Assembly (NCBI RefSeq): GCF_018137965.1
Contig: NZ_CP073100.1
Span: 1,798,001-1,862,000, forward strand
DNA: 64,000 bases
DNA from: Luteolibacter ambystomatis
GTDB taxonomy: Bacteria > Verrucomicrobiota > Verrucomicrobiia > Verrucomicrobiales > Akkermansiaceae
Reading direction: 5' to 3'
In this document: piece after piece, positions 1 through 64,000 of the stretch
Numbering within the stretch: position 1 is the stretch's first letter
Layout of the letters: each line of letters starts with the position of its first letter
Program-made: the position numbers and the translations under genes
The notes under the pieces: model-generated
Databases searched by the model: none
What the model was told of the DNA's origin: nothing
What the model saw: the letters and a program-made list of their open reading frames with translations, nothing else

Positions 1-60
1 CCGCTTTGTCTCGAATTCCACCGCCCTTCCATGGCAGCATCTGCTCGTCTTCGAGAATCC

Positions 61-924
61 ATGATCCGCGCGTTGCTCTTCCTTCTCTGTCTCGCCTGTC
101 CGCTTTCAGCGCGGGAAGTGGATGTCTACCTCCTTGGCGGGCAGTCGAACATGCAGGGCATCGCGAAGCTCACCGATCTGCCGCAACATCAGCTCACTCC
201 TGCCCCGGGGGTTCTATTCTGGAATGGCAGGGAATTCGAACCGCTTGTGCCCGGCAAAACGAAGTCTTCGAAACATGAAGGCGAATTCGGCCCTGAGCTC
301 GCCTTCGCCCACGCGATCCCCACTCCGGGCCGCCCGGTGTTTCTAGTGAAATACTCCGCCAGCGGCATGCCCCTCGATCCCGGCTGGAATGCCGACAAGT
401 GGCTCGGCGGCGAAAAGCCCGGACGCGTGAATTTTTATCCGGGTGCCAACCGCACCGATCCCAACCGCGGCCGCCTCTACTCGGCGATGATCACCTGCTT
501 CGGTGAGGCGATCGGTGCGCTCTATAAGCACGGCGATACACCGGTGATCCGCGGCTTTCTCTGGATGCAGGGCGAGCAGGATGCCAAGCACCCCCTCTCC
601 GCAGAGCACTATCCGGCAAACCTCAAGCTGCTGCGGCACCGGATCTCCGAGGACCTGCGTGTGGAGAATCTGCCGATAGCCTTCGGCCAGGTGCTGCCCC
701 ATGATCCGCCTCTGCCACGCTTCATCGCCCGCGACCAGATCCGGCGCCAGATGGCCGCCTGTGACATGGACTCCGGAAGTCCGCTCGCCATTCCCCGCTG
801 CCGCATGATCTCCACCAACGGTTTTCCGATCGGCACCGACACCGTCCACTACAACGCCAAGGGGCAGTTGCTGCTGGGAGCCGCCCTGGCCAAAGGAGTC
901 GGCGAGGCGATGCTCTCCAAATAA
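61..924 (+). CDS. Secreted SASA-type carbohydrate esterase (sialate O-acetylesterase-like)
   Basis: 287-aa protein of the SGNH-like SASA/CE6 esterase type, which removes acetyl groups from sugars such as xylan or sialic acid. The first 17 residues look like a signal peptide (MIRALLFLLCLACPLSA), so I chose the start at 61 instead of the upstream in-frame ATG at 31. The family block GGQSNMQG holds the nucleophile Ser29. A middle block reads GFLWMQGEQDA, and a late block DTVHYNAKGQ supplies the likely catalytic His. Length is normal for the family. It probably acts in the periplasm or outside the cell. The exact acetyl-sugar substrate cannot be read from the sequence. The next gene follows 76 bases later on the same strand without obvious functional linkage. 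Confidence 0.85.
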   Translation: MIRALLFLLCLACPLSAREVDVYLLGGQSNMQGIAKLTDLPQHQLTPAPGVLFWNGREFEPLVPGKTKSSKHEGEFGPELAFAHAIPTPGRPVFLVKYSASGMPLDPGWNADKWLGGEKPGRVNFYPGANRTDPNRGRLYSAMITCFGEAIGALYKHGDTPVIRGFLWMQGEQDAKHPLSAEHYPANLKLLRHRISEDLRVENLPIAFGQVLPHDPPLPRFIARDQIRRQMAACDMDSGSPLAIPRCRMISTNGFPIGTDTVHYNAKGQLLLGAALAKGVGEAMLSK

Positions 925-1000
925 GGGGCAACATTTTCAGCCACACAACCTTTCGGATTCGCTTCCGTGAAAAACTGTTGTTAGGTTCGCGGTTGATCTC

Positions 1001-2320
1001 ATGAAGCCGCCCCATCTCGCCGACTACCGTGAACGGCTCGCCGCCGGACGCACCCTGCGTTTGAAACTCCCCCGCAAGGAACTCGGTACCTGGCAACCGG
1101 CGGAGCGGGATGTGGTGGAACTGATCCGCCATTCCAATCAGGACCGCGTGCACAAACTGGTGCCCCTGAAGATGGCGCGTATGGCGGCCTCGCCGTTTTC
1201 GTTTTATCGCGGCACCGCCTTCCTGATGGCGGGTGATCTCTCGTCCTCTCCCATCACTGGTATTCACACGCAGATCTGTGGGGATGCCCATGTCCGCAAC
1301 CTCGGCGCCTATGCCACGCAGGACGATCTGTTCCTCTTCGACGTGAATGATTTCGACGAGACCACACCCGGGCCATGGGAATGGGATCTCAAGCGGTTGG
1401 CCGCGTCCATCATCCTGGTCGGACGGGAAGCCGGACAGAGTGAAGATGCCTGCGCCGATGCGGTGCATCAGATGGCCGAACGCTACCGGAAGTCCATGCG
1501 GGCCTTCGCCCGGATGCCCGTTCTCGACCTCACCCGCTATGCCGTGATGCGCTCGGTGGGGCACGGGCCGGTGCAGCGCATTCTTCGCAAGGCCGAGCGC
1601 AAGACTCCCGCGCAGGAGATGGAAAAGCGCACCGCACCGGACGGGAACGGCCTGCCACGCTTCCGCGAGCTTCCCTTGCAAACACCGGTGCCGGAAGCCG
1701 TCGCAAGCCGGGTGATCGGTTCGCTCAAACACTATCGCGAGACTTTGACCGCCAACCGCCAGTCGATCTTCGATGCCTATCATCCATCCGATGTCGCCTT
1801 CAAGATCGCCGGCACCGGCAGCGTTGGCTCGCGGGACTACGTGGTCCTGTTGTTTGGAAACGGCCCGGACGATCCGCTGTTCCTCCAAGTGAAGGAAGCC
1901 TTCGCCTCCTGCTACACCCCCTACCTCCCGGAAGTCGGAGTGCCTGCTCATCACGGGCAGCGCGTGGCACAGGGCCAACAGCGCATGCAAACCGTGAGCG
2001 ACCCATTCCTCGGCTGGACCACGATTGGAGACCGCCACTTCCTCGTGCGGCAGGTCGCGGACCGCAATGCCGCCATCGATCCACAGGATCTGAAGGGCAA
2101 AGCTTTGCTCCAGTATTCCCTCGTCTGTGGCGAGGCACTTGCCAAGGCCCACGCCCGCACCGGTGACCCGGCCTTGCTCGCCGGCTATCTGGGGAAATCG
2201 GAAAAATTCGCCAAAGCGCTCGCCGCGTTCGCCCGCACCTATGCGGATCAGGTCGAGAAGGACCACTCCACCTTCACCGCCGCCATCGCGGACGGCAGAC
2301 TCCAGGCTGCGATGATCTGA
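1001..2320 (+). CDS. DUF2252 family protein
   Basis: 439-aa protein matching DUF2252, a family with kinase-like conserved blocks but no agreed function. Visible family signatures are ICGDAHVRNLGAY near residue 90 and FDVNDFDETTPGPWEWDLKR near residue 115, both typical of the whole family. There is no signal peptide, so it is probably cytoplasmic. Its TGA stop directly abuts the stop of the next gene on the opposite strand, the two making the palindrome TGATCA, so there is no room for a separate terminator between them. Confidence 0.85.
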   Translation: MKPPHLADYRERLAAGRTLRLKLPRKELGTWQPAERDVVELIRHSNQDRVHKLVPLKMARMAASPFSFYRGTAFLMAGDLSSSPITGIHTQICGDAHVRNLGAYATQDDLFLFDVNDFDETTPGPWEWDLKRLAASIILVGREAGQSEDACADAVHQMAERYRKSMRAFARMPVLDLTRYAVMRSVGHGPVQRILRKAERKTPAQEMEKRTAPDGNGLPRFRELPLQTPVPEAVASRVIGSLKHYRETLTANRQSIFDAYHPSDVAFKIAGTGSVGSRDYVVLLFGNGPDDPLFLQVKEAFASCYTPYLPEVGVPAHHGQRVAQGQQRMQTVSDPFLGWTTIGDRHFLVRQVADRNAAIDPQDLKGKALLQYSLVCGEALAKAHARTGDPALLAGYLGKSEKFAKALAAFARTYADQVEKDHSTFTAAIADGRLQAAMI

Positions 2321-3193
2321 TCAATCCCCCTTCCTCAGCACCCGGTCCAGGAAATCGATCGCGGCATCGTGGGCTCCACCGGGGAAGAGGAATGCCGTGA
2401 TGTGTCCCCTGCCCTTGAGCCAATAGATCTCATGGGAAATCCCCTTCCTCTCCAGCGCGCTGGCAAATCTCCGGATGTGCTCCGGAGGCACCAGCCCGTC
2501 CATCGTACCGTGATAGAGAAATACCGGAGGGCTGTCCTTGGTCACCTGGTACACGGGTGAAGCCTCAATGTAGCGCCGGGGAATGCGCTCCTTTTTCCCG
2601 CCGAGGAAGTCCGCCACCATGCTTCCACTTTCCACCATGGTCAGGTCGGCCGGATCACCGCCCGCCACCACCGCCTTGATCCCCTCGTCATACGGATGCT
2701 TCAGCAATCCTGCCAGCGAGGCGAGATGAGCACCCGCCGAATAGCCGTAGGTCGCGATCCGCGTGGCATCGATGCCGTTTTCCTTCGCATGCACACGCAT
2801 CCATAACAGTGCCTGATGGATATCCTCGACCTGCGCGGGATAAATCCAGCGCGGGGCCTTGCGATACGTGATATTGAAAACCACATAGCCCCGCCCGGCC
2901 AGCTTCCGGGCGATCGGAGCCATGTGATTGCGGTGATCCTCACCAGTCCATCCGCCATAATGCAGCAGCAATACCGCGGGGGCAGGCTCCCCGGCCACGG
3001 GCCGATAAAGATCCCCCTGCAAAGCCTCCGGCCAATCGGACGGCGTGTAGGTGATGTCCCGCCACACCGTATAGTCCGTCCTCACCGGTGGCACGGACTT
3101 TCCCACGTGGCCCACATGCGTCGCACATGAGGCGAGGCCGAGACAAACAAAGGCCATCCCCCACCGCAGGGCTCGCAAAGGTCGTCGGAACAT
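2321..3193 (-). CDS. Lipoprotein alpha/beta-hydrolase (esterase/lipase-like)
   Basis: 290-aa alpha/beta hydrolase of the BD-FAE/carboxylesterase type. The N-terminus has a signal segment ending in the lipobox LASC, with Cys23 as the lipidation site, so it is predicted to be a membrane-anchored lipoprotein. The oxyanion-hole block HYGGW, the nucleophile elbow GYSAG, the Asp region HGTMDGLVP and the final His in GRGHIT form the catalytic set in the right order. The likely substrates are esters on plant or algal polysaccharides, which is an inference from family and neighbourhood. It is convergent with the DUF2252 gene. Confidence 0.85.
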   Translation of the reverse strand: MFRRPLRALRWGMAFVCLGLASCATHVGHVGKSVPPVRTDYTVWRDITYTPSDWPEALQGDLYRPVAGEPAPAVLLLHYGGWTGEDHRNHMAPIARKLAGRGYVVFNITYRKAPRWIYPAQVEDIHQALLWMRVHAKENGIDATRIATYGYSAGAHLASLAGLLKHPYDEGIKAVVAGGDPADLTMVESGSMVADFLGGKKERIPRRYIEASPVYQVTKDSPPVFLYHGTMDGLVPPEHIRRFASALERKGISHEIYWLKGRGHITAFLFPGGAHDAAIDFLDRVLRKGD

Positions 3194-3338
3194 GCCTGGA
3201 ACCTAATCCGCTCCACGGCCAAGAAAAGAATCCGCGCCCACAAAAACCGCATCGAGCCATTCATCCCAAGCCCTGCCGGTGGTTTTCCCTTGAAAGCCTG
3301 CTCCCGGAACCGCATACGAACGTCGCTACGCGCAACCG

Positions 3339-3423
3339 GGAGAGGTGGCAGAGTGGTCTATCGCGTCGGTCTTGAAAACCGAAGACGGGAAACTGTCCGT
3401 GGGTTCGAATCCCACCCTCTCCG
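3339..3423 (+). tRNA. tRNA-Ser (anticodon UGA)
   Basis: 85-nt tRNA with acceptor GGAGAGG pairing to CCTCTCC at 3416-3422, an anticodon loop CTTGAAA giving UGA, a long class II variable arm, and T-arm GTGGG/TTCGAAT/CCCAC. The base after the acceptor is G, then CTT, so CCA is not encoded here. The repeat at the far end of the integrated element does continue into GCCA. The tail after the discriminator was therefore replaced when the element inserted. Confidence 0.95.
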
Positions 3424-3424
3424 C
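3410..3424 (+). other. attL: tRNA-side attachment core
   Basis: The 15 bases TCCCACCCTCTCCGC cover the last part of the T-stem and the 3' acceptor arm of tRNA-Ser. They recur exactly at 13198-13212. The integrase gene starts about 100 bases inside. This is the usual layout of a tyrosine-integrase element inserted in a tRNA 3' end. Confidence 0.85.
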
Positions 3425-3489
3425 TTCATTTTCGCAACTTGTTTGGACTCAGCGAATCTGCTTATAATCAAGGTCTTGGACTACGATTA

Positions 3490-3511
3490 TGGGACACACG
3501 ACTGGGACACA
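3490..3511 (+). repeat. Two putative integrase arm-type sites
   Basis: TGGGACACA occurs at 3490-3498 and again at 3503-3511, spaced 13 bases start to start. It occurs a third time near the other end of the element at 13114-13122. Short direct repeats near both ends of an element are typical of arm-type binding sites of tyrosine integrases. The binding role is inferred. Confidence 0.55.
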
Positions 3512-3527
3512 AAACGAATCGCGAGAA

Positions 3528-5264
3528 ATGGGCAAAAACCACCTAATCAAGCGTGGCAGCCGCTACTTTTTCCGGCGTCGGGTTCCTGAAGTGATTCAGG
3601 CGATTGTCGGCAAGAAGGAGCTAAAGGCTGCCCTTGGCACTTCTGATTTCAAGGAAGCGGTCCGCAAGGCCACCGTCGAAACTCTGAAATCCGACGAACA
3701 ATTTGAGGCAGCCCGACGTGCACTGAAATCGGTGCACCCGGGTGCACCAGCCAAAAGGCGGGTCGGATACAGCGAGGCCATGCACCTTCTGACGAGGTGG
3801 TATCAAGAACTTGAAAACGGTTCTCTGGTCTGGTTTGAAGAGAATCACGGCATCCGTGGAAACCCTGATGAACTGCGAGACGTCCTTGAAGGAGGATACA
3901 CCGATCTTGCCGCCTACAGCGGAGAGCGGCACCCAAATGATGGATGCTGTCGAAAAGAGCTTCGGTCACTGATCGAAGACGCCGGAGTAGAATTCGGGGG
4001 CACCGACGACGAATTCACCCGCCTGTCAGGACTGATGAAGCGGGGACGTGTGCTCGATCTTCAGAAGCACATCGCTCGCCTTGAAGGCACCGGAGAAATC
4101 CAAGCGCCACAGATGTATAGCGGAATCAGACATGAAAAATCGTGCGCATCTGGATTTCCTTCCTCATCTCAACCGGTCAACGCTCCGAGCGTTGGGGACG
4201 TAATCGACGAGTTCTTGGAAGCGAGGAAACTGAATGACAGAACTGACGCCACTTTGAGGGCGTATGCGGGACCAACCAATTTTCTACGGAGCATTCTTGG
4301 TGGGAGCACTCCAATCGCCAACGTGGATCGCGCCCAAATGAAAGAGGTGCTCAAGCTGCTCGTCCAATTCCCGGCAAACGCTGCGAAACACTACCCCGGC
4401 AAGCCAGCCCTCCGATGCATCGAATTGGCAAAGGCGGACGGAAGAAAAGCCATCAGTGCCAACACACTGAAAAACTACCTCATTTGCGTGCGTGCACTGT
4501 TCAATTTCGCGGTGGAAGCGCAGATGATTTCTGTCAGCCCTTTGAGGGGAATTTCGTTTCCGGGACGTGGGGTGAAGGGCGGATCAAAACGGCCACTCTT
4601 CACAGTCGATGAGGTGAATAGGCTCTTCCGTCACGATTTCTACAACGACAACGAGGCGAGACGAAAGCTCTCCCTCGAAAACGTTCCCGGCCGATTTTGG
4701 GTTCCCTTGATCGCGCTCTTCCACGGCTGCCGCTCCAACGAAATTTGCCAGCTTTACACCGACGACGTTTTCGAAAAGGACGGCATCCTTTGCATCAACA
4801 TCTCAGACGAGAGAGCAGACGGTTCATCCTGCGAGAAGCGCCTTAAAACCCAGCAAAGCAAGCGGTTGGTTCCAGTTCATCCAACACTGCTGGAAATAGG
4901 GTTCAAAACCTTCTGGAAGCAGAGGGGGCGCGATCAGAGGAATCCTCGGCTATTCCACGATCTCACGTTGGGCAAAAACGGAAACTACAGTGACGCATTT
5001 CAGAAGCACTTCCACAGATTCCTTTCTGATTGCTTCAGGGAAAAAATGCCAAAGGCAACCCTCCATTCCTTCCGCCATATGTGGAAAGATGCTGCGACCG
5101 AAGCTGGCATTCCTGAAGAGGTGGCAAGACGACTGGGGGGCTGGGTTGGCGACCGAAGCGCGGCTGCCGGGTATGGACGTGGACCCTCCGTTCAAAAGCT
5201 CTTCGAAGCTGTCCAGCGGATCGAATTTCCCGGACTCAAAATTGATCACATCCGGTGGGTCTGA
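3528..5264 (+). CDS. Tyrosine recombinase / integrase of the element
   Basis: About 578 aa. The N-terminal block HLIKRGSRYFFRRRVPEVIQ resembles the DUF6538-type start common in phage-type integrases, followed by a SAM-like core-binding domain around residues 210-330 and a catalytic domain. Catalytic residues are Arg402 in FHGCRSNEICQL, His513 and Arg516 in LHSFRHMW, and Tyr549 in AGYGRG. The reading frame is open from an ATG at 3489, but that stretch merely translates the TGGGACACA repeats, so I prefer the ATG at 3528. It integrates and excises the element at the tRNA-Ser 3' end. Confidence 0.92.
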   Translation: MGKNHLIKRGSRYFFRRRVPEVIQAIVGKKELKAALGTSDFKEAVRKATVETLKSDEQFEAARRALKSVHPGAPAKRRVGYSEAMHLLTRWYQELENGSLVWFEENHGIRGNPDELRDVLEGGYTDLAAYSGERHPNDGCCRKELRSLIEDAGVEFGGTDDEFTRLSGLMKRGRVLDLQKHIARLEGTGEIQAPQMYSGIRHEKSCASGFPSSSQPVNAPSVGDVIDEFLEARKLNDRTDATLRAYAGPTNFLRSILGGSTPIANVDRAQMKEVLKLLVQFPANAAKHYPGKPALRCIELAKADGRKAISANTLKNYLICVRALFNFAVEAQMISVSPLRGISFPGRGVKGGSKRPLFTVDEVNRLFRHDFYNDNEARRKLSLENVPGRFWVPLIALFHGCRSNEICQLYTDDVFEKDGILCINISDERADGSSCEKRLKTQQSKRLVPVHPTLLEIGFKTFWKQRGRDQRNPRLFHDLTLGKNGNYSDAFQKHFHRFLSDCFREKMPKATLHSFRHMWKDAATEAGIPEEVARRLGGWVGDRSAAAGYGRGPSVQKLFEAVQRIEFPGLKIDHIRWV

Positions 5265-5531
5265 GAACGCCACTTTTTGCTTTGCCTTAGACGCTCCGAA
5301 TCCGTCATGCTGCATGTGTCCGCGAAAGCGGACGGAGCCTGAGAAACTCCAGATAAGCGGTAATGGCGTTGGCCGTGACAACGTCGCCACCTCGAAATGG
5401 TTCGGGGAGGCGGCTGTATGTTCAGGCTGCTCTCGTAGCGGCTAAAACAGTCGCGGCTGGCTTATCCAGTTTCTCAACTCCCCGAGCCACCTGCGGAATG
5501 CGGCGGCTCTTTTCCTGAGAAACGAACAGCC
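5265..5531. other. Non-coding stretch with a GNRA hairpin
   Basis: 267 bases between the integrase and the next gene. The clearest structure is GTCCGC-GAAA-GCGGAC at 5318-5333, a 6-bp stem with a GAAA tetraloop and no T-run after it. It may be a weak terminator or excision-related structure. I see no convincing gene. Confidence 0.35.
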
Positions 5532-6116
5532 ATGAGAGCCAGAGCCGCAAAAGTCAGCAACATCCGCCAAGGGTGCATGAAAGTCCTCCTTGGAGTCATT
5601 TTCGCTTTGGGAGCCATCATCCCGATCAGCAAAATCTTTTCTAATTCACCTCGGGAGAAGAGTGAGAGTGCCAGCAACCGCGAAGCTCAGATGCAGACCC
5701 TCAATGGGCGTTCCTTCGTTCTCGCAGAAGAAGCGGGAATGACTGGCGTTTTCATTGAAATCACCCCTCAAGTGGATGCTCAAATGAGGGACGCACAGCG
5801 GGTGAAAATCACCTTCTCAGCGCCGGGAAGATCGAATCCCGCAGAAATGCGGAAAGAGGTGTATTTGCTTGTGAAGGAATTCTTCAAGCGATCCAAACAG
5901 ACCCCGGGATTTGAGGACGTTTCATCATACTGGTTTTCCCCAACGGCAAAATTGGTGGACCAATATGGACACGAAACTCAGGGGGCGGCAGGCAAGCTCG
6001 TTATTGATAGAGAGGTGATGTTCAAGATGAATTGGGACAATGCCACCCCACAAAGGATAGAGCAGCTTTTTAATACGGAAGCAACATTGTCTTGGAAACG
6101 CTCAGAACAGGAATAA
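5532..6116 (+). CDS. Hypothetical membrane-anchored protein
   Basis: 194-aa protein not recognised. Residues about 16-34 (from the second methionine) form one hydrophobic segment, VLLGVIFALGAIIPISKIF, followed by a polar domain of about 155 residues. This suggests a single N-terminal anchor with the rest outside the membrane or in the periplasm. The alternative start at 5577 has AAGGG just upstream and may be the true start. The next gene begins 18 bases downstream in the same direction and also starts with a membrane segment, so the two probably form an operon. Confidence 0.55.
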   Translation: MRARAAKVSNIRQGCMKVLLGVIFALGAIIPISKIFSNSPREKSESASNREAQMQTLNGRSFVLAEEAGMTGVFIEITPQVDAQMRDAQRVKITFSAPGRSNPAEMRKEVYLLVKEFFKRSKQTPGFEDVSSYWFSPTAKLVDQYGHETQGAAGKLVIDREVMFKMNWDNATPQRIEQLFNTEATLSWKRSEQE

Positions 6117-6134
6117 AATCTAACCGGCATCATT

Positions 6135-6428
6135 ATGATCCTTGTGTTTCTTGGGGCGATATTCGCAGCCCTTGTCATCGGAGGCGTTGGGGGCACGTTC
6201 TACGGCGTGTATGTGTTCTTCCGGAATCGTCGTGAGCAACGTGAATACCATGAGTGCTACTTGGACGAAGAAGACGCAGACTTGGCTTTGGATTTGCCTG
6301 CACATCCAAAGCCATCAACCCGCGCAAAGGCCCGTTCTTGTGTGCCACCTGTGATACCGAATCACCGAACGCAGCCCGGCACGGGCCGTTTGCTTCCGCC
6401 TCCACCTCGTCGGGTGTTGCGAGATTAA
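6135..6428 (+). CDS. Hypothetical small membrane protein
   Basis: 97-aa protein not recognised. Residues 1-28 are one transmembrane helix, MILVFLGAIFAALVIGGVGG onward, followed by a charged stretch RNRREQREYHE, an acidic patch and a proline- and arginine-rich tail. It lies 18 bases behind the membrane-anchored gene at 5532 and is probably co-transcribed with it. Confidence 0.5.
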   Translation: MILVFLGAIFAALVIGGVGGTFYGVYVFFRNRREQREYHECYLDEEDADLALDLPAHPKPSTRAKARSCVPPVIPNHRTQPGTGRLLPPPPRRVLRD

Positions 6429-6523
6429 GCAACACCCTTATATACCTGAAACACCCACGTTTTGCAAGCAAAATCGCCAATAAATCTTGACAAAATGACC
6501 GAATTCGCTGTTTGCGGGTGATA

Positions 6524-6769
6524 ATGTTGAAAATTCGATTTCAGACCATGGGTCTAGGCATGGCCGGGGTTCCCATTCCTAGCGAAATTCAATCGCCTGT
6601 TCCCTTCGAAAAGGGGCAAACGGTGTATCACAAGAACTCTGACCGCCATCGTCATTTTGAGGTGTATTCGGCGTATTGGGTCGTGGATGATTGTGATGGA
6701 GAGTTTTACCAACTCGTTTCACTAGGAATGCCACTCCCCAAAGGAGAAGACGGTTCCTACGAACCGTAG
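6524..6769 (+). CDS. Hypothetical small protein
   Basis: 81-aa protein without recognised domains. The centre FEKGQTVYHKNSDRHRHFEV reads like a compact beta-rich domain (YSAYWVVDDCDGEFYQLVSL follows). I took the ATG at 6524; a TTG at 6512 is possible. An antisense frame overlaps it and also looks partly protein-like, so the call is not firm. Confidence 0.4.
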   Translation: MLKIRFQTMGLGMAGVPIPSEIQSPVPFEKGQTVYHKNSDRHRHFEVYSAYWVVDDCDGEFYQLVSLGMPLPKGEDGSYEP

Positions 6770-6894
6770 CGTAATCAATCTGCCACCCTTCTCCGTTCCA
6801 AAATATCGGCCTCCCGTGAGGGTCGATCTGCCATCTTTCGTATTCATTTTTAGTCATTATTCTTTCTAGTTCTTTCGCATCCCTCGTTAGGTGA

Positions 6895-6923
6895 TTGACA
6901 CACCCAAGTCTTTCTGCTAGAGT
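6895..6923 (+). promoter_or_regulatory. Sigma-70-like promoter for the transposase
   Basis: TTGACA at 6895-6900, a 17-base spacer, then TAGAGT at 6918-6923, 20 bases before the transposase ATG. The -35 is perfect and the -10 matches four of six consensus bases. Confidence 0.5.
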
Positions 6924-6942
6924 CCGCGCCAATCAAATTTAT

Positions 6943-7824
6943 ATGTATAGTTTTAATAAGATTTTCCCCGATGAGGCGGCAGCCATAGCCTTCCTCGAAA
7001 ACGCCCGATGGCCTGACGGCAACATCCAATCGCCCTACGGGGACAAGGGCGCGTATCGAATCGAAACCCGCCCCGGCGTTTATAAATGTAGGGCTACCCG
7101 CAAGCAGTTCAGCGTAAGGCAAGGCACAATTTTTGAGGAATCACGCCTACCCCTTCACAAGTGGTTTTATGCGATTTTCCTTACGCAATCGACCAAGAAG
7201 GGAGTGTCCAGCATCCACCTCGCAAATGTGCTTGGCGTCACCCAAAAAACTGCATGGTTCATGATGCATCGCCTTCGTTATGGAGTCGAACATGGGGATT
7301 GCTTGCGTCCCCTTTCCGGGATCGTTGAAATGGACGAGCATTATTCCGGTGGCAAGGGACGCGGCAAACGTGGTCGTGGTGCGGAGAACAAGACTCCGGT
7401 GTTCGGCATGGTTGAACGTGGCGGCGAGGTCCGCGTGCAGGTCGTTCCCGACTGCAAGAAAAAGACGCTGATACCGATCATCAAGAAGCACGTTTCCACG
7501 GAGAACACGGAGGTCATGACCGACGATTTCCCCACCTACAATGCACTCGATGGCATGTATGACAGACAGGTCATCAACCATAGCGCCAAGCAGTATGTGC
7601 GAGCAGACGGCCACGTTCACACGAACACGATTGAAGGATTCTGGAGCCACCTCAAGCTAGGTTTGAAGGCGGTTCAAATCCACGTCAGACCCAAGCACCT
7701 GAACCGCTATTGCAAGGAATACGAATTCAAGTATAATACGCGCAAATTGACCAATTTTGAGCGTTTTTCCCGTTGGTTTGACTTCTGCAATGGGCGTCTC
7801 ACCTACAAAGCTTTGACCGCCTAG
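6943..7824 (+). CDS. IS1595-family DDE transposase
   Basis: 293 aa. The ISXO2-like DDE core is clear: VEMDEHYSGGKGRGKRG carries the first Asp, VMTDDFPTY the second, and HTNTIEGFWSHLKLGLK the last conserved block. The N-terminal ribbon region GAYRIETRPGVYKCRATRKQ keeps only one of the usual cysteines, a pattern I believe also occurs in other members of this family. I cannot find convincing terminal inverted repeats or a target-site duplication around it. It may therefore be a stranded copy or a resident gene of the element. A tiny lysine-rich gene follows 4 bases downstream. Confidence 0.9.
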   Translation: MYSFNKIFPDEAAAIAFLENARWPDGNIQSPYGDKGAYRIETRPGVYKCRATRKQFSVRQGTIFEESRLPLHKWFYAIFLTQSTKKGVSSIHLANVLGVTQKTAWFMMHRLRYGVEHGDCLRPLSGIVEMDEHYSGGKGRGKRGRGAENKTPVFGMVERGGEVRVQVVPDCKKKTLIPIIKKHVSTENTEVMTDDFPTYNALDGMYDRQVINHSAKQYVRADGHVHTNTIEGFWSHLKLGLKAVQIHVRPKHLNRYCKEYEFKYNTRKLTNFERFSRWFDFCNGRLTYKALTA

Positions 7825-7828
7825 CATC

Positions 7829-7978
7829 ATGCCGCCGAACCCGCGCCCGATCAACTACCCTGATGATTCTTTCGAGAACATCTTGAGAAGGCTTGCCCGT
7901 GTTCCCCCGCCACCGAAGGAAAATCCCCCAGACGACAAGCAAGAAGCGGTGAAACCTAGGAAGAAAAAGAAGAAGTAA
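7829..7978 (+). CDS. Small Pro/Lys-rich protein downstream of the transposase
   Basis: 49-aa protein starting 4 bases after the transposase stop, so almost certainly translated from the same message. It reads as a short acidic helix (DDSFENILRRLARV), then PPPPKENPPDD, then a run of lysines and arginines at the C-terminus. From memory, similar short lysine-tailed proteins accompany other transposases of this type, but I cannot name a function. The lysine tail suggests nucleic-acid contact. It ends 4 bases before the stop of the XRE gene on the other strand. Confidence 0.55.
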   Translation: MPPNPRPINYPDDSFENILRRLARVPPPPKENPPDDKQEAVKPRKKKKK

Positions 7979-7981
7979 TTA

Positions 7982-8230
7982 CTATTCTTCTAGTTTCTTT
8001 TCACAGGCGGCAAGCATTTCGCTAGGAGTCGTTCCAAAGACCCATGCCAGTTTGGCCAGTGTCTCCACCGTTGGACGACGCTTGGCGTGTTCTAGGTCAG
8101 AGACAAAGGAGACGGACAATCCGGCCCTTGTCGCGGTTTCGTTCTTCGACAAGCCGCAAGCGGTTCGCCTCGCAGTTATTTCGTTTCTAAGGAGTTCTGA
8201 AAGTTGGTCAGCCCGTTCGTTGATCTTCAT
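7982..8230 (-). CDS. XRE-family DNA-binding regulator
   Basis: 82-aa single-domain Cro/C1-type helix-turn-helix protein. The HTH spans about residues 16-70: ITARRTACGLSKNETATRAG, then LSVSFVSDLEHAKRRPTVET, with the usual LAxxFGxxPSEML tail. Such small solitary repressors commonly control element cargo or act as controllers in restriction or toxin systems. It is divergent from the gene at 8295, with an inverted-repeat region between them that is a natural operator candidate. Confidence 0.85.
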   Translation of the reverse strand: MKINERADQLSELLRNEITARRTACGLSKNETATRAGLSVSFVSDLEHAKRRPTVETLAKLAWVFGTTPSEMLAACEKKLEE

Positions 8231-8248
8231 CCCGACAAGCTAGCCGTC

Positions 8249-8292
8249 TCTCCAGCTTGACGTTTCTTTCGCTATAGCGGAAACTGGAGAGG
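8249..8292. promoter_or_regulatory. Inverted repeats between XRE gene and divergent gene
   Basis: CTCTCCAG at 8249-8256 is repeated inverted as CTGGAGAG at 8285-8292. Nested inside is the 10-bp palindrome CGCTATAGCG at 8271-8280. The site sits in the 64-base divergent spacer and just touches the start of the gene at 8295, where an autoregulating XRE repressor would bind. Its role is inferred. Confidence 0.45.
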
Positions 8293-8294
8293 CT

Positions 8295-8624
8295 ATGAGC
8301 GATCCTCAAAGACCGAAAAAGCGCAACCTCTCCACCTACGGGAAGCAACCAACCCCGGATTTCGACATGGTTTCCATCCTGTTTGGTTCCCTCGGGATTC
8401 TGGCTGGAATCGTGTTCGTGATCGGATTCTTCTGGTATGCCGCTCACACCGAAAACCAGACTTCCTCTAACGCTTCCCGTTCAAAGTATGACTCCATGAG
8501 TCAGGAGGAATTGACGCGGGCCAGAGAACAGGAGAAGCAGGACGGAGCCAACGTGCTTCGTCAGATTGACGAGCACCGGGAGAACACCCTTTGGAAGGAG
8601 GAGAAGAAACGCCGGGGTTATTGA
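8295..8624 (+). CDS. Hypothetical single-pass membrane protein
   Basis: 109-aa protein with a polar 24-residue head, one transmembrane helix VSILFGSLGILAGIVFVIGF around residues 26-46, then a strongly charged helical tail ending KEEKKRRGY. Not recognised. It is divergent from the XRE regulator and is a likely target. Its 3' end overlaps the next minus-strand gene by 7 bases. Confidence 0.55.
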   Translation: MSDPQRPKKRNLSTYGKQPTPDFDMVSILFGSLGILAGIVFVIGFFWYAAHTENQTSSNASRSKYDSMSQEELTRAREQEKQDGANVLRQIDEHRENTLWKEEKKRRGY

Positions 8625-8833
8625 GAAATCAGTTCTTCGGTTTTCGCATAAAGCAAATATAAAGATTGGTTCTCATCTCCACAGGGATCAATGCGCAAAA
8701 AGGTTCCATCACTGAATTCCAAATGAGCGACGCGAATGGCACCATCATCGGTTACAACTGATTCAAAATCAGATATTTGCTTGCCTCGCAACAACGCGGG
8801 CATTTTTGCTGGATCGTCTATATGTTTTTTCAT
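8618..8833 (-). CDS. Hypothetical small protein
   Basis: 71-aa protein not recognised, with a plausible folded core (LEFSDGTFLRIDPCGDENQS). It starts 10 bases from the start of the divergent gene at 8844, so the two share one very short promoter region. Confidence 0.45.
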   Translation of the reverse strand: MKKHIDDPAKMPALLRGKQISDFESVVTDDGAIRVAHLEFSDGTFLRIDPCGDENQSLYLLYAKTEELISQ

Positions 8834-8843
8834 AGTTTGAGTA

Positions 8844-9098
8844 ATGACTTACGAAGAAGCTGAAAATAAAGTTAATGTTTATGAGGATAGCGATAAAAGC
8901 GGAAGGGCGTTTTCGGCTGTATGCCCATATTGCCCGGACCTCCACAAAGAGACTGTAATAGTTTCTAGACTTAACGATGGCCAAGCAAAGCATGCTGTGG
9001 TCGGAAGAATGATCGCTCATTTCCGAAGAAAGCATTTCGTTGTGGATGAGCCGCCTGTGGCCGAAGAGGAAGCGGCAGAAAAAAAGGAAGAAGAGTAA
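8844..9098 (+). CDS. Small protein with a C2H2-like zinc-finger pattern
   Basis: 84-aa protein. VCPYCPDLHKE supplies a CxxC pair and RMIAHFRRKHF supplies His-x4-His, spaced as in a C2H2 finger with a long loop. The C-terminus is almost purely acidic (EEEAAEKKEEE). The zinc finger is inferred from spacing alone. A strong terminator follows directly. Confidence 0.5.
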   Translation: MTYEEAENKVNVYEDSDKSGRAFSAVCPYCPDLHKETVIVSRLNDGQAKHAVVGRMIAHFRRKHFVVDEPPVAEEEAAEKKEEE

Positions 9099-9112
9099 TA
9101 AATATTAATCTC

Positions 9113-9137
9113 GCCCCGGCCCCACCGGGGCTTTTTT
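9113..9137 (+). terminator. Rho-independent terminator
   Basis: Stem GCCCCGG at 9113-9119 pairs with CCGGGGC at 9125-9131, followed by a run of T. It ends the transcript of the gene at 8844. Confidence 0.8.
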
Positions 9138-9196
9138 ATGCCCAAATTGGGTGTTCAATCTATATAACCGCCAAATTTTATTTAAATGATCACCTA

Positions 9197-9829
9197 TTGC
9201 ATGAATTTGAAAGCCGACTTGGGCACAATCGTGTGGTTTTCACTAAGAGGCTTTCAGATGTTTTGCACGCGCTTGAGATACCGGTTACGCCCCAAGAGGA
9301 AAAAGCGGAAGAAGAGAATCTTCAGAATTTGAGCGTCAATGCTGTGTTGCTAGATGAACAGCTTTTAGAAAATGAGGGAAAGGAACGGTGGTGGATGAAA
9401 AATTCGACGGAAGGAATCGCGCAGGCCATCGCACACAAACAACAATGGATGTCCGAGAGCGGAATTGGGGGAGCCCTTAAAGCCTTAGAGGAGCAGCAGA
9501 AGTTATTTTCGCAGGGCGCGTTTGGGGGAATTGCGAAAGCCATTGCAGATCAACAAAAGTGGATGTCCGAGAGCGGAATTGGGGGAGCCCTCAAGGCTTT
9601 AGAGGAGCAGCAGAAACTATTTGCGCAAAGCGCGTTTGGCGGCGTCGCGAAGGCCATCGCAAGTCAACAAAAGTGGATGTCCGAAAGCGGAATTGGCGGA
9701 GCCCTTAAAGCCTTGGAGGAACAACAGAAGTTATTTTCGCAGAGCGCACTTGGGGGAATCACGAAAGCTCTGGAACAGCAGCAAAATTCGATCGGCAAAG
9801 CGTTAAAAGGCTTCGTGGAACCATTGTGA
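9197..9829 (+). CDS. Repeat protein built from 19-residue helical units
   Basis: 210 aa, not recognised. An N-terminal domain of about 70 residues is followed by seven near-identical 19-residue units of consensus GIGGALKALEEQQKLFSQS, alternating with AFGGIAKAIADQQKWMSES. This makes three 38-residue higher-order repeats plus a partial one. The units have a GG turn, then an amphipathic helix with a QQK core, suggesting stacked helices or membrane-surface binding. The frame begins at a TTG (9197); no ATG occurs in frame before the repeat region. It lies alone between a terminator and the minus-strand cargo block. Confidence 0.6.
   Translation: MHEFESRLGHNRVVFTKRLSDVLHALEIPVTPQEEKAEEENLQNLSVNAVLLDEQLLENEGKERWWMKNSTEGIAQAIAHKQQWMSESGIGGALKALEEQQKLFSQGAFGGIAKAIADQQKWMSESGIGGALKALEEQQKLFAQSAFGGVAKAIASQQKWMSESGIGGALKALEEQQKLFSQSALGGITKALEQQQNSIGKALKGFVEPL
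9413..9826 (+). repeat. 114-bp tandem repeats inside the repeat protein
   Basis: Copies at 9413-9526, 9527-9640 and 9641-9754, then a partial fourth copy. Each is itself two diverged 57-bp halves. Copies differ mainly at third codon positions and a few residues, so the array is maintained as protein and expands in frame. Confidence 0.85.
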
Positions 9830-9989
9830 ACTGTTGCGATTGGATTAATAAATCGTGAATTGCCCCATCACGCTTCAATAATCCAAATGCCTGCATGGAG
9901 GGTCGCTTATCCATTCAATCATTGAAACAAGAAGATCCGAAAATCATGCCAATAAACTTCCGCATCCTTCATTTAACAGGTGCATGCAC
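9830..9989. other. Intergenic stretch between convergent genes
   Basis: 160 A/T-rich bases between the repeat-protein stop and the end of the minus-strand coupled pair. I see no gene or clear terminator in it. Confidence 0.4.
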
Positions 9990-10778
9990 TCAGTCTGCCT
10001 CGTCATTTCTAAAAAAGAATGTGCCCCTCTCCTTGGAGGCACTAATAATCCATTCTTGAATAATAGGAACAAGGTTTCTTGCCGCGTCCAAATACTCTTG
10101 GATCGAATTCAGGAAAGACCCATTTAATTCATCAGACACCCAAGTGAGATCCTCATTTTCTGACAAAAACCCGTACTCTTGAATGGCATATATTCTGAGC
10201 AGGATTATTTCTCTTTCATAGCAATCCCGCAACTCCATGAATTCTTCAGCTTGAACATCTGAACGGAAATCGCTAATTTCTAGATCAATTCGATCAGCTA
10301 ATGATGCCGTTAATCCCAGCATGAGGCGATAGTTGTCCTGTGATGGTCCGCATCTATGGATATATCGTCTTAATAGGCTGGAGTAGACTACGCTTTTCAC
10401 CGCGCTTCGACCGGATGCCAGAGCTTGAAGAAACGTCCACTTTTTCAGGGTGCGGTGATATATCGTTACGTCATTCAGGAAAGGATCAAATGTCCTTGTT
10501 TCCCAAGCGTGCTTTTCTGAGTAATTTTGGTGTTCTTCGGGATGCTTGTTCCAATAGAACACAATTCCTTTGGTGGTGGAAAAATTGCTAGCATGCTCCT
10601 TATGTCCTTCCTCCGCTAAAAAATACGGCAAATCTTTTCTCCTTAAGAACCTGCATGTGGTGTGTGAAGAATGCTTCAAAATTGAGCCATGCTTCAGGCA
10701 AAATCCATGCCGCGTTCCCAACTCTTGATATTGAGAAGGGTTGAAAATGCAATTGTCGCATGTAAACGGGTTGTTCAT
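9990..10778 (-). CDS. Unknown protein with N-terminal four-Cys cluster (second gene of coupled pair)
   Basis: 262 aa, family not recognised. The first 45 residues carry four cysteines: FTCDNCIFNPS with CxxC, then RHGFCLKHG, then HTTCRF. This pattern could bind zinc or an iron-sulfur cluster. The rest is predicted mostly helical with a conserved-looking middle block LASLADRIDLEISDFRSDV. The ATG overlaps the TGA of the preceding gene in the four bases ATGA, the classic sign of translational coupling, so the two products are probably made in fixed ratio and may form a complex. Confidence 0.6.
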   Translation of the reverse strand: MNNPFTCDNCIFNPSQYQELGTRHGFCLKHGSILKHSSHTTCRFLRRKDLPYFLAEEGHKEHASNFSTTKGIVFYWNKHPEEHQNYSEKHAWETRTFDPFLNDVTIYHRTLKKWTFLQALASGRSAVKSVVYSSLLRRYIHRCGPSQDNYRLMLGLTASLADRIDLEISDFRSDVQAEEFMELRDCYEREIILLRIYAIQEYGFLSENEDLTWVSDELNGSFLNSIQEYLDAARNLVPIIQEWIISASKERGTFFFRNDEAD

Positions 10779-11200
10779 GCTCGACGAAAAAACGGTTGGA
10801 TCTGGCTTCCGCACCAATTAATTCGGTCCTTTCGATCCACGTGGGAAAAATCGAATTCCCACGATATTACCGCTTCGTGGGCTTTTTCCGCATATTGAAG
10901 GGCTCGCTGGGCCAAAACCCTTTCTGCTCTTTTGGAAGCTTGAATCAGAAGGCGCAATTCTTCGCGAACAGCGGTGTGAGCTACAAACCGATGGCTGTTA
11001 GCGATGACCTCTTCTGGTGAGGTGGAGTACAGTTCTCCGCCAAAATGGCGGATCGATTCCTCACGTGCCGAAACCGACGTGAGATGGGTCTTCAAGCCTC
11101 TGCATTTGGTGATGTGTTCTACCAGCGTAACCACATTATCTGGATTAGGCGGGGTGATTCCATTTGGGCTGTCCTTGCGATAGTGGAGCGGAATCGACAT
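10775..11200 (-). CDS. Unknown protein (first gene of coupled pair)
   Basis: 141 aa, not recognised. It looks largely helical (REELRLLIQASKRAERVLAQ) and ends WCGSQIQPFFRRA. Its stop overlaps the start of the four-Cys gene by four bases. The ATG at 11200 has no visible ribosome-binding site; a frame beginning at 11282 upstream does have one, so the true start or a frame change is uncertain. Confidence 0.55.
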   Translation of the reverse strand: MSIPLHYRKDSPNGITPPNPDNVVTLVEHITKCRGLKTHLTSVSAREESIRHFGGELYSTSPEEVIANSHRFVAHTAVREELRLLIQASKRAERVLAQRALQYAEKAHEAVISWEFDFSHVDRKDRINWCGSQIQPFFRRA

Positions 11201-11282
11201 CAGTAGGGGTGGGCGGAGCTTTTGAGCCAGTATTTTGATTCTTAGGAAGAGCCTTGGGGAGGAAAATCTCAGAAACCTCCAT
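11145..11282 (-). CDS. Possible 45-aa leader ORF overlapping the coupled pair
   Basis: A short frame beginning MEVSEIFLPKALPK and ending before 11145. It has the best ribosome-binding site in this stretch, GGGAGG about 11 bases before its ATG. It overlaps the start of the gene at 11200 in another frame by 56 bases. It could be a translated leader that delivers ribosomes to the next gene, or the true N-terminus of that gene separated by one frameshift. Confidence 0.3.
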   Translation of the reverse strand: MEVSEIFLPKALPKNQNTGSKAPPTPTDVDSAPLSQGQPKWNHPA

Positions 11283-11389
11283 TTTTCTGGCTACCTCCCT
11301 TGATCGCTAGCCTTCTAGTGTGAGGCAATTTTCCTGCTTGCGGCGTCGAAGCTCCACCAGCAAGGGAAAGCTGCGAGGTTTCAGTTTTT

Positions 11390-12250
11390 CTACATTTTTC
11401 CATCCCGCCATTCCTCAAACGTTCGGCAGAGCTTCGTCCCTTGTCGGATATGTCGCTTTCCTGCCGGAGAAGGAGCAAGAAGATCGTGGATCAAAAAGTC
11501 AACGAGCTCAGGAAATCTCTGAACTCCCAGATGATTTCGAGTCCGTTTTCCAAGCCGGAATTTCGTTTTGATTTTTTTACCGAGGCGTCCGGGAGACATG
11601 GCCGGAATGCTCTTCCAATAGGTATTTGCCAAGTCTACGAGGTACTCGATGTAACCGCAAAAATTAGCATCGGCTCCAATACTGTTTGCTGGGAACTTTG
11701 GCTTTGTTGCCTTCTCAGAAGCAAAATGATTCACCGTAATTGGTGCGTGATTGTCCCTGCCGACAGCAACAGAGACCCCTTTGTTGCCAGATACAGCGGA
11801 GACTCTTGGCTTGGGATTTACATGCTTGAGCAGCAAATTTGCTTGCGCCTTGAGTTCCCCGGTCCATTCGCGAATACCTTTGCTCTCATGCAGAGTTTTG
11901 ATCTCGCCTAGCAATTCCACCGTGTAGGTCTTCTCATTTGAATCGACAATTTTGTGGCAGGTCTTGCAGAGGACGAGAAGGTTCGGGAAATCGTTGCGTT
12001 CTTTAAGAGTCAAATCGGGATTATAGCGCGGCCCTTTCTTGTTTCTGGCCCCGATGTGGCAAACGTCTCCGACTACCGTTTCGCCAATAATGATCGGACT
12101 CTTGCATCGAGGCATGGCGCATTCGTTATGAGAGCCAGCGAAGAGCCGCTTGATCGTTCTTTCTGTGTAGGGCACCTCTGTATTAAAGGGTTGAGACTGA
12201 ATTTGAAAAGGGCTTCGTGCCAAGCTAGCTGAACATTTCTCCTGATCCAT
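11390..12250 (-). CDS. HNH endonuclease-domain protein
   Basis: 286 aa. The HNH/zinc domain spans roughly residues 30-115: HNECAMPRCKSPI gives the first Cys pair, VGDVCHIGARNKKG the catalytic His, NDFPNLLVLCKTCHKIVD the Asn, second Cys pair and final His. A glycine/asparagine-type linker VSAVSGNKGVSVAVGRDNHA follows, a kind of linker often seen in defence-associated proteins, then a helical C-terminal domain of about 110 residues without known match. The expected activity is DNA nicking or cleavage. It sits 66 bases after the membrane protein gene on the same strand, so co-transcription is likely. Confidence 0.8.
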   Translation of the reverse strand: MDQEKCSASLARSPFQIQSQPFNTEVPYTERTIKRLFAGSHNECAMPRCKSPIIIGETVVGDVCHIGARNKKGPRYNPDLTLKERNDFPNLLVLCKTCHKIVDSNEKTYTVELLGEIKTLHESKGIREWTGELKAQANLLLKHVNPKPRVSAVSGNKGVSVAVGRDNHAPITVNHFASEKATKPKFPANSIGADANFCGYIEYLVDLANTYWKSIPAMSPGRLGKKIKTKFRLGKRTRNHLGVQRFPELVDFLIHDLLAPSPAGKRHIRQGTKLCRTFEEWRDGKM

Positions 12251-12316
12251 CTCCTTCTTGGCAAGCGGCGTCCAAAGGGTAATCTTCTCCGCGTTGGCGT
12301 ATTTTAGGCTGTCTCG

Positions 12317-12967
12317 TCAGGCTTTCGAGGCCGCTGCTTGGGGCGTGGCGCTTTGATCTGATCTTGTCGAAACAGGCCCCGGAGGCGGATTGTGAACATA
12401 CTCCAATTCCGTTTGGGGGGTTCCTTTGTATCGGCAAAGAATCCAGTAATCGGAGGTCAGCTTTTTTCGATTGGAAATGATCTCACTTTCGATCAGGCGC
12501 AAAAAGTGCCCTATTCTACCAACGGCCACTTTGAAAGATTCGAAGCGAGCAGGCTGACCAGCTAGGAGCGAGTAGCAGAGGCTGTTCAGATCCTGTTGCG
12601 CGTGAAAGAGTTGCTGGTGGAGAAACGAAAGCTGAGGGAAATACAAGCGGATAAACATAATGATCTTCTTGTTGTGATTCAGCCCATAAAGGTCGTCGAT
12701 TTTTTGAATTTCAAATTTCTCGTCCGGCTTGCCGTGGAACCATTTATCAACAGCATCGAATCTAGCGACATTGTCTTGAGCCGACTTATTCAGGAGGAGG
12801 TAGAGTTCTTCTAATTTCGCGATTAGGAGCTTTGTTTGCTCCCGCTTGGATGTGGCAAATTGAGTGAGAACACCGACCAGAAATGCTACGGAGGCTGCCA
12901 CCCCTGCCGCAGCCAAAGGCACCAAGGTGCTTGGGTTTGCCGAGAAAGAATCGGAAAGGAAGGTCAT
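12317..12967 (-). CDS. Unknown protein with N-terminal membrane helix
   Basis: 216 aa, not recognised. Residues 17-38 form one transmembrane helix (LVPLAAAGVAASVAFLVGVL). A cytoplasmic helical domain follows, with a coiled-coil-like start SKREQTKLLIAKLEELYLLL. It is the first gene of the minus-strand block and precedes the HNH gene by 66 bases. A membrane protein beside a nuclease in an element is compatible with a defence role, but that is only an inference. Confidence 0.6.
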   Translation of the reverse strand: MTFLSDSFSANPSTLVPLAAAGVAASVAFLVGVLTQFATSKREQTKLLIAKLEELYLLLNKSAQDNVARFDAVDKWFHGKPDEKFEIQKIDDLYGLNHNKKIIMFIRLYFPQLSFLHQQLFHAQQDLNSLCYSLLAGQPARFESFKVAVGRIGHFLRLIESEIISNRKKLTSDYWILCRYKGTPQTELEYVHNPPPGPVSTRSDQSATPQAAASKA

Positions 12968-13197
12968 TCAATTTACGAGCGAGGGTTGATGGAGCCGTTG
13001 TTGATCCACGGGCATGCGCCCCAAAATCAAGCTGCTACGACATTCTCACGATGGAACAGCGGTTGCTAGCCCGTTCCTTGCGGTACCTTGAGCATATTTT
13101 CATGGTTGCAAAATGGGACACAAACCTGCTCCACTTCGTTCGTGTCTCGCTAGCTTGAATTGTTGATTTCAAGCAAGTTACGATTGATTGGTGGGTT
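12968..13197. other. Right-end non-coding region of the element
   Basis: About 230 bases without a convincing gene. It contains the third TGGGACACA site and, just inside attR, the inverted pair TTCAAG-related bases around TTGAATTGTTGATTTCAAGC. This is the expected place for integrase-binding sites. Confidence 0.45.
13114..13122 (+). repeat. Third putative integrase arm-type site
   Basis: TGGGACACA followed by AAC, matching the two copies at the left end (3490-3511) in the same orientation. It lies 76 bases inside the right attachment core. Confidence 0.5.
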
Positions 13198-13212
13198 TCC
13201 CACCCTCTCCGC
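13198..13212 (+). other. attR: far-end attachment core
   Basis: Exact copy of the 15-base core found in tRNA-Ser (3410-3424). It continues GCCA, so this is the displaced original 3' end of the tRNA gene with its encoded CCA. Confidence 0.85.
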
Positions 13213-13227
13213 CATCGACAGTTCACG

Positions 13228-13254
13228 GCTCGCACGAAGGTGCGGGCTTTTTTT
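13228..13254 (+). terminator. Original tRNA-Ser terminator, now displaced
   Basis: Stem GCTCGCAC at 13228-13235, loop GAAG, partner GTGCGGGC at 13240-13247, then seven T. It lies 15 bases after the displaced tRNA tail, which fits it being the terminator of the uninterrupted tRNA gene. Confidence 0.8.
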
Positions 13255-13374
13255 GTGTGACCATGGAGCGGGAGGGATGAGAATGCGACGGTCGCCTGCG
13301 ACCTTGTCGAAGCGAAGCCTGTTTGGCATGGAGCCCCAGGCTCAACCTTCCCGAGCGAAGCGAGGCTACTGACC

Positions 13375-13402
13375 CTTTTTCAACGGTAGGCCGTTGAGAA
13401 AG
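13375..13402. terminator. Hairpin downstream of the beta-strand-repeat gene
   Basis: CTTTTTCAACGG pairs with CCGTTGAGAAAG (11 of 12 positions) around a TAGG loop, 55 bases after the stop of the minus-strand gene. It may stop transcription from one or both sides; there is no classical T-run. Confidence 0.45.
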
Positions 13403-13456
13403 TCTTTGAAGTGAGGGGTTTCAAGTTTTCAGGTCGTAAGCCCGCGCCGGGGGGGA

Positions 13457-16090
13457 TTAGTTTGGGGTGATGGAGAGACGCACGAAGCATCTGCCCTGTC
13501 TCGAGGGAAGCATGTAGGCCACCGATGCGGCAAGGTTTGTCAGGTTGGCATCACCTGTCGGGATGTCTGCCCAGCTTGCGAGATCCGACGATGTCTGAAC
13601 CTTGAATTCGGTGCCATAGGCGGTCGCGGCGATGGTCCCTCCGTTCGGCCAGGTGATTTTGCCGCCAACGATTCCGGGAAGGGTGATGACGCCAGTGTTG
13701 TTCATGAAGTAAGCGATCCCATTCTGAACGCCGTCTCGGTTGTAGTCCTCATCCGCGGCCTGTCCGCCGGCATGGCTGGCTGCCCATAGAGCGTATCCCG
13801 TCAGGGGGACGACTATGAGCACTCCGGTGGCGGGCACGAATTCGTAGGTGACCCCGTTCTCGTTCATGGTCCATTTGCCTGCTTTCTTGGTGAAGGCTCC
13901 CCGGGAGCTGCTGGCGAGCGCAAAGGTGCTGCCGTAGGTTTCCGCCAGGGTGGAGGTGTTCACCAGAGTCCAGGCATTTCCCGGAGCATTGCCCGCGGTG
14001 GTGAGATCGAGCACCAGGGTGCCGTCGAGATTGAGAGTGCCGGTGCCGGTGAGTTTGTTGCTGACGCCATTCGCGCCGACCTTGAACCGCAGGGCTCCGC
14101 CGCTGGCCAGGGTCAGCGCGCCGCCGGAAATGAGGGTGTCGCCCGTGTAGGTGTTCTGGCCGGAGAGGGTCTGCGTGCCGGGACCGTTCTTCGTGAGGCC
14201 TGCAGGGGAGGCGCTGGAGATCACGCCGGAGAAAGTGGCGCTGGCACCACCGGCGAGAGTGAGTGTGTTCCCACTGAGGATGACATTTCCAGAACCTGCC
14301 AGTGTGTCCACGGTCTGAGACAGGCCATATCCTGTCAGAAATCGGCCAGGAGAGTTGATGGCCAGGGCGGTCACGGAGGGGAGCGCGTTGCTCACCAGTG
14401 AAACGAGGTCGCCCTGGTTGACCGTGGTCTTCCCTGTGTGGGTCATACCCGCCGTCAGGAGAAGGCCTCCTGTTCCGCTTTTGGTGAAGTCTCCGGGGCC
14501 GGAGATCGTGCCTCCGACGGCTCCTGAAACAGGAAATGAGGGGTTGCCGAAATACACATTGCCGACATTCGCAAATTCGAGATCAGAGGGACCTGTCTCG
14601 GGATCAAGGAAATCGACATAGTAATCCCCGTGCGGATGTTGCTCGATGAGCCGGGAGTTGAGCACACGGATGCGACCGGTCCGGTAACCTGCCGGTGCGG
14701 TGCTGTAGTCGGCAGTGAGGGTGAGGGTGGCGGCCCCGTTCTTATAGAACTCGCCAGCACCGGAGATGAGCCCGCTGTAGGTAAAATCGCTGTTTGTGGG
14801 GATGACCAGTGTGGCACCGGAATCGATGAAGAAATTGCCGATGGGTTGCGGAGTTACAAGGGTTCCGCCGGTGATGGTGGTCCCGCCGGTGTAGGATTGT
14901 GGATTGCTGAAGGTGAGATGACCATCGCCGGCTTTGGTAAAACTGCCGGTACCGGATATCGTGGCTGCGAAGAGTCCCGACGCGTTCCAGGTGAGTTTGG
15001 CACTGCCGCTGAGATTGTAGCTTTGTGCCATCGGAGCACTCTCGACAAGGCTCCCGCCCGTGACGAAGACCCCGCCTCCCGCACTGTTTTGTGTTCCGGT
15101 CAGGGTCAGATTGTATGATCCGCTCTTGGTGAAGGAACCCGTGCCGCTGATCCTGTCTCCGTAGGTCTGGTGGCTCGTCCCCGTTCGGAGTTCCAAATCA
15201 CCACCATTGAAGGTGAAGCTGCTGGTGACGTAGGGATTGTGGAAGGTGGCGACGACAAGCCGGCCGGCCTCGACCGTCGTGGACCCGGTGTAGTAAACGT
15301 CCTGCGTCATGATCAGTACCGCTCCGCCTTTTTTCACGAAGGAGCCGTCGCCGTAGATGTTTCCGCCGTAGGAAAGATCTCCCCGGGTCCCCCACCCGGA
15401 ATCGGTCGGAATATCGAAGCCCATGGTGGCGCCTGCGCGGATGTTGTAGTCGTTGATCGGATTGTCCGTGATCAGTGTCCCGGCAAACACGTTGGTGCCG
15501 GAGATGACCGAGCCGCGCTGTTGGTTATAGGGAGAGGCGATGACGGCGGTGCCGCCCTCATATTTATTCAAGCTCCCGCGGCCATACACGTTGGCGTTGA
15601 GGGTGAGCACCGATCCAGTATCGACGTTCATATCCATGTAGGACGACGCAAGGGAAGTTCCGAAGGAAATGCCATAGGTGGAATTGATCGTCACCTGCGG
15701 GCTGGTGTGGTTGACATTGAGATGCACGGACGACGCGGAGGTGGCTCCCGAGGCGATGGCGCCGACATTCAGCGTCCAATTCTGCTGGGAGAAGTTCAGC
15801 GACGACGGGCTGACGCTCCGGGTGGTCGTGACGATGCCGTTGACGTCATGGTAGCCACCACTGCCGAAATAGAGATCGTAGCTGCTTTCGTCGTTCGAGT
15901 TGAGGAGAGAAGTGCCAATGCCGGTGCCTCCCACATCCCAGTGGGAACCGTCCCAATCGTCGGAGCTTCCTCCCATCCAATAAGCGTTGATCGCATGGGC
16001 GCAGGGGCCGAGGGCGAGTGCGCCTATGGGGATGGCGGAAGCGGCGATCCGGGTGAAGAGGCGGCGGTGGATGCGACGGGAGGTTTTCAT
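13457..16090 (-). CDS. Secreted autotransporter-associated beta-strand-repeat protein
   Basis: 877 aa from the ATG at 16090. The first 33 residues form a signal peptide (LFTRIAASAIPIGALALGPC), which decides this start over the upstream ATG. The body consists of many beta-helix-type passenger repeats, for example KNGPGTQTLSGQNTYTGDTL, ISGGALTLASGGALRF and TKAGDGHLTFSNPQSYTGGT. The C-terminal 110 residues include YALWAASHAGGQAADEDYNR, a tail type shared by many Verrucomicrobiota secreted proteins. There is no C-terminal autotransporter barrel, so secretion is by another route. It faces the LuxR-type regulator gene across a palindromic spacer. The likely role is cell-surface binding, not proven. 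Confidence 0.85.
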   Translation of the reverse strand: MKTSRRIHRRLFTRIAASAIPIGALALGPCAHAINAYWMGGSSDDWDGSHWDVGGTGIGTSLLNSNDESSYDLYFGSGGYHDVNGIVTTTRSVSPSSLNFSQQNWTLNVGAIASGATSASSVHLNVNHTSPQVTINSTYGISFGTSLASSYMDMNVDTGSVLTLNANVYGRGSLNKYEGGTAVIASPYNQQRGSVISGTNVFAGTLITDNPINDYNIRAGATMGFDIPTDSGWGTRGDLSYGGNIYGDGSFVKKGGAVLIMTQDVYYTGSTTVEAGRLVVATFHNPYVTSSFTFNGGDLELRTGTSHQTYGDRISGTGSFTKSGSYNLTLTGTQNSAGGGVFVTGGSLVESAPMAQSYNLSGSAKLTWNASGLFAATISGTGSFTKAGDGHLTFSNPQSYTGGTTITGGTLVTPQPIGNFFIDSGATLVIPTNSDFTYSGLISGAGEFYKNGAATLTLTADYSTAPAGYRTGRIRVLNSRLIEQHPHGDYYVDFLDPETGPSDLEFANVGNVYFGNPSFPVSGAVGGTISGPGDFTKSGTGGLLLTAGMTHTGKTTVNQGDLVSLVSNALPSVTALAINSPGRFLTGYGLSQTVDTLAGSGNVILSGNTLTLAGGASATFSGVISSASPAGLTKNGPGTQTLSGQNTYTGDTLISGGALTLASGGALRFKVGANGVSNKLTGTGTLNLDGTLVLDLTTAGNAPGNAWTLVNTSTLAETYGSTFALASSSRGAFTKKAGKWTMNENGVTYEFVPATGVLIVVPLTGYALWAASHAGGQAADEDYNRDGVQNGIAYFMNNTGVITLPGIVGGKITWPNGGTIAATAYGTEFKVQTSSDLASWADIPTGDANLTNLAASVAYMLPSRQGRCFVRLSITPN

Positions 16091-16166
16091 GAGACGAGGC
16101 GTGGGTTGCGACGGACGTTCGTGCAAAACATGTGCGGGATGCATCCTGACGATCCGATTGCCTCTC

Positions 16167-16194
16167 CGCCAGGGTGCTGATCAGCACCCTGGCG
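16167..16194. promoter_or_regulatory. Perfect 28-bp palindrome in a divergent promoter region
   Basis: The left half is CGCCAGGGTGCTGA and the right half is its exact reverse complement, with no spacer. It lies 77 bases from the start of the beta-strand-repeat gene and 106 from the LuxR-type regulator gene. It could be an operator of that regulator or another dimeric protein. No T-run follows, which argues against a simple terminator. Confidence 0.65.
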
Positions 16195-16299
16195 CGGGTC
16201 GGCTGGCGGCTACGATCTCCCGGTGTCATGACACGACGAAGGGTGTCGGGGACCGGCATTGCGCTGGCTTTCGCGGCGCATTCCTGCATTAACATCGCC

Positions 16300-17085
16300 A
16301 TGACGGACGCCCAGCGCGAGAGGGTTCACCAACTATGGGATTCGCTTACGGATTTTCCGGCCTCCGAGACCGAACGCGCGCTGGAGCATCTCATGGCCGG
16401 CATCGCCAACATGATCGATGCCGGCAATGCCTACTGGCTGGGCTACATCCGCCTATGTGCGCCGGTGCCGGATGATCCGCTCAAGGGACTCCGCCCAGGA
16501 GCCGGGCGCTACCTTCATCCCACGCCGACGCATAGCGAATCCGCCCGCAGCCAGACGAACCAGTGGAATCGCCGGCAAGTCAACGAAGGCTACGTCCGGG
16601 CCGCGCGCGACGTGGGGCGGTTTCGCTCCTTCCGCCTCCGCAAGGAAATGCGACCCGCCTATTTCGAGGAGGAGTTTTACCAAACCTTTCACGCGGCCCG
16701 CGGATTTCATGACCAGTGCATCGTTTTCTTCCCGGTGAACGACGACTACGAATCCATGTTCAACTTCCAGCGCGTCGGCGTGGCCCGCGATTTCACCGCT
16801 GCCGAGGAAGCCATCGCCGCCTACGCGTTGCGGGGCATCAAGTGGTTTCACCGCCAGGTCGCCCTCGGCTACGGCCTCCTCCTCGCGGAGCCCCCCCTCA
16901 CTCCGATTCAACGCCAAATCAGCCGCCTGCTCCTCACCGAACGCAGCGAAAAGCAAATCGCCGCGGAAATCGGCCGGACCCAGGGCATGATGCACAAGCA
17001 CATCACCGAAATTTTCCGCAAATTCGGCGTCACCGGCCGCGCCGGCCTGATGGCCGTCTGGCTCGGGAAGGTGAAGGTCGTGTAG
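16300..17085 (+). CDS. LuxR-type (GerE HTH) transcriptional regulator
   Basis: 261 aa from the ATG at 16300. Residues 1-195 form a GAF-like or autoinducer-binding-like sensor of unknown ligand. The C-terminal 60 residues are a LuxR/GerE helix-turn-helix: LTPIQRQISRLLLTERSEKQ, then IAAEIGRTQGMMHKHITEIF and RKFGVTGRAGLMA. Some positions differ from the usual LSPREREVL start. It is divergent from the beta-strand-repeat gene and is the natural candidate to control it through the intervening palindrome. Confidence 0.75.
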   Translation: MTDAQRERVHQLWDSLTDFPASETERALEHLMAGIANMIDAGNAYWLGYIRLCAPVPDDPLKGLRPGAGRYLHPTPTHSESARSQTNQWNRRQVNEGYVRAARDVGRFRSFRLRKEMRPAYFEEEFYQTFHAARGFHDQCIVFFPVNDDYESMFNFQRVGVARDFTAAEEAIAAYALRGIKWFHRQVALGYGLLLAEPPLTPIQRQISRLLLTERSEKQIAAEIGRTQGMMHKHITEIFRKFGVTGRAGLMAVWLGKVKVV

Positions 17086-17384
17086 CCGGCCGCACCGGGG
17101 TTACGTGCGTTTCGGTGCATCAACGTCAGTAAGAATCCGCCACAGCACGTCGAGAGCTTGATGGCGAAAGCCTCGGAAGGTCGCTGATACATCGTCTGAC
17201 ATGGAGGCATGAACGGAACGGCGAAGCAACGAACGGAGCGAGGCGATGTTGCGGGAGCGGCATGCCCACCACCAGCTTGATTCCGAAGCTGGTTCGTAAA
17301 CCGCACTCGCCCTCTCCGCCAGCTCAACATCAGGGAGCAGGAGCTCCCACTTTATGGTCGGATGTGGATATCCGATCCATTCCC
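17086..17384. other. Intergenic region with a tRNA-3'-end-like scar
   Basis: 299 bases without a gene. A hairpin CCAGCTT/AAGCTGG lies around 17272-17292. It is followed by GGTTCGTAAACC, a T-arm-like piece, and CCCTCTCCGCCA at 17310-17321, which equals the 3' acceptor plus CCA of the tRNA-Ser above. I see no 5' half. It may be a decayed tRNA fragment or old attachment scar. Confidence 0.35.
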
Positions 17385-19997
17385 TCATCTTCCCTCTGGG
17401 TCGCAGGGCGGGTGTCGCTTGAAAGCAGAGGCGTGCATTTTCATTTCGCGCGGGCTCCCGTCCTCTGCTGTGTAGCGCAGGATGAGCTCATATAGATCCG
17501 TTACCGGCATCTCGCATTCGATGAAGAGAGTCCTGCCTTGATTGAGCACATGGTAGGCTTTGACGGGGATCGCCGGTTTATCATGCTTGAGATCCCGCAT
17601 CCCGTATTGGCTGCTCCGCACCATGTCCCAGTGGATCAGGGATGATCTCGTGTCATCCACCTGCTTCACGGCGTCCGTAAAATCGAGGCGAATTCCATTT
17701 TCAAAGACTTTCACCGACCCGGGATAATAGGTGGGCCGTCCCGTGTAGCGCACCCGGTAGAAGCCGCTGGGAGCCGTGCGGCTGGACGCCCAGTCACTCA
17801 GTCCACAGGTGTAGAGTTGACCGTCCTTCGGATTGAAGTGTCCGCGCATGAGCCCGGTGCTGGCATAGTCGGCGCTCCCTTGGCGGACCGGCACTTCGAT
17901 GTAGGCTCCTTGTCGCTGGCCATCGACATCATCCATCGCGATGTGGAAGATCTTTCCGCAACCATAGGACAGGGCGATCAGTTCTTTTCCGAGAGGCCCC
18001 CACTGCTTGCTATCGACCTCAAGCATTTCGGAGGGTGAGCGATCGACGTCACGGTTTACCCACAGTACGGGTTTCGTCACGTATTTGTCATCCTTCGCCT
18101 TGTCACCCAGTTGATGGTAGCCATAGGTGTAGCCGAAGAACTGGGGATTTTCAGCATTGGGTTCGATCAGGTTGATGGCGTTCTCCGGCCTCCAATTGCC
18201 TTCTTGGTCGGAGAGGTAGATCTCCCCCTCGGAGGTCATGCAAAGCCCGTTTGTCGCCCGGAAGCCGGTTGCCACCACACGACTGGCCTTGCCATCGGAG
18301 TCCACCTGGATGCAGGTGCCGTGCTGCGGAACGAGGAAGGGCGACGAATGGCGCCCTGCCTTGGTGTAATAGAAACAGCCTTTTTGATCCACGATGAGTC
18401 CGGAGGCGAACTCATGCCAGTGAGTGGTCACCATCTGGTCGCTGTTGAAGGCCTCCACAAAGTCAATTTCCCCATCCTTGTTATGATCAGCGAGGCGGGC
18501 GATCTGATCACGGCAGGTGACATAGATATCACCACGGTGGATCTTCAGTCCCAGCGGTTGAAACAGGCCGGTGGCGATGCGACGCCATTGTACTTGCCCG
18601 GTGGTGATGCCCTCGATCAGCCACACATCGCCGTCCCAGGCGCAAATGGCGGCGCGATCTGGGTTGTCAGGGAAGAAATCGATACCAGCGAATCGCATCC
18701 GGCAATGCCATGGTGCTCCCGTGGGTGCCGGGATGGCGTCCACCACATAGGGACCGTCGTCCGGATTCCGGACCACCGTGGTGGTGAAGGTTTGATTCCA
18801 GTGCGGCGCGTCGAATTGTTGGATCGCCTTGGCCAGATCCGGGATGGCACCGGCCTCCGGGGTCAGTTTCTCCAAATCGAGTTCCATGCTAGCGGTCAAG
18901 GTCACCACCACATTCACCGCGTTGCCGGCGGGGACGTGCAGCATGTAGTAGCCGTCCTGTTCGTTCACGGTCACGCCATCGCCGTGACGCACCGCCACCT
19001 TCACATCCGCGGGTGCCAGACGGTGCAGCAACTCATGAGTGCCCGCGCCAACATGCATCACCCGCTGGAAGACACCCATCGCCGGGCTGCTGTATTGTTC
19101 CAACACCTGGCGCTGGCCGATACGGTATTGAAGGATGGGTAAATCCCTTTGGTAGTGAATGCCTTCGAAACGTCCCCATGCGGCAGGGAGCGGTCCGTAA
19201 TGCTTTTGATCGGGGCCGGTATAGCGAAGATCATCAAATTTTCCCGTCGCTGGGTTCGCCCACGCCGGTTGATTGGGCATGGTGAAGCGCACCGTGCCCA
19301 CTTTTTGATGTTGGTCGTCCGGTGTCCGGTTCCCAGCCAGCGAAATGACGGCATAGTCCGAAAATATCCCTTCCCAGCCCGCAGCAGGCTGCAAGGTGTC
19401 TTGGTCAAACACCATCCAGATGGCCCCTTTGGTGATGCCACCCATCCCCTTGTTCAAGCGCACGGCAATTCCCTTCATCACCGAATACTGGTGGATGTCA
19501 TAGGTCGCCGCCATGGTGGGGCCGTAGTCCATCATCTGCCACGGCTTTTCCTGCTTTGCCTGATATGGCAGCTTCATTCCCGCCGCCTTGTCCAAGTAGG
19601 CGGCATCCAGTTCGGTGTATTGGCCCGGGCGGTGCGGCTTCACGAAGTGCTCGCGGATGTAGTGAACCACATCGTAGATTTCCGCGTCCGAGAGTTGCAC
19701 TTGCGGCGGCATCTGGCGAAACCCCTTCTTGATGGTGTTGAACATCTCATGAGGAGTATGGCCGTTCTGGAAATCCGCTTGGGCAAATCGTCGTGCGTCG
19801 GGCAGCGACCCCGGCGCTTCAACCGTGCCGTGGCAAATCTGGCACGTGCGGGTGTAGATCTCTTCCCCCCTTTTGAATGCGTAGTTGTCGAGATTCCTCA
19901 GGTAAGTGGCATGGGAAATTTCCCCCTGTGCCTGGCTGGTGACGGGAAGAAATCCAGCGGTGATGAACAGAGCGAGTGCGACGATGCTGCGTTTCAT
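17385..19997 (-). CDS. Secreted cytochrome c / DUF6797 / sorbosone-dehydrogenase-like protein
   Basis: 870 aa. Signal peptide at residues 1-23 (MKRSIVALALFITAGFLPVT), which fixes the start at 19997. A c-type cytochrome domain follows with heme motif C52QIC55H56 and the distal ligand region FRQMPPQVQLSDAEIYDVVH. Residues about 160-440 match DUF6797 and the following half is a beta-propeller like those of L-sorbosone or PQQ-type dehydrogenases (YHQLGDKAKDDKYVTKPVLW). It probably oxidises a sugar or sugar derivative in the periplasm and passes electrons to its own heme. It lies 35 bases after the DUF1080 gene and is co-transcribed with it. Confidence 0.85.
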   Translation of the reverse strand: MKRSIVALALFITAGFLPVTSQAQGEISHATYLRNLDNYAFKRGEEIYTRTCQICHGTVEAPGSLPDARRFAQADFQNGHTPHEMFNTIKKGFRQMPPQVQLSDAEIYDVVHYIREHFVKPHRPGQYTELDAAYLDKAAGMKLPYQAKQEKPWQMMDYGPTMAATYDIHQYSVMKGIAVRLNKGMGGITKGAIWMVFDQDTLQPAAGWEGIFSDYAVISLAGNRTPDDQHQKVGTVRFTMPNQPAWANPATGKFDDLRYTGPDQKHYGPLPAAWGRFEGIHYQRDLPILQYRIGQRQVLEQYSSPAMGVFQRVMHVGAGTHELLHRLAPADVKVAVRHGDGVTVNEQDGYYMLHVPAGNAVNVVVTLTASMELDLEKLTPEAGAIPDLAKAIQQFDAPHWNQTFTTTVVRNPDDGPYVVDAIPAPTGAPWHCRMRFAGIDFFPDNPDRAAICAWDGDVWLIEGITTGQVQWRRIATGLFQPLGLKIHRGDIYVTCRDQIARLADHNKDGEIDFVEAFNSDQMVTTHWHEFASGLIVDQKGCFYYTKAGRHSSPFLVPQHGTCIQVDSDGKASRVVATGFRATNGLCMTSEGEIYLSDQEGNWRPENAINLIEPNAENPQFFGYTYGYHQLGDKAKDDKYVTKPVLWVNRDVDRSPSEMLEVDSKQWGPLGKELIALSYGCGKIFHIAMDDVDGQRQGAYIEVPVRQGSADYASTGLMRGHFNPKDGQLYTCGLSDWASSRTAPSGFYRVRYTGRPTYYPGSVKVFENGIRLDFTDAVKQVDDTRSSLIHWDMVRSSQYGMRDLKHDKPAIPVKAYHVLNQGRTLFIECEMPVTDLYELILRYTAEDGSPREMKMHASAFKRHPPCDPEGR

Positions 19998-20032
19998 TGA
20001 ATGCAAGGCCCGGTGAACCCTGGACTGATGCG

Positions 20033-20752
20033 TCACTTCGCCGCCACGGGCAGCTTCTTGACGCGGATGTTCCGAAACCACACTTCGCCACCATGATCCT
20101 GGAGTCCAATGATTCCATTTGGCGCAGCCCCCTTGGCGGGGCTGCCTTTCCATTCGCTCGCAGCGAAGGCTTCCTTGAATTCCGGAGAGTCGAGATCCAC
20201 TTTCAAGATGCACTTGCCATTGAGCCAGTGCTCCAGATGGCGGCCATCGGCGACGATGCGGGTCGTATTCCATTCGCCCGGCGGCTTCAGGTCCTTCCCG
20301 TCGTTGGGACCGAGGATGGAATACAGCGCGCCCGCGCGGTGAATGGGGGGAGCCTTTCCATCATGGAATCCCTCGTCATCGAGAATCTGGTGCTCGAAGC
20401 CGCTTGGCCATGGCTGGTTTTGACCGTCCTTGATGCGATAGAAAACTCCGCTGTTGGCGGCCTTGCCGACCTTCCATTCCAGTTCGAGCACGAAGTTTTG
20501 ATAGTCCGACTCGTCGGTGGCGAGATCTTGCCTGGCCCAACTGCCATTGCCCGGCGCGCGATGCAGCGAACCATCGGCCTCGACCGTCCACACTGGTGGA
20601 AGGCCTTCATGCTTTTCGTGGCCATACCAATGCCAGGCGCTGGCAGGGAGAGGAGTCCACAGCTCGGTTTGAGCCGAAGAATCGGCTGAAAAGGCGGCGG
20701 ATATGATGGCGAGGAGGGCGCAGGGAAGAATGGCGGGCAGGCGGATTTTCAT
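20033..20752 (-). CDS. Secreted DUF1080 protein (3-keto-glycoside hydrolase-like)
   Basis: 239 aa with a signal peptide ending near residue 23-27 (LPCALLAIISAAFSADSSAQ). It has the DUF1080 jelly-roll, a LamG/GH16-like fold: FVLELEWKVGKAANSGVFYR, then GALYSILGPNDGKDLKPPGE, then WNTTRIVADGRHLEHWLNGK. Members of this family are reported as 3-keto-disaccharide hydrolases or lyases. With the cytochrome c sugar oxidase downstream in the same operon, a 3-keto-sugar oxidation and cleavage step is a reasonable inference. Confidence 0.85.
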   Translation of the reverse strand: MKIRLPAILPCALLAIISAAFSADSSAQTELWTPLPASAWHWYGHEKHEGLPPVWTVEADGSLHRAPGNGSWARQDLATDESDYQNFVLELEWKVGKAANSGVFYRIKDGQNQPWPSGFEHQILDDEGFHDGKAPPIHRAGALYSILGPNDGKDLKPPGEWNTTRIVADGRHLEHWLNGKCILKVDLDSPEFKEAFAASEWKGSPAKGAAPNGIIGLQDHGGEVWFRNIRVKKLPVAAK

Positions 20753-21158
20753 CAGAGATGGCGATAGCGGGGCTGCGTGGTTGGCAAAGAGCGCGGAGAA
20801 TGAAAATGCAAAGTTGGAGGGTAGGTCTATTTTGTCCGCACCATGTCTGCGAAATGTGTCGGCTGGCAGTGGGCAGTACTGTCCGTCTCCCGTGGACTTA
20901 ACGAATGGTTTCCAACCAGCCTTTCTCCAAAATCACCGAAGCCCCGATCCGCAAGCCAAGCCGCCGAAGGGCGCATTGATCCAACTGACGGGCAGGGCCG
21001 GAGGCAATCCCACCCGGAGATCACTCGATCCCCCCAACCACACCGCCACACATTCCTTCTTGCACGCGCTTCCTTCCATGCCATGGGTGGTATTCCTCTG
21101 ATCGGCTCCCGGAGGTCCCTTGCATGTCGGAGCCGCCTACCACGAACCACTTACTACC
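20753..21158. other. Intergenic region without recognised features
   Basis: About 400 bases between the divergent DUF1080 operon and the VOC gene. Some frames are open because of high GC, but none looks like a protein. It must hold both promoters; I see no clear -35/-10 pair or strong inverted repeat. Confidence 0.4.
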
Positions 21159-21545
21159 ATGGGACAACAAGGCTACACCCCCGGCGACTTCGGCTGGTCC
21201 GAACTCACCACCACCAATGCGGCGGACGCGCTCTCCTTTTACGGCAGCCTCGTCGGCTGGGAAAAGAAAGGCGAACCGGCTCCCGGCTATCATTGCTTCG
21301 GCCGCGGTGATGAAATGCTCGGCGGCATCACCCAGCCACAGGAAGGCTGCGGCGGCCCGCCACGCTGGATGCCCTACATCACGGTCGAAAACCTGGACGC
21401 CACTTTGGCCAAAGCGACCGAACTGGGTGCGACTACCATCCTCCCGCCGATGCCCTTGCCCGAGGACTCCGGCCACATCGCCATCATCCAGGACCCGCAG
21501 GGCGTGATGACCGGCCTGGCGCAGTATAACAAGAAGGCCTGTTAA
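21159..21545 (+). CDS. VOC-family (glyoxalase/bleomycin-resistance-like) protein
   Basis: 128 aa from the ATG at 21159; an upstream in-frame ATG at 21120 is possible. One or two betaalphabetabetabeta modules are visible: FGWSELTTTNAADALSFYGS and WMPYITVENLDATLAKATEL, ending with GHIAIIQDPQGVMTGLAQY, which carries the conserved DPxG. This resembles the VOC proteins called 27-kDa antigen CFP30B-like. The substrate is unknown. Confidence 0.8.
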   Translation: MGQQGYTPGDFGWSELTTTNAADALSFYGSLVGWEKKGEPAPGYHCFGRGDEMLGGITQPQEGCGGPPRWMPYITVENLDATLAKATELGATTILPPMPLPEDSGHIAIIQDPQGVMTGLAQYNKKAC

Positions 21546-21571
21546 CAACGGCTTTGCCCTTCACCTCATCA

Positions 21572-21605
21572 AAGGCCGACAGCTCCATGCCGTCGGCCTT
21601 CTTCT
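21572..21605. terminator. Bidirectional terminator-like hairpin
   Basis: AAGGCCGAC at 21572-21580 pairs with GTCGGCCTT at 21592-21600, followed by CTTCTTT. It lies between the convergent VOC and PhnA-like genes. Confidence 0.7.
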
Positions 21606-21640
21606 TTGGCAGGAATACCAAGCACTAGCTGGTATCACAT

Positions 21641-21982
21641 TCACCCCTGTACCTTCTTCACATAGCACGCCTTCAGCGCGATCGAGATGCCGTTCATTTT
21701 GCAGGAGATCTCGTGATCACCATCCACAAGACGGATCGGTTTAGACTTCGCACCGGTCTTGAGAACCTCCGAGGTGCCTCCCAGCTTGAGATCCTTGATC
21801 ATCGCAACGATGTCACCGTCCGCCAGTATGTTGCCGTAAGCATCCTTCACCACGCGCACATGCTCCGGTTCATCGGCGGCTTCCTCCTTCGCCCATTCAT
21901 GACCGCAGGTCACGCATTCGTAGCGGGTGCCATGATCGAGAAGTTCGGTGCTATCGCAGATCGGGCAGACGGATTCACTCAT
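21641..21982 (-). CDS. PhnA-like zinc-ribbon protein
   Basis: 113 aa from the ATG at 21982. The N-terminal zinc ribbon is CPICDSTELLDHG with RYECVTCGHEW, giving two Cys pairs. The C-terminal PhnA domain reads VVKDAYGNILADGDIVAMIK and continues to VKKVQG. Despite the name, most PhnA-like proteins of this size are not shown to act on phosphonoacetate; the role is unknown. There are no phosphonate genes nearby. Confidence 0.85.
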   Translation of the reverse strand: MSESVCPICDSTELLDHGTRYECVTCGHEWAKEEAADEPEHVRVVKDAYGNILADGDIVAMIKDLKLGGTSEVLKTGAKSKPIRLVDGDHEISCKMNGISIALKACYVKKVQG

Positions 21983-22115
21983 GCACAAGGTGAGCGGATG
22001 GCGGACACTTTGTCCATCGAATGCAGCAGGTTCAAAAACGGCCACCCATTTGTCACCAAACAGGTTTTGCACCCGACCGGCCGGGAAGGATTTACTGGCA
22101 GCCCATTCGTCGCCG

Positions 22116-22505
22116 ATGCACCTCGAACGATGCCAGGAACAAAGCCAGCGCACGCTGGATCAATTTTACGAAGAGTTTCTGCGGGCGGATCATTCCCCCT
22201 CCCGTGAAGGCGCCCGCACGATGCTGGGATTGATCCACCGGCTGCGCGCCTTGAACGATCCGCGCAGGGTTCACGGACGAACCTCCCATTTCATGCTCTG
22301 CCTGCTGGCAACCGATCACAGTCTGGCTCCGCCACACGTCACGATCCACGTGAATAACGGCAATGGATTCCGCATTGATTATCTGATGCCCGCGCACACC
22401 GCACCATGGCCCGGCGCGCGTGTCACTGCTGAAGCATGGACCGAGGATGAGGCGCTGGGCATGGTGCTCGAAGCCATGGACCTCTCAGGCGGCTGGAGCT
22501 TCTAG
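22116..22505 (+). CDS. Hypothetical protein
   Basis: 129 aa from the ATG at 22116, not recognised. The second half (PPHVTIHVNNGNGFRIDYLM) looks like a folded alpha/beta domain. Its stop shares the bases CTAG with the stop of the convergent methyltransferase gene. Confidence 0.5.
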   Translation: MHLERCQEQSQRTLDQFYEEFLRADHSPSREGARTMLGLIHRLRALNDPRRVHGRTSHFMLCLLATDHSLAPPHVTIHVNNGNGFRIDYLMPAHTAPWPGARVTAEAWTEDEALGMVLEAMDLSGGWSF

Positions 22506-23512
22506 CAGCCGTGCCCGCCGTGGGCTTCGCCGTCTTCAAAGCCGAAGCCGCGCCTCACCGCCGCCATCTCCGCGGTAAGCCGGCCGCTCTCGTAGCGGAC
22601 CACCAGCGGCGGTTCATCCTGCGTTTCCTCAATCGCCACCTCCGGAAAGCGGCAGGCAAAAAGCGTGAACAACGGCGGCAATGTCTCACGCGGCACCACA
22701 TCCCGCATCCGCACCACCTTCAAACCCGCGGCCGCGATCCCATCGAGCGCACGCTGTTTTTGCCGGGAAGGAAAGCACAGCACGAACCACCCGTCCGGCA
22801 GCAGGTGCTTCACGGCAGCCCGTGCATAGTCGGAGACATCTCCACGTAGCTCGAAGCGGGCATGCGCCTTTTGCGAATCCTGGGGCACCACACCATCCGT
22901 CACCGGAAAATACGGGGGACTGCCGGTAATGAGCGGAAACTTCTTCTCCAACGCCAGCTCGCGCAAATCCCCATGGGAGCAATCCACCCGCGAGCGCAGT
23001 CCATTCGCATCGAGGTTCGACTGCAACAGCCGGTAACTGATCTCCTGCGCCTCCACGCAGGTCAGCCGGGCTTCCATTCCCATCCCCCACAGCGTCAGCA
23101 ATCCCACCGTGCCGATCCCGGTACCGAGATCCAGATGTTCCAGCACCGGCGGCGAACATTGGAGGGCATACCAAGCGGTCAGCACGTCATCCGCGGAATG
23201 GCGATGGCCCTTCAAGCGCTGCGCGATCAACCAACCAGCGGAGTATCCACCGTCATCCTTCAATCCATCCACGGCACAAACACCCCGCGGACCAGTCAGC
23301 GCATCAAGGGTGATGCGTTCTCCCAACTCCTCTTCCAGACGCTGCCGCTCCTCCTGCCAGTGTTGGAGGGACGGATGGGACGAGGAAGCACGGGTGGCAG
23401 GAAGCATCGGAGACGGAAATTGTCCGGGCACGGACCGCCGACGAAAAGCCCGAAATCCCTTCCACCCCACCGGCTTGAACAAAGCGAGCCCATCCGGCGT
23501 ATTCCGCTCCAT
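22502..23512 (-). CDS. SAM-dependent methyltransferase (TrmN6-like)
   Basis: About 336 aa. Motif I is LEHLDLGTGIGTVGLLTLWG and motif IV is ITGSPPYFPVTDG, the latter an SPPY form of the NPPY motif of N6-adenine or glutamine methyltransferases. The arrangement resembles tRNA1(Val) adenine-37 N6-methyltransferase. A long N-terminal extension of about 80 residues is atypical, so a later start such as the ATG at 23407 is possible. If the start at 23512 is right, its ATG lies on the same CATG as the start of the divergent GH43 gene. Confidence 0.7.
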   Translation of the reverse strand: MERNTPDGLALFKPVGWKGFRAFRRRSVPGQFPSPMLPATRASSSHPSLQHWQEERQRLEEELGERITLDALTGPRGVCAVDGLKDDGGYSAGWLIAQRLKGHRHSADDVLTAWYALQCSPPVLEHLDLGTGIGTVGLLTLWGMGMEARLTCVEAQEISYRLLQSNLDANGLRSRVDCSHGDLRELALEKKFPLITGSPPYFPVTDGVVPQDSQKAHARFELRGDVSDYARAAVKHLLPDGWFVLCFPSRQKQRALDGIAAAGLKVVRMRDVVPRETLPPLFTLFACRFPEVAIEETQDEPPLVVRYESGRLTAEMAAVRRGFGFEDGEAHGGHGC

Positions 23513-24470
23513 GCCATTTTCCCTCCCCGGTCTGATCATGCTGTTCCTTCTTGCTGCCGCTCCGGTGCAGGCCATGTCGAAAGTCCACGATCCCTCAACC
23601 ATCGTGCGATGTAGCAAACAAGCGTGGTTCTTCAGCACCGGTCCCGGGATCAAATCCTTCAATTCGCCCGACCTGGTCACATGGACGGAAGGGCCTCCTG
23701 TTTTCAAGGCCTTCCCCGCATGGCACGAGTCCTTCGTTCCCGGTAACCGTGGCTACCTCTGGGCACCGGACGTGATCCTGAGCAAAGGCCGCTACTGCCT
23801 GTATTATTCCGTCTCCACCTTCGGAAAAAACACCTCGGCCATCGGCCTCGTCTCCACTCCCACTCTCGACCCCGCCGATCCACGCTACGGATGGAAGGAT
23901 GAAGGCGTGGTCATCCGCTCGCGGCGCGGTGATGACTTCAATGCCATCGACCCGGCCGTCCACGCGGACAACGATGGCAGGCTGTGGCTCACCTTCGGCT
24001 CCTTCTGGTCCGGCATCCAGTTGCTGGAACTCGATCCCTCCAGCGGTCTTGCCAAGAAGGATGCGAAGCCGAAACGGATCGCCTGGAACCAACAGATCGA
24101 AGCGCCCGCCATCATCCATCATGGCGATTTCTACTATCTCTTCGTGAACTGGGGTCTGTGCTGCAAGGGCATCGACAGCACCTACGAAATCCGCGTCGGC
24201 CGCAGCCGCACGATTGCAGGTCCGTATCTCGACAAGGATGGACGCGACCTCGCCACTGGCGGCGGAACGCTCTTCCTGAAAAGCGAAGGCCGCTATATCG
24301 GTCCCGGCCACTTCGGAGAAATCGTTGGCTCCTCCAGGGGCCGTTTCTCTTTCCACTACTACGATGGCGCAGCCGCCGGCATGTCGAAGCTCGGTGTTCG
24401 CGAACTCACGTGGACGAAAGAAGATTGGCCTGAAGCAGGCAAATGGATCTTTCCCGCCAACCCCCCGTGA
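23511..24470 (+). CDS. Secreted GH43 arabinan endo-1,5-alpha-L-arabinanase
   Basis: 319 aa with signal peptide MPFSLPGLIMLFLLAAAPVQ up to residue 21. The five-bladed propeller of GH43 is clear. The base Asp is in KVHDPSTI, the modulating Asp in FNAIDPAVH and the acid Glu in QIEAPAII, with GSFWSGIQLLELDP in between. The pattern fits the arabinanase subfamily. It cleaves alpha-1,5-arabinan of plant pectin outside the cell. Its ATG overlaps the divergent methyltransferase start within CATG. Confidence 0.88.
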   Translation: MPFSLPGLIMLFLLAAAPVQAMSKVHDPSTIVRCSKQAWFFSTGPGIKSFNSPDLVTWTEGPPVFKAFPAWHESFVPGNRGYLWAPDVILSKGRYCLYYSVSTFGKNTSAIGLVSTPTLDPADPRYGWKDEGVVIRSRRGDDFNAIDPAVHADNDGRLWLTFGSFWSGIQLLELDPSSGLAKKDAKPKRIAWNQQIEAPAIIHHGDFYYLFVNWGLCCKGIDSTYEIRVGRSRTIAGPYLDKDGRDLATGGGTLFLKSEGRYIGPGHFGEIVGSSRGRFSFHYYDGAAAGMSKLGVRELTWTKEDWPEAGKWIFPANPP

Positions 24471-24546
24471 AGAAGGGAGCAGATCTCAAGGATCACTTCG
24501 TGCGAGGTCGGGCTGACGGCACGGACAACCACTCTTTGAAAAAAGG

Positions 24547-24577
24547 TGGTCGGGACGGCCAGATTCGAACTGACGAC
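24547..24577 (-). pseudogene. tRNA 3'-end fragment
   Basis: Read on the minus strand, GTCAG/TTCGAAT/CTGGC forms a T-arm and is followed by CGTCCCG, then ACCA, the form of a tRNA 3' end. No 5' half is present; the adjoining 60 bases are A/T-rich. It probably marks an old integration site of the broken integrase next to it. Confidence 0.6.
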
Positions 24578-24659
24578 ATCATGCTCCAAAATAAACAGAA
24601 ATTTCAATTCGACCAATTTATTCTAAAACAATTACAAATTCACTCTCAGGTTTCACGCC

Positions 24660-26075
24660 TTGAATTTGTCCGATGATTTGTCTAAAATGCCATTACCATG
24701 GCACGCCCCCCCTCGCCTTCAACGTTTCAGAATCGAACGCTTCAAGAACCCCAGCGGAAAGCAAGTTTGGCGGGTCGACGGCTACCGTTCCAGCGGTGGA
24801 CGTATTCGGGAAAATTTCAAGACGAAGAGTGAGGCCCTCGAAAGAATGAACGCATTGGAGCAGGCGGAAGCTGAAGGCGCACTCTCGACGGTGCCAGTTC
24901 TCCAACGCACGATCCTCTCCGCGGAACAGATTTCCGACGCCGAATCTGCGACGGCGATGGTTCCCGGACGTTCCCTTGCGGCATTGGCCGCGCACCTCAC
25001 ACGCTGGGAAACCCAAGCGGCACGGATCGGACTCAGCGTCGATGAGGCACTGGCATTCTGAGAGAGCCGTTACCATCCCGATCTTCAAGAAGTCACCGTG
25101 CTGCAAGCACGTGACGCGTTTCTGGCATCGCGGCGCGGAATTCGTGAGAAAACCCGGTCCCACTATGAATCCGCCACCCAGCGGCTGCTTCGCCCGGACC
25201 CGAACAAACTCGTTCATCGCATCACGGTTTCCGATCTTGAGAGCATTCTCAAGAACTACGAAAACCCCAATTCGTATCGGACTTACCGACGCTGTGTCAG
25301 CACCTTCTTCAGATGGGCTGTACAGAAGCGCATGTGCGCGGAGAACCCTTGCGAACGGTTGGATCTTCCTCCACCAGTCTCTTCCCATCTCCAGATCCTG
25401 AGCCTCCGAGTAACGACGCTCCTGCTGAGAGCCGCAATGCTTTACCGCAAGGGCGAAACGGTCCCCTCAATCGCGATTGCGCTCTTCGGAGGACTCCGCC
25501 CAAGCGAACTAGAAAATTTGCGCCCAGAAGACGTGAAGCACGATCGCATCCGGGTGACCGGGGGAAAAATGCGGCGAACTTTGAAACGTTCCGTCCCCAT
25601 CCCGCCCAATCTAGCGGCGTGGTTGAAGGCGTATCCTTTCAAAGGATTGCCGAAGAACTTCTACGGAAAGTTCCGAACTCTTCGGAAGGCTATCGGAGAG
25701 ACCACATGGGTTGCAGACGTTTTCCGTCACACCAGTATTTCCTTCCAGCTTGAGAGGGACAAAAACGAAGCATTGACGGCATACAACAACGGAACGTCGG
25801 CCAAAATGATTGAATTCCACTATCGAGACCTCGTCGATAACCCGTCGGAGGTTGTGGCATACTGGACTCTATCGCCGGGGGTCGTTGCACAAGCACTGAC
25901 TTCGATTCAACTGCCAAAGTCATCCACCGTCGAATGGCCTGGCAACGCCGTTCTCGCCAAGTGGGTTCAGTCCACATCCCTGAGCAAAATCGGCGCTGAA
26001 CTAGGGGTTTCCGATGTCGCGGTGAGAAAGCGCTGCCTCAAACAAAAGATCATCCTGCCATCACGACACGCCTAA
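24660..26075 (+). pseudogene. Tyrosine integrase interrupted by an in-frame TGA
   Basis: One reading frame carries an integrase of about 470 codons split by TGA at 25059-25061. The first part (MNLSDDLSKM onward) is the usual N-terminal arm-binding region, FKNPSGKQVWRVDGYRSSGG. After the stop the frame continues ESRYHPDLQEVTVLQARDAF, the core-binding domain, then the catalytic domain with GLRPSELENLRPEDV (Arg), VFRHTSISFQ (His-x-x) and FHYRDLVD (Tyr region). The C-terminus has a small HTH-like LSKIGAELGVSDVAVRKRCL. It is almost certainly a dead gene, though readthrough or reassigned use cannot be excluded from sequence. Confidence 0.8.
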
Positions 26076-26095
26076 AACGAACGAGGTTAGTGAAG

Positions 26096-26130
26096 TGGTG
26101 GTCAGAGCGGGGTTCGAACCTGCGGCAAAG
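26096..26130 (-). pseudogene. Second tRNA 3'-end-like fragment
   Basis: On the minus strand GCAGG/TTCGAAC/CCCGC gives a T-arm with one mismatch, followed by TCTGACC and ACCA. It mirrors the fragment at 24547 in orientation and tail (both ACCACC). The pair flanks the broken integrase but their sequences differ, so they are not an exact attachment pair. Confidence 0.45.
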
Positions 26131-26397
26131 CCGTGCGCCACATGGCGTATGGCGTCCTCGAAGGCATCGGTGATCGCGGGCGTGTCCCGGACGGAAATCA
26201 CCGTGGCCTCCGTTGAGTTCTTAATTCACCCGGAGTGAGAAAATTTCGGGATTTATCTACGCGGAATGACTTCCCGGGATGAAGGCTTCGGAGATCGACG
26301 CATTGCTCCCGAAGAACTGGCAGCCTGCGAACGAGGTTCTCGTGCCGATCCAAGCTGCGTTCTCAAAAGAGGCTCCATGCCTCCCTCAGTCAAGAGA
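26131..26397. other. Remnant region
   Basis: No intact gene. On the minus strand a short protein-like stretch VISVRDTPAITDAFEDAIRH appears around 26130-26220 without start. A 51-codon plus-strand frame begins MKASEIDALLPKNWQPANEV at 26279. Neither could be identified. The region reads as accumulated fragments. Confidence 0.3.
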
Positions 26398-26468
26398 GAC
26401 CCCATGGAGCACTTACGTTTGGCCTCGTTGAGATCCATCTGCCCGAACTGCTTTTTCCAGCGGTGGAA
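26398..26468 (-). pseudogene. IS3-family orfA fragment
   Basis: The minus strand encodes STFHRWKKQFGQMDLNEAKR, a strong match to the end of the helix-turn-helix of IS3-type orfA (typically FYRWKKQFG..EAKRLKELE). It breaks off immediately after at KCSMG, and a stop lies upstream, so only a short piece survives. Confidence 0.55.
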
Positions 26469-26649
26469 TGTCGACCCCGGCTACGGCAAGCACCTTCTTT
26501 CCGTGAAAAAGCACCGGCCCCTCCCCTTCCTCGACTTGAAACCAAAGGGAGGAGCTTTCGTTGTTCACCTAGGAAAATTATCCGACTCAAAAGCCTTCTC
26601 CAACCTCCACGAAGTCCCTTCGGAAACACCGGATGTGGCAACTTGGCGG

Positions 26650-29109
26650 TTACTTTCCGGTGCGCTTCATTACTTCCAGTTCGAAGATCGAATAGCCCCA
26701 TGAGGTCACGGGTTCCTTCATCACGATCCGGACGTGGCGGGCCTGTACGGCCTGAAATCCTATCCTGGTACGGTCACCTTCCACATGCGCCGCAGCAACC
26801 GGCTTCCAATCCTTGCCATCCTGTGAAACCTCCACCTCGGCCTGTCCAGGCCGGGCGGCTTCCCATGCGATGTCGATGGCATTGAACTCCTTCCCACTGC
26901 CGAGATCGACTGCCAGCCATTGGCTCGATCCCGTGGGCCCGGACGACCAACGGCTGGAGGAACTTCCGTCCACCGCCTTGTCCGGCGTGAAGTCGTGCTC
27001 GTCATCGGAAACCGATGCGCTGACCGCCGCTCCCGCAGCCAGATTGTCCGGCATGTCCAGTCCCGCTGCGCGTCCGATTTCCTTGGCAGAACATGCGCGG
27101 TTGAAAACCTTCAAGTTCCGGACCGTGCCGACAAAGGAGTTTCCGTTGGGACTGCCCAGCAGAGCCAGCGGACACAGCATCTGGTTGTTGCTTTCGCCCA
27201 CCTTCACGCCATCCAGGAAGACCGTCGTCTTTCTCTCATCCCCTACCACGGCCACCTTCACCCACTTGTCCTTGGCGGGAGACGGTCCATAGACACGGCT
27301 CACGTCGCCGACGATGAAAGAGGATGCCGGATCCGCTCCTGGCGTTCCGGCGGCCCGCACGATGCCTATGCCCTTCAGGGTTTCCTTGGTCGTGATCTCC
27401 TTGTCGTCCGTACCTTTGGATTTCCTGTTCTCGGTGCGGGAATAGTCGGCACAGATTTCGGCCAACCCGGACGATAGGATGACACCGCGCCGCTCTGTGT
27501 CGGCGGTTTTCCGGATCTCCATCGTCAGCGTCCACGGGTATTCCAGATCGGCCCGCGCGCGGCCTTGGAAGGCGAGCGGTTGTCGCGCGTCCACTGAGTC
27601 GAGCGTACGTTCACCGGGCAGGTCCAGCACCAGGCCCTCCGGCCCCTTTGCGGGTATGCGGTCGAAAACCTGCACACCGGGCACCGGCGCGATGAGAGCC
27701 GCCCGCTTTTGAAACGCCGCGTAGCTGGTGGAACCCTTCGTGCCCCACATCTTCTCGGAAAAAGCCTGGATGCTGGGAAACGTGAGGGAGGCGATCTCCG
27801 TCATCGTGTAGCCGGTCGGTCCCTGGTCGTTCCACACGTGGAGCTTCCCGCCGAGCAGGCCTGGATCCCCTTCTCCCGGATTTTTGGATGGATCGCCACT
27901 GATCCTCCACGGCTGCCAGTTCTGATAAACCCCGCCATTACTAACCCCATAGTAATGCGCCCCGGGGACGATGTAGGTGGTGCCGTCGCTCGAATTAATC
28001 ACCTTGTGACCCGCCGCGATCTGGCTCTTCGCATCGTTGGTTTCCCACATGTCGATCGTGATGGAAGGATCGATCGCCGTGGTTCCGCCCATGTTCTCGA
28101 ATCCGGACCAAATCCGCATGTTCTTGCCCCGCGAGCGCACGTGCGCGTTCATCGTATTGATGAACTTCCGGAAGGCTTCGTGTAGTTCCGCCTTCCGTTC
28201 CTTCGATCCCTCCACCCGGTACTCGTCGGTGCCAATGTGGAAGTCCGGCGCATCGAACAAAGGAATCATCTCGTCCAGCAATTCCTTCATCCGCTCCACC
28301 GTCTTCGGGTTGGTGACGTCCATGTAGTCTGGTTTTCCGGGCAGGGCGAGGTCCGGCCAGAAGTTGGTGAAGCAACGGGAATGCCCCGGCATGTCGATCT
28401 CGGGTGTGATCGTGATGCCGAGTCCCCGCGCCATGTCCTGCAGCTCGCGCAGGTCCCGTTTCGTGTAGAACAAGTCCTTCGCCGCAAGCCCGGGAAACTT
28501 CGCGCTCTCCACCCGGAAGGCCGCGTACCCGCCGCCGAATGACTCGTCGCTCAAATGGAGATGCAGCTCGTTGAGCTTGTACCACGCCATCATCCGCAGG
28601 TAGTCCTTCAGCACCGGCAGCGGGAACGGCTTGCGGGCGACATCGAGCATCAACATCCGGCGCGGTACGGAGGGCCAGTCCTCGATGGTCCCGTGAGGCA
28701 GGACCGGATCATGAGCCGCCAGTTGCAACACCGTGAACATGCCATTGCGGAGACCTTGCTCGTCCGCGCCCCGGATGACCAATCTCTCCCCGATCTCCAC
28801 CGCATAGCCGCCTGGCTTCAATACATGGCCCGCACGATCCAGTGTCAGCACGATCTTCGGGCCCTCCGTTGCCGGAGTTCCGCCGGTAGCCGTCGCAAGC
28901 TGCTTCGAGAACATTCCGGCGATCCCCTCCAAGGCCTTCGAGCCGCCCTCCGTCGTCACTGCGCCGCCCTTGGCATTGAATGTGCCGTCCGCGGCCTTCC
29001 ACGACCGGACGGCGGGCACTACGGCCAGATCCTCCGCATGCAAGGACATGGTGAAATTGGAAATGCAAAGGACAGCCAGCGGCAGGGGTTTTCGAAAGCA
29101 CAGTTTCAT
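26650..29109 (-). CDS. Secreted GH20 beta-N-acetylhexosaminidase with LamG and F5/8C-type domains
   Basis: 819 aa. Signal peptide at residues 1-25 (LPLAVLCISNFTMSLHAEDL). The GH20b domain precedes the TIM barrel, which contains RRMLMLDVARKPFPLPVLKD, ITPEIDMPGHSRCF and the catalytic Asp-Glu in FHIGTDEYRVEG. Residues about 520-680 look like a concanavalin/LamG domain (WTLTMEIRKTADTERRGVIL). The last 130 residues are an F5/8-type C (CBM32-like) domain, SSSRWSSGPTGSSQWLAVDL. It removes terminal GlcNAc or GalNAc from glycans outside the cytoplasm. It is a single transcription unit. Confidence 0.9.
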   Translation of the reverse strand: MKLCFRKPLPLAVLCISNFTMSLHAEDLAVVPAVRSWKAADGTFNAKGGAVTTEGGSKALEGIAGMFSKQLATATGGTPATEGPKIVLTLDRAGHVLKPGGYAVEIGERLVIRGADEQGLRNGMFTVLQLAAHDPVLPHGTIEDWPSVPRRMLMLDVARKPFPLPVLKDYLRMMAWYKLNELHLHLSDESFGGGYAAFRVESAKFPGLAAKDLFYTKRDLRELQDMARGLGITITPEIDMPGHSRCFTNFWPDLALPGKPDYMDVTNPKTVERMKELLDEMIPLFDAPDFHIGTDEYRVEGSKERKAELHEAFRKFINTMNAHVRSRGKNMRIWSGFENMGGTTAIDPSITIDMWETNDAKSQIAAGHKVINSSDGTTYIVPGAHYYGVSNGGVYQNWQPWRISGDPSKNPGEGDPGLLGGKLHVWNDQGPTGYTMTEIASLTFPSIQAFSEKMWGTKGSTSYAAFQKRAALIAPVPGVQVFDRIPAKGPEGLVLDLPGERTLDSVDARQPLAFQGRARADLEYPWTLTMEIRKTADTERRGVILSSGLAEICADYSRTENRKSKGTDDKEITTKETLKGIGIVRAAGTPGADPASSFIVGDVSRVYGPSPAKDKWVKVAVVGDERKTTVFLDGVKVGESNNQMLCPLALLGSPNGNSFVGTVRNLKVFNRACSAKEIGRAAGLDMPDNLAAGAAVSASVSDDEHDFTPDKAVDGSSSSRWSSGPTGSSQWLAVDLGSGKEFNAIDIAWEAARPGQAEVEVSQDGKDWKPVAAAHVEGDRTRIGFQAVQARHVRIVMKEPVTSWGYSIFELEVMKRTGK

Positions 29110-29516
29110 GGTGATGGATCAAAGATATTCAGGACATCCGGTTTGGATGCTGTGGGCGGAGCATACTATTTGAAGGAGACGGCGAAGTGATGGTGATCAA
29201 GAGCTGACCAGTCCTTGATTTTGGTTCATGAAAGCACATCACGTTGACGGAGGCGCTGGAAGCATTGATCCGCTTCTGTTGTTTCCCAGGCCGGTCCGGG
29301 ACCTCCAATTCCCAAAAAATCATCTGGTCCGACGAGGCCTTCGAATCCCATGGATCCCATGGATCCCATTCCTCCCACAGTTCCCTGTCATTCCCGTTGG
29401 TGCACATCGTGATGGACAATATTCGGACTTCCGCCCCCACCTATGGATGGGCGGCAGACCAGTCGTTCATCGACCGATACTGCCGCCCGCTTGGATTCGT
29501 TCAACTCACCCGAACG
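29110..29516. other. Intergenic region
   Basis: 407 bases between the GH20 start and the end of the first giant gene. It has short direct repeats of CCATGGAT type around 29350 and, at its right edge, about 40 bases resembling the sequence after the second giant gene. No gene seen. Confidence 0.4.
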
Positions 29517-32500
29517 TCACGGAGTTACCGTGATGTTGTCGAACGTCGAGGCATTCAGCCCGGTGGTGTTGCCGCTGCCCACGGCCAAGCCGATGTAGCA
29601 GTTGCCCGCCATCGTCACCGTCACCGTGCCCACCGTCGTCCAGCTCGTGCCGTTCGTGCTGCTGTAGGCCGTGATGTCATTGCCCACCCGTATCAGGCGC
29701 ACCCATACGTTCGGAGCCGTGGCCGTGCCGCTGTTCGACGTCGTCGTGCTGCCCGCCGTCGCCGTCCGGCGGGTCCAGGTGAAGGCACCCGAACCGTCCG
29801 TGCCGAGGAACACATGGCGCGCATCGACGGCCAGCGTGTCACGGATCATCACCCCGATCCGCGAGCTGGTGCCGGTGTTGGCGAACGTCGGGATGCGCAC
29901 CGTGATGTCGCCATCCGCGGTCAGCGCCTGATACGTGTAGCGGAAGCCGTCCGCCGTTCCTCCCACCACGCCCGCGCCGTTCAGCGTATGGACGTTGTTG
30001 AAGAACTCCGAGCGTCCCGCCACGCCGGTGGTGCCGATGTCCCCCGTGACCCACGGCGAGGGATACGGAGTCACCGTCACGTTGTCGAACGTCGCCGTGC
30101 TGGCCGTGGTGGTGGAGGTGGCGTCCACCGCCAGACCCACCCGGATCGTCGTGCCCATGGTCACCGTTTCCTGGCCGACCTGCGTCCACGTCGTGCCGTT
30201 GGACGACACGTAGGTGGTGAACAGCGAGCCGCAGCGCGTCACCCGCACCCAGTTGTTCGGGTAGGCGTTGAGCGCCGGTCCGGCGATGTGGCTGCTGCTC
30301 GCACCGGTCGTCGCGCGATACTGGTTGGCGAAGCCGTTGGATGGAGTCACCACCATCATCGCGTGGGCGGAACCGGCGGCGGTCGTATCACGCATCATCA
30401 CACCGGCCTTCGCCCAGCCGCCCGTATTGGTCTGCGAGGTCACCCGCGCGCGGATCTCGCCGTCACCGGTCATCGCGGTGGAGGCGTATTGGAACGCATC
30501 AGCCGTGCCCCAGATGTCCGAGCCCGCACCACTGATGGTGTAGAGGCCGGTACCGGAGGTGTAGCCGCTGGAACCCGCGATTCCCGTGCTGCCGATGTCG
30601 CCCGCCGTCCAACCGGACGGCAGAACCCCATAGACCGTGATGTTCATCGTCGCCGTGGCGCTCTGGCCGTCCGGATCGGTGACGCTCACCGAGTAGCTGC
30701 CGGCGCCCGCGTCGCCCGCTGCCGGAGTGCCGGACAGCGTGCCATTCGAGGCGATCGTCAGCCAGGACGGACCGGACACCTTGGCGAAGGTCAGCACGTC
30801 GGTATCCGCATCGGTGGCCTTGCCCACCAGGCTGCCGGAGTAGGCGCTGCCCACCGTGGCATTGCCCATCGTGAACGAGCTGGCGGTGAACGCCGGCGCG
30901 CGGTTGGCGATCAGGCCGTCATGGAGGCCGTTGAGTTCACTGGCGCTCAGCGCGCGGGTGTAGAGGCGGACTTCATCGAGCAGGCCCTTGAAGCGACGGT
31001 TGTTGTCACGCTGGTCCCAGCCGATCGACATCGTGATGGTGGACACCAGGCTCTTGGCGGTGCCGGAGGCGGTGGCCAGCGGATTGCCGTCCACATAGAC
31101 GGTGCCGGTGGTGCCGCTGCGGGTGGCCGCCACGTGGTGCCACTGGTTGTCGTTCACCAGGCCGTAGGTGGACGGCGTGACGATGTCGAACTGGTAGCCG
31201 TTGTTGTAGATGTAGAACTCGACGGTGCCGTTGGACAACACCTGGAGTCCGTATTCGCCGTTGTAGCCGGAGCCCGTCGCGTCGCGCTGCTGGATGATCA
31301 CGCCCGTGCCGGAACCCGGAGCGATCTTCACCCAGGCTCCGACGGTGAAGTCACCGGTGCCGGAGAGCGACGGAGCGGCACCCAGCGTGATGCCGTCATC
31401 GGTGCCGTCGAGGTTCAGCGCGTTTCCTACGATACCTGTCGTGGAAGCCGGACTGCCCGCGATGGTGCCGTCCTGCACGCGGCCGGTGGCGTCATCGGCG
31501 TTGGTGCCGGAGGTTTCGTCGAGCTTCCACCAGCCGCGGAGGTTGGTGTAGATCGAGCCCGGGACGGACGCCACGTCGAATGGCGCGGTGCCCACGGTGA
31601 ACTCCAGGCCGGTCGGCGAGCCGTCGCCATCCGGATCGGCGGCGAGGTCGGGGATGATCACGTTGATGGTCAGCGTGGTTTCGGCATAGGCCCCCGTTCC
31701 ATCGGTGGCGCGCACCGTGAAGACGTTGGCGGTGCCGCCATCGGCGAGTCCCGGCGTGCCGGTGAGCGTGCCGTTGGAAGCGACCACCAGCCAGGACGGG
31801 CCGGACACCTTCGAGTAGGCGAGCGTGTCACCCGCGTCCACATCGCTGGCCGAGCCCGCAATGCTGCTGCCGGTGTAGGGCATGCCGGAGGTGGCGTCCG
31901 GAGCGGTCAGGGTGGTGGCGAAGGTCGGCGCGTCGTTGGTGTTGGCCACCGTGATGTTCAATGCCGTGGTGGCATTCGCGCCCGCCGCATCCGTCACCTT
32001 CACGGTGAAGGCGTTCGCACCGACGTTGCTGTTGTCCGGTGTGCCGGACAGAGCACCGTTGGAAGCCACGCTCAGCCAGGACGGGCCGCCCACCTTGGAG
32101 TAAGTGAGGGTGTCACCCGCATCGATGTCCGCGCCATAGCTGGCGATCGAACCGGAATACGCACTGTCTTCCGTGGCACCGGCACCTGTGATCGGATTCG
32201 CGGTGAAGGCTGGGGCGTCGTTCGTGTTAGTCACCGTGATGTTCAGCGTCGTGGTGGCATTGAGCCCGGCCGCGTCGGTGACTTTCACCGTGAAGCTGTT
32301 CGCCCCCACGTCGCCATTGAGCGGCGTGCCACTGAGCGCACCGTCGGAAGCGACCGACAACCACGACGGGCCGGACACCTTCGAGTAGGTCAGCGTGTCA
32401 CCCACATCGACATCCGCGCCATAGGAGGCGAGGGAGCCGGAATACGCGCTGTCTTCCGTGGCACCGCTGCCCGCTATCGGGTTCGCGGTGAAGGTCGGAG

Positions 32501-35500
32501 CATCGTTGGTGTTGGCCACCGTGATGTTCAATACCGTGGTGGCATTCGCACCCGCCGCATCGGTCACCTTCACGGTGAAGGCATTCGCGCCAACGCTGCT
32601 GTTGTCCGGAGTTCCGGACAGAGCGCCGTTGGAAGCGACCGAAAGCCAGGCCGGACCGGACACCTTCGAGTAGGTCAACGTGTCCCCCACATCGACATCC
32701 GCACCGTAGCTGGCGATGGAACCGGAATACGCGCTGTCCTCGGTGGCACCGGCACCTGTGATCGGATTCGCGGTGAAGGCCGGGGCGTCGTTCGTGTTAG
32801 TCACCGCGATGTTCAGCGTGGCGTCGTCGGTGGCTCCCAGGCTGTCCGTGACGCGGACGATGAAGCTGTTGGCACCGACATCGCTATTGGAGGGAGTTCC
32901 GGTGAGATCGCCGTTGGCGGAAACCGCGAGCCAGGCGGGACCGGACAGCTTTGAATAGCTCAGCGATTCGCCGGCGTCGGGATCGGTGACGCGGCCGGCG
33001 AGGGTACTGCTGTAGGCGGCGTCTTCGGCGACGGCGGGCGTGGACATCGGATCGGCGGTGAAGGCCGGCACGGTGTTATATCGGGTGTAGGCGAGCACCA
33101 GGTTGTTGCCCGACTGCTGGATGGCCCAGGTCCCTTGCGGGGTGGTGAGGCCGCTGGTGTTGATGATGAATTTGTCCGCGCTGAAGCCGGTGATGCCGGA
33201 GGTGGTGGTCGCGAGGACGAACGATGTGCTGGCCTCCGTGAAGTTGGCGAGGGCCACTTCCGACAGACGAATTTCAACCGGGTTGCTCGAGCTCGCGGTG
33301 ATGCTGAGGGAATTGGCCGTCAGTTTGTCCCAACCCGTGCCTGCCGTTCCCGTCCAGTTGGAAATTTCGCAATGGATGGACGAGCTGTCGGCCAGCGTGA
33401 CAGAGTTGTTCACCGTGAAGTTTCCGACTCCGTTGGCACCCGGAGCCAGCGTGCCACCGCCTTGGACGGTGGTCGGACTGGCGAGGCTGCCGGTGCCGGC
33501 AAGCGTGCCGCCCGTGACGGTGGTCGCGCCGGTGTAGGTGTTCGCACCGGTAAGGGTGAGCGTGCCTGTGCCAGTTTTGGTCAACGTGCCGCCAGTGCCA
33601 CTGAGCACTGAATTCACCGTGGCCGCGCGGCCGGAACTGATGTTGAAAGTGTGCGCGCCCGTGTTCGCCAAGGTGATGGGGATATTGGCCGCAATGGTCA
33701 GGTCAGTGCTGGCATCAAAGTTGGCGATCGTGCCGTCATTCCAGTTGAAGGCCAGGGTTTGGGCTCCGCTGCCCGCAATCGATCCCTTTTTGATGTTCTG
33801 CGCGGAAAGGATGCTGCCACCGTTCAGGTTCACGGTTGCGGCCATACTTGTGTATTGGCTGTTCCAGTTCGAGCTGAGCAAATTCAGCGTGCCGATTTTC
33901 AGAGCCGCGCCATTCGTGAGATTGACCGTACCATTGGCAGCCGGCGCATTGGCTCCGCCTGGGTAATAGGCATAGCCCATATTCATCGAGCTTGCCGCCA
34001 ACGATCCGCCATTGAGAGTGAGCACTCCGGTTCCTGTTAGCCCATCTCCGTTGTTTTCGTAGCCGACATACACGTTGGGCGCGGTGGCGACGACCCCGGT
34101 AAGATTCAAACTGCGCGTTCCTGAAGCCGCGCCGGAGGTGGCGTCGCCGATATAGAGATCGCTGGTGTCACTCAAGTTGCCACCGCTGATCGTTCCGGTG
34201 ATGCCGTTACTGAAGGTGAGTTTGCCCAAGGTCTGGCTGGTGCCGCCGAGTGCCAGGATGCCGTTACCGGAGAAGTTGACGGTGGTCGCAATCGGCAAGC
34301 GGTTGGTGCCGCCCGAGAGCGCGAGTGTGCCCGCAGCGATGCTGGTCGTGCCGGTGTAGGTGCTGACGCCTGAGAGTGACAGTGTGCCCGCGCCTGCTTT
34401 CGCCAGGCCTTTCGTGCCCGCGAGCCCCACATTCACCGCAGCCGTCTGGTTGTTCACCGTCATGGTCGGCGTCCCGCTGGTCACATCGAGTGTGAGCGAG
34501 CCGCCGCTGCCGGCGTTAAGCGTCCAGTTGTTGCTCGGTGTGGTGTCTCCAAAGACCAGGTTTCCGATGGTCCAGCCACCGTCCAAAGTCACCGTCGCGT
34601 TCGCGGTGAGGTTCAGGGTGCTAAAGTTTGCCGTTTTGTCCGCACCACTCGCAATGGTGCTGCCGCTCCAGTTTCCGGCATTGAACCAGGAACCGCCCGC
34701 CGCATTGGTCCAGGTGCCATTGCCGGAGGGCAGGTTGACCGTCACTTGAAGCGTGGCGTCTGCAGTGGCCCCGCCCGCGTCGGTGACGCGCACGGCAAAG
34801 GAATTGGTTCCGAAGTCCGAAATTGCCGGTGTGCCGGAGAGCGCTCCATTGGTGCCCACGCTGAGCCATGCGGGGCCGCTCACCTTGCTGAAGGAAAGCG
34901 TGGCGCCCGATTCCTCGTCGCTGGCGTCGCCCGCAAGACTGCCCGAGTATGCACTGCCTTGGGTGGCGTCAGGCTTGGTGATCGTTGCGCTCGTCCATAC
35001 GGGGGCGTCGTTCACACTCGTCACGCTGATATTCAGCGTGGCAGTGGCGATCGCGCCACCCACATCCCAGGCTTTCACGGTGAAAGTGTTCGCGCCAATG
35101 TCGCTGACAGTTGGCGTGCCGGACAGCGTGCCGTCGGCCGCCACGCTGAGCCAGGCAGGACCGGAAAACTTCGAGTAGCTCAGCGAGTCGCCCGCGTCCT
35201 GATCCGTCGCACTGCCGGCGATGGTCGCCGAATAGGCGCTATCCTCCGCGGCTGCCGGCTTGGTGATTGGATTGCTGGTGAAGACCGGAGCATGCGACCA
35301 AACGCCCGACGCATACACCTGGCCAATCTGCTGCGCGGTGAGCGCGCGTGAATACACCCGCACTTCATCCAGGCTGCCCTTGAAGAAACGGCCACCAAGG
35401 GAATCCTGGCCAATGTAAGCGGTCGCGTTGAACGTGTGCGAGGAGTGCGCGACACTGTTCACCACGCTCTGCATCGCCCCGCCCGCAGGCTGCATGTAGA

Positions 35501-38294
35501 ACGTGGCCTTGGTCGGTTCCACGACGACCGCGCAGTAGGTCCAGGTGTTGTCGGGGATCACCAGGCCGCTGGCGAAGTTGTAGGAAGATGCGGCACCATT
35601 CCAGTGGTAGCGCAGCTCGCCATTCGATTTCAGGTTTAACCCCGTCGCGTTGCCGCGCTCGAAGAACACGCCTGCCCAATCGGCTTGCGTGCCGTTGCGC
35701 TTCACCCACGCGGACATGGTCGCGGTGTTGGAACTGAAGTTCAGCGTCGGCACCTGCACGGATTGGTTGGCTCCATTCAGCGTGATGCCGTTCCCGGAAA
35801 ACCCGGACGACCAAGATGCGGCATTCATCAACGTGCCGTTTTTGCCGTTGCCCGAGCTATCGATGGTGGTCGAACCGCTGCCTTCATTCAATTTCCACTC
35901 GGCTTTGGTATCGGACAGGATGTCACGCACATCGACTTGGATCGTTGCGGTGTCCGAATCGCCGTTGTTGTTGCTGATTTTCACGGTGACCGTATTCGGC
36001 CCCACATCGCCTGCCCCTGGAGTTCCTGAAAGGATCCCCGAGGCGTTGACGCTCAGCCACGATGGCCCGTCAAGGATTTCGAAATTCAGCGACGCGGCAT
36101 CACCACTCCAAACCAAGTTCCACAACGATTGGCTCCATGCCTGTCCGGCGAAGACGGAATACTGCATCGTCTCTTCAAAAAATTCAGGGGCACTCCCGCC
36201 AACCTGGGCGACGAGACCCTGCACTTCGGAGGTGTTCAAGGCCTTCGAATAGATCCGCACGTCATCATAGCAATACTTGTCCCTGCTGAAGCAGCCCAGC
36301 GCCAAGGGCGCGCGGCCGTTGAAAATCATGCCATTGGAGGTGAAGGCATTGTTCTTTGTCGCCACCACCTGGCCGTTCACATAGAGCCGGATTTGATTCG
36401 CCGCGCGGTCAAACACCGAGGCGAAGTGATACCAGCGCCCCGGAATCAGGTTGTAGGGAGCGCTGAATGACTGGATGCCGGACGCGCCGTCAAAGATGCG
36501 GTAGTGCATGCCGACGGTTCCGTTCATCGCGTAGATATCCCATCCCACGCTCGTTTCCGGGTGCCACCAGCGCGAGGCGATGTAGGCCATGTCAAACCCG
36601 CCGGGGAAATCCGTGCCCGTGTAACTATCGCTGCGGAACCAGGTGGCAAAGGAGTAATCGCCATCAAGGATGTCGTAATGACCGCCATGACGATTGAATT
36701 CCAGCTCGAATGGCGTGGCGTGCCGGTTATTCACCAAGGGGACCGGCGAGAGACTGCCCGATCCCACCAGCATGCCGCTCCAGTTGGCGTTCTCGATGTC
36801 ATCGTCATTCGGAAAGCCGTTCACGCGGATCCCGTGACCCAGCGGTGAGGTCACCCTGTCGGTGGCGAAATTCGCGCCATTGAGGTCACCCGGCACACCG
36901 CCTGGCACACCGTTGCCAACCGAGGTGCCTGAAGTTTCCTCCATCTGATAGCTCACCATCAGGCCAGGACTGGCAACCTCGACGTGGACGGCATCCCGGG
37001 TCTTCAAGCCCATGGGCGAACTGTCCCGCACCGTGTAGGCAATCATGTCCTTGCCCACGTAGCCGGCCGGCGGGGTGTAGCGCAGTTGGTTGCCGACGAT
37101 CTCCACCGTTCCGCCCGGAACGGTCGTCGTCGAGCAACTGTCGATCACGAGCGTGTCGCCGTTGGAGTCGTGGTCATTGGCCAGCACGTCGATCATGACG
37201 GCGGTGTCCTTCGGCGTGCGTGCGACGTCCACATAGGTGTGGGGAGCCACCGGATCCGTGTAGGGCGCGGCGACCGGCAAATCACCACGGTCGATGGCAG
37301 ATTTCCGCCCGTTTACGAGCATTTTATCGGTGGTGATCGGTCCGAGCGAAGGCTTGTTGCCCCCCATGGTGTCGCACTGGTAAACCAGATGGGAGGCTCC
37401 CCATTGATGGGTGGTTTCATGGTAGAGCGCACCGCCAGCGGCGCCGGCTTGACTTTTGCCAACCCCACCGTTCGCGGAGATGCCTTGCGAACCCCAGACG
37501 GTATCCCAGCGGGCCGTCGCCAGCGGCGCGGATTTCCATGTGTTGGCATAGTCACCCAGGCCCGGCGTCCCGGGATCGGCGGGATAGAAGTTCTCCGTGC
37601 GGACGACGATGGTCGGAGTCACCACGCGGACGAACACGTCGCGGATCATCATCATCTCGAAGACCAGAGCATCGAGTTCATACTTGGCGAGCACGTTGTC
37701 GATGGTCCCTCCGGCGCCGTTGTATGCCGCGACGGTCATATCCATCCCGAGTTCGAATTCCACGATCGAGCCATAGGGCACCCCGTTCGCAGCGGTGCCG
37801 GTCGGCACCTTCGGGCCGATTTTTGCGGGCCCGGTCGAACCATTGATCGGTTGTGCCACTGTCTGCGCCGGCATCGGCGCGGGATTGGTGTCAGGGGTCG
37901 CCAGTTGGCTGGAGACATCCATCCCGTCGACTTGCCAGCGGAAGTTGTGACCCCACGCCATGTCGATGCAGCGGACCCTGAGCTTGTTATTGCCGTCGAT
38001 CGACGCGAGCACGATGGCATTCGGGTTTTCCGTAACGGTGCCGCGGTAAGTGCGCGCTTCCGGGGTGATCACCTCGTAGCCTCCGGCGGAGCTCCATTTG
38101 TAAATGACTGCATCCGCCGTTCTCGCGGTGCGCTTGTGCAGGTTCAAGGTCTGCGTGCCGCCATCCGCAGTGATCGTCAGCTTCAGGTCGTTCGGCAAAG
38201 GAGCCGCGTGCAACCCGGTGACGCCGAGAAGCAGCAGCGCGGCCCGACGAAGCACGACGGGAATCGTGTGCGAGGTTTCTGTGGTGGGTTTCAT
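29517..38294 (-). CDS. Giant secreted metzincin-type protein with LamG, putative-Ig and beta-strand-repeat domains
   Basis: 2925 aa with a signal peptide (AALLLLGVTGLHAAPLP). Residues 40-350 resemble a metzincin protease; H292-E-T-T-H296-Q-W-G-A-S-H302 fits HExxHxxGxxH. Order after that: cadherin-like domain (355-440), LamG 1 (445-710), putative-Ig (He_PIG), LamG 2 (800-1000), two He_PIG, autotransporter-type beta-strand repeats (1190-1740), five He_PIG (1740-2220), LamG 3 (2230-2450), He_PIG, and two C-terminal DUF1349-like jelly-rolls (2558-2925). It is expected outside the cell, as a surface adhesin or glycan-binding protease. Its last ~830 residues are nearly identical to those of the giant gene ending at 41109. 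No secretion-sorting tail is recognised. Confidence 0.85.
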   Translation of the reverse strand: MKPTTETSHTIPVVLRRAALLLLGVTGLHAAPLPNDLKLTITADGGTQTLNLHKRTARTADAVIYKWSSAGGYEVITPEARTYRGTVTENPNAIVLASIDGNNKLRVRCIDMAWGHNFRWQVDGMDVSSQLATPDTNPAPMPAQTVAQPINGSTGPAKIGPKVPTGTAANGVPYGSIVEFELGMDMTVAAYNGAGGTIDNVLAKYELDALVFEMMMIRDVFVRVVTPTIVVRTENFYPADPGTPGLGDYANTWKSAPLATARWDTVWGSQGISANGGVGKSQAGAAGGALYHETTHQWGASHLVYQCDTMGGNKPSLGPITTDKMLVNGRKSAIDRGDLPVAAPYTDPVAPHTYVDVARTPKDTAVMIDVLANDHDSNGDTLVIDSCSTTTVPGGTVEIVGNQLRYTPPAGYVGKDMIAYTVRDSSPMGLKTRDAVHVEVASPGLMVSYQMEETSGTSVGNGVPGGVPGDLNGANFATDRVTSPLGHGIRVNGFPNDDDIENANWSGMLVGSGSLSPVPLVNNRHATPFELEFNRHGGHYDILDGDYSFATWFRSDSYTGTDFPGGFDMAYIASRWWHPETSVGWDIYAMNGTVGMHYRIFDGASGIQSFSAPYNLIPGRWYHFASVFDRAANQIRLYVNGQVVATKNNAFTSNGMIFNGRAPLALGCFSRDKYCYDDVRIYSKALNTSEVQGLVAQVGGSAPEFFEETMQYSVFAGQAWSQSLWNLVWSGDAASLNFEILDGPSWLSVNASGILSGTPGAGDVGPNTVTVKISNNNGDSDTATIQVDVRDILSDTKAEWKLNEGSGSTTIDSSGNGKNGTLMNAASWSSGFSGNGITLNGANQSVQVPTLNFSSNTATMSAWVKRNGTQADWAGVFFERGNATGLNLKSNGELRYHWNGAASSYNFASGLVIPDNTWTYCAVVVEPTKATFYMQPAGGAMQSVVNSVAHSSHTFNATAYIGQDSLGGRFFKGSLDEVRVYSRALTAQQIGQVYASGVWSHAPVFTSNPITKPAAAEDSAYSATIAGSATDQDAGDSLSYSKFSGPAWLSVAADGTLSGTPTVSDIGANTFTVKAWDVGGAIATATLNISVTSVNDAPVWTSATITKPDATQGSAYSGSLAGDASDEESGATLSFSKVSGPAWLSVGTNGALSGTPAISDFGTNSFAVRVTDAGGATADATLQVTVNLPSGNGTWTNAAGGSWFNAGNWSGSTIASGADKTANFSTLNLTANATVTLDGGWTIGNLVFGDTTPSNNWTLNAGSGGSLTLDVTSGTPTMTVNNQTAAVNVGLAGTKGLAKAGAGTLSLSGVSTYTGTTSIAAGTLALSGGTNRLPIATTVNFSGNGILALGGTSQTLGKLTFSNGITGTISGGNLSDTSDLYIGDATSGAASGTRSLNLTGVVATAPNVYVGYENNGDGLTGTGVLTLNGGSLAASSMNMGYAYYPGGANAPAANGTVNLTNGAALKIGTLNLLSSNWNSQYTSMAATVNLNGGSILSAQNIKKGSIAGSGAQTLAFNWNDGTIANFDASTDLTIAANIPITLANTGAHTFNISSGRAATVNSVLSGTGGTLTKTGTGTLTLTGANTYTGATTVTGGTLAGTGSLASPTTVQGGGTLAPGANGVGNFTVNNSVTLADSSSIHCEISNWTGTAGTGWDKLTANSLSITASSSNPVEIRLSEVALANFTEASTSFVLATTTSGITGFSADKFIINTSGLTTPQGTWAIQQSGNNLVLAYTRYNTVPAFTADPMSTPAVAEDAAYSSTLAGRVTDPDAGESLSYSKLSGPAWLAVSANGDLTGTPSNSDVGANSFIVRVTDSLGATDDATLNIAVTNTNDAPAFTANPITGAGATEDSAYSGSIASYGADVDVGDTLTYSKVSGPAWLSVASNGALSGTPDNSSVGANAFTVKVTDAAGANATTVLNITVANTNDAPTFTANPIAGSGATEDSAYSGSLASYGADVDVGDTLTYSKVSGPSWLSVASDGALSGTPLNGDVGANSFTVKVTDAAGLNATTTLNITVTNTNDAPAFTANPITGAGATEDSAYSGSIASYGADIDAGDTLTYSKVGGPSWLSVASNGALSGTPDNSNVGANAFTVKVTDAAGANATTALNITVANTNDAPTFATTLTAPDATSGMPYTGSSIAGSASDVDAGDTLAYSKVSGPSWLVVASNGTLTGTPGLADGGTANVFTVRATDGTGAYAETTLTINVIIPDLAADPDGDGSPTGLEFTVGTAPFDVASVPGSIYTNLRGWWKLDETSGTNADDATGRVQDGTIAGSPASTTGIVGNALNLDGTDDGITLGAAPSLSGTGDFTVGAWVKIAPGSGTGVIIQQRDATGSGYNGEYGLQVLSNGTVEFYIYNNGYQFDIVTPSTYGLVNDNQWHHVAATRSGTTGTVYVDGNPLATASGTAKSLVSTITMSIGWDQRDNNRRFKGLLDEVRLYTRALSASELNGLHDGLIANRAPAFTASSFTMGNATVGSAYSGSLVGKATDADTDVLTFAKVSGPSWLTIASNGTLSGTPAAGDAGAGSYSVSVTDPDGQSATATMNITVYGVLPSGWTAGDIGSTGIAGSSGYTSGTGLYTISGAGSDIWGTADAFQYASTAMTGDGEIRARVTSQTNTGGWAKAGVMMRDTTAAGSAHAMMVVTPSNGFANQYRATTGASSSHIAGPALNAYPNNWVRVTRCGSLFTTYVSSNGTTWTQVGQETVTMGTTIRVGLAVDATSTTTASTATFDNVTVTPYPSPWVTGDIGTTGVAGRSEFFNNVHTLNGAGVVGGTADGFRYTYQALTADGDITVRIPTFANTGTSSRIGVMIRDTLAVDARHVFLGTDGSGAFTWTRRTATAGSTTTSNSGTATAPNVWVRLIRVGNDITAYSSTNGTSWTTVGTVTVTMAGNCYIGLAVGSGNTTGLNASTFDNITVTP
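29530..32010. repeat. Near-identical 2.5-kb segment, copy 1
   Basis: Matches 41122-43602 at a constant offset of 11592 bases with no insertion or deletion seen. In one 120-base block compared by eye there were 4 differences. It covers the C-terminal LamG, He_PIG and both DUF1349-like domains, and ends within an upstream He_PIG unit. Confidence 0.9.
31650..33080 (-). repeat. Tandem He_PIG repeats, 285-bp period
   Basis: Five consecutive 95-residue units of the pattern NTNDAPTFTANPI, then EDSAYSGSIASYGADVDVGD, then [20 protein letters not shown]. The outer two units have diverged, while the central three are close copies at DNA level. Confidence 0.85.
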
Positions 38295-38391
38295 GGGTTT
38301 TTGGCGGTTGCGAGTCCGACAGCCCTGGAAAAAGGGCGGATACTCAAGGTTTTACGAAGGCCGGGGGCAAGGGAAGAGGTTCTGTCAAAAC

Positions 38392-38416
38392 AACCCGTCG
38401 AGATTTTCGATGGGTT
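38392..38416. promoter_or_regulatory. Inverted repeat upstream of the first giant gene
   Basis: AACCCGTCGA and TCGATGGGTT are inverted repeats with 9 of 10 positions pairing and a 5-base spacer. It lies about 100 bases upstream of the giant gene's ATG. It is an operator candidate for one of the nearby GntR/LacI-type regulators. Confidence 0.4.
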
Positions 38417-38481
38417 GGACGGGTGACGGAAGGCTGAGAATCCGCTTTTCTCCGGGCGGAAGTCGGCCGCATGCTAGCGTG

Positions 38482-39047
38482 GTGAAGCGCGTGGAACGGC
38501 TTGGATTGACGGCTCAGACCGTGGAATTCCTGCGCGGGCAAGTGGGCCGGCAAGTTTCCGGGGATTCACGCGATGGCCGCCGAGTGCGGCGTATCCCACG
38601 ATGTCATGCGGGCTGCGGTGCTGCGGCTGGAAAACGAGGGCTGGATCGTGCCAGGTGGCGGCGGTGACGCCTCGTGCCAGCCGACGGACGCTGCGGGTGG
38701 TGATCCTGTTAGCCTTGCCGATGAAGGACGAGGACAGTCAGATGCGCGATGTTTTCCAAACGATGCAGGCTTTGATCGAGTCCGGCGGCCATTCCTTCCG
38801 CTTCGCCCCCAAAAGCCTGCGGGATCTGAAACACGACCTCAACAAGGTGAAACGGTACGTCGCCACCCAAGCGGCCGACGCCTGGGTGGTGTTGGGGGCC
38901 GGGATGGACATTCTCCAGTGGTTCGCCGATCAAGCAACCCCGGCCTTTTCCTTTGGAGGGCATCTTTTGAAGATTGGGATCGCCGGGACCGGCTTCATGA
39001 ATCACCACTCCCGATTGCCCCGAAAGGGCGGTCAAGACGGCGAATGA
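38482..39047 (+). pseudogene. Decayed copy of the GntR/LacI hybrid regulator
   Basis: Homologous to the intact gene at 39492. It begins with the same GTG-type start (VKRVERLGLTAQTVEFL). It then loses 14 bases between two TGCGCG copies relative to the intact gene, shifting frame into MAAECGVSHDVMRAAVLRLE. A second shift follows near 38680 into LRVVILLALPMKDEDSQMRD. The similarity stops at FGGHLLKIGIAGTG, so the second half of the sensor domain is missing. It is not functional. Confidence 0.8.
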
Positions 39048-39491
39048 GAGGCATCTCCACACCGTGGAGAACGCCTCGCGATTGGAATACCATGGGAAGG
39101 AAGTGGATCGGAAATCATCTCGGTTTGAGTGACAGGAGTGTCGGTTTCGGAACCCAAGCCGCAGGTTAATGAATGGAATGAAGCCGATGCCGTTTCCCGA
39201 ATGGGATGGATCGCCGATGCAATCCCTGATTGGCGCGAGCACGACGACCAAGCTGGAGTAACGGTTGTAAGCATGGGGTGGATTCGATGCGGACAGCGTA
39301 TCAGATGCCGGGCCCACCAAGGCCCGGGTGTATTTGCGATCACACAGACGGAACGCCCATATCCGGACAAGCGGCTTCGCCGTGCGAACCACTCGGAAAA
39401 TTCGAGAGATCTACCGCTACACAACGGGCCACCCTCCTCATTGGAAAATCCAGCTTGCCACCGTCTCCGTGGACGGAGCAATGATCCAAGG
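39048..39491. other. Spacer between decayed and intact regulator
   Basis: About 440 bases. The frame is open in phase with the downstream gene but the translation (GQRIRCRAHQGPGVF and similar) is low-complexity, Arg-rich and not protein-like. It should carry the promoter of the intact regulator. Confidence 0.4.
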
Positions 39492-40565
39492 GTGAAGCGG
39501 ATCCAAAAGATCGGACTAGCCGGCCAGACGGTTGAGTTCTTGCGCGAGCAACTGCGCGCGGGCAAATGGGCCGGCAAGCTTCCAGGGATTCAAGCGATGG
39601 CAACCCAATGCGGGGTTTCCCACGACATCATGCGCGCAGCAGTGTTGCGGCTGGAACAAGAGGGCTGGATCGTACCGGGAGGCGACGGGAAGCGGCGCGA
39701 GGCAGTGGTGAAGGCAGACCCCACCCAGCGGCGAAGCCTTCGGGTCATGACCCTGCTGGCCATGCCCATGGAGGATGAGAACAACCTGCTACGTGAAGCC
39801 TATCTCAAGATGCAGGCCTTGATTGAGACCGACGGCCATACCTGCCGCTTCGCCCTCAAGACCCTGCGGGATTTGAAACTCGATCCCAACCGGATAAAAC
39901 GTTATGTGTCCACCCAGTCGGCGGACGCCTGGGTGGTGGTGGGCGCGCCTGTGGATGTTCTCCAATGGTTCGCTGACCAAACGACCCCGGCCATTGCCTT
40001 TGGCGGTGGCAGCCTGCATATCCGGATAGCTGGGACGGGGAGCCTCTTGCTCGAAGGGTTGGGCCCCATCTATCGACGTCTGATCGACCTCGGCCACCGC
40101 CGGATCGTCATGATCGCCACCGACTTGATCCGTCACTCCACTGTGATCCCGCTCATCCGGGAAGAACTGGCCGCCTGCGGAGTGCCCATGAGCAACTACC
40201 ACGTGCCGGAATGGGACGAAACGCCGGAGGGCTTACAGGCACTGCTTGCGAACGCCTTCCACATGACACCCCCGACGGCGTTGCTTGTTCAAAACTCGAA
40301 CTGGCTGGCAGGCGTGATCTCGTTTCTAGCCGCCTCGAACCTGCGGGTGCCCCAGCATATTTCACTGGTCAGCCTCACGAACGATCCCAGCGTCGCTTGG
40401 TATCAACCGCGGATCGGGCATCTCCACAGGGACCATATGGAACAGGCACACCATGTCTCGCGCTGGGTGAACGAAGTGGCCCGGGGGAAAAACGATCGAA
40501 CGTTCCGCCCGGTGAAGCAGACGTTCATCGAAGCCGATTCGGTCGGAAGCCCTCCGAGGAAGTAA
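39492..40565 (+). CDS. GntR-HTH/LacI-sensor hybrid transcriptional regulator
   Basis: 357 aa from a GTG at 39492, chosen because the winged-helix domain begins there. Residues 1-70 form a GntR-type winged helix (KLPGIQAMATQCGVSHDIMR, then AAVLRLEQEGWIVPGG). Residues 80-350 form a LacI/periplasmic-binding-type sensor, with YRRLIDLGHRRIVMIATDLI and HVPEWDETPEGLQALLANAF. This is the AraR-like architecture. It likely senses a sugar and controls glycan genes. The decayed copy lies directly upstream, and a related regulator is at 56586. Probable targets are the giant genes on either side. Confidence 0.8.
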   Translation: MKRIQKIGLAGQTVEFLREQLRAGKWAGKLPGIQAMATQCGVSHDIMRAAVLRLEQEGWIVPGGDGKRREAVVKADPTQRRSLRVMTLLAMPMEDENNLLREAYLKMQALIETDGHTCRFALKTLRDLKLDPNRIKRYVSTQSADAWVVVGAPVDVLQWFADQTTPAIAFGGGSLHIRIAGTGSLLLEGLGPIYRRLIDLGHRRIVMIATDLIRHSTVIPLIREELAACGVPMSNYHVPEWDETPEGLQALLANAFHMTPPTALLVQNSNWLAGVISFLAASNLRVPQHISLVSLTNDPSVAWYQPRIGHLHRDHMEQAHHVSRWVNEVARGKNDRTFRPVKQTFIEADSVGSPPRK

Positions 40566-40677
40566 GCATCGGTATCGCCTGATTTCGCATTTCGCACCGC
40601 ACGCTCCAACCGCAGCGGAGCGATGAGGTCGCTTTCAGATCCCACTGGTACCGGACAACTGGCCCCATCGCACGGCG

Positions 40678-40770
40678 ATGGCAGGCAGCACGGTGATGAT
40701 GACGGTGGCGAGCAACTGCTACCTCGACCTGGTGACCGCCAGTGGGAGCACCACCGCGCTCAATATCTAG
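40678..40770 (+). pseudogene. Decayed fragment of the giants' C-terminal jelly-roll domain
   Basis: This plus-strand frame reads TVMMTVASNCYLDLVTASGS and then TTALNI before a TAG. It aligns with TVTMAGNCYIGLAVGSGN plus TTGLN near the C-termini of both giant proteins, about half of 24 positions identical. The orientation is opposite to both giants. It looks like the relic of a third paralogue. Confidence 0.55.
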
Positions 40771-40811
40771 GTGACTCCTCAATGGGAAACCAAGATACAG
40801 CCGCCGCAACT

Positions 40812-40955
40812 TGGGCTTTGAACCAGATCGACGAACCGCTGGATGACCTGCGCCTCATTTGGGCAGATGGCGGCTACGCGGTACCCAAGCTTCAGGGTTG
40901 GGTGCGGGAGAACCGGGGTCTGAATCTCTCCCACCTCATACCGGTGCGCTATCCA
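40812..40955 (+). pseudogene. IS5-like transposase fragment
   Basis: The translation LDDLRLIWADGGYAVPKLQG, then WVRENRGLNLSHLIP, matches the second-Asp block of IS5-family DDE transposases (typically vwaDgGYaG.L..W). No start, first Asp or C-terminal Glu region is present and it ends near 40960, so it is a remnant. Confidence 0.55.
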
Positions 40956-41108
40956 TGTTTATCATAGTTGCTGCAATATGCCGCCTCTCGTGATCAACAG
41001 TTGATTGGAGTCGGAGGGTTCCTGATCCCCATCCGCAGAATGCAGCTTCGGAGATTGTCCGATCCCCGAAGCCGCGTCCCGCCTGGATTTCACTCAACTC
41101 AACCGTCG

Positions 41109-44100
41109 TTACGGAGTCACCGTGAGGTTGTCGAATGTCGAAGCGTTCAGCCCGGTGGTGTTGCCGCTGCCCACGGCCAGGCCGATGTAGCAGTTGCCCG
41201 CCATCGTCACCGTCACCGTGCCCACATTCGTCCAGCTCGTGCCGTTGGTGCTGCTGTAGGCCGTGATGTCATTGCCCACCCGTATCAGGCGCACCCATAC
41301 GTTCGGAGCCGTGGCCGTGCCGCTGTTCGACGTCGTCGTGCTGCCCGCCGTCGCCGTCCGGCGGGTCCAGGTGAAGGCACCCGAACCGTCCGTGCCGAGG
41401 AACACATGGCGCGCATCGACGGCCAGCGTGTCACGGATCATCACCCCGATCCGCGAGCTGGTGCCGGTGTTGGCGAACGTCGGGATGCGCACCGTGATGT
41501 CCCCATCCGCGGTCAGCGCCTGATAGGTGTAGCGGAAGCCGTCCGCCGTTCCTCCCACCACGCCCGCGCCGTTCAGCGTATGGACGTTGTTGAAGAACTC
41601 GGAGCGTCCCGCCACGCCGGTGGTGCCGATGTCACCGGTCACCCACGGCGAGGGATACGGAGTCACCGTCACGTTGTCGAACGTCGCCGTGCTGGCCGTG
41701 GTGGTGGAGGAAGCGTCCACCGCCAGTCCCACGCGGATCGTCGTGCCCATGGTCACCGTTTCCTGGCCGACCTGCGTCCACGTCGTGCCGTTGGAAGACA
41801 CGTAGGTGGTGAACAGGGAACCGCAGCGTGTCACGCGCACCCAGTTGTTCGGGTAGGCGTTGAGCGCCGGTCCGGCGATGTGGGTGCTGCTCGCACCGGT
41901 CGTCGCGCGATACTGGTTGGCGAAGCCGTTGGATGGAGTCACCACCATCATCGCGTGGGCGGAACCGGCGGCGGTGGTGTCACGCATCATGACACCGGCC
42001 TTCGCCCAGCCCGCGGTATTGGTCTGCGAGGTCACGCGGGCGCGGATCTCGCCGTCACCGGTCATCGCGGTGGAGGCGTATTGGAACGCATCAGCCGTGC
42101 CCCAGATGTCCGCGCCTGCTCCACTGATCGTGTAGAGGCCGGTGCCCGAGGTGTAGCCGCTGGAACCAGCCACTCCGGTGCTGCCGATGTCACCCGCCGT
42201 CCAACCGGACGGCAGAGCGCCATAGACCGTGATGTTCATCGTCGCCGTGGCGCTCTGGCCATCCGGATCGGTGACGCTCACCGAGTAGCTGCCGGTGCCC
42301 GCGTCGCCCGCTGCCGGAGTGCCGGACAGCGCGCCATTCGAGGCGATCGTCAGCCAGGACGGACCGGACACCTTGGCGAAGGTCAGCACGTCGGTATCCG
42401 CATCGGTCGCACGGCCCACCAGGCTGCCGGAGTAGGCGCTGCCCACCGTGGCATTGCCCATCGTGAACGAACTGGCGGTGAAGGCCGGGGCGCGGTTCGC
42501 GATCAGACCGTCATGGAGGCCGTTGAGTTCACTGGCGCTCAGCGCGCGGGTGTAGAGGCGGACTTCATCGAGCAGGCCCTTGAAGCGACGGTTGTTGTCA
42601 CGCTGGTCCCAGCCGATCGACATCGTGATGGTGGACACCAGGCTCTTGGCGGTGCCGGAGGCGGTGGCCAGCGGATTGCCGTCCACATAAACGGTGCCGG
42701 TGGTGCCGCTGCGGGTGGCCGCGACGTGGTGCCACTGGTTGTCGTTCACCAGGCCGTAAGTGGCCGGCGTGACGATGTCGAACTGGTAGCCGTTGTTGTA
42801 GATGTAGAACTCGACGGTGCCGTTGGACAACACCTGGAGTCCGTATTCGCCGTTGTAGCCGGAGCCCGTCGCGTCGCGCTGCTGGATGATCACGCCCGTG
42901 CCGGAACCCGGAGCGATCTTCACCCAGGCTCCGACGGTGAAGTCACCGGTGCCGGAGAGCGATGGAGCCGCACCCAGCGTGATGCCGTCATCGGTGCCGT
43001 CGAGGTTCAGCGCGTTTCCTACGATACCTGTCGTGGAAGCCGGGCTGCCCGCGATGGTGCCGTCCTGCACGCGGCCGGTGGCGTCATCGGCGTTGGTGCC
43101 GGAGGTTTCGTCGAGCTTCCACCAGCCGCGGAGGTTGGTGTAGATCGAGCCCGGGACGGACGCCACGTCGAATGGCGCGGTGCCCACGGTGAACTCCAGG
43201 CCGGTCGGCGAGCCGTCGCCATCCGGATCGGCGGCGAGGTCGGGGATGATCACATTGATCGTCAGCGTGGTTTCGGCATAGGCCCCCGCTCCATCGGTGG
43301 CGCGCACCGTGAAGACATTGGCGCTGCCGCCATCGGCGAGTCCCGGCGTGCCGGAAAGCGTGCCGTTGGAAGCGATGACCAGCCAGGACGGGCCGGACAC
43401 CTTCGAGTAGGTGAGCGTGTCACCCGCATCCACATCACTGGCGGAGCCGGAGATGCTGCTGCCGGTGTAGGGCATGCCGGAGGTGGCGTCCGCCGCCGTG
43501 AGGGTGGTGGCGAAGGTCGGCGCGTCGTTGGTGTTAGCCACCGTGATGTTCAATGCCGTGGTGGCATTCGCGCCCGCCGCATCCGTCACCTTCACGGTGA
43601 AGACATTCGTCCCCACGTCACCGTTGAGCGGCGTTCCAGACAGAGCACCGTCGGAGGTAACCACCAGCCAGGCCGGGCCGCTCACCTTCGAGTAAGTCAG
43701 CGTGTCATCCACATCGACATCCTCGCCATAGCTGGCGATGGAGTCGGAGTAGGCGCTGTCTTCGGCAGCACCGGCACCCGTGATCGGGTTCGCCGTGAAC
43801 GTCGGAGCATCGTTGGTGTTGGCCACCGTGATGTTCAGCGTCGTGGTGGCATTCGCGCCCGCGGCATCGGTCACCTTCACGGTGAAGGCGTTCGCACCGA
43901 CGTTGCTGTTGTCCGGCGTGCCGGACAGCGCACCGTTGGAAGCAACCACCAGCCAGGACGGGCCGCTCACCTTCGAATAGGTGATCGTGTCACCCACGTC
44001 GACATCCGCGCCATAGCTGGCGATGGAGCCGGAATACGCGCTGTCTTCCGTGGCACCGGCACCCGTGATCGGATTCGCGGTAAACGTCGGAGCGTCGTTG

Positions 44101-47100
44101 GTGTTGGCCACCGTGATGTTCAGCGTCGTGGTGGCATTCGCACCCGCGGCATCGGTCACCTTCACGGTGAACGCATTCGCCCCGACATCAGCATTCAGCG
44201 GTGTGCCGGAGAGTGCACCGTTGGAAGCAACCACCAGCCAGGATGGACCGGACACCTTCGAGTAGGTCAGCGAGTCACCCACGTCGACGTCCGCGCCGTA
44301 GCTGGCGATGGAGCCGGAATACGCACTGTCTTCCGTGGCACCGGCACCCGTGATCGGGTTCGCCGTGAACGTCGGTGCGTCATTGGTGTTGGTCACCGTG
44401 ATGTTCAGCGTCGCAGTGCTGTTCGCACCCGCGGCATCGGTCACCTTCACGGTGAAGGCATTCGCACCAACGTTGGCATTGAGCGGTGTGCCGGAGAGCG
44501 CACCATTGGACGCGACCGAGAGCCAGGAGGGGCCGGAAACTTTCGAATAGGTGATCGTGTCACCCACATCGACATCCGCGCCATACGAGGCGAGGGAACC
44601 GGAATACGCGCTGTCTTCGGCAGCACCGGCACCCGTGATCGGGTTCGCAGTGAACGTCGGAGCATCGTTGGTGTTGGCCACCGTGATATTCAGCGTCGTG
44701 GTGGCATCGGCACCCGCGACATCGGTCACCTTCACGGTGAAAGCGTTCGCACCGACGTCACCATTCAGAGGCGTGCCAGACAGTGCGCCGTTGGAAGCAA
44801 CCACCAGCCAGGACGGGCCGGACACCTTCGAATAGGTGATCGTGTCCCCCACGTCGACATCCGCGCCATAGCTGGCGATGGAGCCGGAGTAGGCGCTGTC
44901 CTCGGTGGCACCGGCACCTGTGATCGGATTCGCGGTGAAGGCCGGGGCGTCGTTCGTGTTAGTCACCGTGATGTTCAACGCCGTGGTGGCGTTCGCACCC
45001 GCGGCATCCGTCACCTTTACGGTAAAGGCATTTGCACCCACGTCACCATCGAGCGGCGTGCCGGAGAGCGCGCCATTGGAGGCCACGCTCAGCCAGGACG
45101 GACCGGACACCTTCGAGTAGGTGAGTGTGTCGCCCGGGTTGATGTCGGAACCGTAGGAGGCGATGGAGCCGGAGTAGGCCGCATCCTCGGTGGCATTGCT
45201 GCCATTGATCGGATTCGCCGTGAAGGTCGGAGCCGCGTTCGGCACCGTGAACGACGATGTGACGGAAGTCACCGTACCACCGCTGTAGATCGCCTTCGCG
45301 GTGAAGTTGTGGCTGCCCACCGTAACGTTGTTCGTCCAGGTGATCGAGTGCGGGGCGCTGCTGTCGGAACCGATCAGCGAGCCGTCCACGTAGAACTCGA
45401 CGGAAGTCACGGCCAGATCGGTCGCCACCACGTTCGCGGACACGGTCACGTTCGATCCGGAGGTGAGGTTGCTACCCGCCACCGGCGCGCCCACATTGAT
45501 GCACGGAGGCACCGCGGGAGCGAGGAACTGCGGGAAGATAGCCGTGGCCGGAATGGCCGCGCGGCTGATACCGGGACCCTGCCAGGCCACCGAAGCGTGG
45601 TCACCGCCACCGCCTTCGTTGTGCTGGACCTCCATGTAATACACCTTGCCGGCGGTCAGCGTGAAGGTCGCCGACTTCTGCGAAGACTGCGAATCCCATG
45701 ACTGGAAGCCGGTGTAGCCGCTGACGGTCGCGATCTGCGACTTGTTCGCCGCGGTCTCGTCCGTGCTCAGGTAGAGGCGCGAGGCATCGTCCGAAGCGAT
45801 CCAGAACGTATAGTCGCCGGTCGTGGGCACCTGGATGTAACCGGTGAGCTGGCGCGAGTAGCTGTCCGCCACATCCTGCGGCGTGGTGAACGTCGCGAGC
45901 GAACCGGTGTAGTTGGTCGTGCCGGTCCAGGTGTTGGTGTTGTAGGCCGTGGCACCGGCGAAGCGCTTCTCACTCACACCCGCCACCGCAGGCGGATTGC
46001 ACACCACCTTGAACGAGCCGTCGCCTGTGGCACCCGCGCTGTCGATCGCACGGACGACGAGGTGACGCACGCCGGGATTCGGCAGCGAACCGGGAGTGAC
46101 CAGCGTGACCTGGCCGCTGGCATTGATGGCGAACAAGCCGCCTTCATCACCTGCGACGATCGCCCAACCGGTGATGGTGCGGCCGGAGGCCGGGGTGGCT
46201 GTGGCCGTTCCGAGCACCGTGCCAACGCTCATCGCGGAGGTCGCATTCACCTGGTTTGTGGCTACCACCGGTGCGCTCGCATCGAGAAGCGTGACGGTCA
46301 TCGAGGACGGAGCGGTCAGCGAGGCACCCGAGGGGCTCGACAGCGATACCACGATGCCTTCCGGAGCTTCGCCGATCGCATCGGTGAGGAGGCTCAGCGG
46401 CAGTGACTTCATCTGCTCGCCGCTGTTGAAGGTCAGCGTGCCATTGGCCAGCGAGTAGTCGCTGCCATTGGTCGCCGTGCCGGTGGAGGTGTAGTTCACC
46501 GTGATCGGGGTGGAACCCGCCGGACGATCGAGCAGCACCTGGAGCATCGGCTCGGAGCCGTCGGTTTCCAGGCGGGTGCTCGAAGCACTCAGCATGCGCA
46601 CCGTGCGCGGAGCGGTATCGGTAGGCAAGTAGCTGATCGGCGTGCGGGTGAAACCCGGGCCCTGCCAGGCGACGGAGACATGGTCGCCCCCCCCACCCTC
46701 CTGGTGCTGGACCTCCATGTAGTAGGTCTGGCCTGCCGTCAGCGTGATGTTCGCCGATTTCTGCGAGGCGTTGGCATCCCAGTTCTGGAATGCCGTGTAG
46801 CCGGACACGGTGGCGATCTGCACCTTGTTCGCGGCGGTGGCGTCCGTGCTCAGGTAGAGGCGGGAGGCGTCATCGGAAGCGATCCAGAAATTATACGTAC
46901 CGGTGGTGGGAGCGGTGATCGCACCGACCAAGCGCCGCGAATAGTTGTCGGCGACGTCCTGGGCCGGAGTGAACGAGGTGAGGAAGCCGGTGTAGTCGGC
47001 GTTGACCGTATTCCAGGTGTTATTGGTATAGACGGCGGTGTTGTTCCAGCGCTCCTCGGTGACAAGACCCGAGATGACATCGTCGAAGATCGCGAGAGAC

Positions 47101-50100
47101 TCAGTGATGCGGCCAGTGGTGAAGCTCGCGTTGACCGGATTGATCAACTGGAGCACGGCGGTCTCCATGCCTTCGATATAGCCGTCGTTCTTCACCCGGA
47201 TGCGGAGATTCTTCGTCGTTGTTCCCGGCGGGAAGGTCAACGTGGCGTATGGAATGACCGCGTTGCCATTGGCCGCATCGACGAAGGCCCAGTCGACATC
47301 GTCGCCCATCGCGCTGCCACCGCTGGAGATGCAGTTGACGGTGACGGTGGAGGCGGAGGCGGCGGAGAGCACAACCGGCAGGTCGCGATACTCACCCAGC
47401 GCGCCCGGCTGCTCGCTGAGAGCGATGGCCGCCTGCTGAAAACCGACCGTGACCGGGGCGACATCGTTGTCGGTGATCTGGTAGGTTGCGGAGGCGGGAA
47501 AATCCGGGCTATAGCCGGTGCCCGCAACCACGGTGACGGTCACCGTCTCGGAACCCTCCACCAAGGCGTCGTCCACAGACGTCACCGCGACGGTCGCGAC
47601 CGCCGCTCCGTCCGGAATGACGACCGTGCCACTCAGGTTCGCGTAGTCGGTGCCATTGGTCGCCGTGCCGGAAACCGTATAGTTCACCGTCAGGTCGCCC
47701 GTGGTGCCCACCGCGCGGGAGAAGTAGAAGTTCGCCGCCGTCGGACCAGCTTCCGAAGGCGTCTGGTTGGTGGTCGACACCACCACCCGCTCGCCACCGC
47801 TGTCATTGTCGCGGATCAGCGCGGTGGCCGAGGGATCGTTGTAAACCTTGTAGCCGGTGCCCGGGGTGATCGTGACCACCACCGTCTCGGTCGGCTCGAC
47901 GGTCGTGTCGTTGAGGACCGGGATGATGACCGTCGTGTCGTTGGAGCCGTTCACCGGAACACTGACGGTGCCCGAAAGCGCGGTGTAGTCACTGCCCGCG
48001 GTGGCGGTGCCGCCGACGGTGTAGTTCACCGTGAGATTGCCGTTGCCGGTGCCGATGGTGTGGAAGATGAGCGTGGCGTTCGATCCGCCTTCCGTGCCGA
48101 TTGATCCCGCACGGACGGTGACCAGCACCGGATCGTTGTTGTCCGTGAGGGTGACCGTGCCCTGGTAGGCGGAGCCGATGCTGTAGGCATTGTTGAAGGT
48201 GCTCAGCGAAAGCACCACGGTCTCGGCGGGCTCGCTGATGTCGTCGTCATACGGCGTGATCACCACCGGGGCGCTGGTGGCACCCGCCGCGATCGTCACC
48301 TGTCCGGTGAGGGCGGCGTAGTCGGTGCCGTAGGACGCGGTGCCGGTCAGACCGTAGTAAACGGTGAGCGGAGCGGCGGTGCTACCGGTGCGGGTGACAA
48401 GGAAGGTGCCGGTGTCCGGGCCGCTTTCCGAGGCGTTCGGATCGGGCACGCTCACCGTCACCACCGGCGTGTCGTCATCGGTGATGATGACGCTGGCGGT
48501 GGTGGCGCCGGCATCGCGCAGATACGCGGCATTGGTGGAGATGGTCGCGACCACATCCTCCGGCACTTCGATCGCGCTGTCGTCGGTCGGCGAGACGATC
48601 ACGTCCACCGAGCTTTGTCCTACGGGGATCGTCACCGTGGTCGGCAGCGTGGTGTAGTCGGTGCCATTGGTGGCGGCTCCGCTCCAGGCGACGGTCAGGT
48701 TCAGCGCCGCGGCGGTCGAGCCGGTGCGGGTGAACGTGAACTTGCCGGTATCGGTGCTGGAGGGAGCTTCCGTGGCATACGGATCGGGAGCGGTCACGGC
48801 CACCAGCGGCAGCGTGGTGTCGTTGTCATTGACCGTCATCACCACCGAGTTCGAGCTGCCGGAGACATAGCCGGCGGACGAAGCGAGCTGCAGAGTGATG
48901 GTTTCCGGTCCTTCCGCGGCGGTGTCGTTCACCGCAGCCACCACCACATCGAGCGTGGCCGAGCCCGCGGGGATCGTGAAGGACTTGTAGGAACCGGACG
49001 CCACGTAGGCGGGCGTGAAGGTGTAGTCCGTGGTCATCGTGGCGGTGCCGCCAACAGGCGAAACCAGCACGACGAGATCCGCGGAGGTGTCCCCGGCGCG
49101 GGTCAGGCGGAAGTTGCCATTGGAGCCGCCTTCGGTCGGATCCGCGGTTTTCGTCAAAGTCACCAGGGTCGGCACGGCGCTCGTCCAGTTCACCGTGTTC
49201 GTTCCGGCGACCACCGTGTAGGGATTGGCCGTGGAAGGCGTGAAGGTGTAGCCGGGCAGCGAGGCCGTCAGCGTGGTGGAGCCGGTCGAAAGCCCCGGCA
49301 GCGAATAGGTGCCGTCCGCATTGGTGAAGGCATACTTGCTGCCATTGCCGATCATCACGCCCGCGAGCGGGTTGGTGCCGTCCGTCACCGTGCCGGTGAT
49401 CTGCTGCTTGCCGTGCGAGCCGACATTGATCACCACCGAACGGCGGACCGTGCCACCCTTCATGTCGGAAACGGTGAGCATCGCATTCACCTGCGCCGCC
49501 GTGTTGAATGTGCGGGTGAACACCGCGTTGTTCGTGCCATAGGTGCCGTCATCGAACTGCCAGTAGTAGGCGAGCGGATCGCCATTGGCATCGGATGCGG
49601 TGGCGGTGAAGGTCACGCTGCCACCTGTGGAGATCGTCGTAGCAGAGGCGCCGAGCGTCGCGGTCGGAGCGACATTGCCCGGGAACGGTCCGCGGTTGTA
49701 GACGACATCCAGCGAGACCGGCGTGGTCGCGTTCTTCGCCACCACCGTGAAGTGCTGGTCGGACTCCCAGTCCGAATACGTGCGCCCTTCCCCGATGCCC
49801 GCATCGCCCTTGCCGCCCGGGGTTCCGGGAGTGGTGTCGAGCAAATGGCCGGCGTTGGTGCCCCCCATGCCGTCGTAGATCACCAGCGCCTGGTCCGCGA
49901 GCAGTCCGCCGCGGGCCGGATGATACTCAATGTTGTAGCTGCGGATGCTGTCCTTCGGGACGTTGATGGCGTAACGCTTGCCTTCCTCCAGTTGCGGCTG
50001 GTCGTAGGCATAGATGCGGTAGAGGCCGTTGCCCTTCGGAGCATGGTAGTAGTTCGGCTGGATCCAGCTGAGCCGGCGCTTGCTGATGGTGTTGTAATGG

Positions 50101-51626
50101 CCGCTGAAGCCGTAGGCACCGCCCATCACGTCGTAGCCGTTGCCGTAATTCTGGCTCGCGCCGGTGCCGTAGGCGGTGCCATCGCTGGTGTTCCAATAGT
50201 TCGCGTGGTTGAGGCCGAGCGAGTGGCCGCATTCGTGGTTGAGCACGTCCATGCCGTCCCACGTCACCCACACGCTGCTGCCACCGCCCCAGGAAGATCC
50301 ACTCAGGAGAGGGCCGCCGTTGACACGGACAATCGTGCAGTCGAACTGGCTGGAATCGTAGCCAAGCGCCTTCGCCGCGGCGCGGGAATCGCTGTGCACG
50401 AGGTTCAAGCCCACCTGGTAGCCATCGTTTTCCTTGTCGATGTACCACTTCTGCGTGTGCGGCAGGGTGACCAGCGGCGAGAACGTCGTGGTCTGGGTCA
50501 TCTTGCCGTAAGAAGCCTCGATGTAGTAGCGCGCGTTGTTGCGCATGTCGTTGTAAGCGCTCTCCTCGGTGTTCGGCGCGGAGGTCTGATCCTGGTAGAG
50601 CACGCGGATGTAGAGGCACTTGAAGGCACCGATCGAGCGCGATGCCGTCCCCGGGAAATTGTCCATGAAGAACCCGCCGCCACCGGAACCGCTGGCCTGG
50701 GCATAGGTGCGGTAGTCGTCCTGCAGCACCGCCACGTGCCCGCCCTCACAGAGCGAGATGATCGTTTCACCGATCTGCACCGTCGGCGTGTCCTGGGTCA
50801 CCGTCTCACCGGCGGAGACCGATTCCGTCGTCTTCCCGGACACCGGACAGGTGGTCTGCACCGTGGTCCCTGCGGGAATCTTTTCGCCGACGTCCAGCGG
50901 ACGGACCGCATTCGAAGCCACCGCGAAATCGCCCCCATCCGCATAGCCCTGCAGCGGTGTGCTCGGGATCGACAAGACACTCTGCAACTCGGCAGGAACG
51001 TGGGCCTTGTAGCTCACGCCTCCCGTCACAAAGGAGCGCATCGTCAATGCCTCGCCCGGAACCTCGAGCCCAGGTGCGGGCCGCCCCATGAGAACATTGT
51101 AAGCTCCGACCGCAGACACCGGAGTCTCCAGCTGGCTGGTGATCTCGGCAGGCAGATCCTGCCGCTGCACGCGTGTCACCGCGCGGTCCACCGCCTGGCG
51201 GGGATCGAAGGAAATCAGCGCGCGGTATTCCGGACGGCGGTCGCCTGCGAGACGCGCGCCCTCCTTGGCCAACGCCTTCCGCTCTTCCGGCGTGGCGTTC
51301 TTCCACTGGGCCATCCAGCCGTCGAAGGCATCGAGCTTGGCGAAGTCCGGCTCACGCGGCTTTTCATAGGCCCAGGTTCCGAAGTCCCCCTGGCCGTTCG
51401 CGGCCGGGGCATTCGCCGCGGCTGCCGCATCCCCGGCATCGGTGGCTGGAGCTTGCGGACTACCTGGCTGGCCGGGGGCGGGATGAACGGCTTCCACTCC
51501 GCCCCGGGCATGGGACTTCGCGGTGGAGGGTGTCGACTTAGCGTTGGGATATAGCCTCAGAATGACGGCCGTACCGGCGACCAAGAGCACGCCAAGACAG
51601 ACTATGGAAGATCGGCGGGATTTCAT
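41109..51626 (-). CDS. Giant metzincin-type surface protein with Calx-beta, PA14, putative-Ig and LamG domains
   Basis: About 3505 aa from the ATG at 51626. An uncleaved or cleaved N-terminal hydrophobic segment is VCLGVLLVAGTAVILRLY. The protease domain (about 280-640) has H464-E-C-G-H468-S-L-G-L-N-H474, the HExxHxxGxxH signature. It continues with a PKD domain (650-735), a carboxypeptidase-regulatory-like domain (735-815), six Calx-beta domains (816-1510), PA14 (1514-1670), a seventh Calx-beta, a cadherin-like domain, a second PA14 (1880-2030), an Ig-like domain, seven He_PIG (2130-2790), LamG (2795-3020), He_PIG, and two DUF1349-like domains to the end. It is predicted to be secreted, calcium-dependent and adhesive or glycan-binding. 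It shares its C-terminal ~830 residues with the first giant gene. Confidence 0.87.
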   Translation of the reverse strand: MKSRRSSIVCLGVLLVAGTAVILRLYPNAKSTPSTAKSHARGGVEAVHPAPGQPGSPQAPATDAGDAAAAANAPAANGQGDFGTWAYEKPREPDFAKLDAFDGWMAQWKNATPEERKALAKEGARLAGDRRPEYRALISFDPRQAVDRAVTRVQRQDLPAEITSQLETPVSAVGAYNVLMGRPAPGLEVPGEALTMRSFVTGGVSYKAHVPAELQSVLSIPSTPLQGYADGGDFAVASNAVRPLDVGEKIPAGTTVQTTCPVSGKTTESVSAGETVTQDTPTVQIGETIISLCEGGHVAVLQDDYRTYAQASGSGGGGFFMDNFPGTASRSIGAFKCLYIRVLYQDQTSAPNTEESAYNDMRNNARYYIEASYGKMTQTTTFSPLVTLPHTQKWYIDKENDGYQVGLNLVHSDSRAAAKALGYDSSQFDCTIVRVNGGPLLSGSSWGGGSSVWVTWDGMDVLNHECGHSLGLNHANYWNTSDGTAYGTGASQNYGNGYDVMGGAYGFSGHYNTISKRRLSWIQPNYYHAPKGNGLYRIYAYDQPQLEEGKRYAINVPKDSIRSYNIEYHPARGGLLADQALVIYDGMGGTNAGHLLDTTPGTPGGKGDAGIGEGRTYSDWESDQHFTVVAKNATTPVSLDVVYNRGPFPGNVAPTATLGASATTISTGGSVTFTATASDANGDPLAYYWQFDDGTYGTNNAVFTRTFNTAAQVNAMLTVSDMKGGTVRRSVVINVGSHGKQQITGTVTDGTNPLAGVMIGNGSKYAFTNADGTYSLPGLSTGSTTLTASLPGYTFTPSTANPYTVVAGTNTVNWTSAVPTLVTLTKTADPTEGGSNGNFRLTRAGDTSADLVVLVSPVGGTATMTTDYTFTPAYVASGSYKSFTIPAGSATLDVVVAAVNDTAAEGPETITLQLASSAGYVSGSSNSVVMTVNDNDTTLPLVAVTAPDPYATEAPSSTDTGKFTFTRTGSTAAALNLTVAWSGAATNGTDYTTLPTTVTIPVGQSSVDVIVSPTDDSAIEVPEDVVATISTNAAYLRDAGATTASVIITDDDTPVVTVSVPDPNASESGPDTGTFLVTRTGSTAAPLTVYYGLTGTASYGTDYAALTGQVTIAAGATSAPVVITPYDDDISEPAETVVLSLSTFNNAYSIGSAYQGTVTLTDNNDPVLVTVRAGSIGTEGGSNATLIFHTIGTGNGNLTVNYTVGGTATAGSDYTALSGTVSVPVNGSNDTTVIIPVLNDTTVEPTETVVVTITPGTGYKVYNDPSATALIRDNDSGGERVVVSTTNQTPSEAGPTAANFYFSRAVGTTGDLTVNYTVSGTATNGTDYANLSGTVVIPDGAAVATVAVTSVDDALVEGSETVTVTVVAGTGYSPDFPASATYQITDNDVAPVTVGFQQAAIALSEQPGALGEYRDLPVVLSAASASTVTVNCISSGGSAMGDDVDWAFVDAANGNAVIPYATLTFPPGTTTKNLRIRVKNDGYIEGMETAVLQLINPVNASFTTGRITESLAIFDDVISGLVTEERWNNTAVYTNNTWNTVNADYTGFLTSFTPAQDVADNYSRRLVGAITAPTTGTYNFWIASDDASRLYLSTDATAANKVQIATVSGYTAFQNWDANASQKSANITLTAGQTYYMEVQHQEGGGGDHVSVAWQGPGFTRTPISYLPTDTAPRTVRMLSASSTRLETDGSEPMLQVLLDRPAGSTPITVNYTSTGTATNGSDYSLANGTLTFNSGEQMKSLPLSLLTDAIGEAPEGIVVSLSSPSGASLTAPSSMTVTLLDASAPVVATNQVNATSAMSVGTVLGTATATPASGRTITGWAIVAGDEGGLFAINASGQVTLVTPGSLPNPGVRHLVVRAIDSAGATGDGSFKVVCNPPAVAGVSEKRFAGATAYNTNTWTGTTNYTGSLATFTTPQDVADSYSRQLTGYIQVPTTGDYTFWIASDDASRLYLSTDETAANKSQIATVSGYTGFQSWDSQSSQKSATFTLTAGKVYYMEVQHNEGGGGDHASVAWQGPGISRAAIPATAIFPQFLAPAVPPCINVGAPVAGSNLTSGSNVTVSANVVATDLAVTSVEFYVDGSLIGSDSSAPHSITWTNNVTVGSHNFTAKAIYSGGTVTSVTSSFTVPNAAPTFTANPINGSNATEDAAYSGSIASYGSDINPGDTLTYSKVSGPSWLSVASNGALSGTPLDGDVGANAFTVKVTDAAGANATTALNITVTNTNDAPAFTANPITGAGATEDSAYSGSIASYGADVDVGDTITYSKVSGPSWLVVASNGALSGTPLNGDVGANAFTVKVTDVAGADATTTLNITVANTNDAPTFTANPITGAGAAEDSAYSGSLASYGADVDVGDTITYSKVSGPSWLSVASNGALSGTPLNANVGANAFTVKVTDAAGANSTATLNITVTNTNDAPTFTANPITGAGATEDSAYSGSIASYGADVDVGDSLTYSKVSGPSWLVVASNGALSGTPLNADVGANAFTVKVTDAAGANATTTLNITVANTNDAPTFTANPITGAGATEDSAYSGSIASYGADVDVGDTITYSKVSGPSWLVVASNGALSGTPDNSNVGANAFTVKVTDAAGANATTTLNITVANTNDAPTFTANPITGAGAAEDSAYSDSIASYGEDVDVDDTLTYSKVSGPAWLVVTSDGALSGTPLNGDVGTNVFTVKVTDAAGANATTALNITVANTNDAPTFATTLTAADATSGMPYTGSSISGSASDVDAGDTLTYSKVSGPSWLVIASNGTLSGTPGLADGGSANVFTVRATDGAGAYAETTLTINVIIPDLAADPDGDGSPTGLEFTVGTAPFDVASVPGSIYTNLRGWWKLDETSGTNADDATGRVQDGTIAGSPASTTGIVGNALNLDGTDDGITLGAAPSLSGTGDFTVGAWVKIAPGSGTGVIIQQRDATGSGYNGEYGLQVLSNGTVEFYIYNNGYQFDIVTPATYGLVNDNQWHHVAATRSGTTGTVYVDGNPLATASGTAKSLVSTITMSIGWDQRDNNRRFKGLLDEVRLYTRALSASELNGLHDGLIANRAPAFTASSFTMGNATVGSAYSGSLVGRATDADTDVLTFAKVSGPSWLTIASNGALSGTPAAGDAGTGSYSVSVTDPDGQSATATMNITVYGALPSGWTAGDIGSTGVAGSSGYTSGTGLYTISGAGADIWGTADAFQYASTAMTGDGEIRARVTSQTNTAGWAKAGVMMRDTTAAGSAHAMMVVTPSNGFANQYRATTGASSTHIAGPALNAYPNNWVRVTRCGSLFTTYVSSNGTTWTQVGQETVTMGTTIRVGLAVDASSTTTASTATFDNVTVTPYPSPWVTGDIGTTGVAGRSEFFNNVHTLNGAGVVGGTADGFRYTYQALTADGDITVRIPTFANTGTSSRIGVMIRDTLAVDARHVFLGTDGSGAFTWTRRTATAGSTTTSNSGTATAPNVWVRLIRVGNDITAYSSTNGTSWTNVGTVTVTMAGNCYIGLAVGSGNTTGLNASTFDNLTVTP
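41122..43602. repeat. Near-identical 2.5-kb segment, copy 2
   Basis: Partner of 29530-32010, direct orientation, offset 11592. Above 43602 the two genes diverge abruptly into different He_PIG unit variants. Confidence 0.9.
43500..45240 (-). repeat. Tandem He_PIG repeats, 285-bp period
   Basis: Six consecutive 95-codon units, very similar at DNA level, with small changes such as SNGALSGTPLNGDVGANAFT against GTPDNSNVGANAFT. The number of units differs from that in the first giant gene, which suggests expansion and contraction by recombination. Confidence 0.85.
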
Positions 51627-51737
51627 GGGTTTTTGCAAGGGAATAGATGAACGAACAAAGCGGATCAGCGAAAGATGACGGAGCAAACCGATCCACTACC
51701 CGATTCATCGTCTTCCCACCAGAACCCAAATCGTCAG

Positions 51738-51785
51738 GCTTCGATCAAGTGCATACAATTCATTGGTTGGCCTAAGATTAGACCA
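51738..51785. promoter_or_regulatory. Two-part regulatory module upstream of the second giant gene
   Basis: GCTTCGATCAAG at 51738-51749, 18 bases, then the palindrome TGGCCTAAGATTAGACCA at 51768-51785. The same two parts with the same 18-base spacing occur at 56534-56581. It lies about 110-160 bases upstream of the giant gene's ATG. CTTGAT on the gene strand could be part of a -35 box. The palindrome suits a GntR- or LacI-type dimer. Confidence 0.65.
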
Positions 51786-51928
51786 CTTGACCCGATGGCC
51801 CCGGAGATTCGGCTTCACAACGAGTCACATCCGGGCCGTACACTTGTGGAGATCGGGTATGCGGGTCGGGCGATCTCCGGCGATCATCTTGATGGCGGCT
51901 CGTCTTTCGACCGGCAATCACATTCATC

Positions 51929-51944
51929 ACTCAACAGTTTGAAT
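51929..51944. promoter_or_regulatory. LacI-type operator, variant copy
   Basis: ACTCAACAGTTTGAAT, 14 of 16 positions equal to the operator at 59076, with GATTTC following in both. The sequence after it resembles the sequence after the 59076 site (ATCGCC, then a CATCACA/CTCACA-type block), so it is the old promoter region of the truncated gene at 52210. Confidence 0.6.
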
Positions 51945-52209
51945 GATTTCGCCCTGCTATCGCCTTTCGGACGACGATTTCCTGCCTCACATAGCGCGCC
52001 GCGTGGGAGCAGCGAGGGGGTCATCACTCCTGCCTACAGCCCGTCAATTCCGTTTGGTGTTCCCGCCTTGTTGCACCGCCACGTTTGAGGGACAGCCAGG
52101 AATGGACGGGGGGAGCCGATCTTCCGTCCGCAGAAACCGGCGTGGCTGTTTCTTCGAGGCATTCTTCCTCTCACACGAAGGGAGGCCAGCCGGACATTTA
52201 CCGTTTTCC

Positions 52210-52338
52210 ATGAACCACCTGATCAAACCCCATCTCATTGCAGCCCTCCTTCCGGCCTGCGCATTCACCGGGCATGCGATGGCACAGGGGACGACGGTGG
52301 TTTACACCCAGACGCAGTCCACGGTGAACGGGCAGCCC
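52210..52338 (+). pseudogene. Truncated N-terminus of a second hydrolase paralogue
   Basis: It encodes a signal peptide and then [19 protein letters not shown], the same as the start of the large gene at 59148. Similarity ends exactly at 52338, where an inverted GH95 fragment begins. Only about 43 codons survive. Confidence 0.75.
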
Positions 52339-52622
52339 TTAGCGGGCAGCGGCGAATCAGGGCGCGAGCCGGCGACCATCAGGTGGCGGCCGAACTGGAA
52401 ATAGAGGGCCTCGAGCGCGGGGTCCTGGGTTTGCTTGACGCGCTTGAGCCGCTCCGGTGTCGGCAACTTTGCGGCGTCGGTTTGCAGTAGCTCGAGCTGG
52501 CAGCGGCGCATGTAGCTGCCGTGGTCGGCCGCGGAGGCATCGCGCATCGCGACAAACGAATGGTCGAGTGCCCTTTGCAGGCGTTGGTCGATCACCGCGG
52601 TAAAGTTCGTTTTGTCGAACAT
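52339..52622 (-). pseudogene. GH95 alpha-L-fucosidase fragment
   Basis: The minus strand encodes LPTPERLKRVKQTQDPALEA, then LYFQFGRHLMVAGSRPDSPL, the linker region of GH95 (1,2-alpha-L-fucosidase type) before the catalytic barrel. Both the N-terminal domain and the catalytic barrel are missing. It is cut on one side by the hydrolase fragment and on the other by the DUF1080 gene. Confidence 0.65.
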
Positions 52623-52646
52623 GTCGGTGCCATGGTTTCAACCGCC

Positions 52647-53336
52647 TTACTTCACGATCTCGCGGATCTTGATGTCGCGGAAAAAATAGCGGTGACCTTC
52701 AGGACCCAAGTGGACCTGAAGGGCGATGAAGCCTTCGGCCGCGCCCTTGTCGTCGGTCAGGTCGGACGCGGCTTCACCGTTGAGCCAGGTGCGGATGCGG
52801 TTGCCTTCGCAGACGATTTTGATGTGGTTCCAGTCGTTGTGCTTGAAGGTCTTGCCGGCGGCGAACACGGGCAGGTCTGCCTTGGCGTCCTGCGGCTTGA
52901 CCGGTTGCAGCCAGCCGCGGCCGGCTTCCTCCTGAATGCCGCAGGTCCAGGCGCGAGGCGAGGGATCCACTTCGCACTGCCAGCCGCTGACCCTGCCTTG
53001 CTCGTTGATCCGGCTGCGGACCTGGATGCCGGAGTTCATGTAGGAGGTGTCCTTTTCCTCCAGCTTGACGTCCACTTCCAACTCGAAGTCGCGGAAGGTT
53101 TTGTCGGAGCACAGGAAGGTGTTGGAGCCGCCCTTGGCGCTGGTGCCGACGATCACACCGTCCTCGACGGCGAAGGTGGCCTTGCCGCCCGTACCCTTGG
53201 TCGACCACCCGATCAGGGTTTTGCCGTCAAAGAGCGCGACCGCTGCCGCCGCGTTGGCGGGCTCGTCGGCGTAGCTAGTGATGCAACCCAGTACGGTGCA
53301 GACGAGAAAGAGGGCGGAGCTGGATCGGATTTTCAT
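52647..53336 (-). CDS. Secreted DUF1080 protein
   Basis: 229 aa with a signal peptide (SALFLVCTVLGCITSYADEP). It has the DUF1080 jelly-roll signatures VALFDGKTLIGWSTKGTGGK, DFELEVDVKLEEKDTSYMNS then GIQVRSRI, and HNDWNHIKIVCEGNRIRTWL then NGEAASDLTD. The family has been linked to 3-keto-glycoside cleavage. It is a paralogue of the gene at 20033 but only distantly similar. The gene stands among remnants but is itself intact. Confidence 0.88.
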   Translation of the reverse strand: MKIRSSSALFLVCTVLGCITSYADEPANAAAAVALFDGKTLIGWSTKGTGGKATFAVEDGVIVGTSAKGGSNTFLCSDKTFRDFELEVDVKLEEKDTSYMNSGIQVRSRINEQGRVSGWQCEVDPSPRAWTCGIQEEAGRGWLQPVKPQDAKADLPVFAAGKTFKHNDWNHIKIVCEGNRIRTWLNGEAASDLTDDKGAAEGFIALQVHLGPEGHRYFFRDIKIREIVK

Positions 53337-53372
53337 GAGGGTATGGAAAAAAGATGGGGGTGAGGAGGACTT

Positions 53373-53648
53373 TCATGGGTGGTGAGCGGGAACCGCCTGC
53401 GCGAAATGGCCGCCGGGGCGGTCTTGCGTGCGATCGAGGGATTCCGCCTGCAGCCTGGAACCTTCGATCCCGTTGTAGCCGGCGGTGAAGAAGTGGCCGC
53501 TTCCGCCGCCGCTGCCGTCGGTGTTCGGTTCCAGGCTGAGCATGCCGAGGGTGGAGCCGCCTTCGCGGATCAAGCCGAGGTATTCGGCGAAGGGCCATGC
53601 CGGAGCGGCGAGGGCGAGGAAACCGATGGCGAGGCGGGATAAGGGCAA
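53373..53648 (-). CDS. Hypothetical short secreted-protein frame, possibly a remnant
   Basis: 91 aa from a TTG start, beginning with a signal-peptide-like LAIGFLALAAPAWPFAEYLG and ending in a disordered stretch. A Gly/Ser-rich middle (NTDGSGGGSGHFF) is present. Not recognised. It may be the start of a gene whose remainder was lost next to the DUF1080 gene. Confidence 0.3.
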   Translation of the reverse strand: MPLSRLAIGFLALAAPAWPFAEYLGLIREGGSTLGMLSLEPNTDGSGGGSGHFFTAGYNGIEGSRLQAESLDRTQDRPGGHFAQAVPAHHP

Positions 53649-53712
53649 AGCGATGGTTTTTTCATCGTGGGGAATCGGTCAGACGCTCTTGGCTCTCAGG
53701 AATCAGGGCCGG

Positions 53713-56343
53713 CTATTTCTTTTCCGAAGCCTCGATCTGTTTCGTGAGCACGTCGATTTCCCGGTTGATGGCGTTGATGCGTTCCTGATTGCCGCCCCTG
53801 GCAGTGTCGGCATTCAGACGATCCAGTTCCTTTTGCAAGGCTGCGATCTTGCTCTGTAGGGCTGATGCATCGGATCCCTGTTTGCCGCAGTATTCCGCAT
53901 ACACGCGGTCGATGACCACCGATGACGCATCCTTGGCGCACCAGGCCGGTTTATCATAGCGTTGGTAGCCGTCCATGATGCCAAACCATGCCTCCGCCCA
54001 AGGAGCCAGATTGATCTGTTGGTTTTGCGCCGAGGCGATGATGCCCTCGAGCCGGGCGGCCATGTCCTTGCAGGTCGGCGTGTCCCGTTTGGAGGCGACA
54101 TGCGCCTTGAGGCCCTCGCTGGTCAGGTCGAGCAAGGCCTGTGTCCATGCCTTCTCGTCCGGCTTCGAGCCGAGGGCGTTTACCAGAAACATGGCTGCTT
54201 CATCCTGGACCACTTGGTAGCCCTTGCTTCCTTTGGTCAGGCACAGGCCGCGCCTGGCGTACTGGTCCGCCTGCGATTTCATCCAGACTTTTTTCTGCTC
54301 GGGATTCTTCATGTTGTCAGCGACATACTGGAGTTTATCCCGCATGGCTTTGCGTGCCTCCTCCGTGCGATAATAGGCGCTGAAATGCTGGTTGAGGTCC
54401 TTGGTGAGGCCCGACAGGAACTTGTCCCCACCCTGCGCCGCAATCTCATATTGGCTCACGAGTTTGACCGGGGCGCCCGAGGCTTGCATGGCGGAGTAGA
54501 TGCGGCTGCAAAGCGCGCGATCGCTTGGCACGGGATACTTTTGCAGTTCCGTGGCGAATTTCTGAAAGGGATTGCCGGTCACATACCCTTCCTGCGGGCA
54601 GCCAGGCTTCTCCTTGGACGCAGTGAGCGCGGCTTGGAAGCCCTCCCACGAAGCGATCAATTGCTCAGGGTTCTTCATGCTTTCCAGCGCACGATAAGAC
54701 AGATCGAGGTTATACGGATTGCGCATCCATGCGCTTTTCAGCAAGCCGGGCCCGTAGGTGTCGGCGACCGTTTGGGGAAGCTGCATGAAAAGCGACCAGC
54801 CCAGATTCGAGTCCGCGAAACCTTGCAGGCCGTAATTCATCGCGGCGGCGAGGGACAGCGCCTTGCGGTCGCCGCCGAGGACCGGCTGCGGTTTCACGTC
54901 GAGGGGTTTTTCCCCGAAATACCACTCATCGCTGCAACTCGCATCCGCTGTGGTGTAGATGCCCTTGGCGTCCTTTTCGAAGAAAGCTGGGTAGGAGTGG
55001 CCGGGCGAAGAAGCGCTCAGCGGGCATTTTCCGAGCGCCACGCCGGCCAGATTGGAGGTGGCCGTGTGCGTGCCGCAGACGCCGCCGTCCTTGCGCATCA
55101 TGGGCAGGGAGCCGTAGGCGAATTCGAAGGCGGTCATCCGCCGCAGAGCCAGCTTGGGCGGATCCTGGGCCACTTGGTTGACATATTCGATATAGCGCAT
55201 GGGCCGCTTGCCTGTGCGCTCCTCTTCCCAGGCGAACTCCGCTTCACGCAAGGGAACCGGGTTGACCATCAGATACATGGCGAAGGGCCAGGCATCCGGC
55301 AAAATGGCGCCGCGGGTTTCCGCGTTGTCGATCTGGTAGGCGAGCCAGACATTCGGCAAGGGCTTGTTGTCGCGCTTGGCCGGCAGACGACCCTTCGCGG
55401 TGTACGCGTCGAAAAACATTTTATACGCCCGCGTATGGTCCTTCACATGCGGGAGGGTCCAGGCGACGGCCGTGAAGCCCCAATGCAGCTCCTTGTCGCC
55501 GCAGTCCAGTGGCTGCCAGTCCTTTTGCCTGGAGGCCATGTAGGCGTTGAATTCGTTCTGCAATTTCCTGTCGGCCACAATGTCACAGGCCCGGATGACT
55601 TCGCGCCGGGGGACGACGGAGACCTTGCCGTTCCTGAGGGTTTCCTCCTCCTCCATGAAATTGATGATGTGGTCATTCATGTCCAAGGGCCTGTCCTTGG
55701 GATGTGTATCCACTTTGACCAAGGGCGACTTGGGAATCTCGACCTTGAGCGGCGCACGCGCTGCCAGGCTGAGATACCTGATCCCTTTTTCGTAATCCTT
55801 CACATGACGGTCGCGGATGTAGAAGGTGGAATCTTCCGGTTTGGCGAGGTCCACATGGCCGGCGTGAAGCATGACGGTCGCCAGAACCGGCTGCGGGTAC
55901 TTCGACATGCGCGCGGTGCCGAGATCCAGCTCCAGGGAGCGCAACAACACCAGCGCCTGGGCGGGACTGGCGCCACGGATTCCATAAAGGGTCGATGCGA
56001 CCGTGGGTGTCTGTTCTACCCAGGCAAACAATGCGGCGGGAAGGACGATGCGGTGCTTCGCCAGCTCCTCCATGGCCTGCGCCTTCCGGTATGCCAGATA
56101 GGACGACTTCACCCCATCGGTGAACCCGCCCCGGTCATTCTTCAGTTGCTGCAGTAATAATTTAAAACCAGCGTCCGCGCCGGCCACACGAGGAATGGTG
56201 GTGTTCGTCGCCGCTGCGGAGGGCGGTGTGCTTCGATTGGCGTCCTGCGCGAGCGCGAGGCCTGGGTATAACAGGGCGACAAGGTGAAGACGAAGTTGTC
56301 GCCCGACTTCTGCGCCTGCATGGCGGAGGAGGTTTTTCTTCAC
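53713..56343 (-). CDS. Large secreted protein of unknown function, transglutaminase-like features
   Basis: About 876 aa from a GTG at 56343, where the frame begins VKKNLLRHAGAEVGRQLRLH with a signal peptide ending ALAQ. No known domain is certain. The block MRKDGGVCGTHTATSNLAGV (Cys423) followed by SASSPGHSYPAFFEKDAKGI (His449) has the Cys-then-His layout of transglutaminase/papain-like proteins, which is suggestive only. Ten or more cysteines fit an exported protein. The last 50 residues are a coiled coil (SKIAALQKELDRLNADTARG). The two-part regulatory module sits about 190 bases upstream, shared with the second giant gene. An ATG at 56448 is an alternative start. Confidence 0.6.
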   Translation of the reverse strand: MKKNLLRHAGAEVGRQLRLHLVALLYPGLALAQDANRSTPPSAAATNTTIPRVAGADAGFKLLLQQLKNDRGGFTDGVKSSYLAYRKAQAMEELAKHRIVLPAALFAWVEQTPTVASTLYGIRGASPAQALVLLRSLELDLGTARMSKYPQPVLATVMLHAGHVDLAKPEDSTFYIRDRHVKDYEKGIRYLSLAARAPLKVEIPKSPLVKVDTHPKDRPLDMNDHIINFMEEEETLRNGKVSVVPRREVIRACDIVADRKLQNEFNAYMASRQKDWQPLDCGDKELHWGFTAVAWTLPHVKDHTRAYKMFFDAYTAKGRLPAKRDNKPLPNVWLAYQIDNAETRGAILPDAWPFAMYLMVNPVPLREAEFAWEEERTGKRPMRYIEYVNQVAQDPPKLALRRMTAFEFAYGSLPMMRKDGGVCGTHTATSNLAGVALGKCPLSASSPGHSYPAFFEKDAKGIYTTADASCSDEWYFGEKPLDVKPQPVLGGDRKALSLAAAMNYGLQGFADSNLGWSLFMQLPQTVADTYGPGLLKSAWMRNPYNLDLSYRALESMKNPEQLIASWEGFQAALTASKEKPGCPQEGYVTGNPFQKFATELQKYPVPSDRALCSRIYSAMQASGAPVKLVSQYEIAAQGGDKFLSGLTKDLNQHFSAYYRTEEARKAMRDKLQYVADNMKNPEQKKVWMKSQADQYARRGLCLTKGSKGYQVVQDEAAMFLVNALGSKPDEKAWTQALLDLTSEGLKAHVASKRDTPTCKDMAARLEGIIASAQNQQINLAPWAEAWFGIMDGYQRYDKPAWCAKDASSVVIDRVYAEYCGKQGSDASALQSKIAALQKELDRLNADTARGGNQERINAINREIDVLTKQIEASEKK

Positions 56344-56533
56344 GGTATAGGCAAGGTGTTCGGTCTGCAATGAGGAGAATTCAGCAGCATAAGCCGATGG
56401 TGAACCTACGGGAAACGTGAGGGAGTCGAAGCTTCGCCGGGACAACATGTTGTTCCGGACACTGCTTCAGATCCGCCACTCCCTTTGAATCCCCCTGCTT
56501 AGTTGGCTTCTTGATTCTTCCTCCAAAGATCCC

Positions 56534-56581
56534 GCTTCGATCAAGGAACAGTATCGAACTCGATGGCCTACCATTAGGCCA
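56534..56581. promoter_or_regulatory. Two-part regulatory module upstream of the 876-aa protein gene
   Basis: GCTTCGATCAAG at 56534-56545, 18 bases, then the palindrome TGGCCTACCATTAGGCCA at 56564-56581, identical in layout to 51738-51785. The palindrome is followed on the plus strand by six T and lies 4 bases after the regulator gene's stop, so it could also act as a hairpin there. Confidence 0.65.
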
Positions 56582-56585
56582 TTTT

Positions 56586-57701
56586 TTAAGCCCCCCGCTT
56601 GGGCTCATCCACCTTGACCCGACCGATCGTATTGCCACGAGCCAGCAGATAGGAACCGAGGTATCGCTTCGTCGCCTGACGCCCAAAGGCCTGGTCTTCG
56701 ATCCACCGGGTGATATTGCGGACGAACTCGTCGTCGTTACGCTGCAGGCCGGTGAGTTGTTTGCCGGGCCAATACCACGCGAGCGACCGGACCTCCCCGA
56801 CCACCGCCACTGACACATCGTCCGGCATCTCCAAACGCTGCCGACTTAGAAATCCCAGCACACCGGAGGCATAATGCTCATCAAACAGGATGATCGCCGT
56901 GGGTGGCGTGAGCCGGAAAAGCGATTCGAGCAGGCGTTCCAGCCCCTCTGGAGTCTCCTCCCAATCCGGCAGGTGATAGTCACTGAGCTGGATTCCCGCC
57001 TCGCTCAGCACATTCCGATAAGCCACAAGAGACTCCGACAACACCGGCTGGCGATGGATCCTGGAGGTGATGAATACAATCCGGCGATGACCAAGCGCCA
57101 GAAACTCGCACGCGAGTTCGAGAAGCGCGGATTTGATACTGATGCCCCCAGCGGGAATCCTTCTGAGACCGTGGATCGAACCTCCCCACGCCAGGACCGG
57201 CTCGTGACGATGCCCATCCAGCCACTCCAACACCACCCGCGGGCCACAAAATACGATCCACGCATCGGCATTCATGGAATCCATGAGCTTCTCCAGTCGT
57301 CCCAATCTGGGCGAATCATTGGAAAGGGCCATGTGCGCGACACAGGGCGTGTGCCCGAGTTCCATGATCGAGCTCATGATGATCTGGCGGTCGATGCGCC
57401 AGAATTCCATTTCGTCCTCCGCCTCCACGGGCACGAGGATGCCGATGCGCCACTGGCGCGTCTTCGGCTCCACCACCGCCTGCGCGTTCGCCACGACCAC
57501 GCGTCCCCTCGATCTGCCGGACCGCGCCACGCAGCCCTCAGCCTCCAACCGCTGGAGCGCCTTCGCCAAGGTCATGCGGGCCACTTTCAATTCCGCCGCC
57601 AGTTGACGCTCACTAGGCAGACGCCCTCCCCAGCAACCGTTGCCAATGCCTTCAAGCAGCAATTGGTAAACCCTATCGACGACAGGAAGGACCGGTTCCA
57701 T
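56586..57701 (-). CDS. GntR-HTH/LacI-sensor hybrid regulator
   Basis: 371 aa. Residues 8-75 form a GntR winged helix (GRLPSERQLAAELKVARMTL, then AKALQRLEAEGCVARSGRSR). Residues 85-360 form a LacI-type sensor sharing YHLPDWEETPEGLERLLESL and FRLTPPTAIILF with the regulator at 39492, so both belong to one local subfamily. It lies just upstream of the 876-aa protein gene in the same direction, with the two-part module between. A LacI-type operator lies 124 bases upstream of its start, suggesting control by the neighbouring LacI protein. Confidence 0.85.
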   Translation of the reverse strand: MEPVLPVVDRVYQLLLEGIGNGCWGGRLPSERQLAAELKVARMTLAKALQRLEAEGCVARSGRSRGRVVVANAQAVVEPKTRQWRIGILVPVEAEDEMEFWRIDRQIIMSSIMELGHTPCVAHMALSNDSPRLGRLEKLMDSMNADAWIVFCGPRVVLEWLDGHRHEPVLAWGGSIHGLRRIPAGGISIKSALLELACEFLALGHRRIVFITSRIHRQPVLSESLVAYRNVLSEAGIQLSDYHLPDWEETPEGLERLLESLFRLTPPTAIILFDEHYASGVLGFLSRQRLEMPDDVSVAVVGEVRSLAWYWPGKQLTGLQRNDDEFVRNITRWIEDQAFGRQATKRYLGSYLLARGNTIGRVKVDEPKRGA

Positions 57702-57825
57702 GGAGAATCGAAGTTGGTTTCAAAGAAAACAAACGGACTCACGAACCATCCGGAATTTCGAATGGCGTGACATGCCATCTGCGCCAAAAATCCGCCGCCG
57801 TAAAAGCCATTGGAAATCAAAATCA

Positions 57826-57841
57826 TTCAAACTATTGAATA
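57826..57841. promoter_or_regulatory. LacI-type operator upstream of the GntR/LacI hybrid gene
   Basis: ATTCAAACTATTGAAT, the exact reverse complement of the 16-bp operator at 59076-59091; identity extends to 23 bases in total. It lies between the LacI gene and the hybrid regulator gene, in front of the latter. Confidence 0.7.
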
Positions 57842-57967
57842 ACCGGTGTGAATGCCAATTCAGCCCGAACCCATCCTTGTTGGAACTGGAATCACCCGTG
57901 AACCACCGGCCGGATCAGAAGGTCCCGCCTGCGCCGCCATCGGCCTGATCACCGGAGCTGCAGGTTC

Positions 57968-59065
57968 CTATAGACGCTTCCGCCCTTTGCTCTTCGCCCG
58001 CTTCAAGGTCTTTCCCGCGTGCCACCTGCCTTCGATCAGATGATGTATCGGCGACACGGGCACGCCCGTTTCATGGCGATGAATCATGCTGACAACCAGG
58101 TCGATCATTGCCTCGCCGATCTTCTCGAAATCCTCGTCAACTCCGGAGATATCGATCCCGCTTGCCGAGAAGCCTCGTCCTGCTTTTCCGCAGTCCGGAT
58201 GCCAATCCTCGACCTTGAAGGATGGCGCGGCTACCCCCACATCTCTCGGCACGCGGACTCCCTTCGATTCAATTACCTGGATGATCACCTCAGGCCTGCT
58301 GGTGACAATCACATCCGGCAGCTCCCGTTCGAACCAGCCCAGCAGCCCCCTTGCCACCTCGGGATCGCCTTCGAACGGTGGCACCCTGTCTTCCCTCGGA
58401 AGGGGGGCTTGGGCGTCTAGAAATCCCGCTCTCCAATAGTGGTCGGTGTGACCGTGGGAATAACGACCCAAACACAGGCCGGGTCGCCGGTATCCCAATG
58501 CGAACAGCTCTCGCATCAACACCTGCATGTTGTAAAATTGATGCGGCTGGACCCGATGCAAACGCGGCTGCGCCAGCGTGTGTGCCATGGTGATCGCCGA
58601 AAAGCCCGACCAGTCGAGATTCATCACCAGATTCTCCACATCCTGTGGCGCAATCAGGACTCCTTCGATTCCACGCGCTTTCAAAATCCTTCCAATCTCT
58701 TCCGGAGAATGTCCCGAATGACCGGCACATACCTCATCCAGCTTCCATCCCAGCATCTCCGCACGTTTGCTTGCTCCCGCCCATAGTGCCCGGAACCCTT
58801 TGCGGGAGCTCTTGGGTGGCGGCCAGAAGTCCACCCACGCAATCGACTCATGAGCGATCTTCCGGATCTTGCTGGATCTGTATGTGGCCAGTGCGGATAG
58901 GAGCGGATCAGGCCGGTAGCCCATCGCCTCGGCGATCTTCTTCACATGATCGCGCGTCACCTCCGGAATGCCGGGACGATCGTTCAGCGCCAATGAGACC
59001 GTTGAATAGTGAACCCCTGCCTTTTCCGCGATCATCTTGAGGGTAACTCGTCTCTGGATCGGCAT
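57968..59065 (-). CDS. LacI-family transcriptional regulator
   Basis: 365 aa. A classical LacI HTH spans residues 6-60 (VTLKMIAEKAGVHYSTVSLA, then LNDRPGIPEVTRDHVKKIAE), including the hinge region. It is followed by a periplasmic-binding-type sensor domain with long family-typical blocks such as ELFALGYRRPGLCLGRYSHG. It probably binds a sugar released by the nearby hydrolases. The operator ATTCAATAGTTTGAAT lies 11 bases before its start, so it likely represses itself and the divergent hydrolase gene. Confidence 0.92.
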   Translation of the reverse strand: MPIQRRVTLKMIAEKAGVHYSTVSLALNDRPGIPEVTRDHVKKIAEAMGYRPDPLLSALATYRSSKIRKIAHESIAWVDFWPPPKSSRKGFRALWAGASKRAEMLGWKLDEVCAGHSGHSPEEIGRILKARGIEGVLIAPQDVENLVMNLDWSGFSAITMAHTLAQPRLHRVQPHQFYNMQVLMRELFALGYRRPGLCLGRYSHGHTDHYWRAGFLDAQAPLPREDRVPPFEGDPEVARGLLGWFERELPDVIVTSRPEVIIQVIESKGVRVPRDVGVAAPSFKVEDWHPDCGKAGRGFSASGIDISGVDEDFEKIGEAMIDLVVSMIHRHETGVPVSPIHHLIEGRWHAGKTLKRAKSKGRKRL

Positions 59066-59075
59066 CGCCCCCTTT

Positions 59076-59091
59076 ATTCAATAGTTTGAAT
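59076..59091. promoter_or_regulatory. LacI-type operator in the divergent promoter
   Basis: ATTCAATAGTTTGAAT, arms ATTCAA and TTGAAT around TAGT. It lies 11 bases from the LacI start and 57 from the divergent hydrolase start. The same site recurs exactly at 57826 and with two changes at 51929. Confidence 0.75.
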
Positions 59092-59147
59092 GATTTCAAT
59101 CCACAATCGCCTGTTGAGCAGCGGCTTTTTGCATCACACGACGCGCG

Positions 59148-62100
59148 ATGCAGGAGAGCAGAGCGAAAGCTCCATTACTGAAAACCGCGTTTACCCTGAT
59201 TCCTCTTATAACCTGTGCATTGACCGGACATGCGGTTGCACAGGGGACGACGGTGGTTTACACCCAAACGCAGTCCACGGTGAACGGGCAACCCTTCCTC
59301 GCGAAGGGGGCGTATAACGGCATCGCCAGCGACTTCCCGAAAATTGCCGGCTACGGCATCAATGTGGTCCAGAACTACGGGTTCAGGAGTTGGACGGACG
59401 CCCAGGTTCAGAGCTACCTGGATCAGGCCCAGGCCAACGGCCTCAAGGTTCTCTTCAATCTGAACGCTGCCGTGCCGACGCAGGCGATTGTGGACCAGGC
59501 GAAGGCGCGTGTGGCGATGTTCAAGGACCATCCTGCGATGTATGCGTGGTACCTGGCCGACGAGCCCAATGCCGCCAACACCGATCACGCGCTGCTGAAA
59601 AGCCTGTATAATTGGATCAAGCAGACGGATCCGAACCACCCGGTCTTCTCTTCGAACTGGGAGTTGGACACGTTCAAGGATTGCTGCGATGTCGACATGC
59701 CGCAGCTTTACAACGGGCCGCCGTCGCGTCAGCGCGGCGGTGCCCTGCCCGGTATGGAGCAGTATCGGGCAAGTACCGGCATCCCGTGGATCCCCATCCT
59801 CAATGTCACTGACGGTTTTGGTGGCGTCGCCAGCCACCTGGATACGCCAATCAAGGTCCGGGGCGCGTTGTTCGACATGTTCGCTCACGGGGGTAACGGG
59901 GTCTTCAATTACCTCCTGTACGCCGAAAACAATCCGGATTCGATTTTCTACACCCCGGCGCTCCGGAGTTCCTTCAGCTCCACCACGCAGGAGTTGGATG
60001 GACTCTGGCCGCGCATCAGCGCCCCGTGCCAGAACTCGTCCACGTGGTATGAGGAGTCCGGCGATGTGTTTCTCTGGTATCGCCGTGTGGGCAATCAGAT
60101 CACGGTGATGGCCGTCAACGAGAGCGAGAACGTCCGGACGGTGAACACACCTCTGCCGAGCCTGTCGAGTCAGCCATCCATCAACGCCACGGTCAGTAGC
60201 GAAAACCGCAGCGTCACGGTACTGAATGGCTATCTGTCGGATACCTTCCAGCCCAATGAGGCTCACATCTACCTGATCGACGGCGCGGGGCCGGATACGG
60301 ACTCAAATGGAGTCTGGACCAACGTGACAGGAGGATCATGGCAAGCGGGCGGCAACTGGAGCGGAGGGACTCTCGCCAATGGAGTGGGCAAGACGGCGGA
60401 CTTCAGCACGCTGAACCTCACTGCCAACGCCACCGTTACTCTCAATGGAAGCTTCATCATCGGCACCCTGAAGTTCGGGGACGCCACCACGGCGAGCAAC
60501 GACTGGACGCTAGGCCCGGGCACGGGAGGTTCGCTGACCCTGGCTGGTGGCGGTGCCATCGACGTGGCCAACCGCACGGCCACTATCAGCGCCGTACTAG
60601 CGGGACAAGGTTTCCAAAAAACCGGTTCGGGTTCCCTCATGCTGTCAGGGACGAACACCTACCGGGGTGGCACAACGGTTTCCACAGGTTCGGTGACCGT
60701 CAGCGGAGATCAGTCTGGCGCCAACGGGGGATGGACCGTCAAGGCCGGTGCGGCGACCTTCCAGAGCGGTTCGAACATCGCGGTAACGAGCACGCGATCG
60801 GTGTCGATGGACAATACCGTCTCCGCGCACTCCATCACCACCTCCGGCACGGTCACCAACGACGGCTCCCTTTCGATGGGCGGCGCCAGCACGCTGACGC
60901 TCAACTCCGGCGCCAACTGGAATCAGAACGGCCAGATGAACCTGGCGCCTTATTGGTCATATGCCACGGCGCGCATCCAGGTGAACACCGGAGCCACGTT
61001 CACCTACACCGGCACCTCGGTCATCGCCCTCAAATCCAGCAGCGTCTCAGGCACCACGGACAAGTCCATCGTCACGATTTCCGGCGGCTCCTTCGTCACC
61101 GGCCAGGGTTTCCAAAACCCGACCGTCGGCGGGGCCGGTTACGCAAGTATGGAGCTCTACGGCGGAGGCACGTTGAAACTCACCGGCGATATCCCGGCAC
61201 TCGCGACCACGGCGGACCGTCCCTTCAATGTGCTGGTTGGTGCAACGGGTGGCGGCATCGTCGATACCAACGGCTTTTCCACCACCATCACACCAGCCAT
61301 TGCCGACATCAGCGGCCAGACCGGCGCGTTGACGAAACGCGGTGACGGCACGCTGACTTTGGCAGGTGCCAACAGCTACACCGGAACGACCACCATCGAA
61401 GCCGGCACGCTTGCGATCAACGGCTCGCTCGGAAATGCCCCCGTAACGGTCAAAAACGCCGCCACTCTCAGCGGCACCGGCACAATCTCCGGCGTGGTGA
61501 CGGTGCAAAACGGTGGCACTCTGGCACCCGGCGCGGGAGGAATCGGGACTCTGACGGTGAACAACACCGTGACCCTGTCCGGCACCACGCGGATGGAGCT
61601 GGGCAAGTCCGCCTCCACGCTCACCGCCGATCTGCTCAGCGCCACCACCCTGAACCATGGCGGCATGCTGGTGGTCACCCATGGGGGCCCTGACGCGCTT
61701 GTGGTCGGCAATAGTTTCACCCTTTTCAGTGCCACCAATCGCTCGGGAAGCTTTGCCAATATCCAACTCCCGGCCTTGGGGGCGAACCTCGTTTGGGACA
61801 CCTCCACGCTTTACACCAATGGCACCATCCGGATTCGCGCGCTACCGGTGGCGGTGACGGACTTTGCTCCAGTCGCGGTCAACGGCTCGGTCACCATCGC
61901 GGTGCTTGCCAATGACAGCGATGCCGACGGTGATCCCCTCTCCCTCCAATCCATCACCCAAGGCGCACATGGCACGGTGACCAAATCCGGCAATAGCGTG
62001 ATCTACACCCCGGCGGCGGATTGGAGCGGCACCGATAGCTTCACCTATACGGTTGCCGATGGTCGGGAAGGGACGGTCGTCGGCACGGTCAATGTGCCCG

Positions 62101-64000
62101 TGGGCGTTGGGAACCATGCGCCTACATTCACCAGCAATTCCTTCAGCCGCTCCGACGCATCCACAGGAGCCCCCTATTCGGACACGATCGCCGGAAGTGC
62201 GACGGACCCGGACTCCAGCCTGGGCGACACGCTGACCTACTCGAAGGTTTCCGGCCCCACCTGGCTCACCGTCGCCGGCAGCGGAGCACTGGGCGGCATG
62301 CCCACGAACGCAGATGTCGGAACGAACATCCCTTTCACCGTGCGCGTCACGGACATGGGCGGTGTTTCCACCACCGCCACGCTGACCCTCAGTGTCGTGG
62401 TCGGCCCCACCGACGGCACGTGGTACAATGCCACGGGCGGAAGCTGGTCCACCGCATCGAACTGGAGCGGAAGCCTGATCGCCGGCGGCGCAGGCAAGGC
62501 CGCCGATTTCAGCGCGCTCAATCTCACCGGCAACACCACCGTTGCGCTGAATGGCGCGATCACCCTGGGAGGTCTCGTTTTCGGTGACACCACCCCGAGC
62601 CACAACTGGAGTCTCACGGCGGGCACCGGAGGCGTCCTTACCTTGGATGCGAACTCCGGATCACCGGCCATCGCGGTGAACAATCAAGCCACCACCATCA
62701 GTGCCGTTCTCGCCGGGTCCAAAGGACTGACGAAAACCGGTGTCGGCACGCTCGTGCTGACGGGCACGAACAGCTACACCGGCGGCAACACGGTCTCCGC
62801 GGGAACCCTCCAGCTCGGTGACGGCACCACCAACGGCTCGATCAACGGCAGCTATCAGATCGCAGCCGGAGCCACCCTGCGCCTTGCGCGCACCGCCAAG
62901 ACGACCGTGGCCAATAACGCGCTCACGGGGGCGGGCACCATCAGCCTCTACGTGGCTGGCACCGCCAATGGCACAGGCGCCTACCAGTGGGACAGCTTCA
63001 CGACACTGGACTCCAACTTCACCGGCAAAATCGTCGTGGAGGAAGGGCGGATCTATTACACGTCCGCCAAACTGGGAGGCACCACCGCGATCGAAATCCA
63101 AAATGGCGCGCAGTTTCTCGCGAAGAATGGCTCCACCTACCCCCAAGCGATCAGCATCGCGGGTCTCGGTTGGGGCGAAAGCGGTTTCAACAACGGCGGC
63201 CTGCGCATGGAGTTCGGCGGCACAGGCACATGGGCGGGCCCCGTCACTCTCACCGCGAACTCCGGCATCATGGCCCAGCCGGGAGCCACCTTCAACATCA
63301 CCGGTTCCATCAGCGGAAATTTCGAATGCCTGTTCTATGCGGGCGATCCGAATACGGATACCGGCACGATCAACGTCACCCCCTCGGGGACAGCTCAGAA
63401 TTCCTACGGCTCCACTCGAATCAATGGCCGGCCCAGCACTTCCATCGTGGCGGGAAACTCCCGCGCCTTCAGTCCCGGAGGCCTCGCCGTGAATGGAGGC
63501 ATTCTCAAGCTCAACGGCAACAGCTTCACTTTCACCAACCTGAGCGGCTCAGGCGGTAAAATCGGCAACTATGGTGCTGCCGCCGCTTCCCTCACTGTGG
63601 GTGGCGACAACACCAGCACCACAAGCGCCACCGTCCTGCTCGACGGCGGAACCGGATTGCTCGGCCTCACCAAGGCCGGTACTGGCACGTTGACCCTGAC
63701 CGGTGCCAGCACCTATACCGGAGCAACTACGATCAACGCGGGCACGCTCGCCATCAGTGGTTCACTCGGAGCCACAGCGGTGGAGGTGAAGAACTCGGCG
63801 GCACTGGGAGCAGGAGGCAACTTCGGCGGAGCAGTCACGATTCGTTCCAACGGGCACCTGGCATTCGCGATCGCATCGTCACCGGGAGCCCAAACCGCCC
63901 GCACCATTGGCGGCACTCTGACCTTTGATGGCGGCAGCGTACTGGATCTCAACGCCATCTCAACACCATCTGTCGGCACCTACACACTCGCCACCGCGTC
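59148..64000 (+). CDS. Large secreted TIM-barrel hydrolase-like and beta-strand-repeat protein, 3' end beyond window
   Basis: The frame is open from the ATG at 59148 to the window end, at least 1617 aa. A signal peptide ends near residue 38 ([20 protein letters not shown]). Residues 40-340 look like a glycoside-hydrolase-type TIM barrel: [20 protein letters not shown], then [20 protein letters not shown] with Glu139 as acid candidate. Passenger repeats follow (about 386-890, [20 protein letters not shown]), then a cadherin-like Big_17 domain (904-985, [20 protein letters not shown]), a He_PIG domain, and a second passenger region from about 1090. The exact substrate is unknown. It is divergent from the LacI gene and likely repressed by it. 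A truncated copy of its start is at 52210. Confidence 0.85.

Follow-up and report, generated by a model that had tools for sequence, protein, structure and literature searches.

Two neighbouring giant genes, A and B, and a third, C, encode proteins that end in a nearly identical block of 840 residues, and the silent sites of the three copies form a mosaic in which the most similar pair changes along the block. We favour the explanation that these tails are kept alike by repeated gene conversion and act as a binding tail on different metalloproteases, and we give it, taken as a whole, a probability of about two in three. A and B lie in the window analysed here, a stretch of 64,000 nucleotides (positions 1,798,001-1,862,000) from a one-contig genome of 5,321,988 bases, which its nearest named relatives and its domain content assign to a verrucomicrobial bacterium; positions below are those of the window unless stated otherwise. 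If the explanation is right, the three genes allow the maintenance of one near-identical binding tail on enzymes with different catalytic domains to be measured in an organism other than the well-studied pathogens.

Layout and catalytic domains of genes A, B and C

Both genes are read from the minus strand, and their reading frames are uninterrupted. Gene A (29517-38294) was delimited from its ORF and translation, Pfam matches and a Foldseek search with a model of its N-terminus. It encodes a protein of 2925 amino acids, which runs from a Sec-type N-terminus through an M12B/ADAM-like metalloprotease domain, two LamG domains, PATR repeats and an He_PIG array to the shared end. The first part of the protein (37260-38294, minus strand) comprises, by alignment, model and Foldseek, a signal-type N-terminus, a prodomain-like region and a metzincin-type domain. 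The latter has both the HExxHxxGxxH site (HETTHQWGASH) and the Met-turn (CDTMGG) of M12B/ADAM-type metzincins, and the H, E, H and M of these motifs are invariant in an alignment of ten homologues, with the third H nearly so. The N-terminal model resembles a prodomain plus metzincin, and its best Foldseek match is ADAM17 (E 4.9e-6), at a pLDDT of 72 that is low around the active site. No Pfam peptidase family matched A, a sequence search of its N-terminus against the PDB returned no match, and BLASTP found no similarity between A and the M12 protein of locus L012.

Gene B (41109-51626, minus strand) encodes about 3505 amino acids when read from an ATG, or 3525 amino acids from an in-frame TTG at 51686, 60 bases upstream. 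An M6-like protease domain is followed by PKD, Calx-beta and PA14 domains, an He_PIG array and the shared end. The peptidase domain (49617-50726, minus strand) contains the zinc motif HECGHSLGLNH and gives a partial match to the NCBIfam model TIGR03296 (E 1.2e-6); because its score of 28.6 bits is below the curated cut-off of 110.8, we refer to B as M6-like only. Gene C, which lies outside the window, encodes 4293 amino acids and is a paralogue of B along its full length. The sequence-only reading had described the N-terminal halves of A and B as unrelated apart from an HExxHxxGxxH site, and this description holds: A is M12B/ADAM-like, B is M6-like, and both carry the motif.

Several other features of the window were recorded. 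At 9413-9768, a 114-bp unit (38 codons) is repeated in tandem 3.1 times, within a possible ORF at 9197-9829. Beyond the start of B, an 85-bp direct repeat (52256-52340 and 59212-59296; 92% identical) flanks genes for a 3-keto-disaccharide hydrolase and a regulator. The left side of the window may be a mobile region, with a phage-integrase-like protein containing DUF6538 (3489-5264) and an IS1595-type transposase (6895-7824).

The shared C-terminal block

By blastn, 29486-32819 and 41078-44411 are 92.9% identical. Within this match, the near-identity first noticed from the sequence alone is confirmed: 29530-32010 and 41122-43602 agree at 97% (~3.5% difference) with a constant offset of 11,592. 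The 840-residue block itself occupies 29520-32039 in A and 41112-43631 in B, both on the minus strand, and over the last 827 codons the two copies differ with a dS of 0.106 and a dN of 0.012. The number of such proteins must, however, be raised from two to three, as the end of C (G000:C1:1713828-1716308), beyond the window and 113 kb from A, is a third copy at 96%. A search of the 5.32-Mb one-contig genome for further such ends yielded C as the near-identical copy and, among the large proteins examined, six others with diverged DUF1349 ends; no other match of >400 bp in this genome was above 73%, and plasmid records gave a single 66-bp match only. The remainder of A (32820-38294; 5.5 kb) has no near-identical copy elsewhere in the genome.

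The edge of the block is abrupt and falls within an He_PIG unit, as had been proposed. Dense differences between A and B begin 2492 nucleotides before the stop (position 32011), in the unit at residues 2025-2119 of A, and the A/C edge is sharper, with 587 nt free of differences and then dense differences from 32040. Beyond the edge, A/B similarity persists at about 80-88% across the adjoining He_PIG repeats to about 32,820. Four Pfam-matched He_PIG units of A hold the edge (31653-32792, minus strand; residues 1835-2214, with starts at 1835, 1930, 2025 and 2120). On the other side of the block, the 31 nt that lie 3' of the A stop (29486-29516, minus strand) match the flank of B (41078-41108) and not that of C. 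Transport of the end by a mobile element was considered and dropped, given that the edges are an He_PIG unit and a stop codon and that no element genes were seen there. A simple deletion between the two direct repeats, which are separated by 11.6 kb, is predicted to join the N-terminus of B to the end of A.

The interval between A and B contains a 76-bp inverted relic (40688-40763, plus strand), which matches the DUF1349 end of all three genes at 77-78% identity. It also contains a 75% repeat (38532-38956 and 39556-40003), the second copy of which is apparently truncated and adjoins an ORF at 39129-40565 (plus strand) whose end resembles, by eye, a GntR/LacI-type regulator.

Silent-site mosaic and probable gene conversion

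Across the last 840 codons of A, B and C there are 156 variable sites, 107 of which are at third codon positions, and any two copies differ at 94-128 sites. A run test was restricted to codons that are synonymous across the three copies, 95 of which are variable. Along the block, the identity of the agreeing pair changes in only 33 runs, compared with 63.6 expected, and the lowest value among 20,000 shuffles was 46. The longest identical tracts of the three pairs lie at different positions: A and C are identical, with B differing, over 587 nt (31453-32039, minus strand; a length reached in 0 of 5000 codon shuffles); B and C over 494 nt (42760-43253 in B coordinates, minus strand; again 0 of 5000); and A and B over 254 nt (29656-29909, corresponding to 41248-41501 in B, minus strand; 23 of 5000). 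These shuffles assume independent codons and a constant rate along the block, but the agreeing pair switches from stretch to stretch, which a change of rate alone does not give. The count of synonymous changes along the segments, which had been suggested as a check, thus reveals a clear mosaic.

Divergence between B and C is similarly informative. Their dS is 0.50 outside the block (about 2,665 codons) and 0.141 inside, and within the block it ranges from 0.026 in the LamG domain to 0.367 in the first DUF1349 domain. Being low relative to the rest of the genes and uneven within, it indicates that B and C split before their copies of the block became alike, and that the age of the block varies along its length. 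The copies therefore combine the two marks of concerted evolution, namely tracts that are more alike than their flanks at silent sites and a mosaic of agreeing pairs. It had been argued that many equally diverged paralogues would speak against a special relationship of these ends; instead, protein identity over the DUF1349 pair is 94-98% among the three copies and 42-66% in the others.

We suggest that repeated homologous recombination homogenises the 3' ends of A, B and C over about 2.5 kb, with conversion tracts that would begin inside He_PIG repeats and run as far as the stop codon or close to it; the underlying process is presumably conversion of the RecA type. Two further candidates were rejected. 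Antigenic variation would involve promoterless donor copies, and no silent cassettes were found, the copies above 90% being the three complete gene ends only. Selection on the DNA itself was dropped, as silent changes between A and B are frequent exactly where A and C are perfectly identical.

Could a single recent duplication of the 3' end, a module swap followed by uneven selection or mutation, have produced the same picture? A and B adjoin and have the 31 nt past the stop in common, and the unrelated N-terminus is found in A only, as it would be in a chimera. One duplication followed by constraint would, however, give the same order of pairs throughout, unlike the mosaic, which is apparent from silent sites alone and in which the closest pair differs by stretch. 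Moreover, C also has the block, and B and C diverge far more outside it than inside. We consider such a swap quite unlikely as the full account. Where the sequence-only reading offered gene conversion or a recent swap, the three-copy mosaic favours the former; the latter is insufficient alone, although a swap probably founded the arrangement seen in A.

Exchange with the corresponding alleles of other strains, rather than within the genome, would yield a similar patchwork, as seen in the giant genes of Apilactobacillus (PMC12863079). Import of this kind, acting on a single locus, would not on its own produce identity between loci, so that some exchange between loci would still be needed, and we regard between-strain recombination as an unlikely source of the mosaic. 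An assembly or polishing artefact at the repeat is very unlikely. It is true that short reads polish 2.5-kb repeats poorly, but the genome is one contig, the 94-128 differences per pair are mostly real silent changes in three open frames, and the flanks and stop codons differ among the copies. Repeated gene conversion within the genome is thus the process we favour.

Domains and fold of the shared end

The block opens with two He_PIG units, of which the edge cuts the first, and continues with a Laminin_G_3 domain, a further He_PIG unit and two DUF1349 domains. In A, all on the minus strand, the Laminin_G_3 domain spans 30915-31535 (Pfam, with the start set by motif), the following He_PIG unit 30630-30905 (Pfam), the first DUF1349 domain 30066-30614 (PF07081) and the second, which forms the extreme C-terminus, 29520-30059 (Pfam). 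PF07081 matches two stretches in each protein, with scores of 46.6 bits (A) and 44.8 bits (B) against a gathering cut-off of 32.4. An AlphaFold2 model of the pair (mean pLDDT 92) has the ConA-like beta sandwiches of solved family members. The second domain matches 3mep (Z 22.4, rmsd 2.0 over 166 residues), and the model matches 3o12 with a Z of 21.7.

More distant structural matches are the C-terminal domains of GH43 xylosidases (Z about 17-19) and CBM66 (Z about 16), a module that binds fructan. The end of A and B has its fold in common with all of these and its sequence family with DUF1349 only; it differs from them in that DUF1349 is here present in tandem at the C-terminus of metalloproteases. 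Papers on the function of DUF1349 gave seven mentions of it, all outside titles and abstracts; the ligand of the domain now becomes a testable question.

A probable binding tail on different proteases

DUF1349 ends the chain in nine large proteins among those examined, which have different N-termini, in agreement with the proposal that the end has a shared role. In addition to A, B and C, these are an M60 peptidase (L010), an M6-type protein (L011), an M12-type protein (L012), two DUF3472 proteins (L014 and L016) and an A-like protein (L017), all six with more diverged ends. L016 has a single DUF1349; in the other eight proteins the pair is the extreme C-terminus, with zero residues between it and the stop.

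This terminal position is what an anchor or secretion signal would show, as is the fact that, where DUF1349 is internal (L013 and L184), another tail of the F-x-R-L type ends the chain. Such a role concerns function only and would be compatible with gene conversion, but we think it doubtful. Some paralogues have DUF1349 at internal positions, and proteins of other phyla have several copies of it in tandem, placements that point to a binding module which can be put at the end rather than to a dedicated sorting signal. The domain folds like lectin-type domains, no known sorting-signal model was matched, and the type IX, PEP-CTERM and LPXTG models in particular were absent from the NCBIfam matches of A and B. 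Among the anchor, secretion and binding roles originally put forward, binding is therefore favoured and a sorting signal disfavoured.

A classical type Va autotransporter was also considered for these proteins. PATR repeats are present, but no beta-barrel family matched and the C-terminus is DUF1349.

The F-x-R-L type tail is itself found on many other giant proteins, here and in relatives (13457-16144; L184:6022-15456; L013:4871-10654; L176:2605-13725). None of the proteins examined combines it with a terminal DUF1349. NCBIfam has no model for it, and it may be a sorting signal.

The best reading of the shared end, judged from its modelled fold, is a tail that binds substrate, probably glycan, and is common to different metalloproteases. 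LamG and the two ConA-like DUF1349 domains would tether the metalloprotease domains to a common polymer, for which a glycan or glycoprotein is the likeliest candidate, with long Ig-like stalks carrying the catalytic domains. The products are most likely exported proteases that a lectin-like tail at the end of such stalks keeps on a single type of polymer; glycan binding, location at the surface, export of the proteases and a benefit from sharing the tail are each presumed in this scheme. Nearby genes encode a GH20 enzyme with an F5/8-type domain and a sialic acid acetylesterase, which would fit the breakdown of glycoproteins or complex glycans and are linked to A and B by position only. It is conceivable, though on balance improbable, that recombination in He_PIG repeats is a standing route by which a single glycan-targeting tail passes between unrelated metalloproteases of this verrucomicrobial genome, such that the enzymes are retargeted together and their catalytic domains stay separate.

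Origin of the end

Of the 39 genomes searched, 21, including that of B itself, encode homologues of its M6-type region. A congener protein of 3886 amino acids (L174 of genome G002) has the same order, with an M6-like domain, PATR, He_PIG, LamG, He_PIG and DUF1349, and thus the same LamG/He_PIG/DUF1349 end. Genomes G002 and G012 encode several M6-type giants, and several contigs break inside such genes. A-type N-termini are rarer, and the nearest, in G029 and G018, have no visible DUF1349 end. In the simplest history, the M6-type proteins (B and C) probably carried the end first, and A probably acquired it through recombination in the He_PIG array. The 31 nt past the stop that A and B have in common make the neighbour B the probable donor. 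Within the same genome, the A-like protein L017 (845 amino acids) has its own DUF1349 pair, 42% identical, and so the ancestor of A may also have had one that was later overwritten.

Comparison with known systems

Verrucomicrobiota such as Akkermansia have M60-type and related mucin-directed peptidases. The M60 protein of the present genome (L010) resembles A and B in ending in a similar DUF1349 pair, whereas A is M12B-like, B is M6-like and both are far larger.

The gingipains RgpA and Kgp are cysteine proteases of one family. Together with HagA, they resemble the present case in that C-terminal adhesin regions are shared by secreted proteins that otherwise differ, the two gingipains being the proteases among them. 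In Porphyromonas gingivalis, identical repeats in these large regions of RgpA, Kgp and HagA recombine and obstruct assembly (PMC5266723). There, the very end of the protein is a type IX secretion signal, whereas the tail of A and B is LamG plus DUF1349, in which no type IX signal was found, and the enzymes here are two kinds of zinc metalloprotease. C25 protease and type IX C-terminal domains are absent from A and B (Pfam, NCBIfam), and the likeness is one of arrangement only.

The Giant1-5 genes of Apilactobacillus kunkeei are neighbouring giant extracellular genes with intragenic recombination and a common type of C-terminal domain, which are the features that they share with A and B (PMC12863079). 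Recombination among them takes place between strains, and no recent conversion was observed between the giant genes within a genome (PMC12863079). In contrast, the tails of A, B and C appear to have been converted within a single genome.
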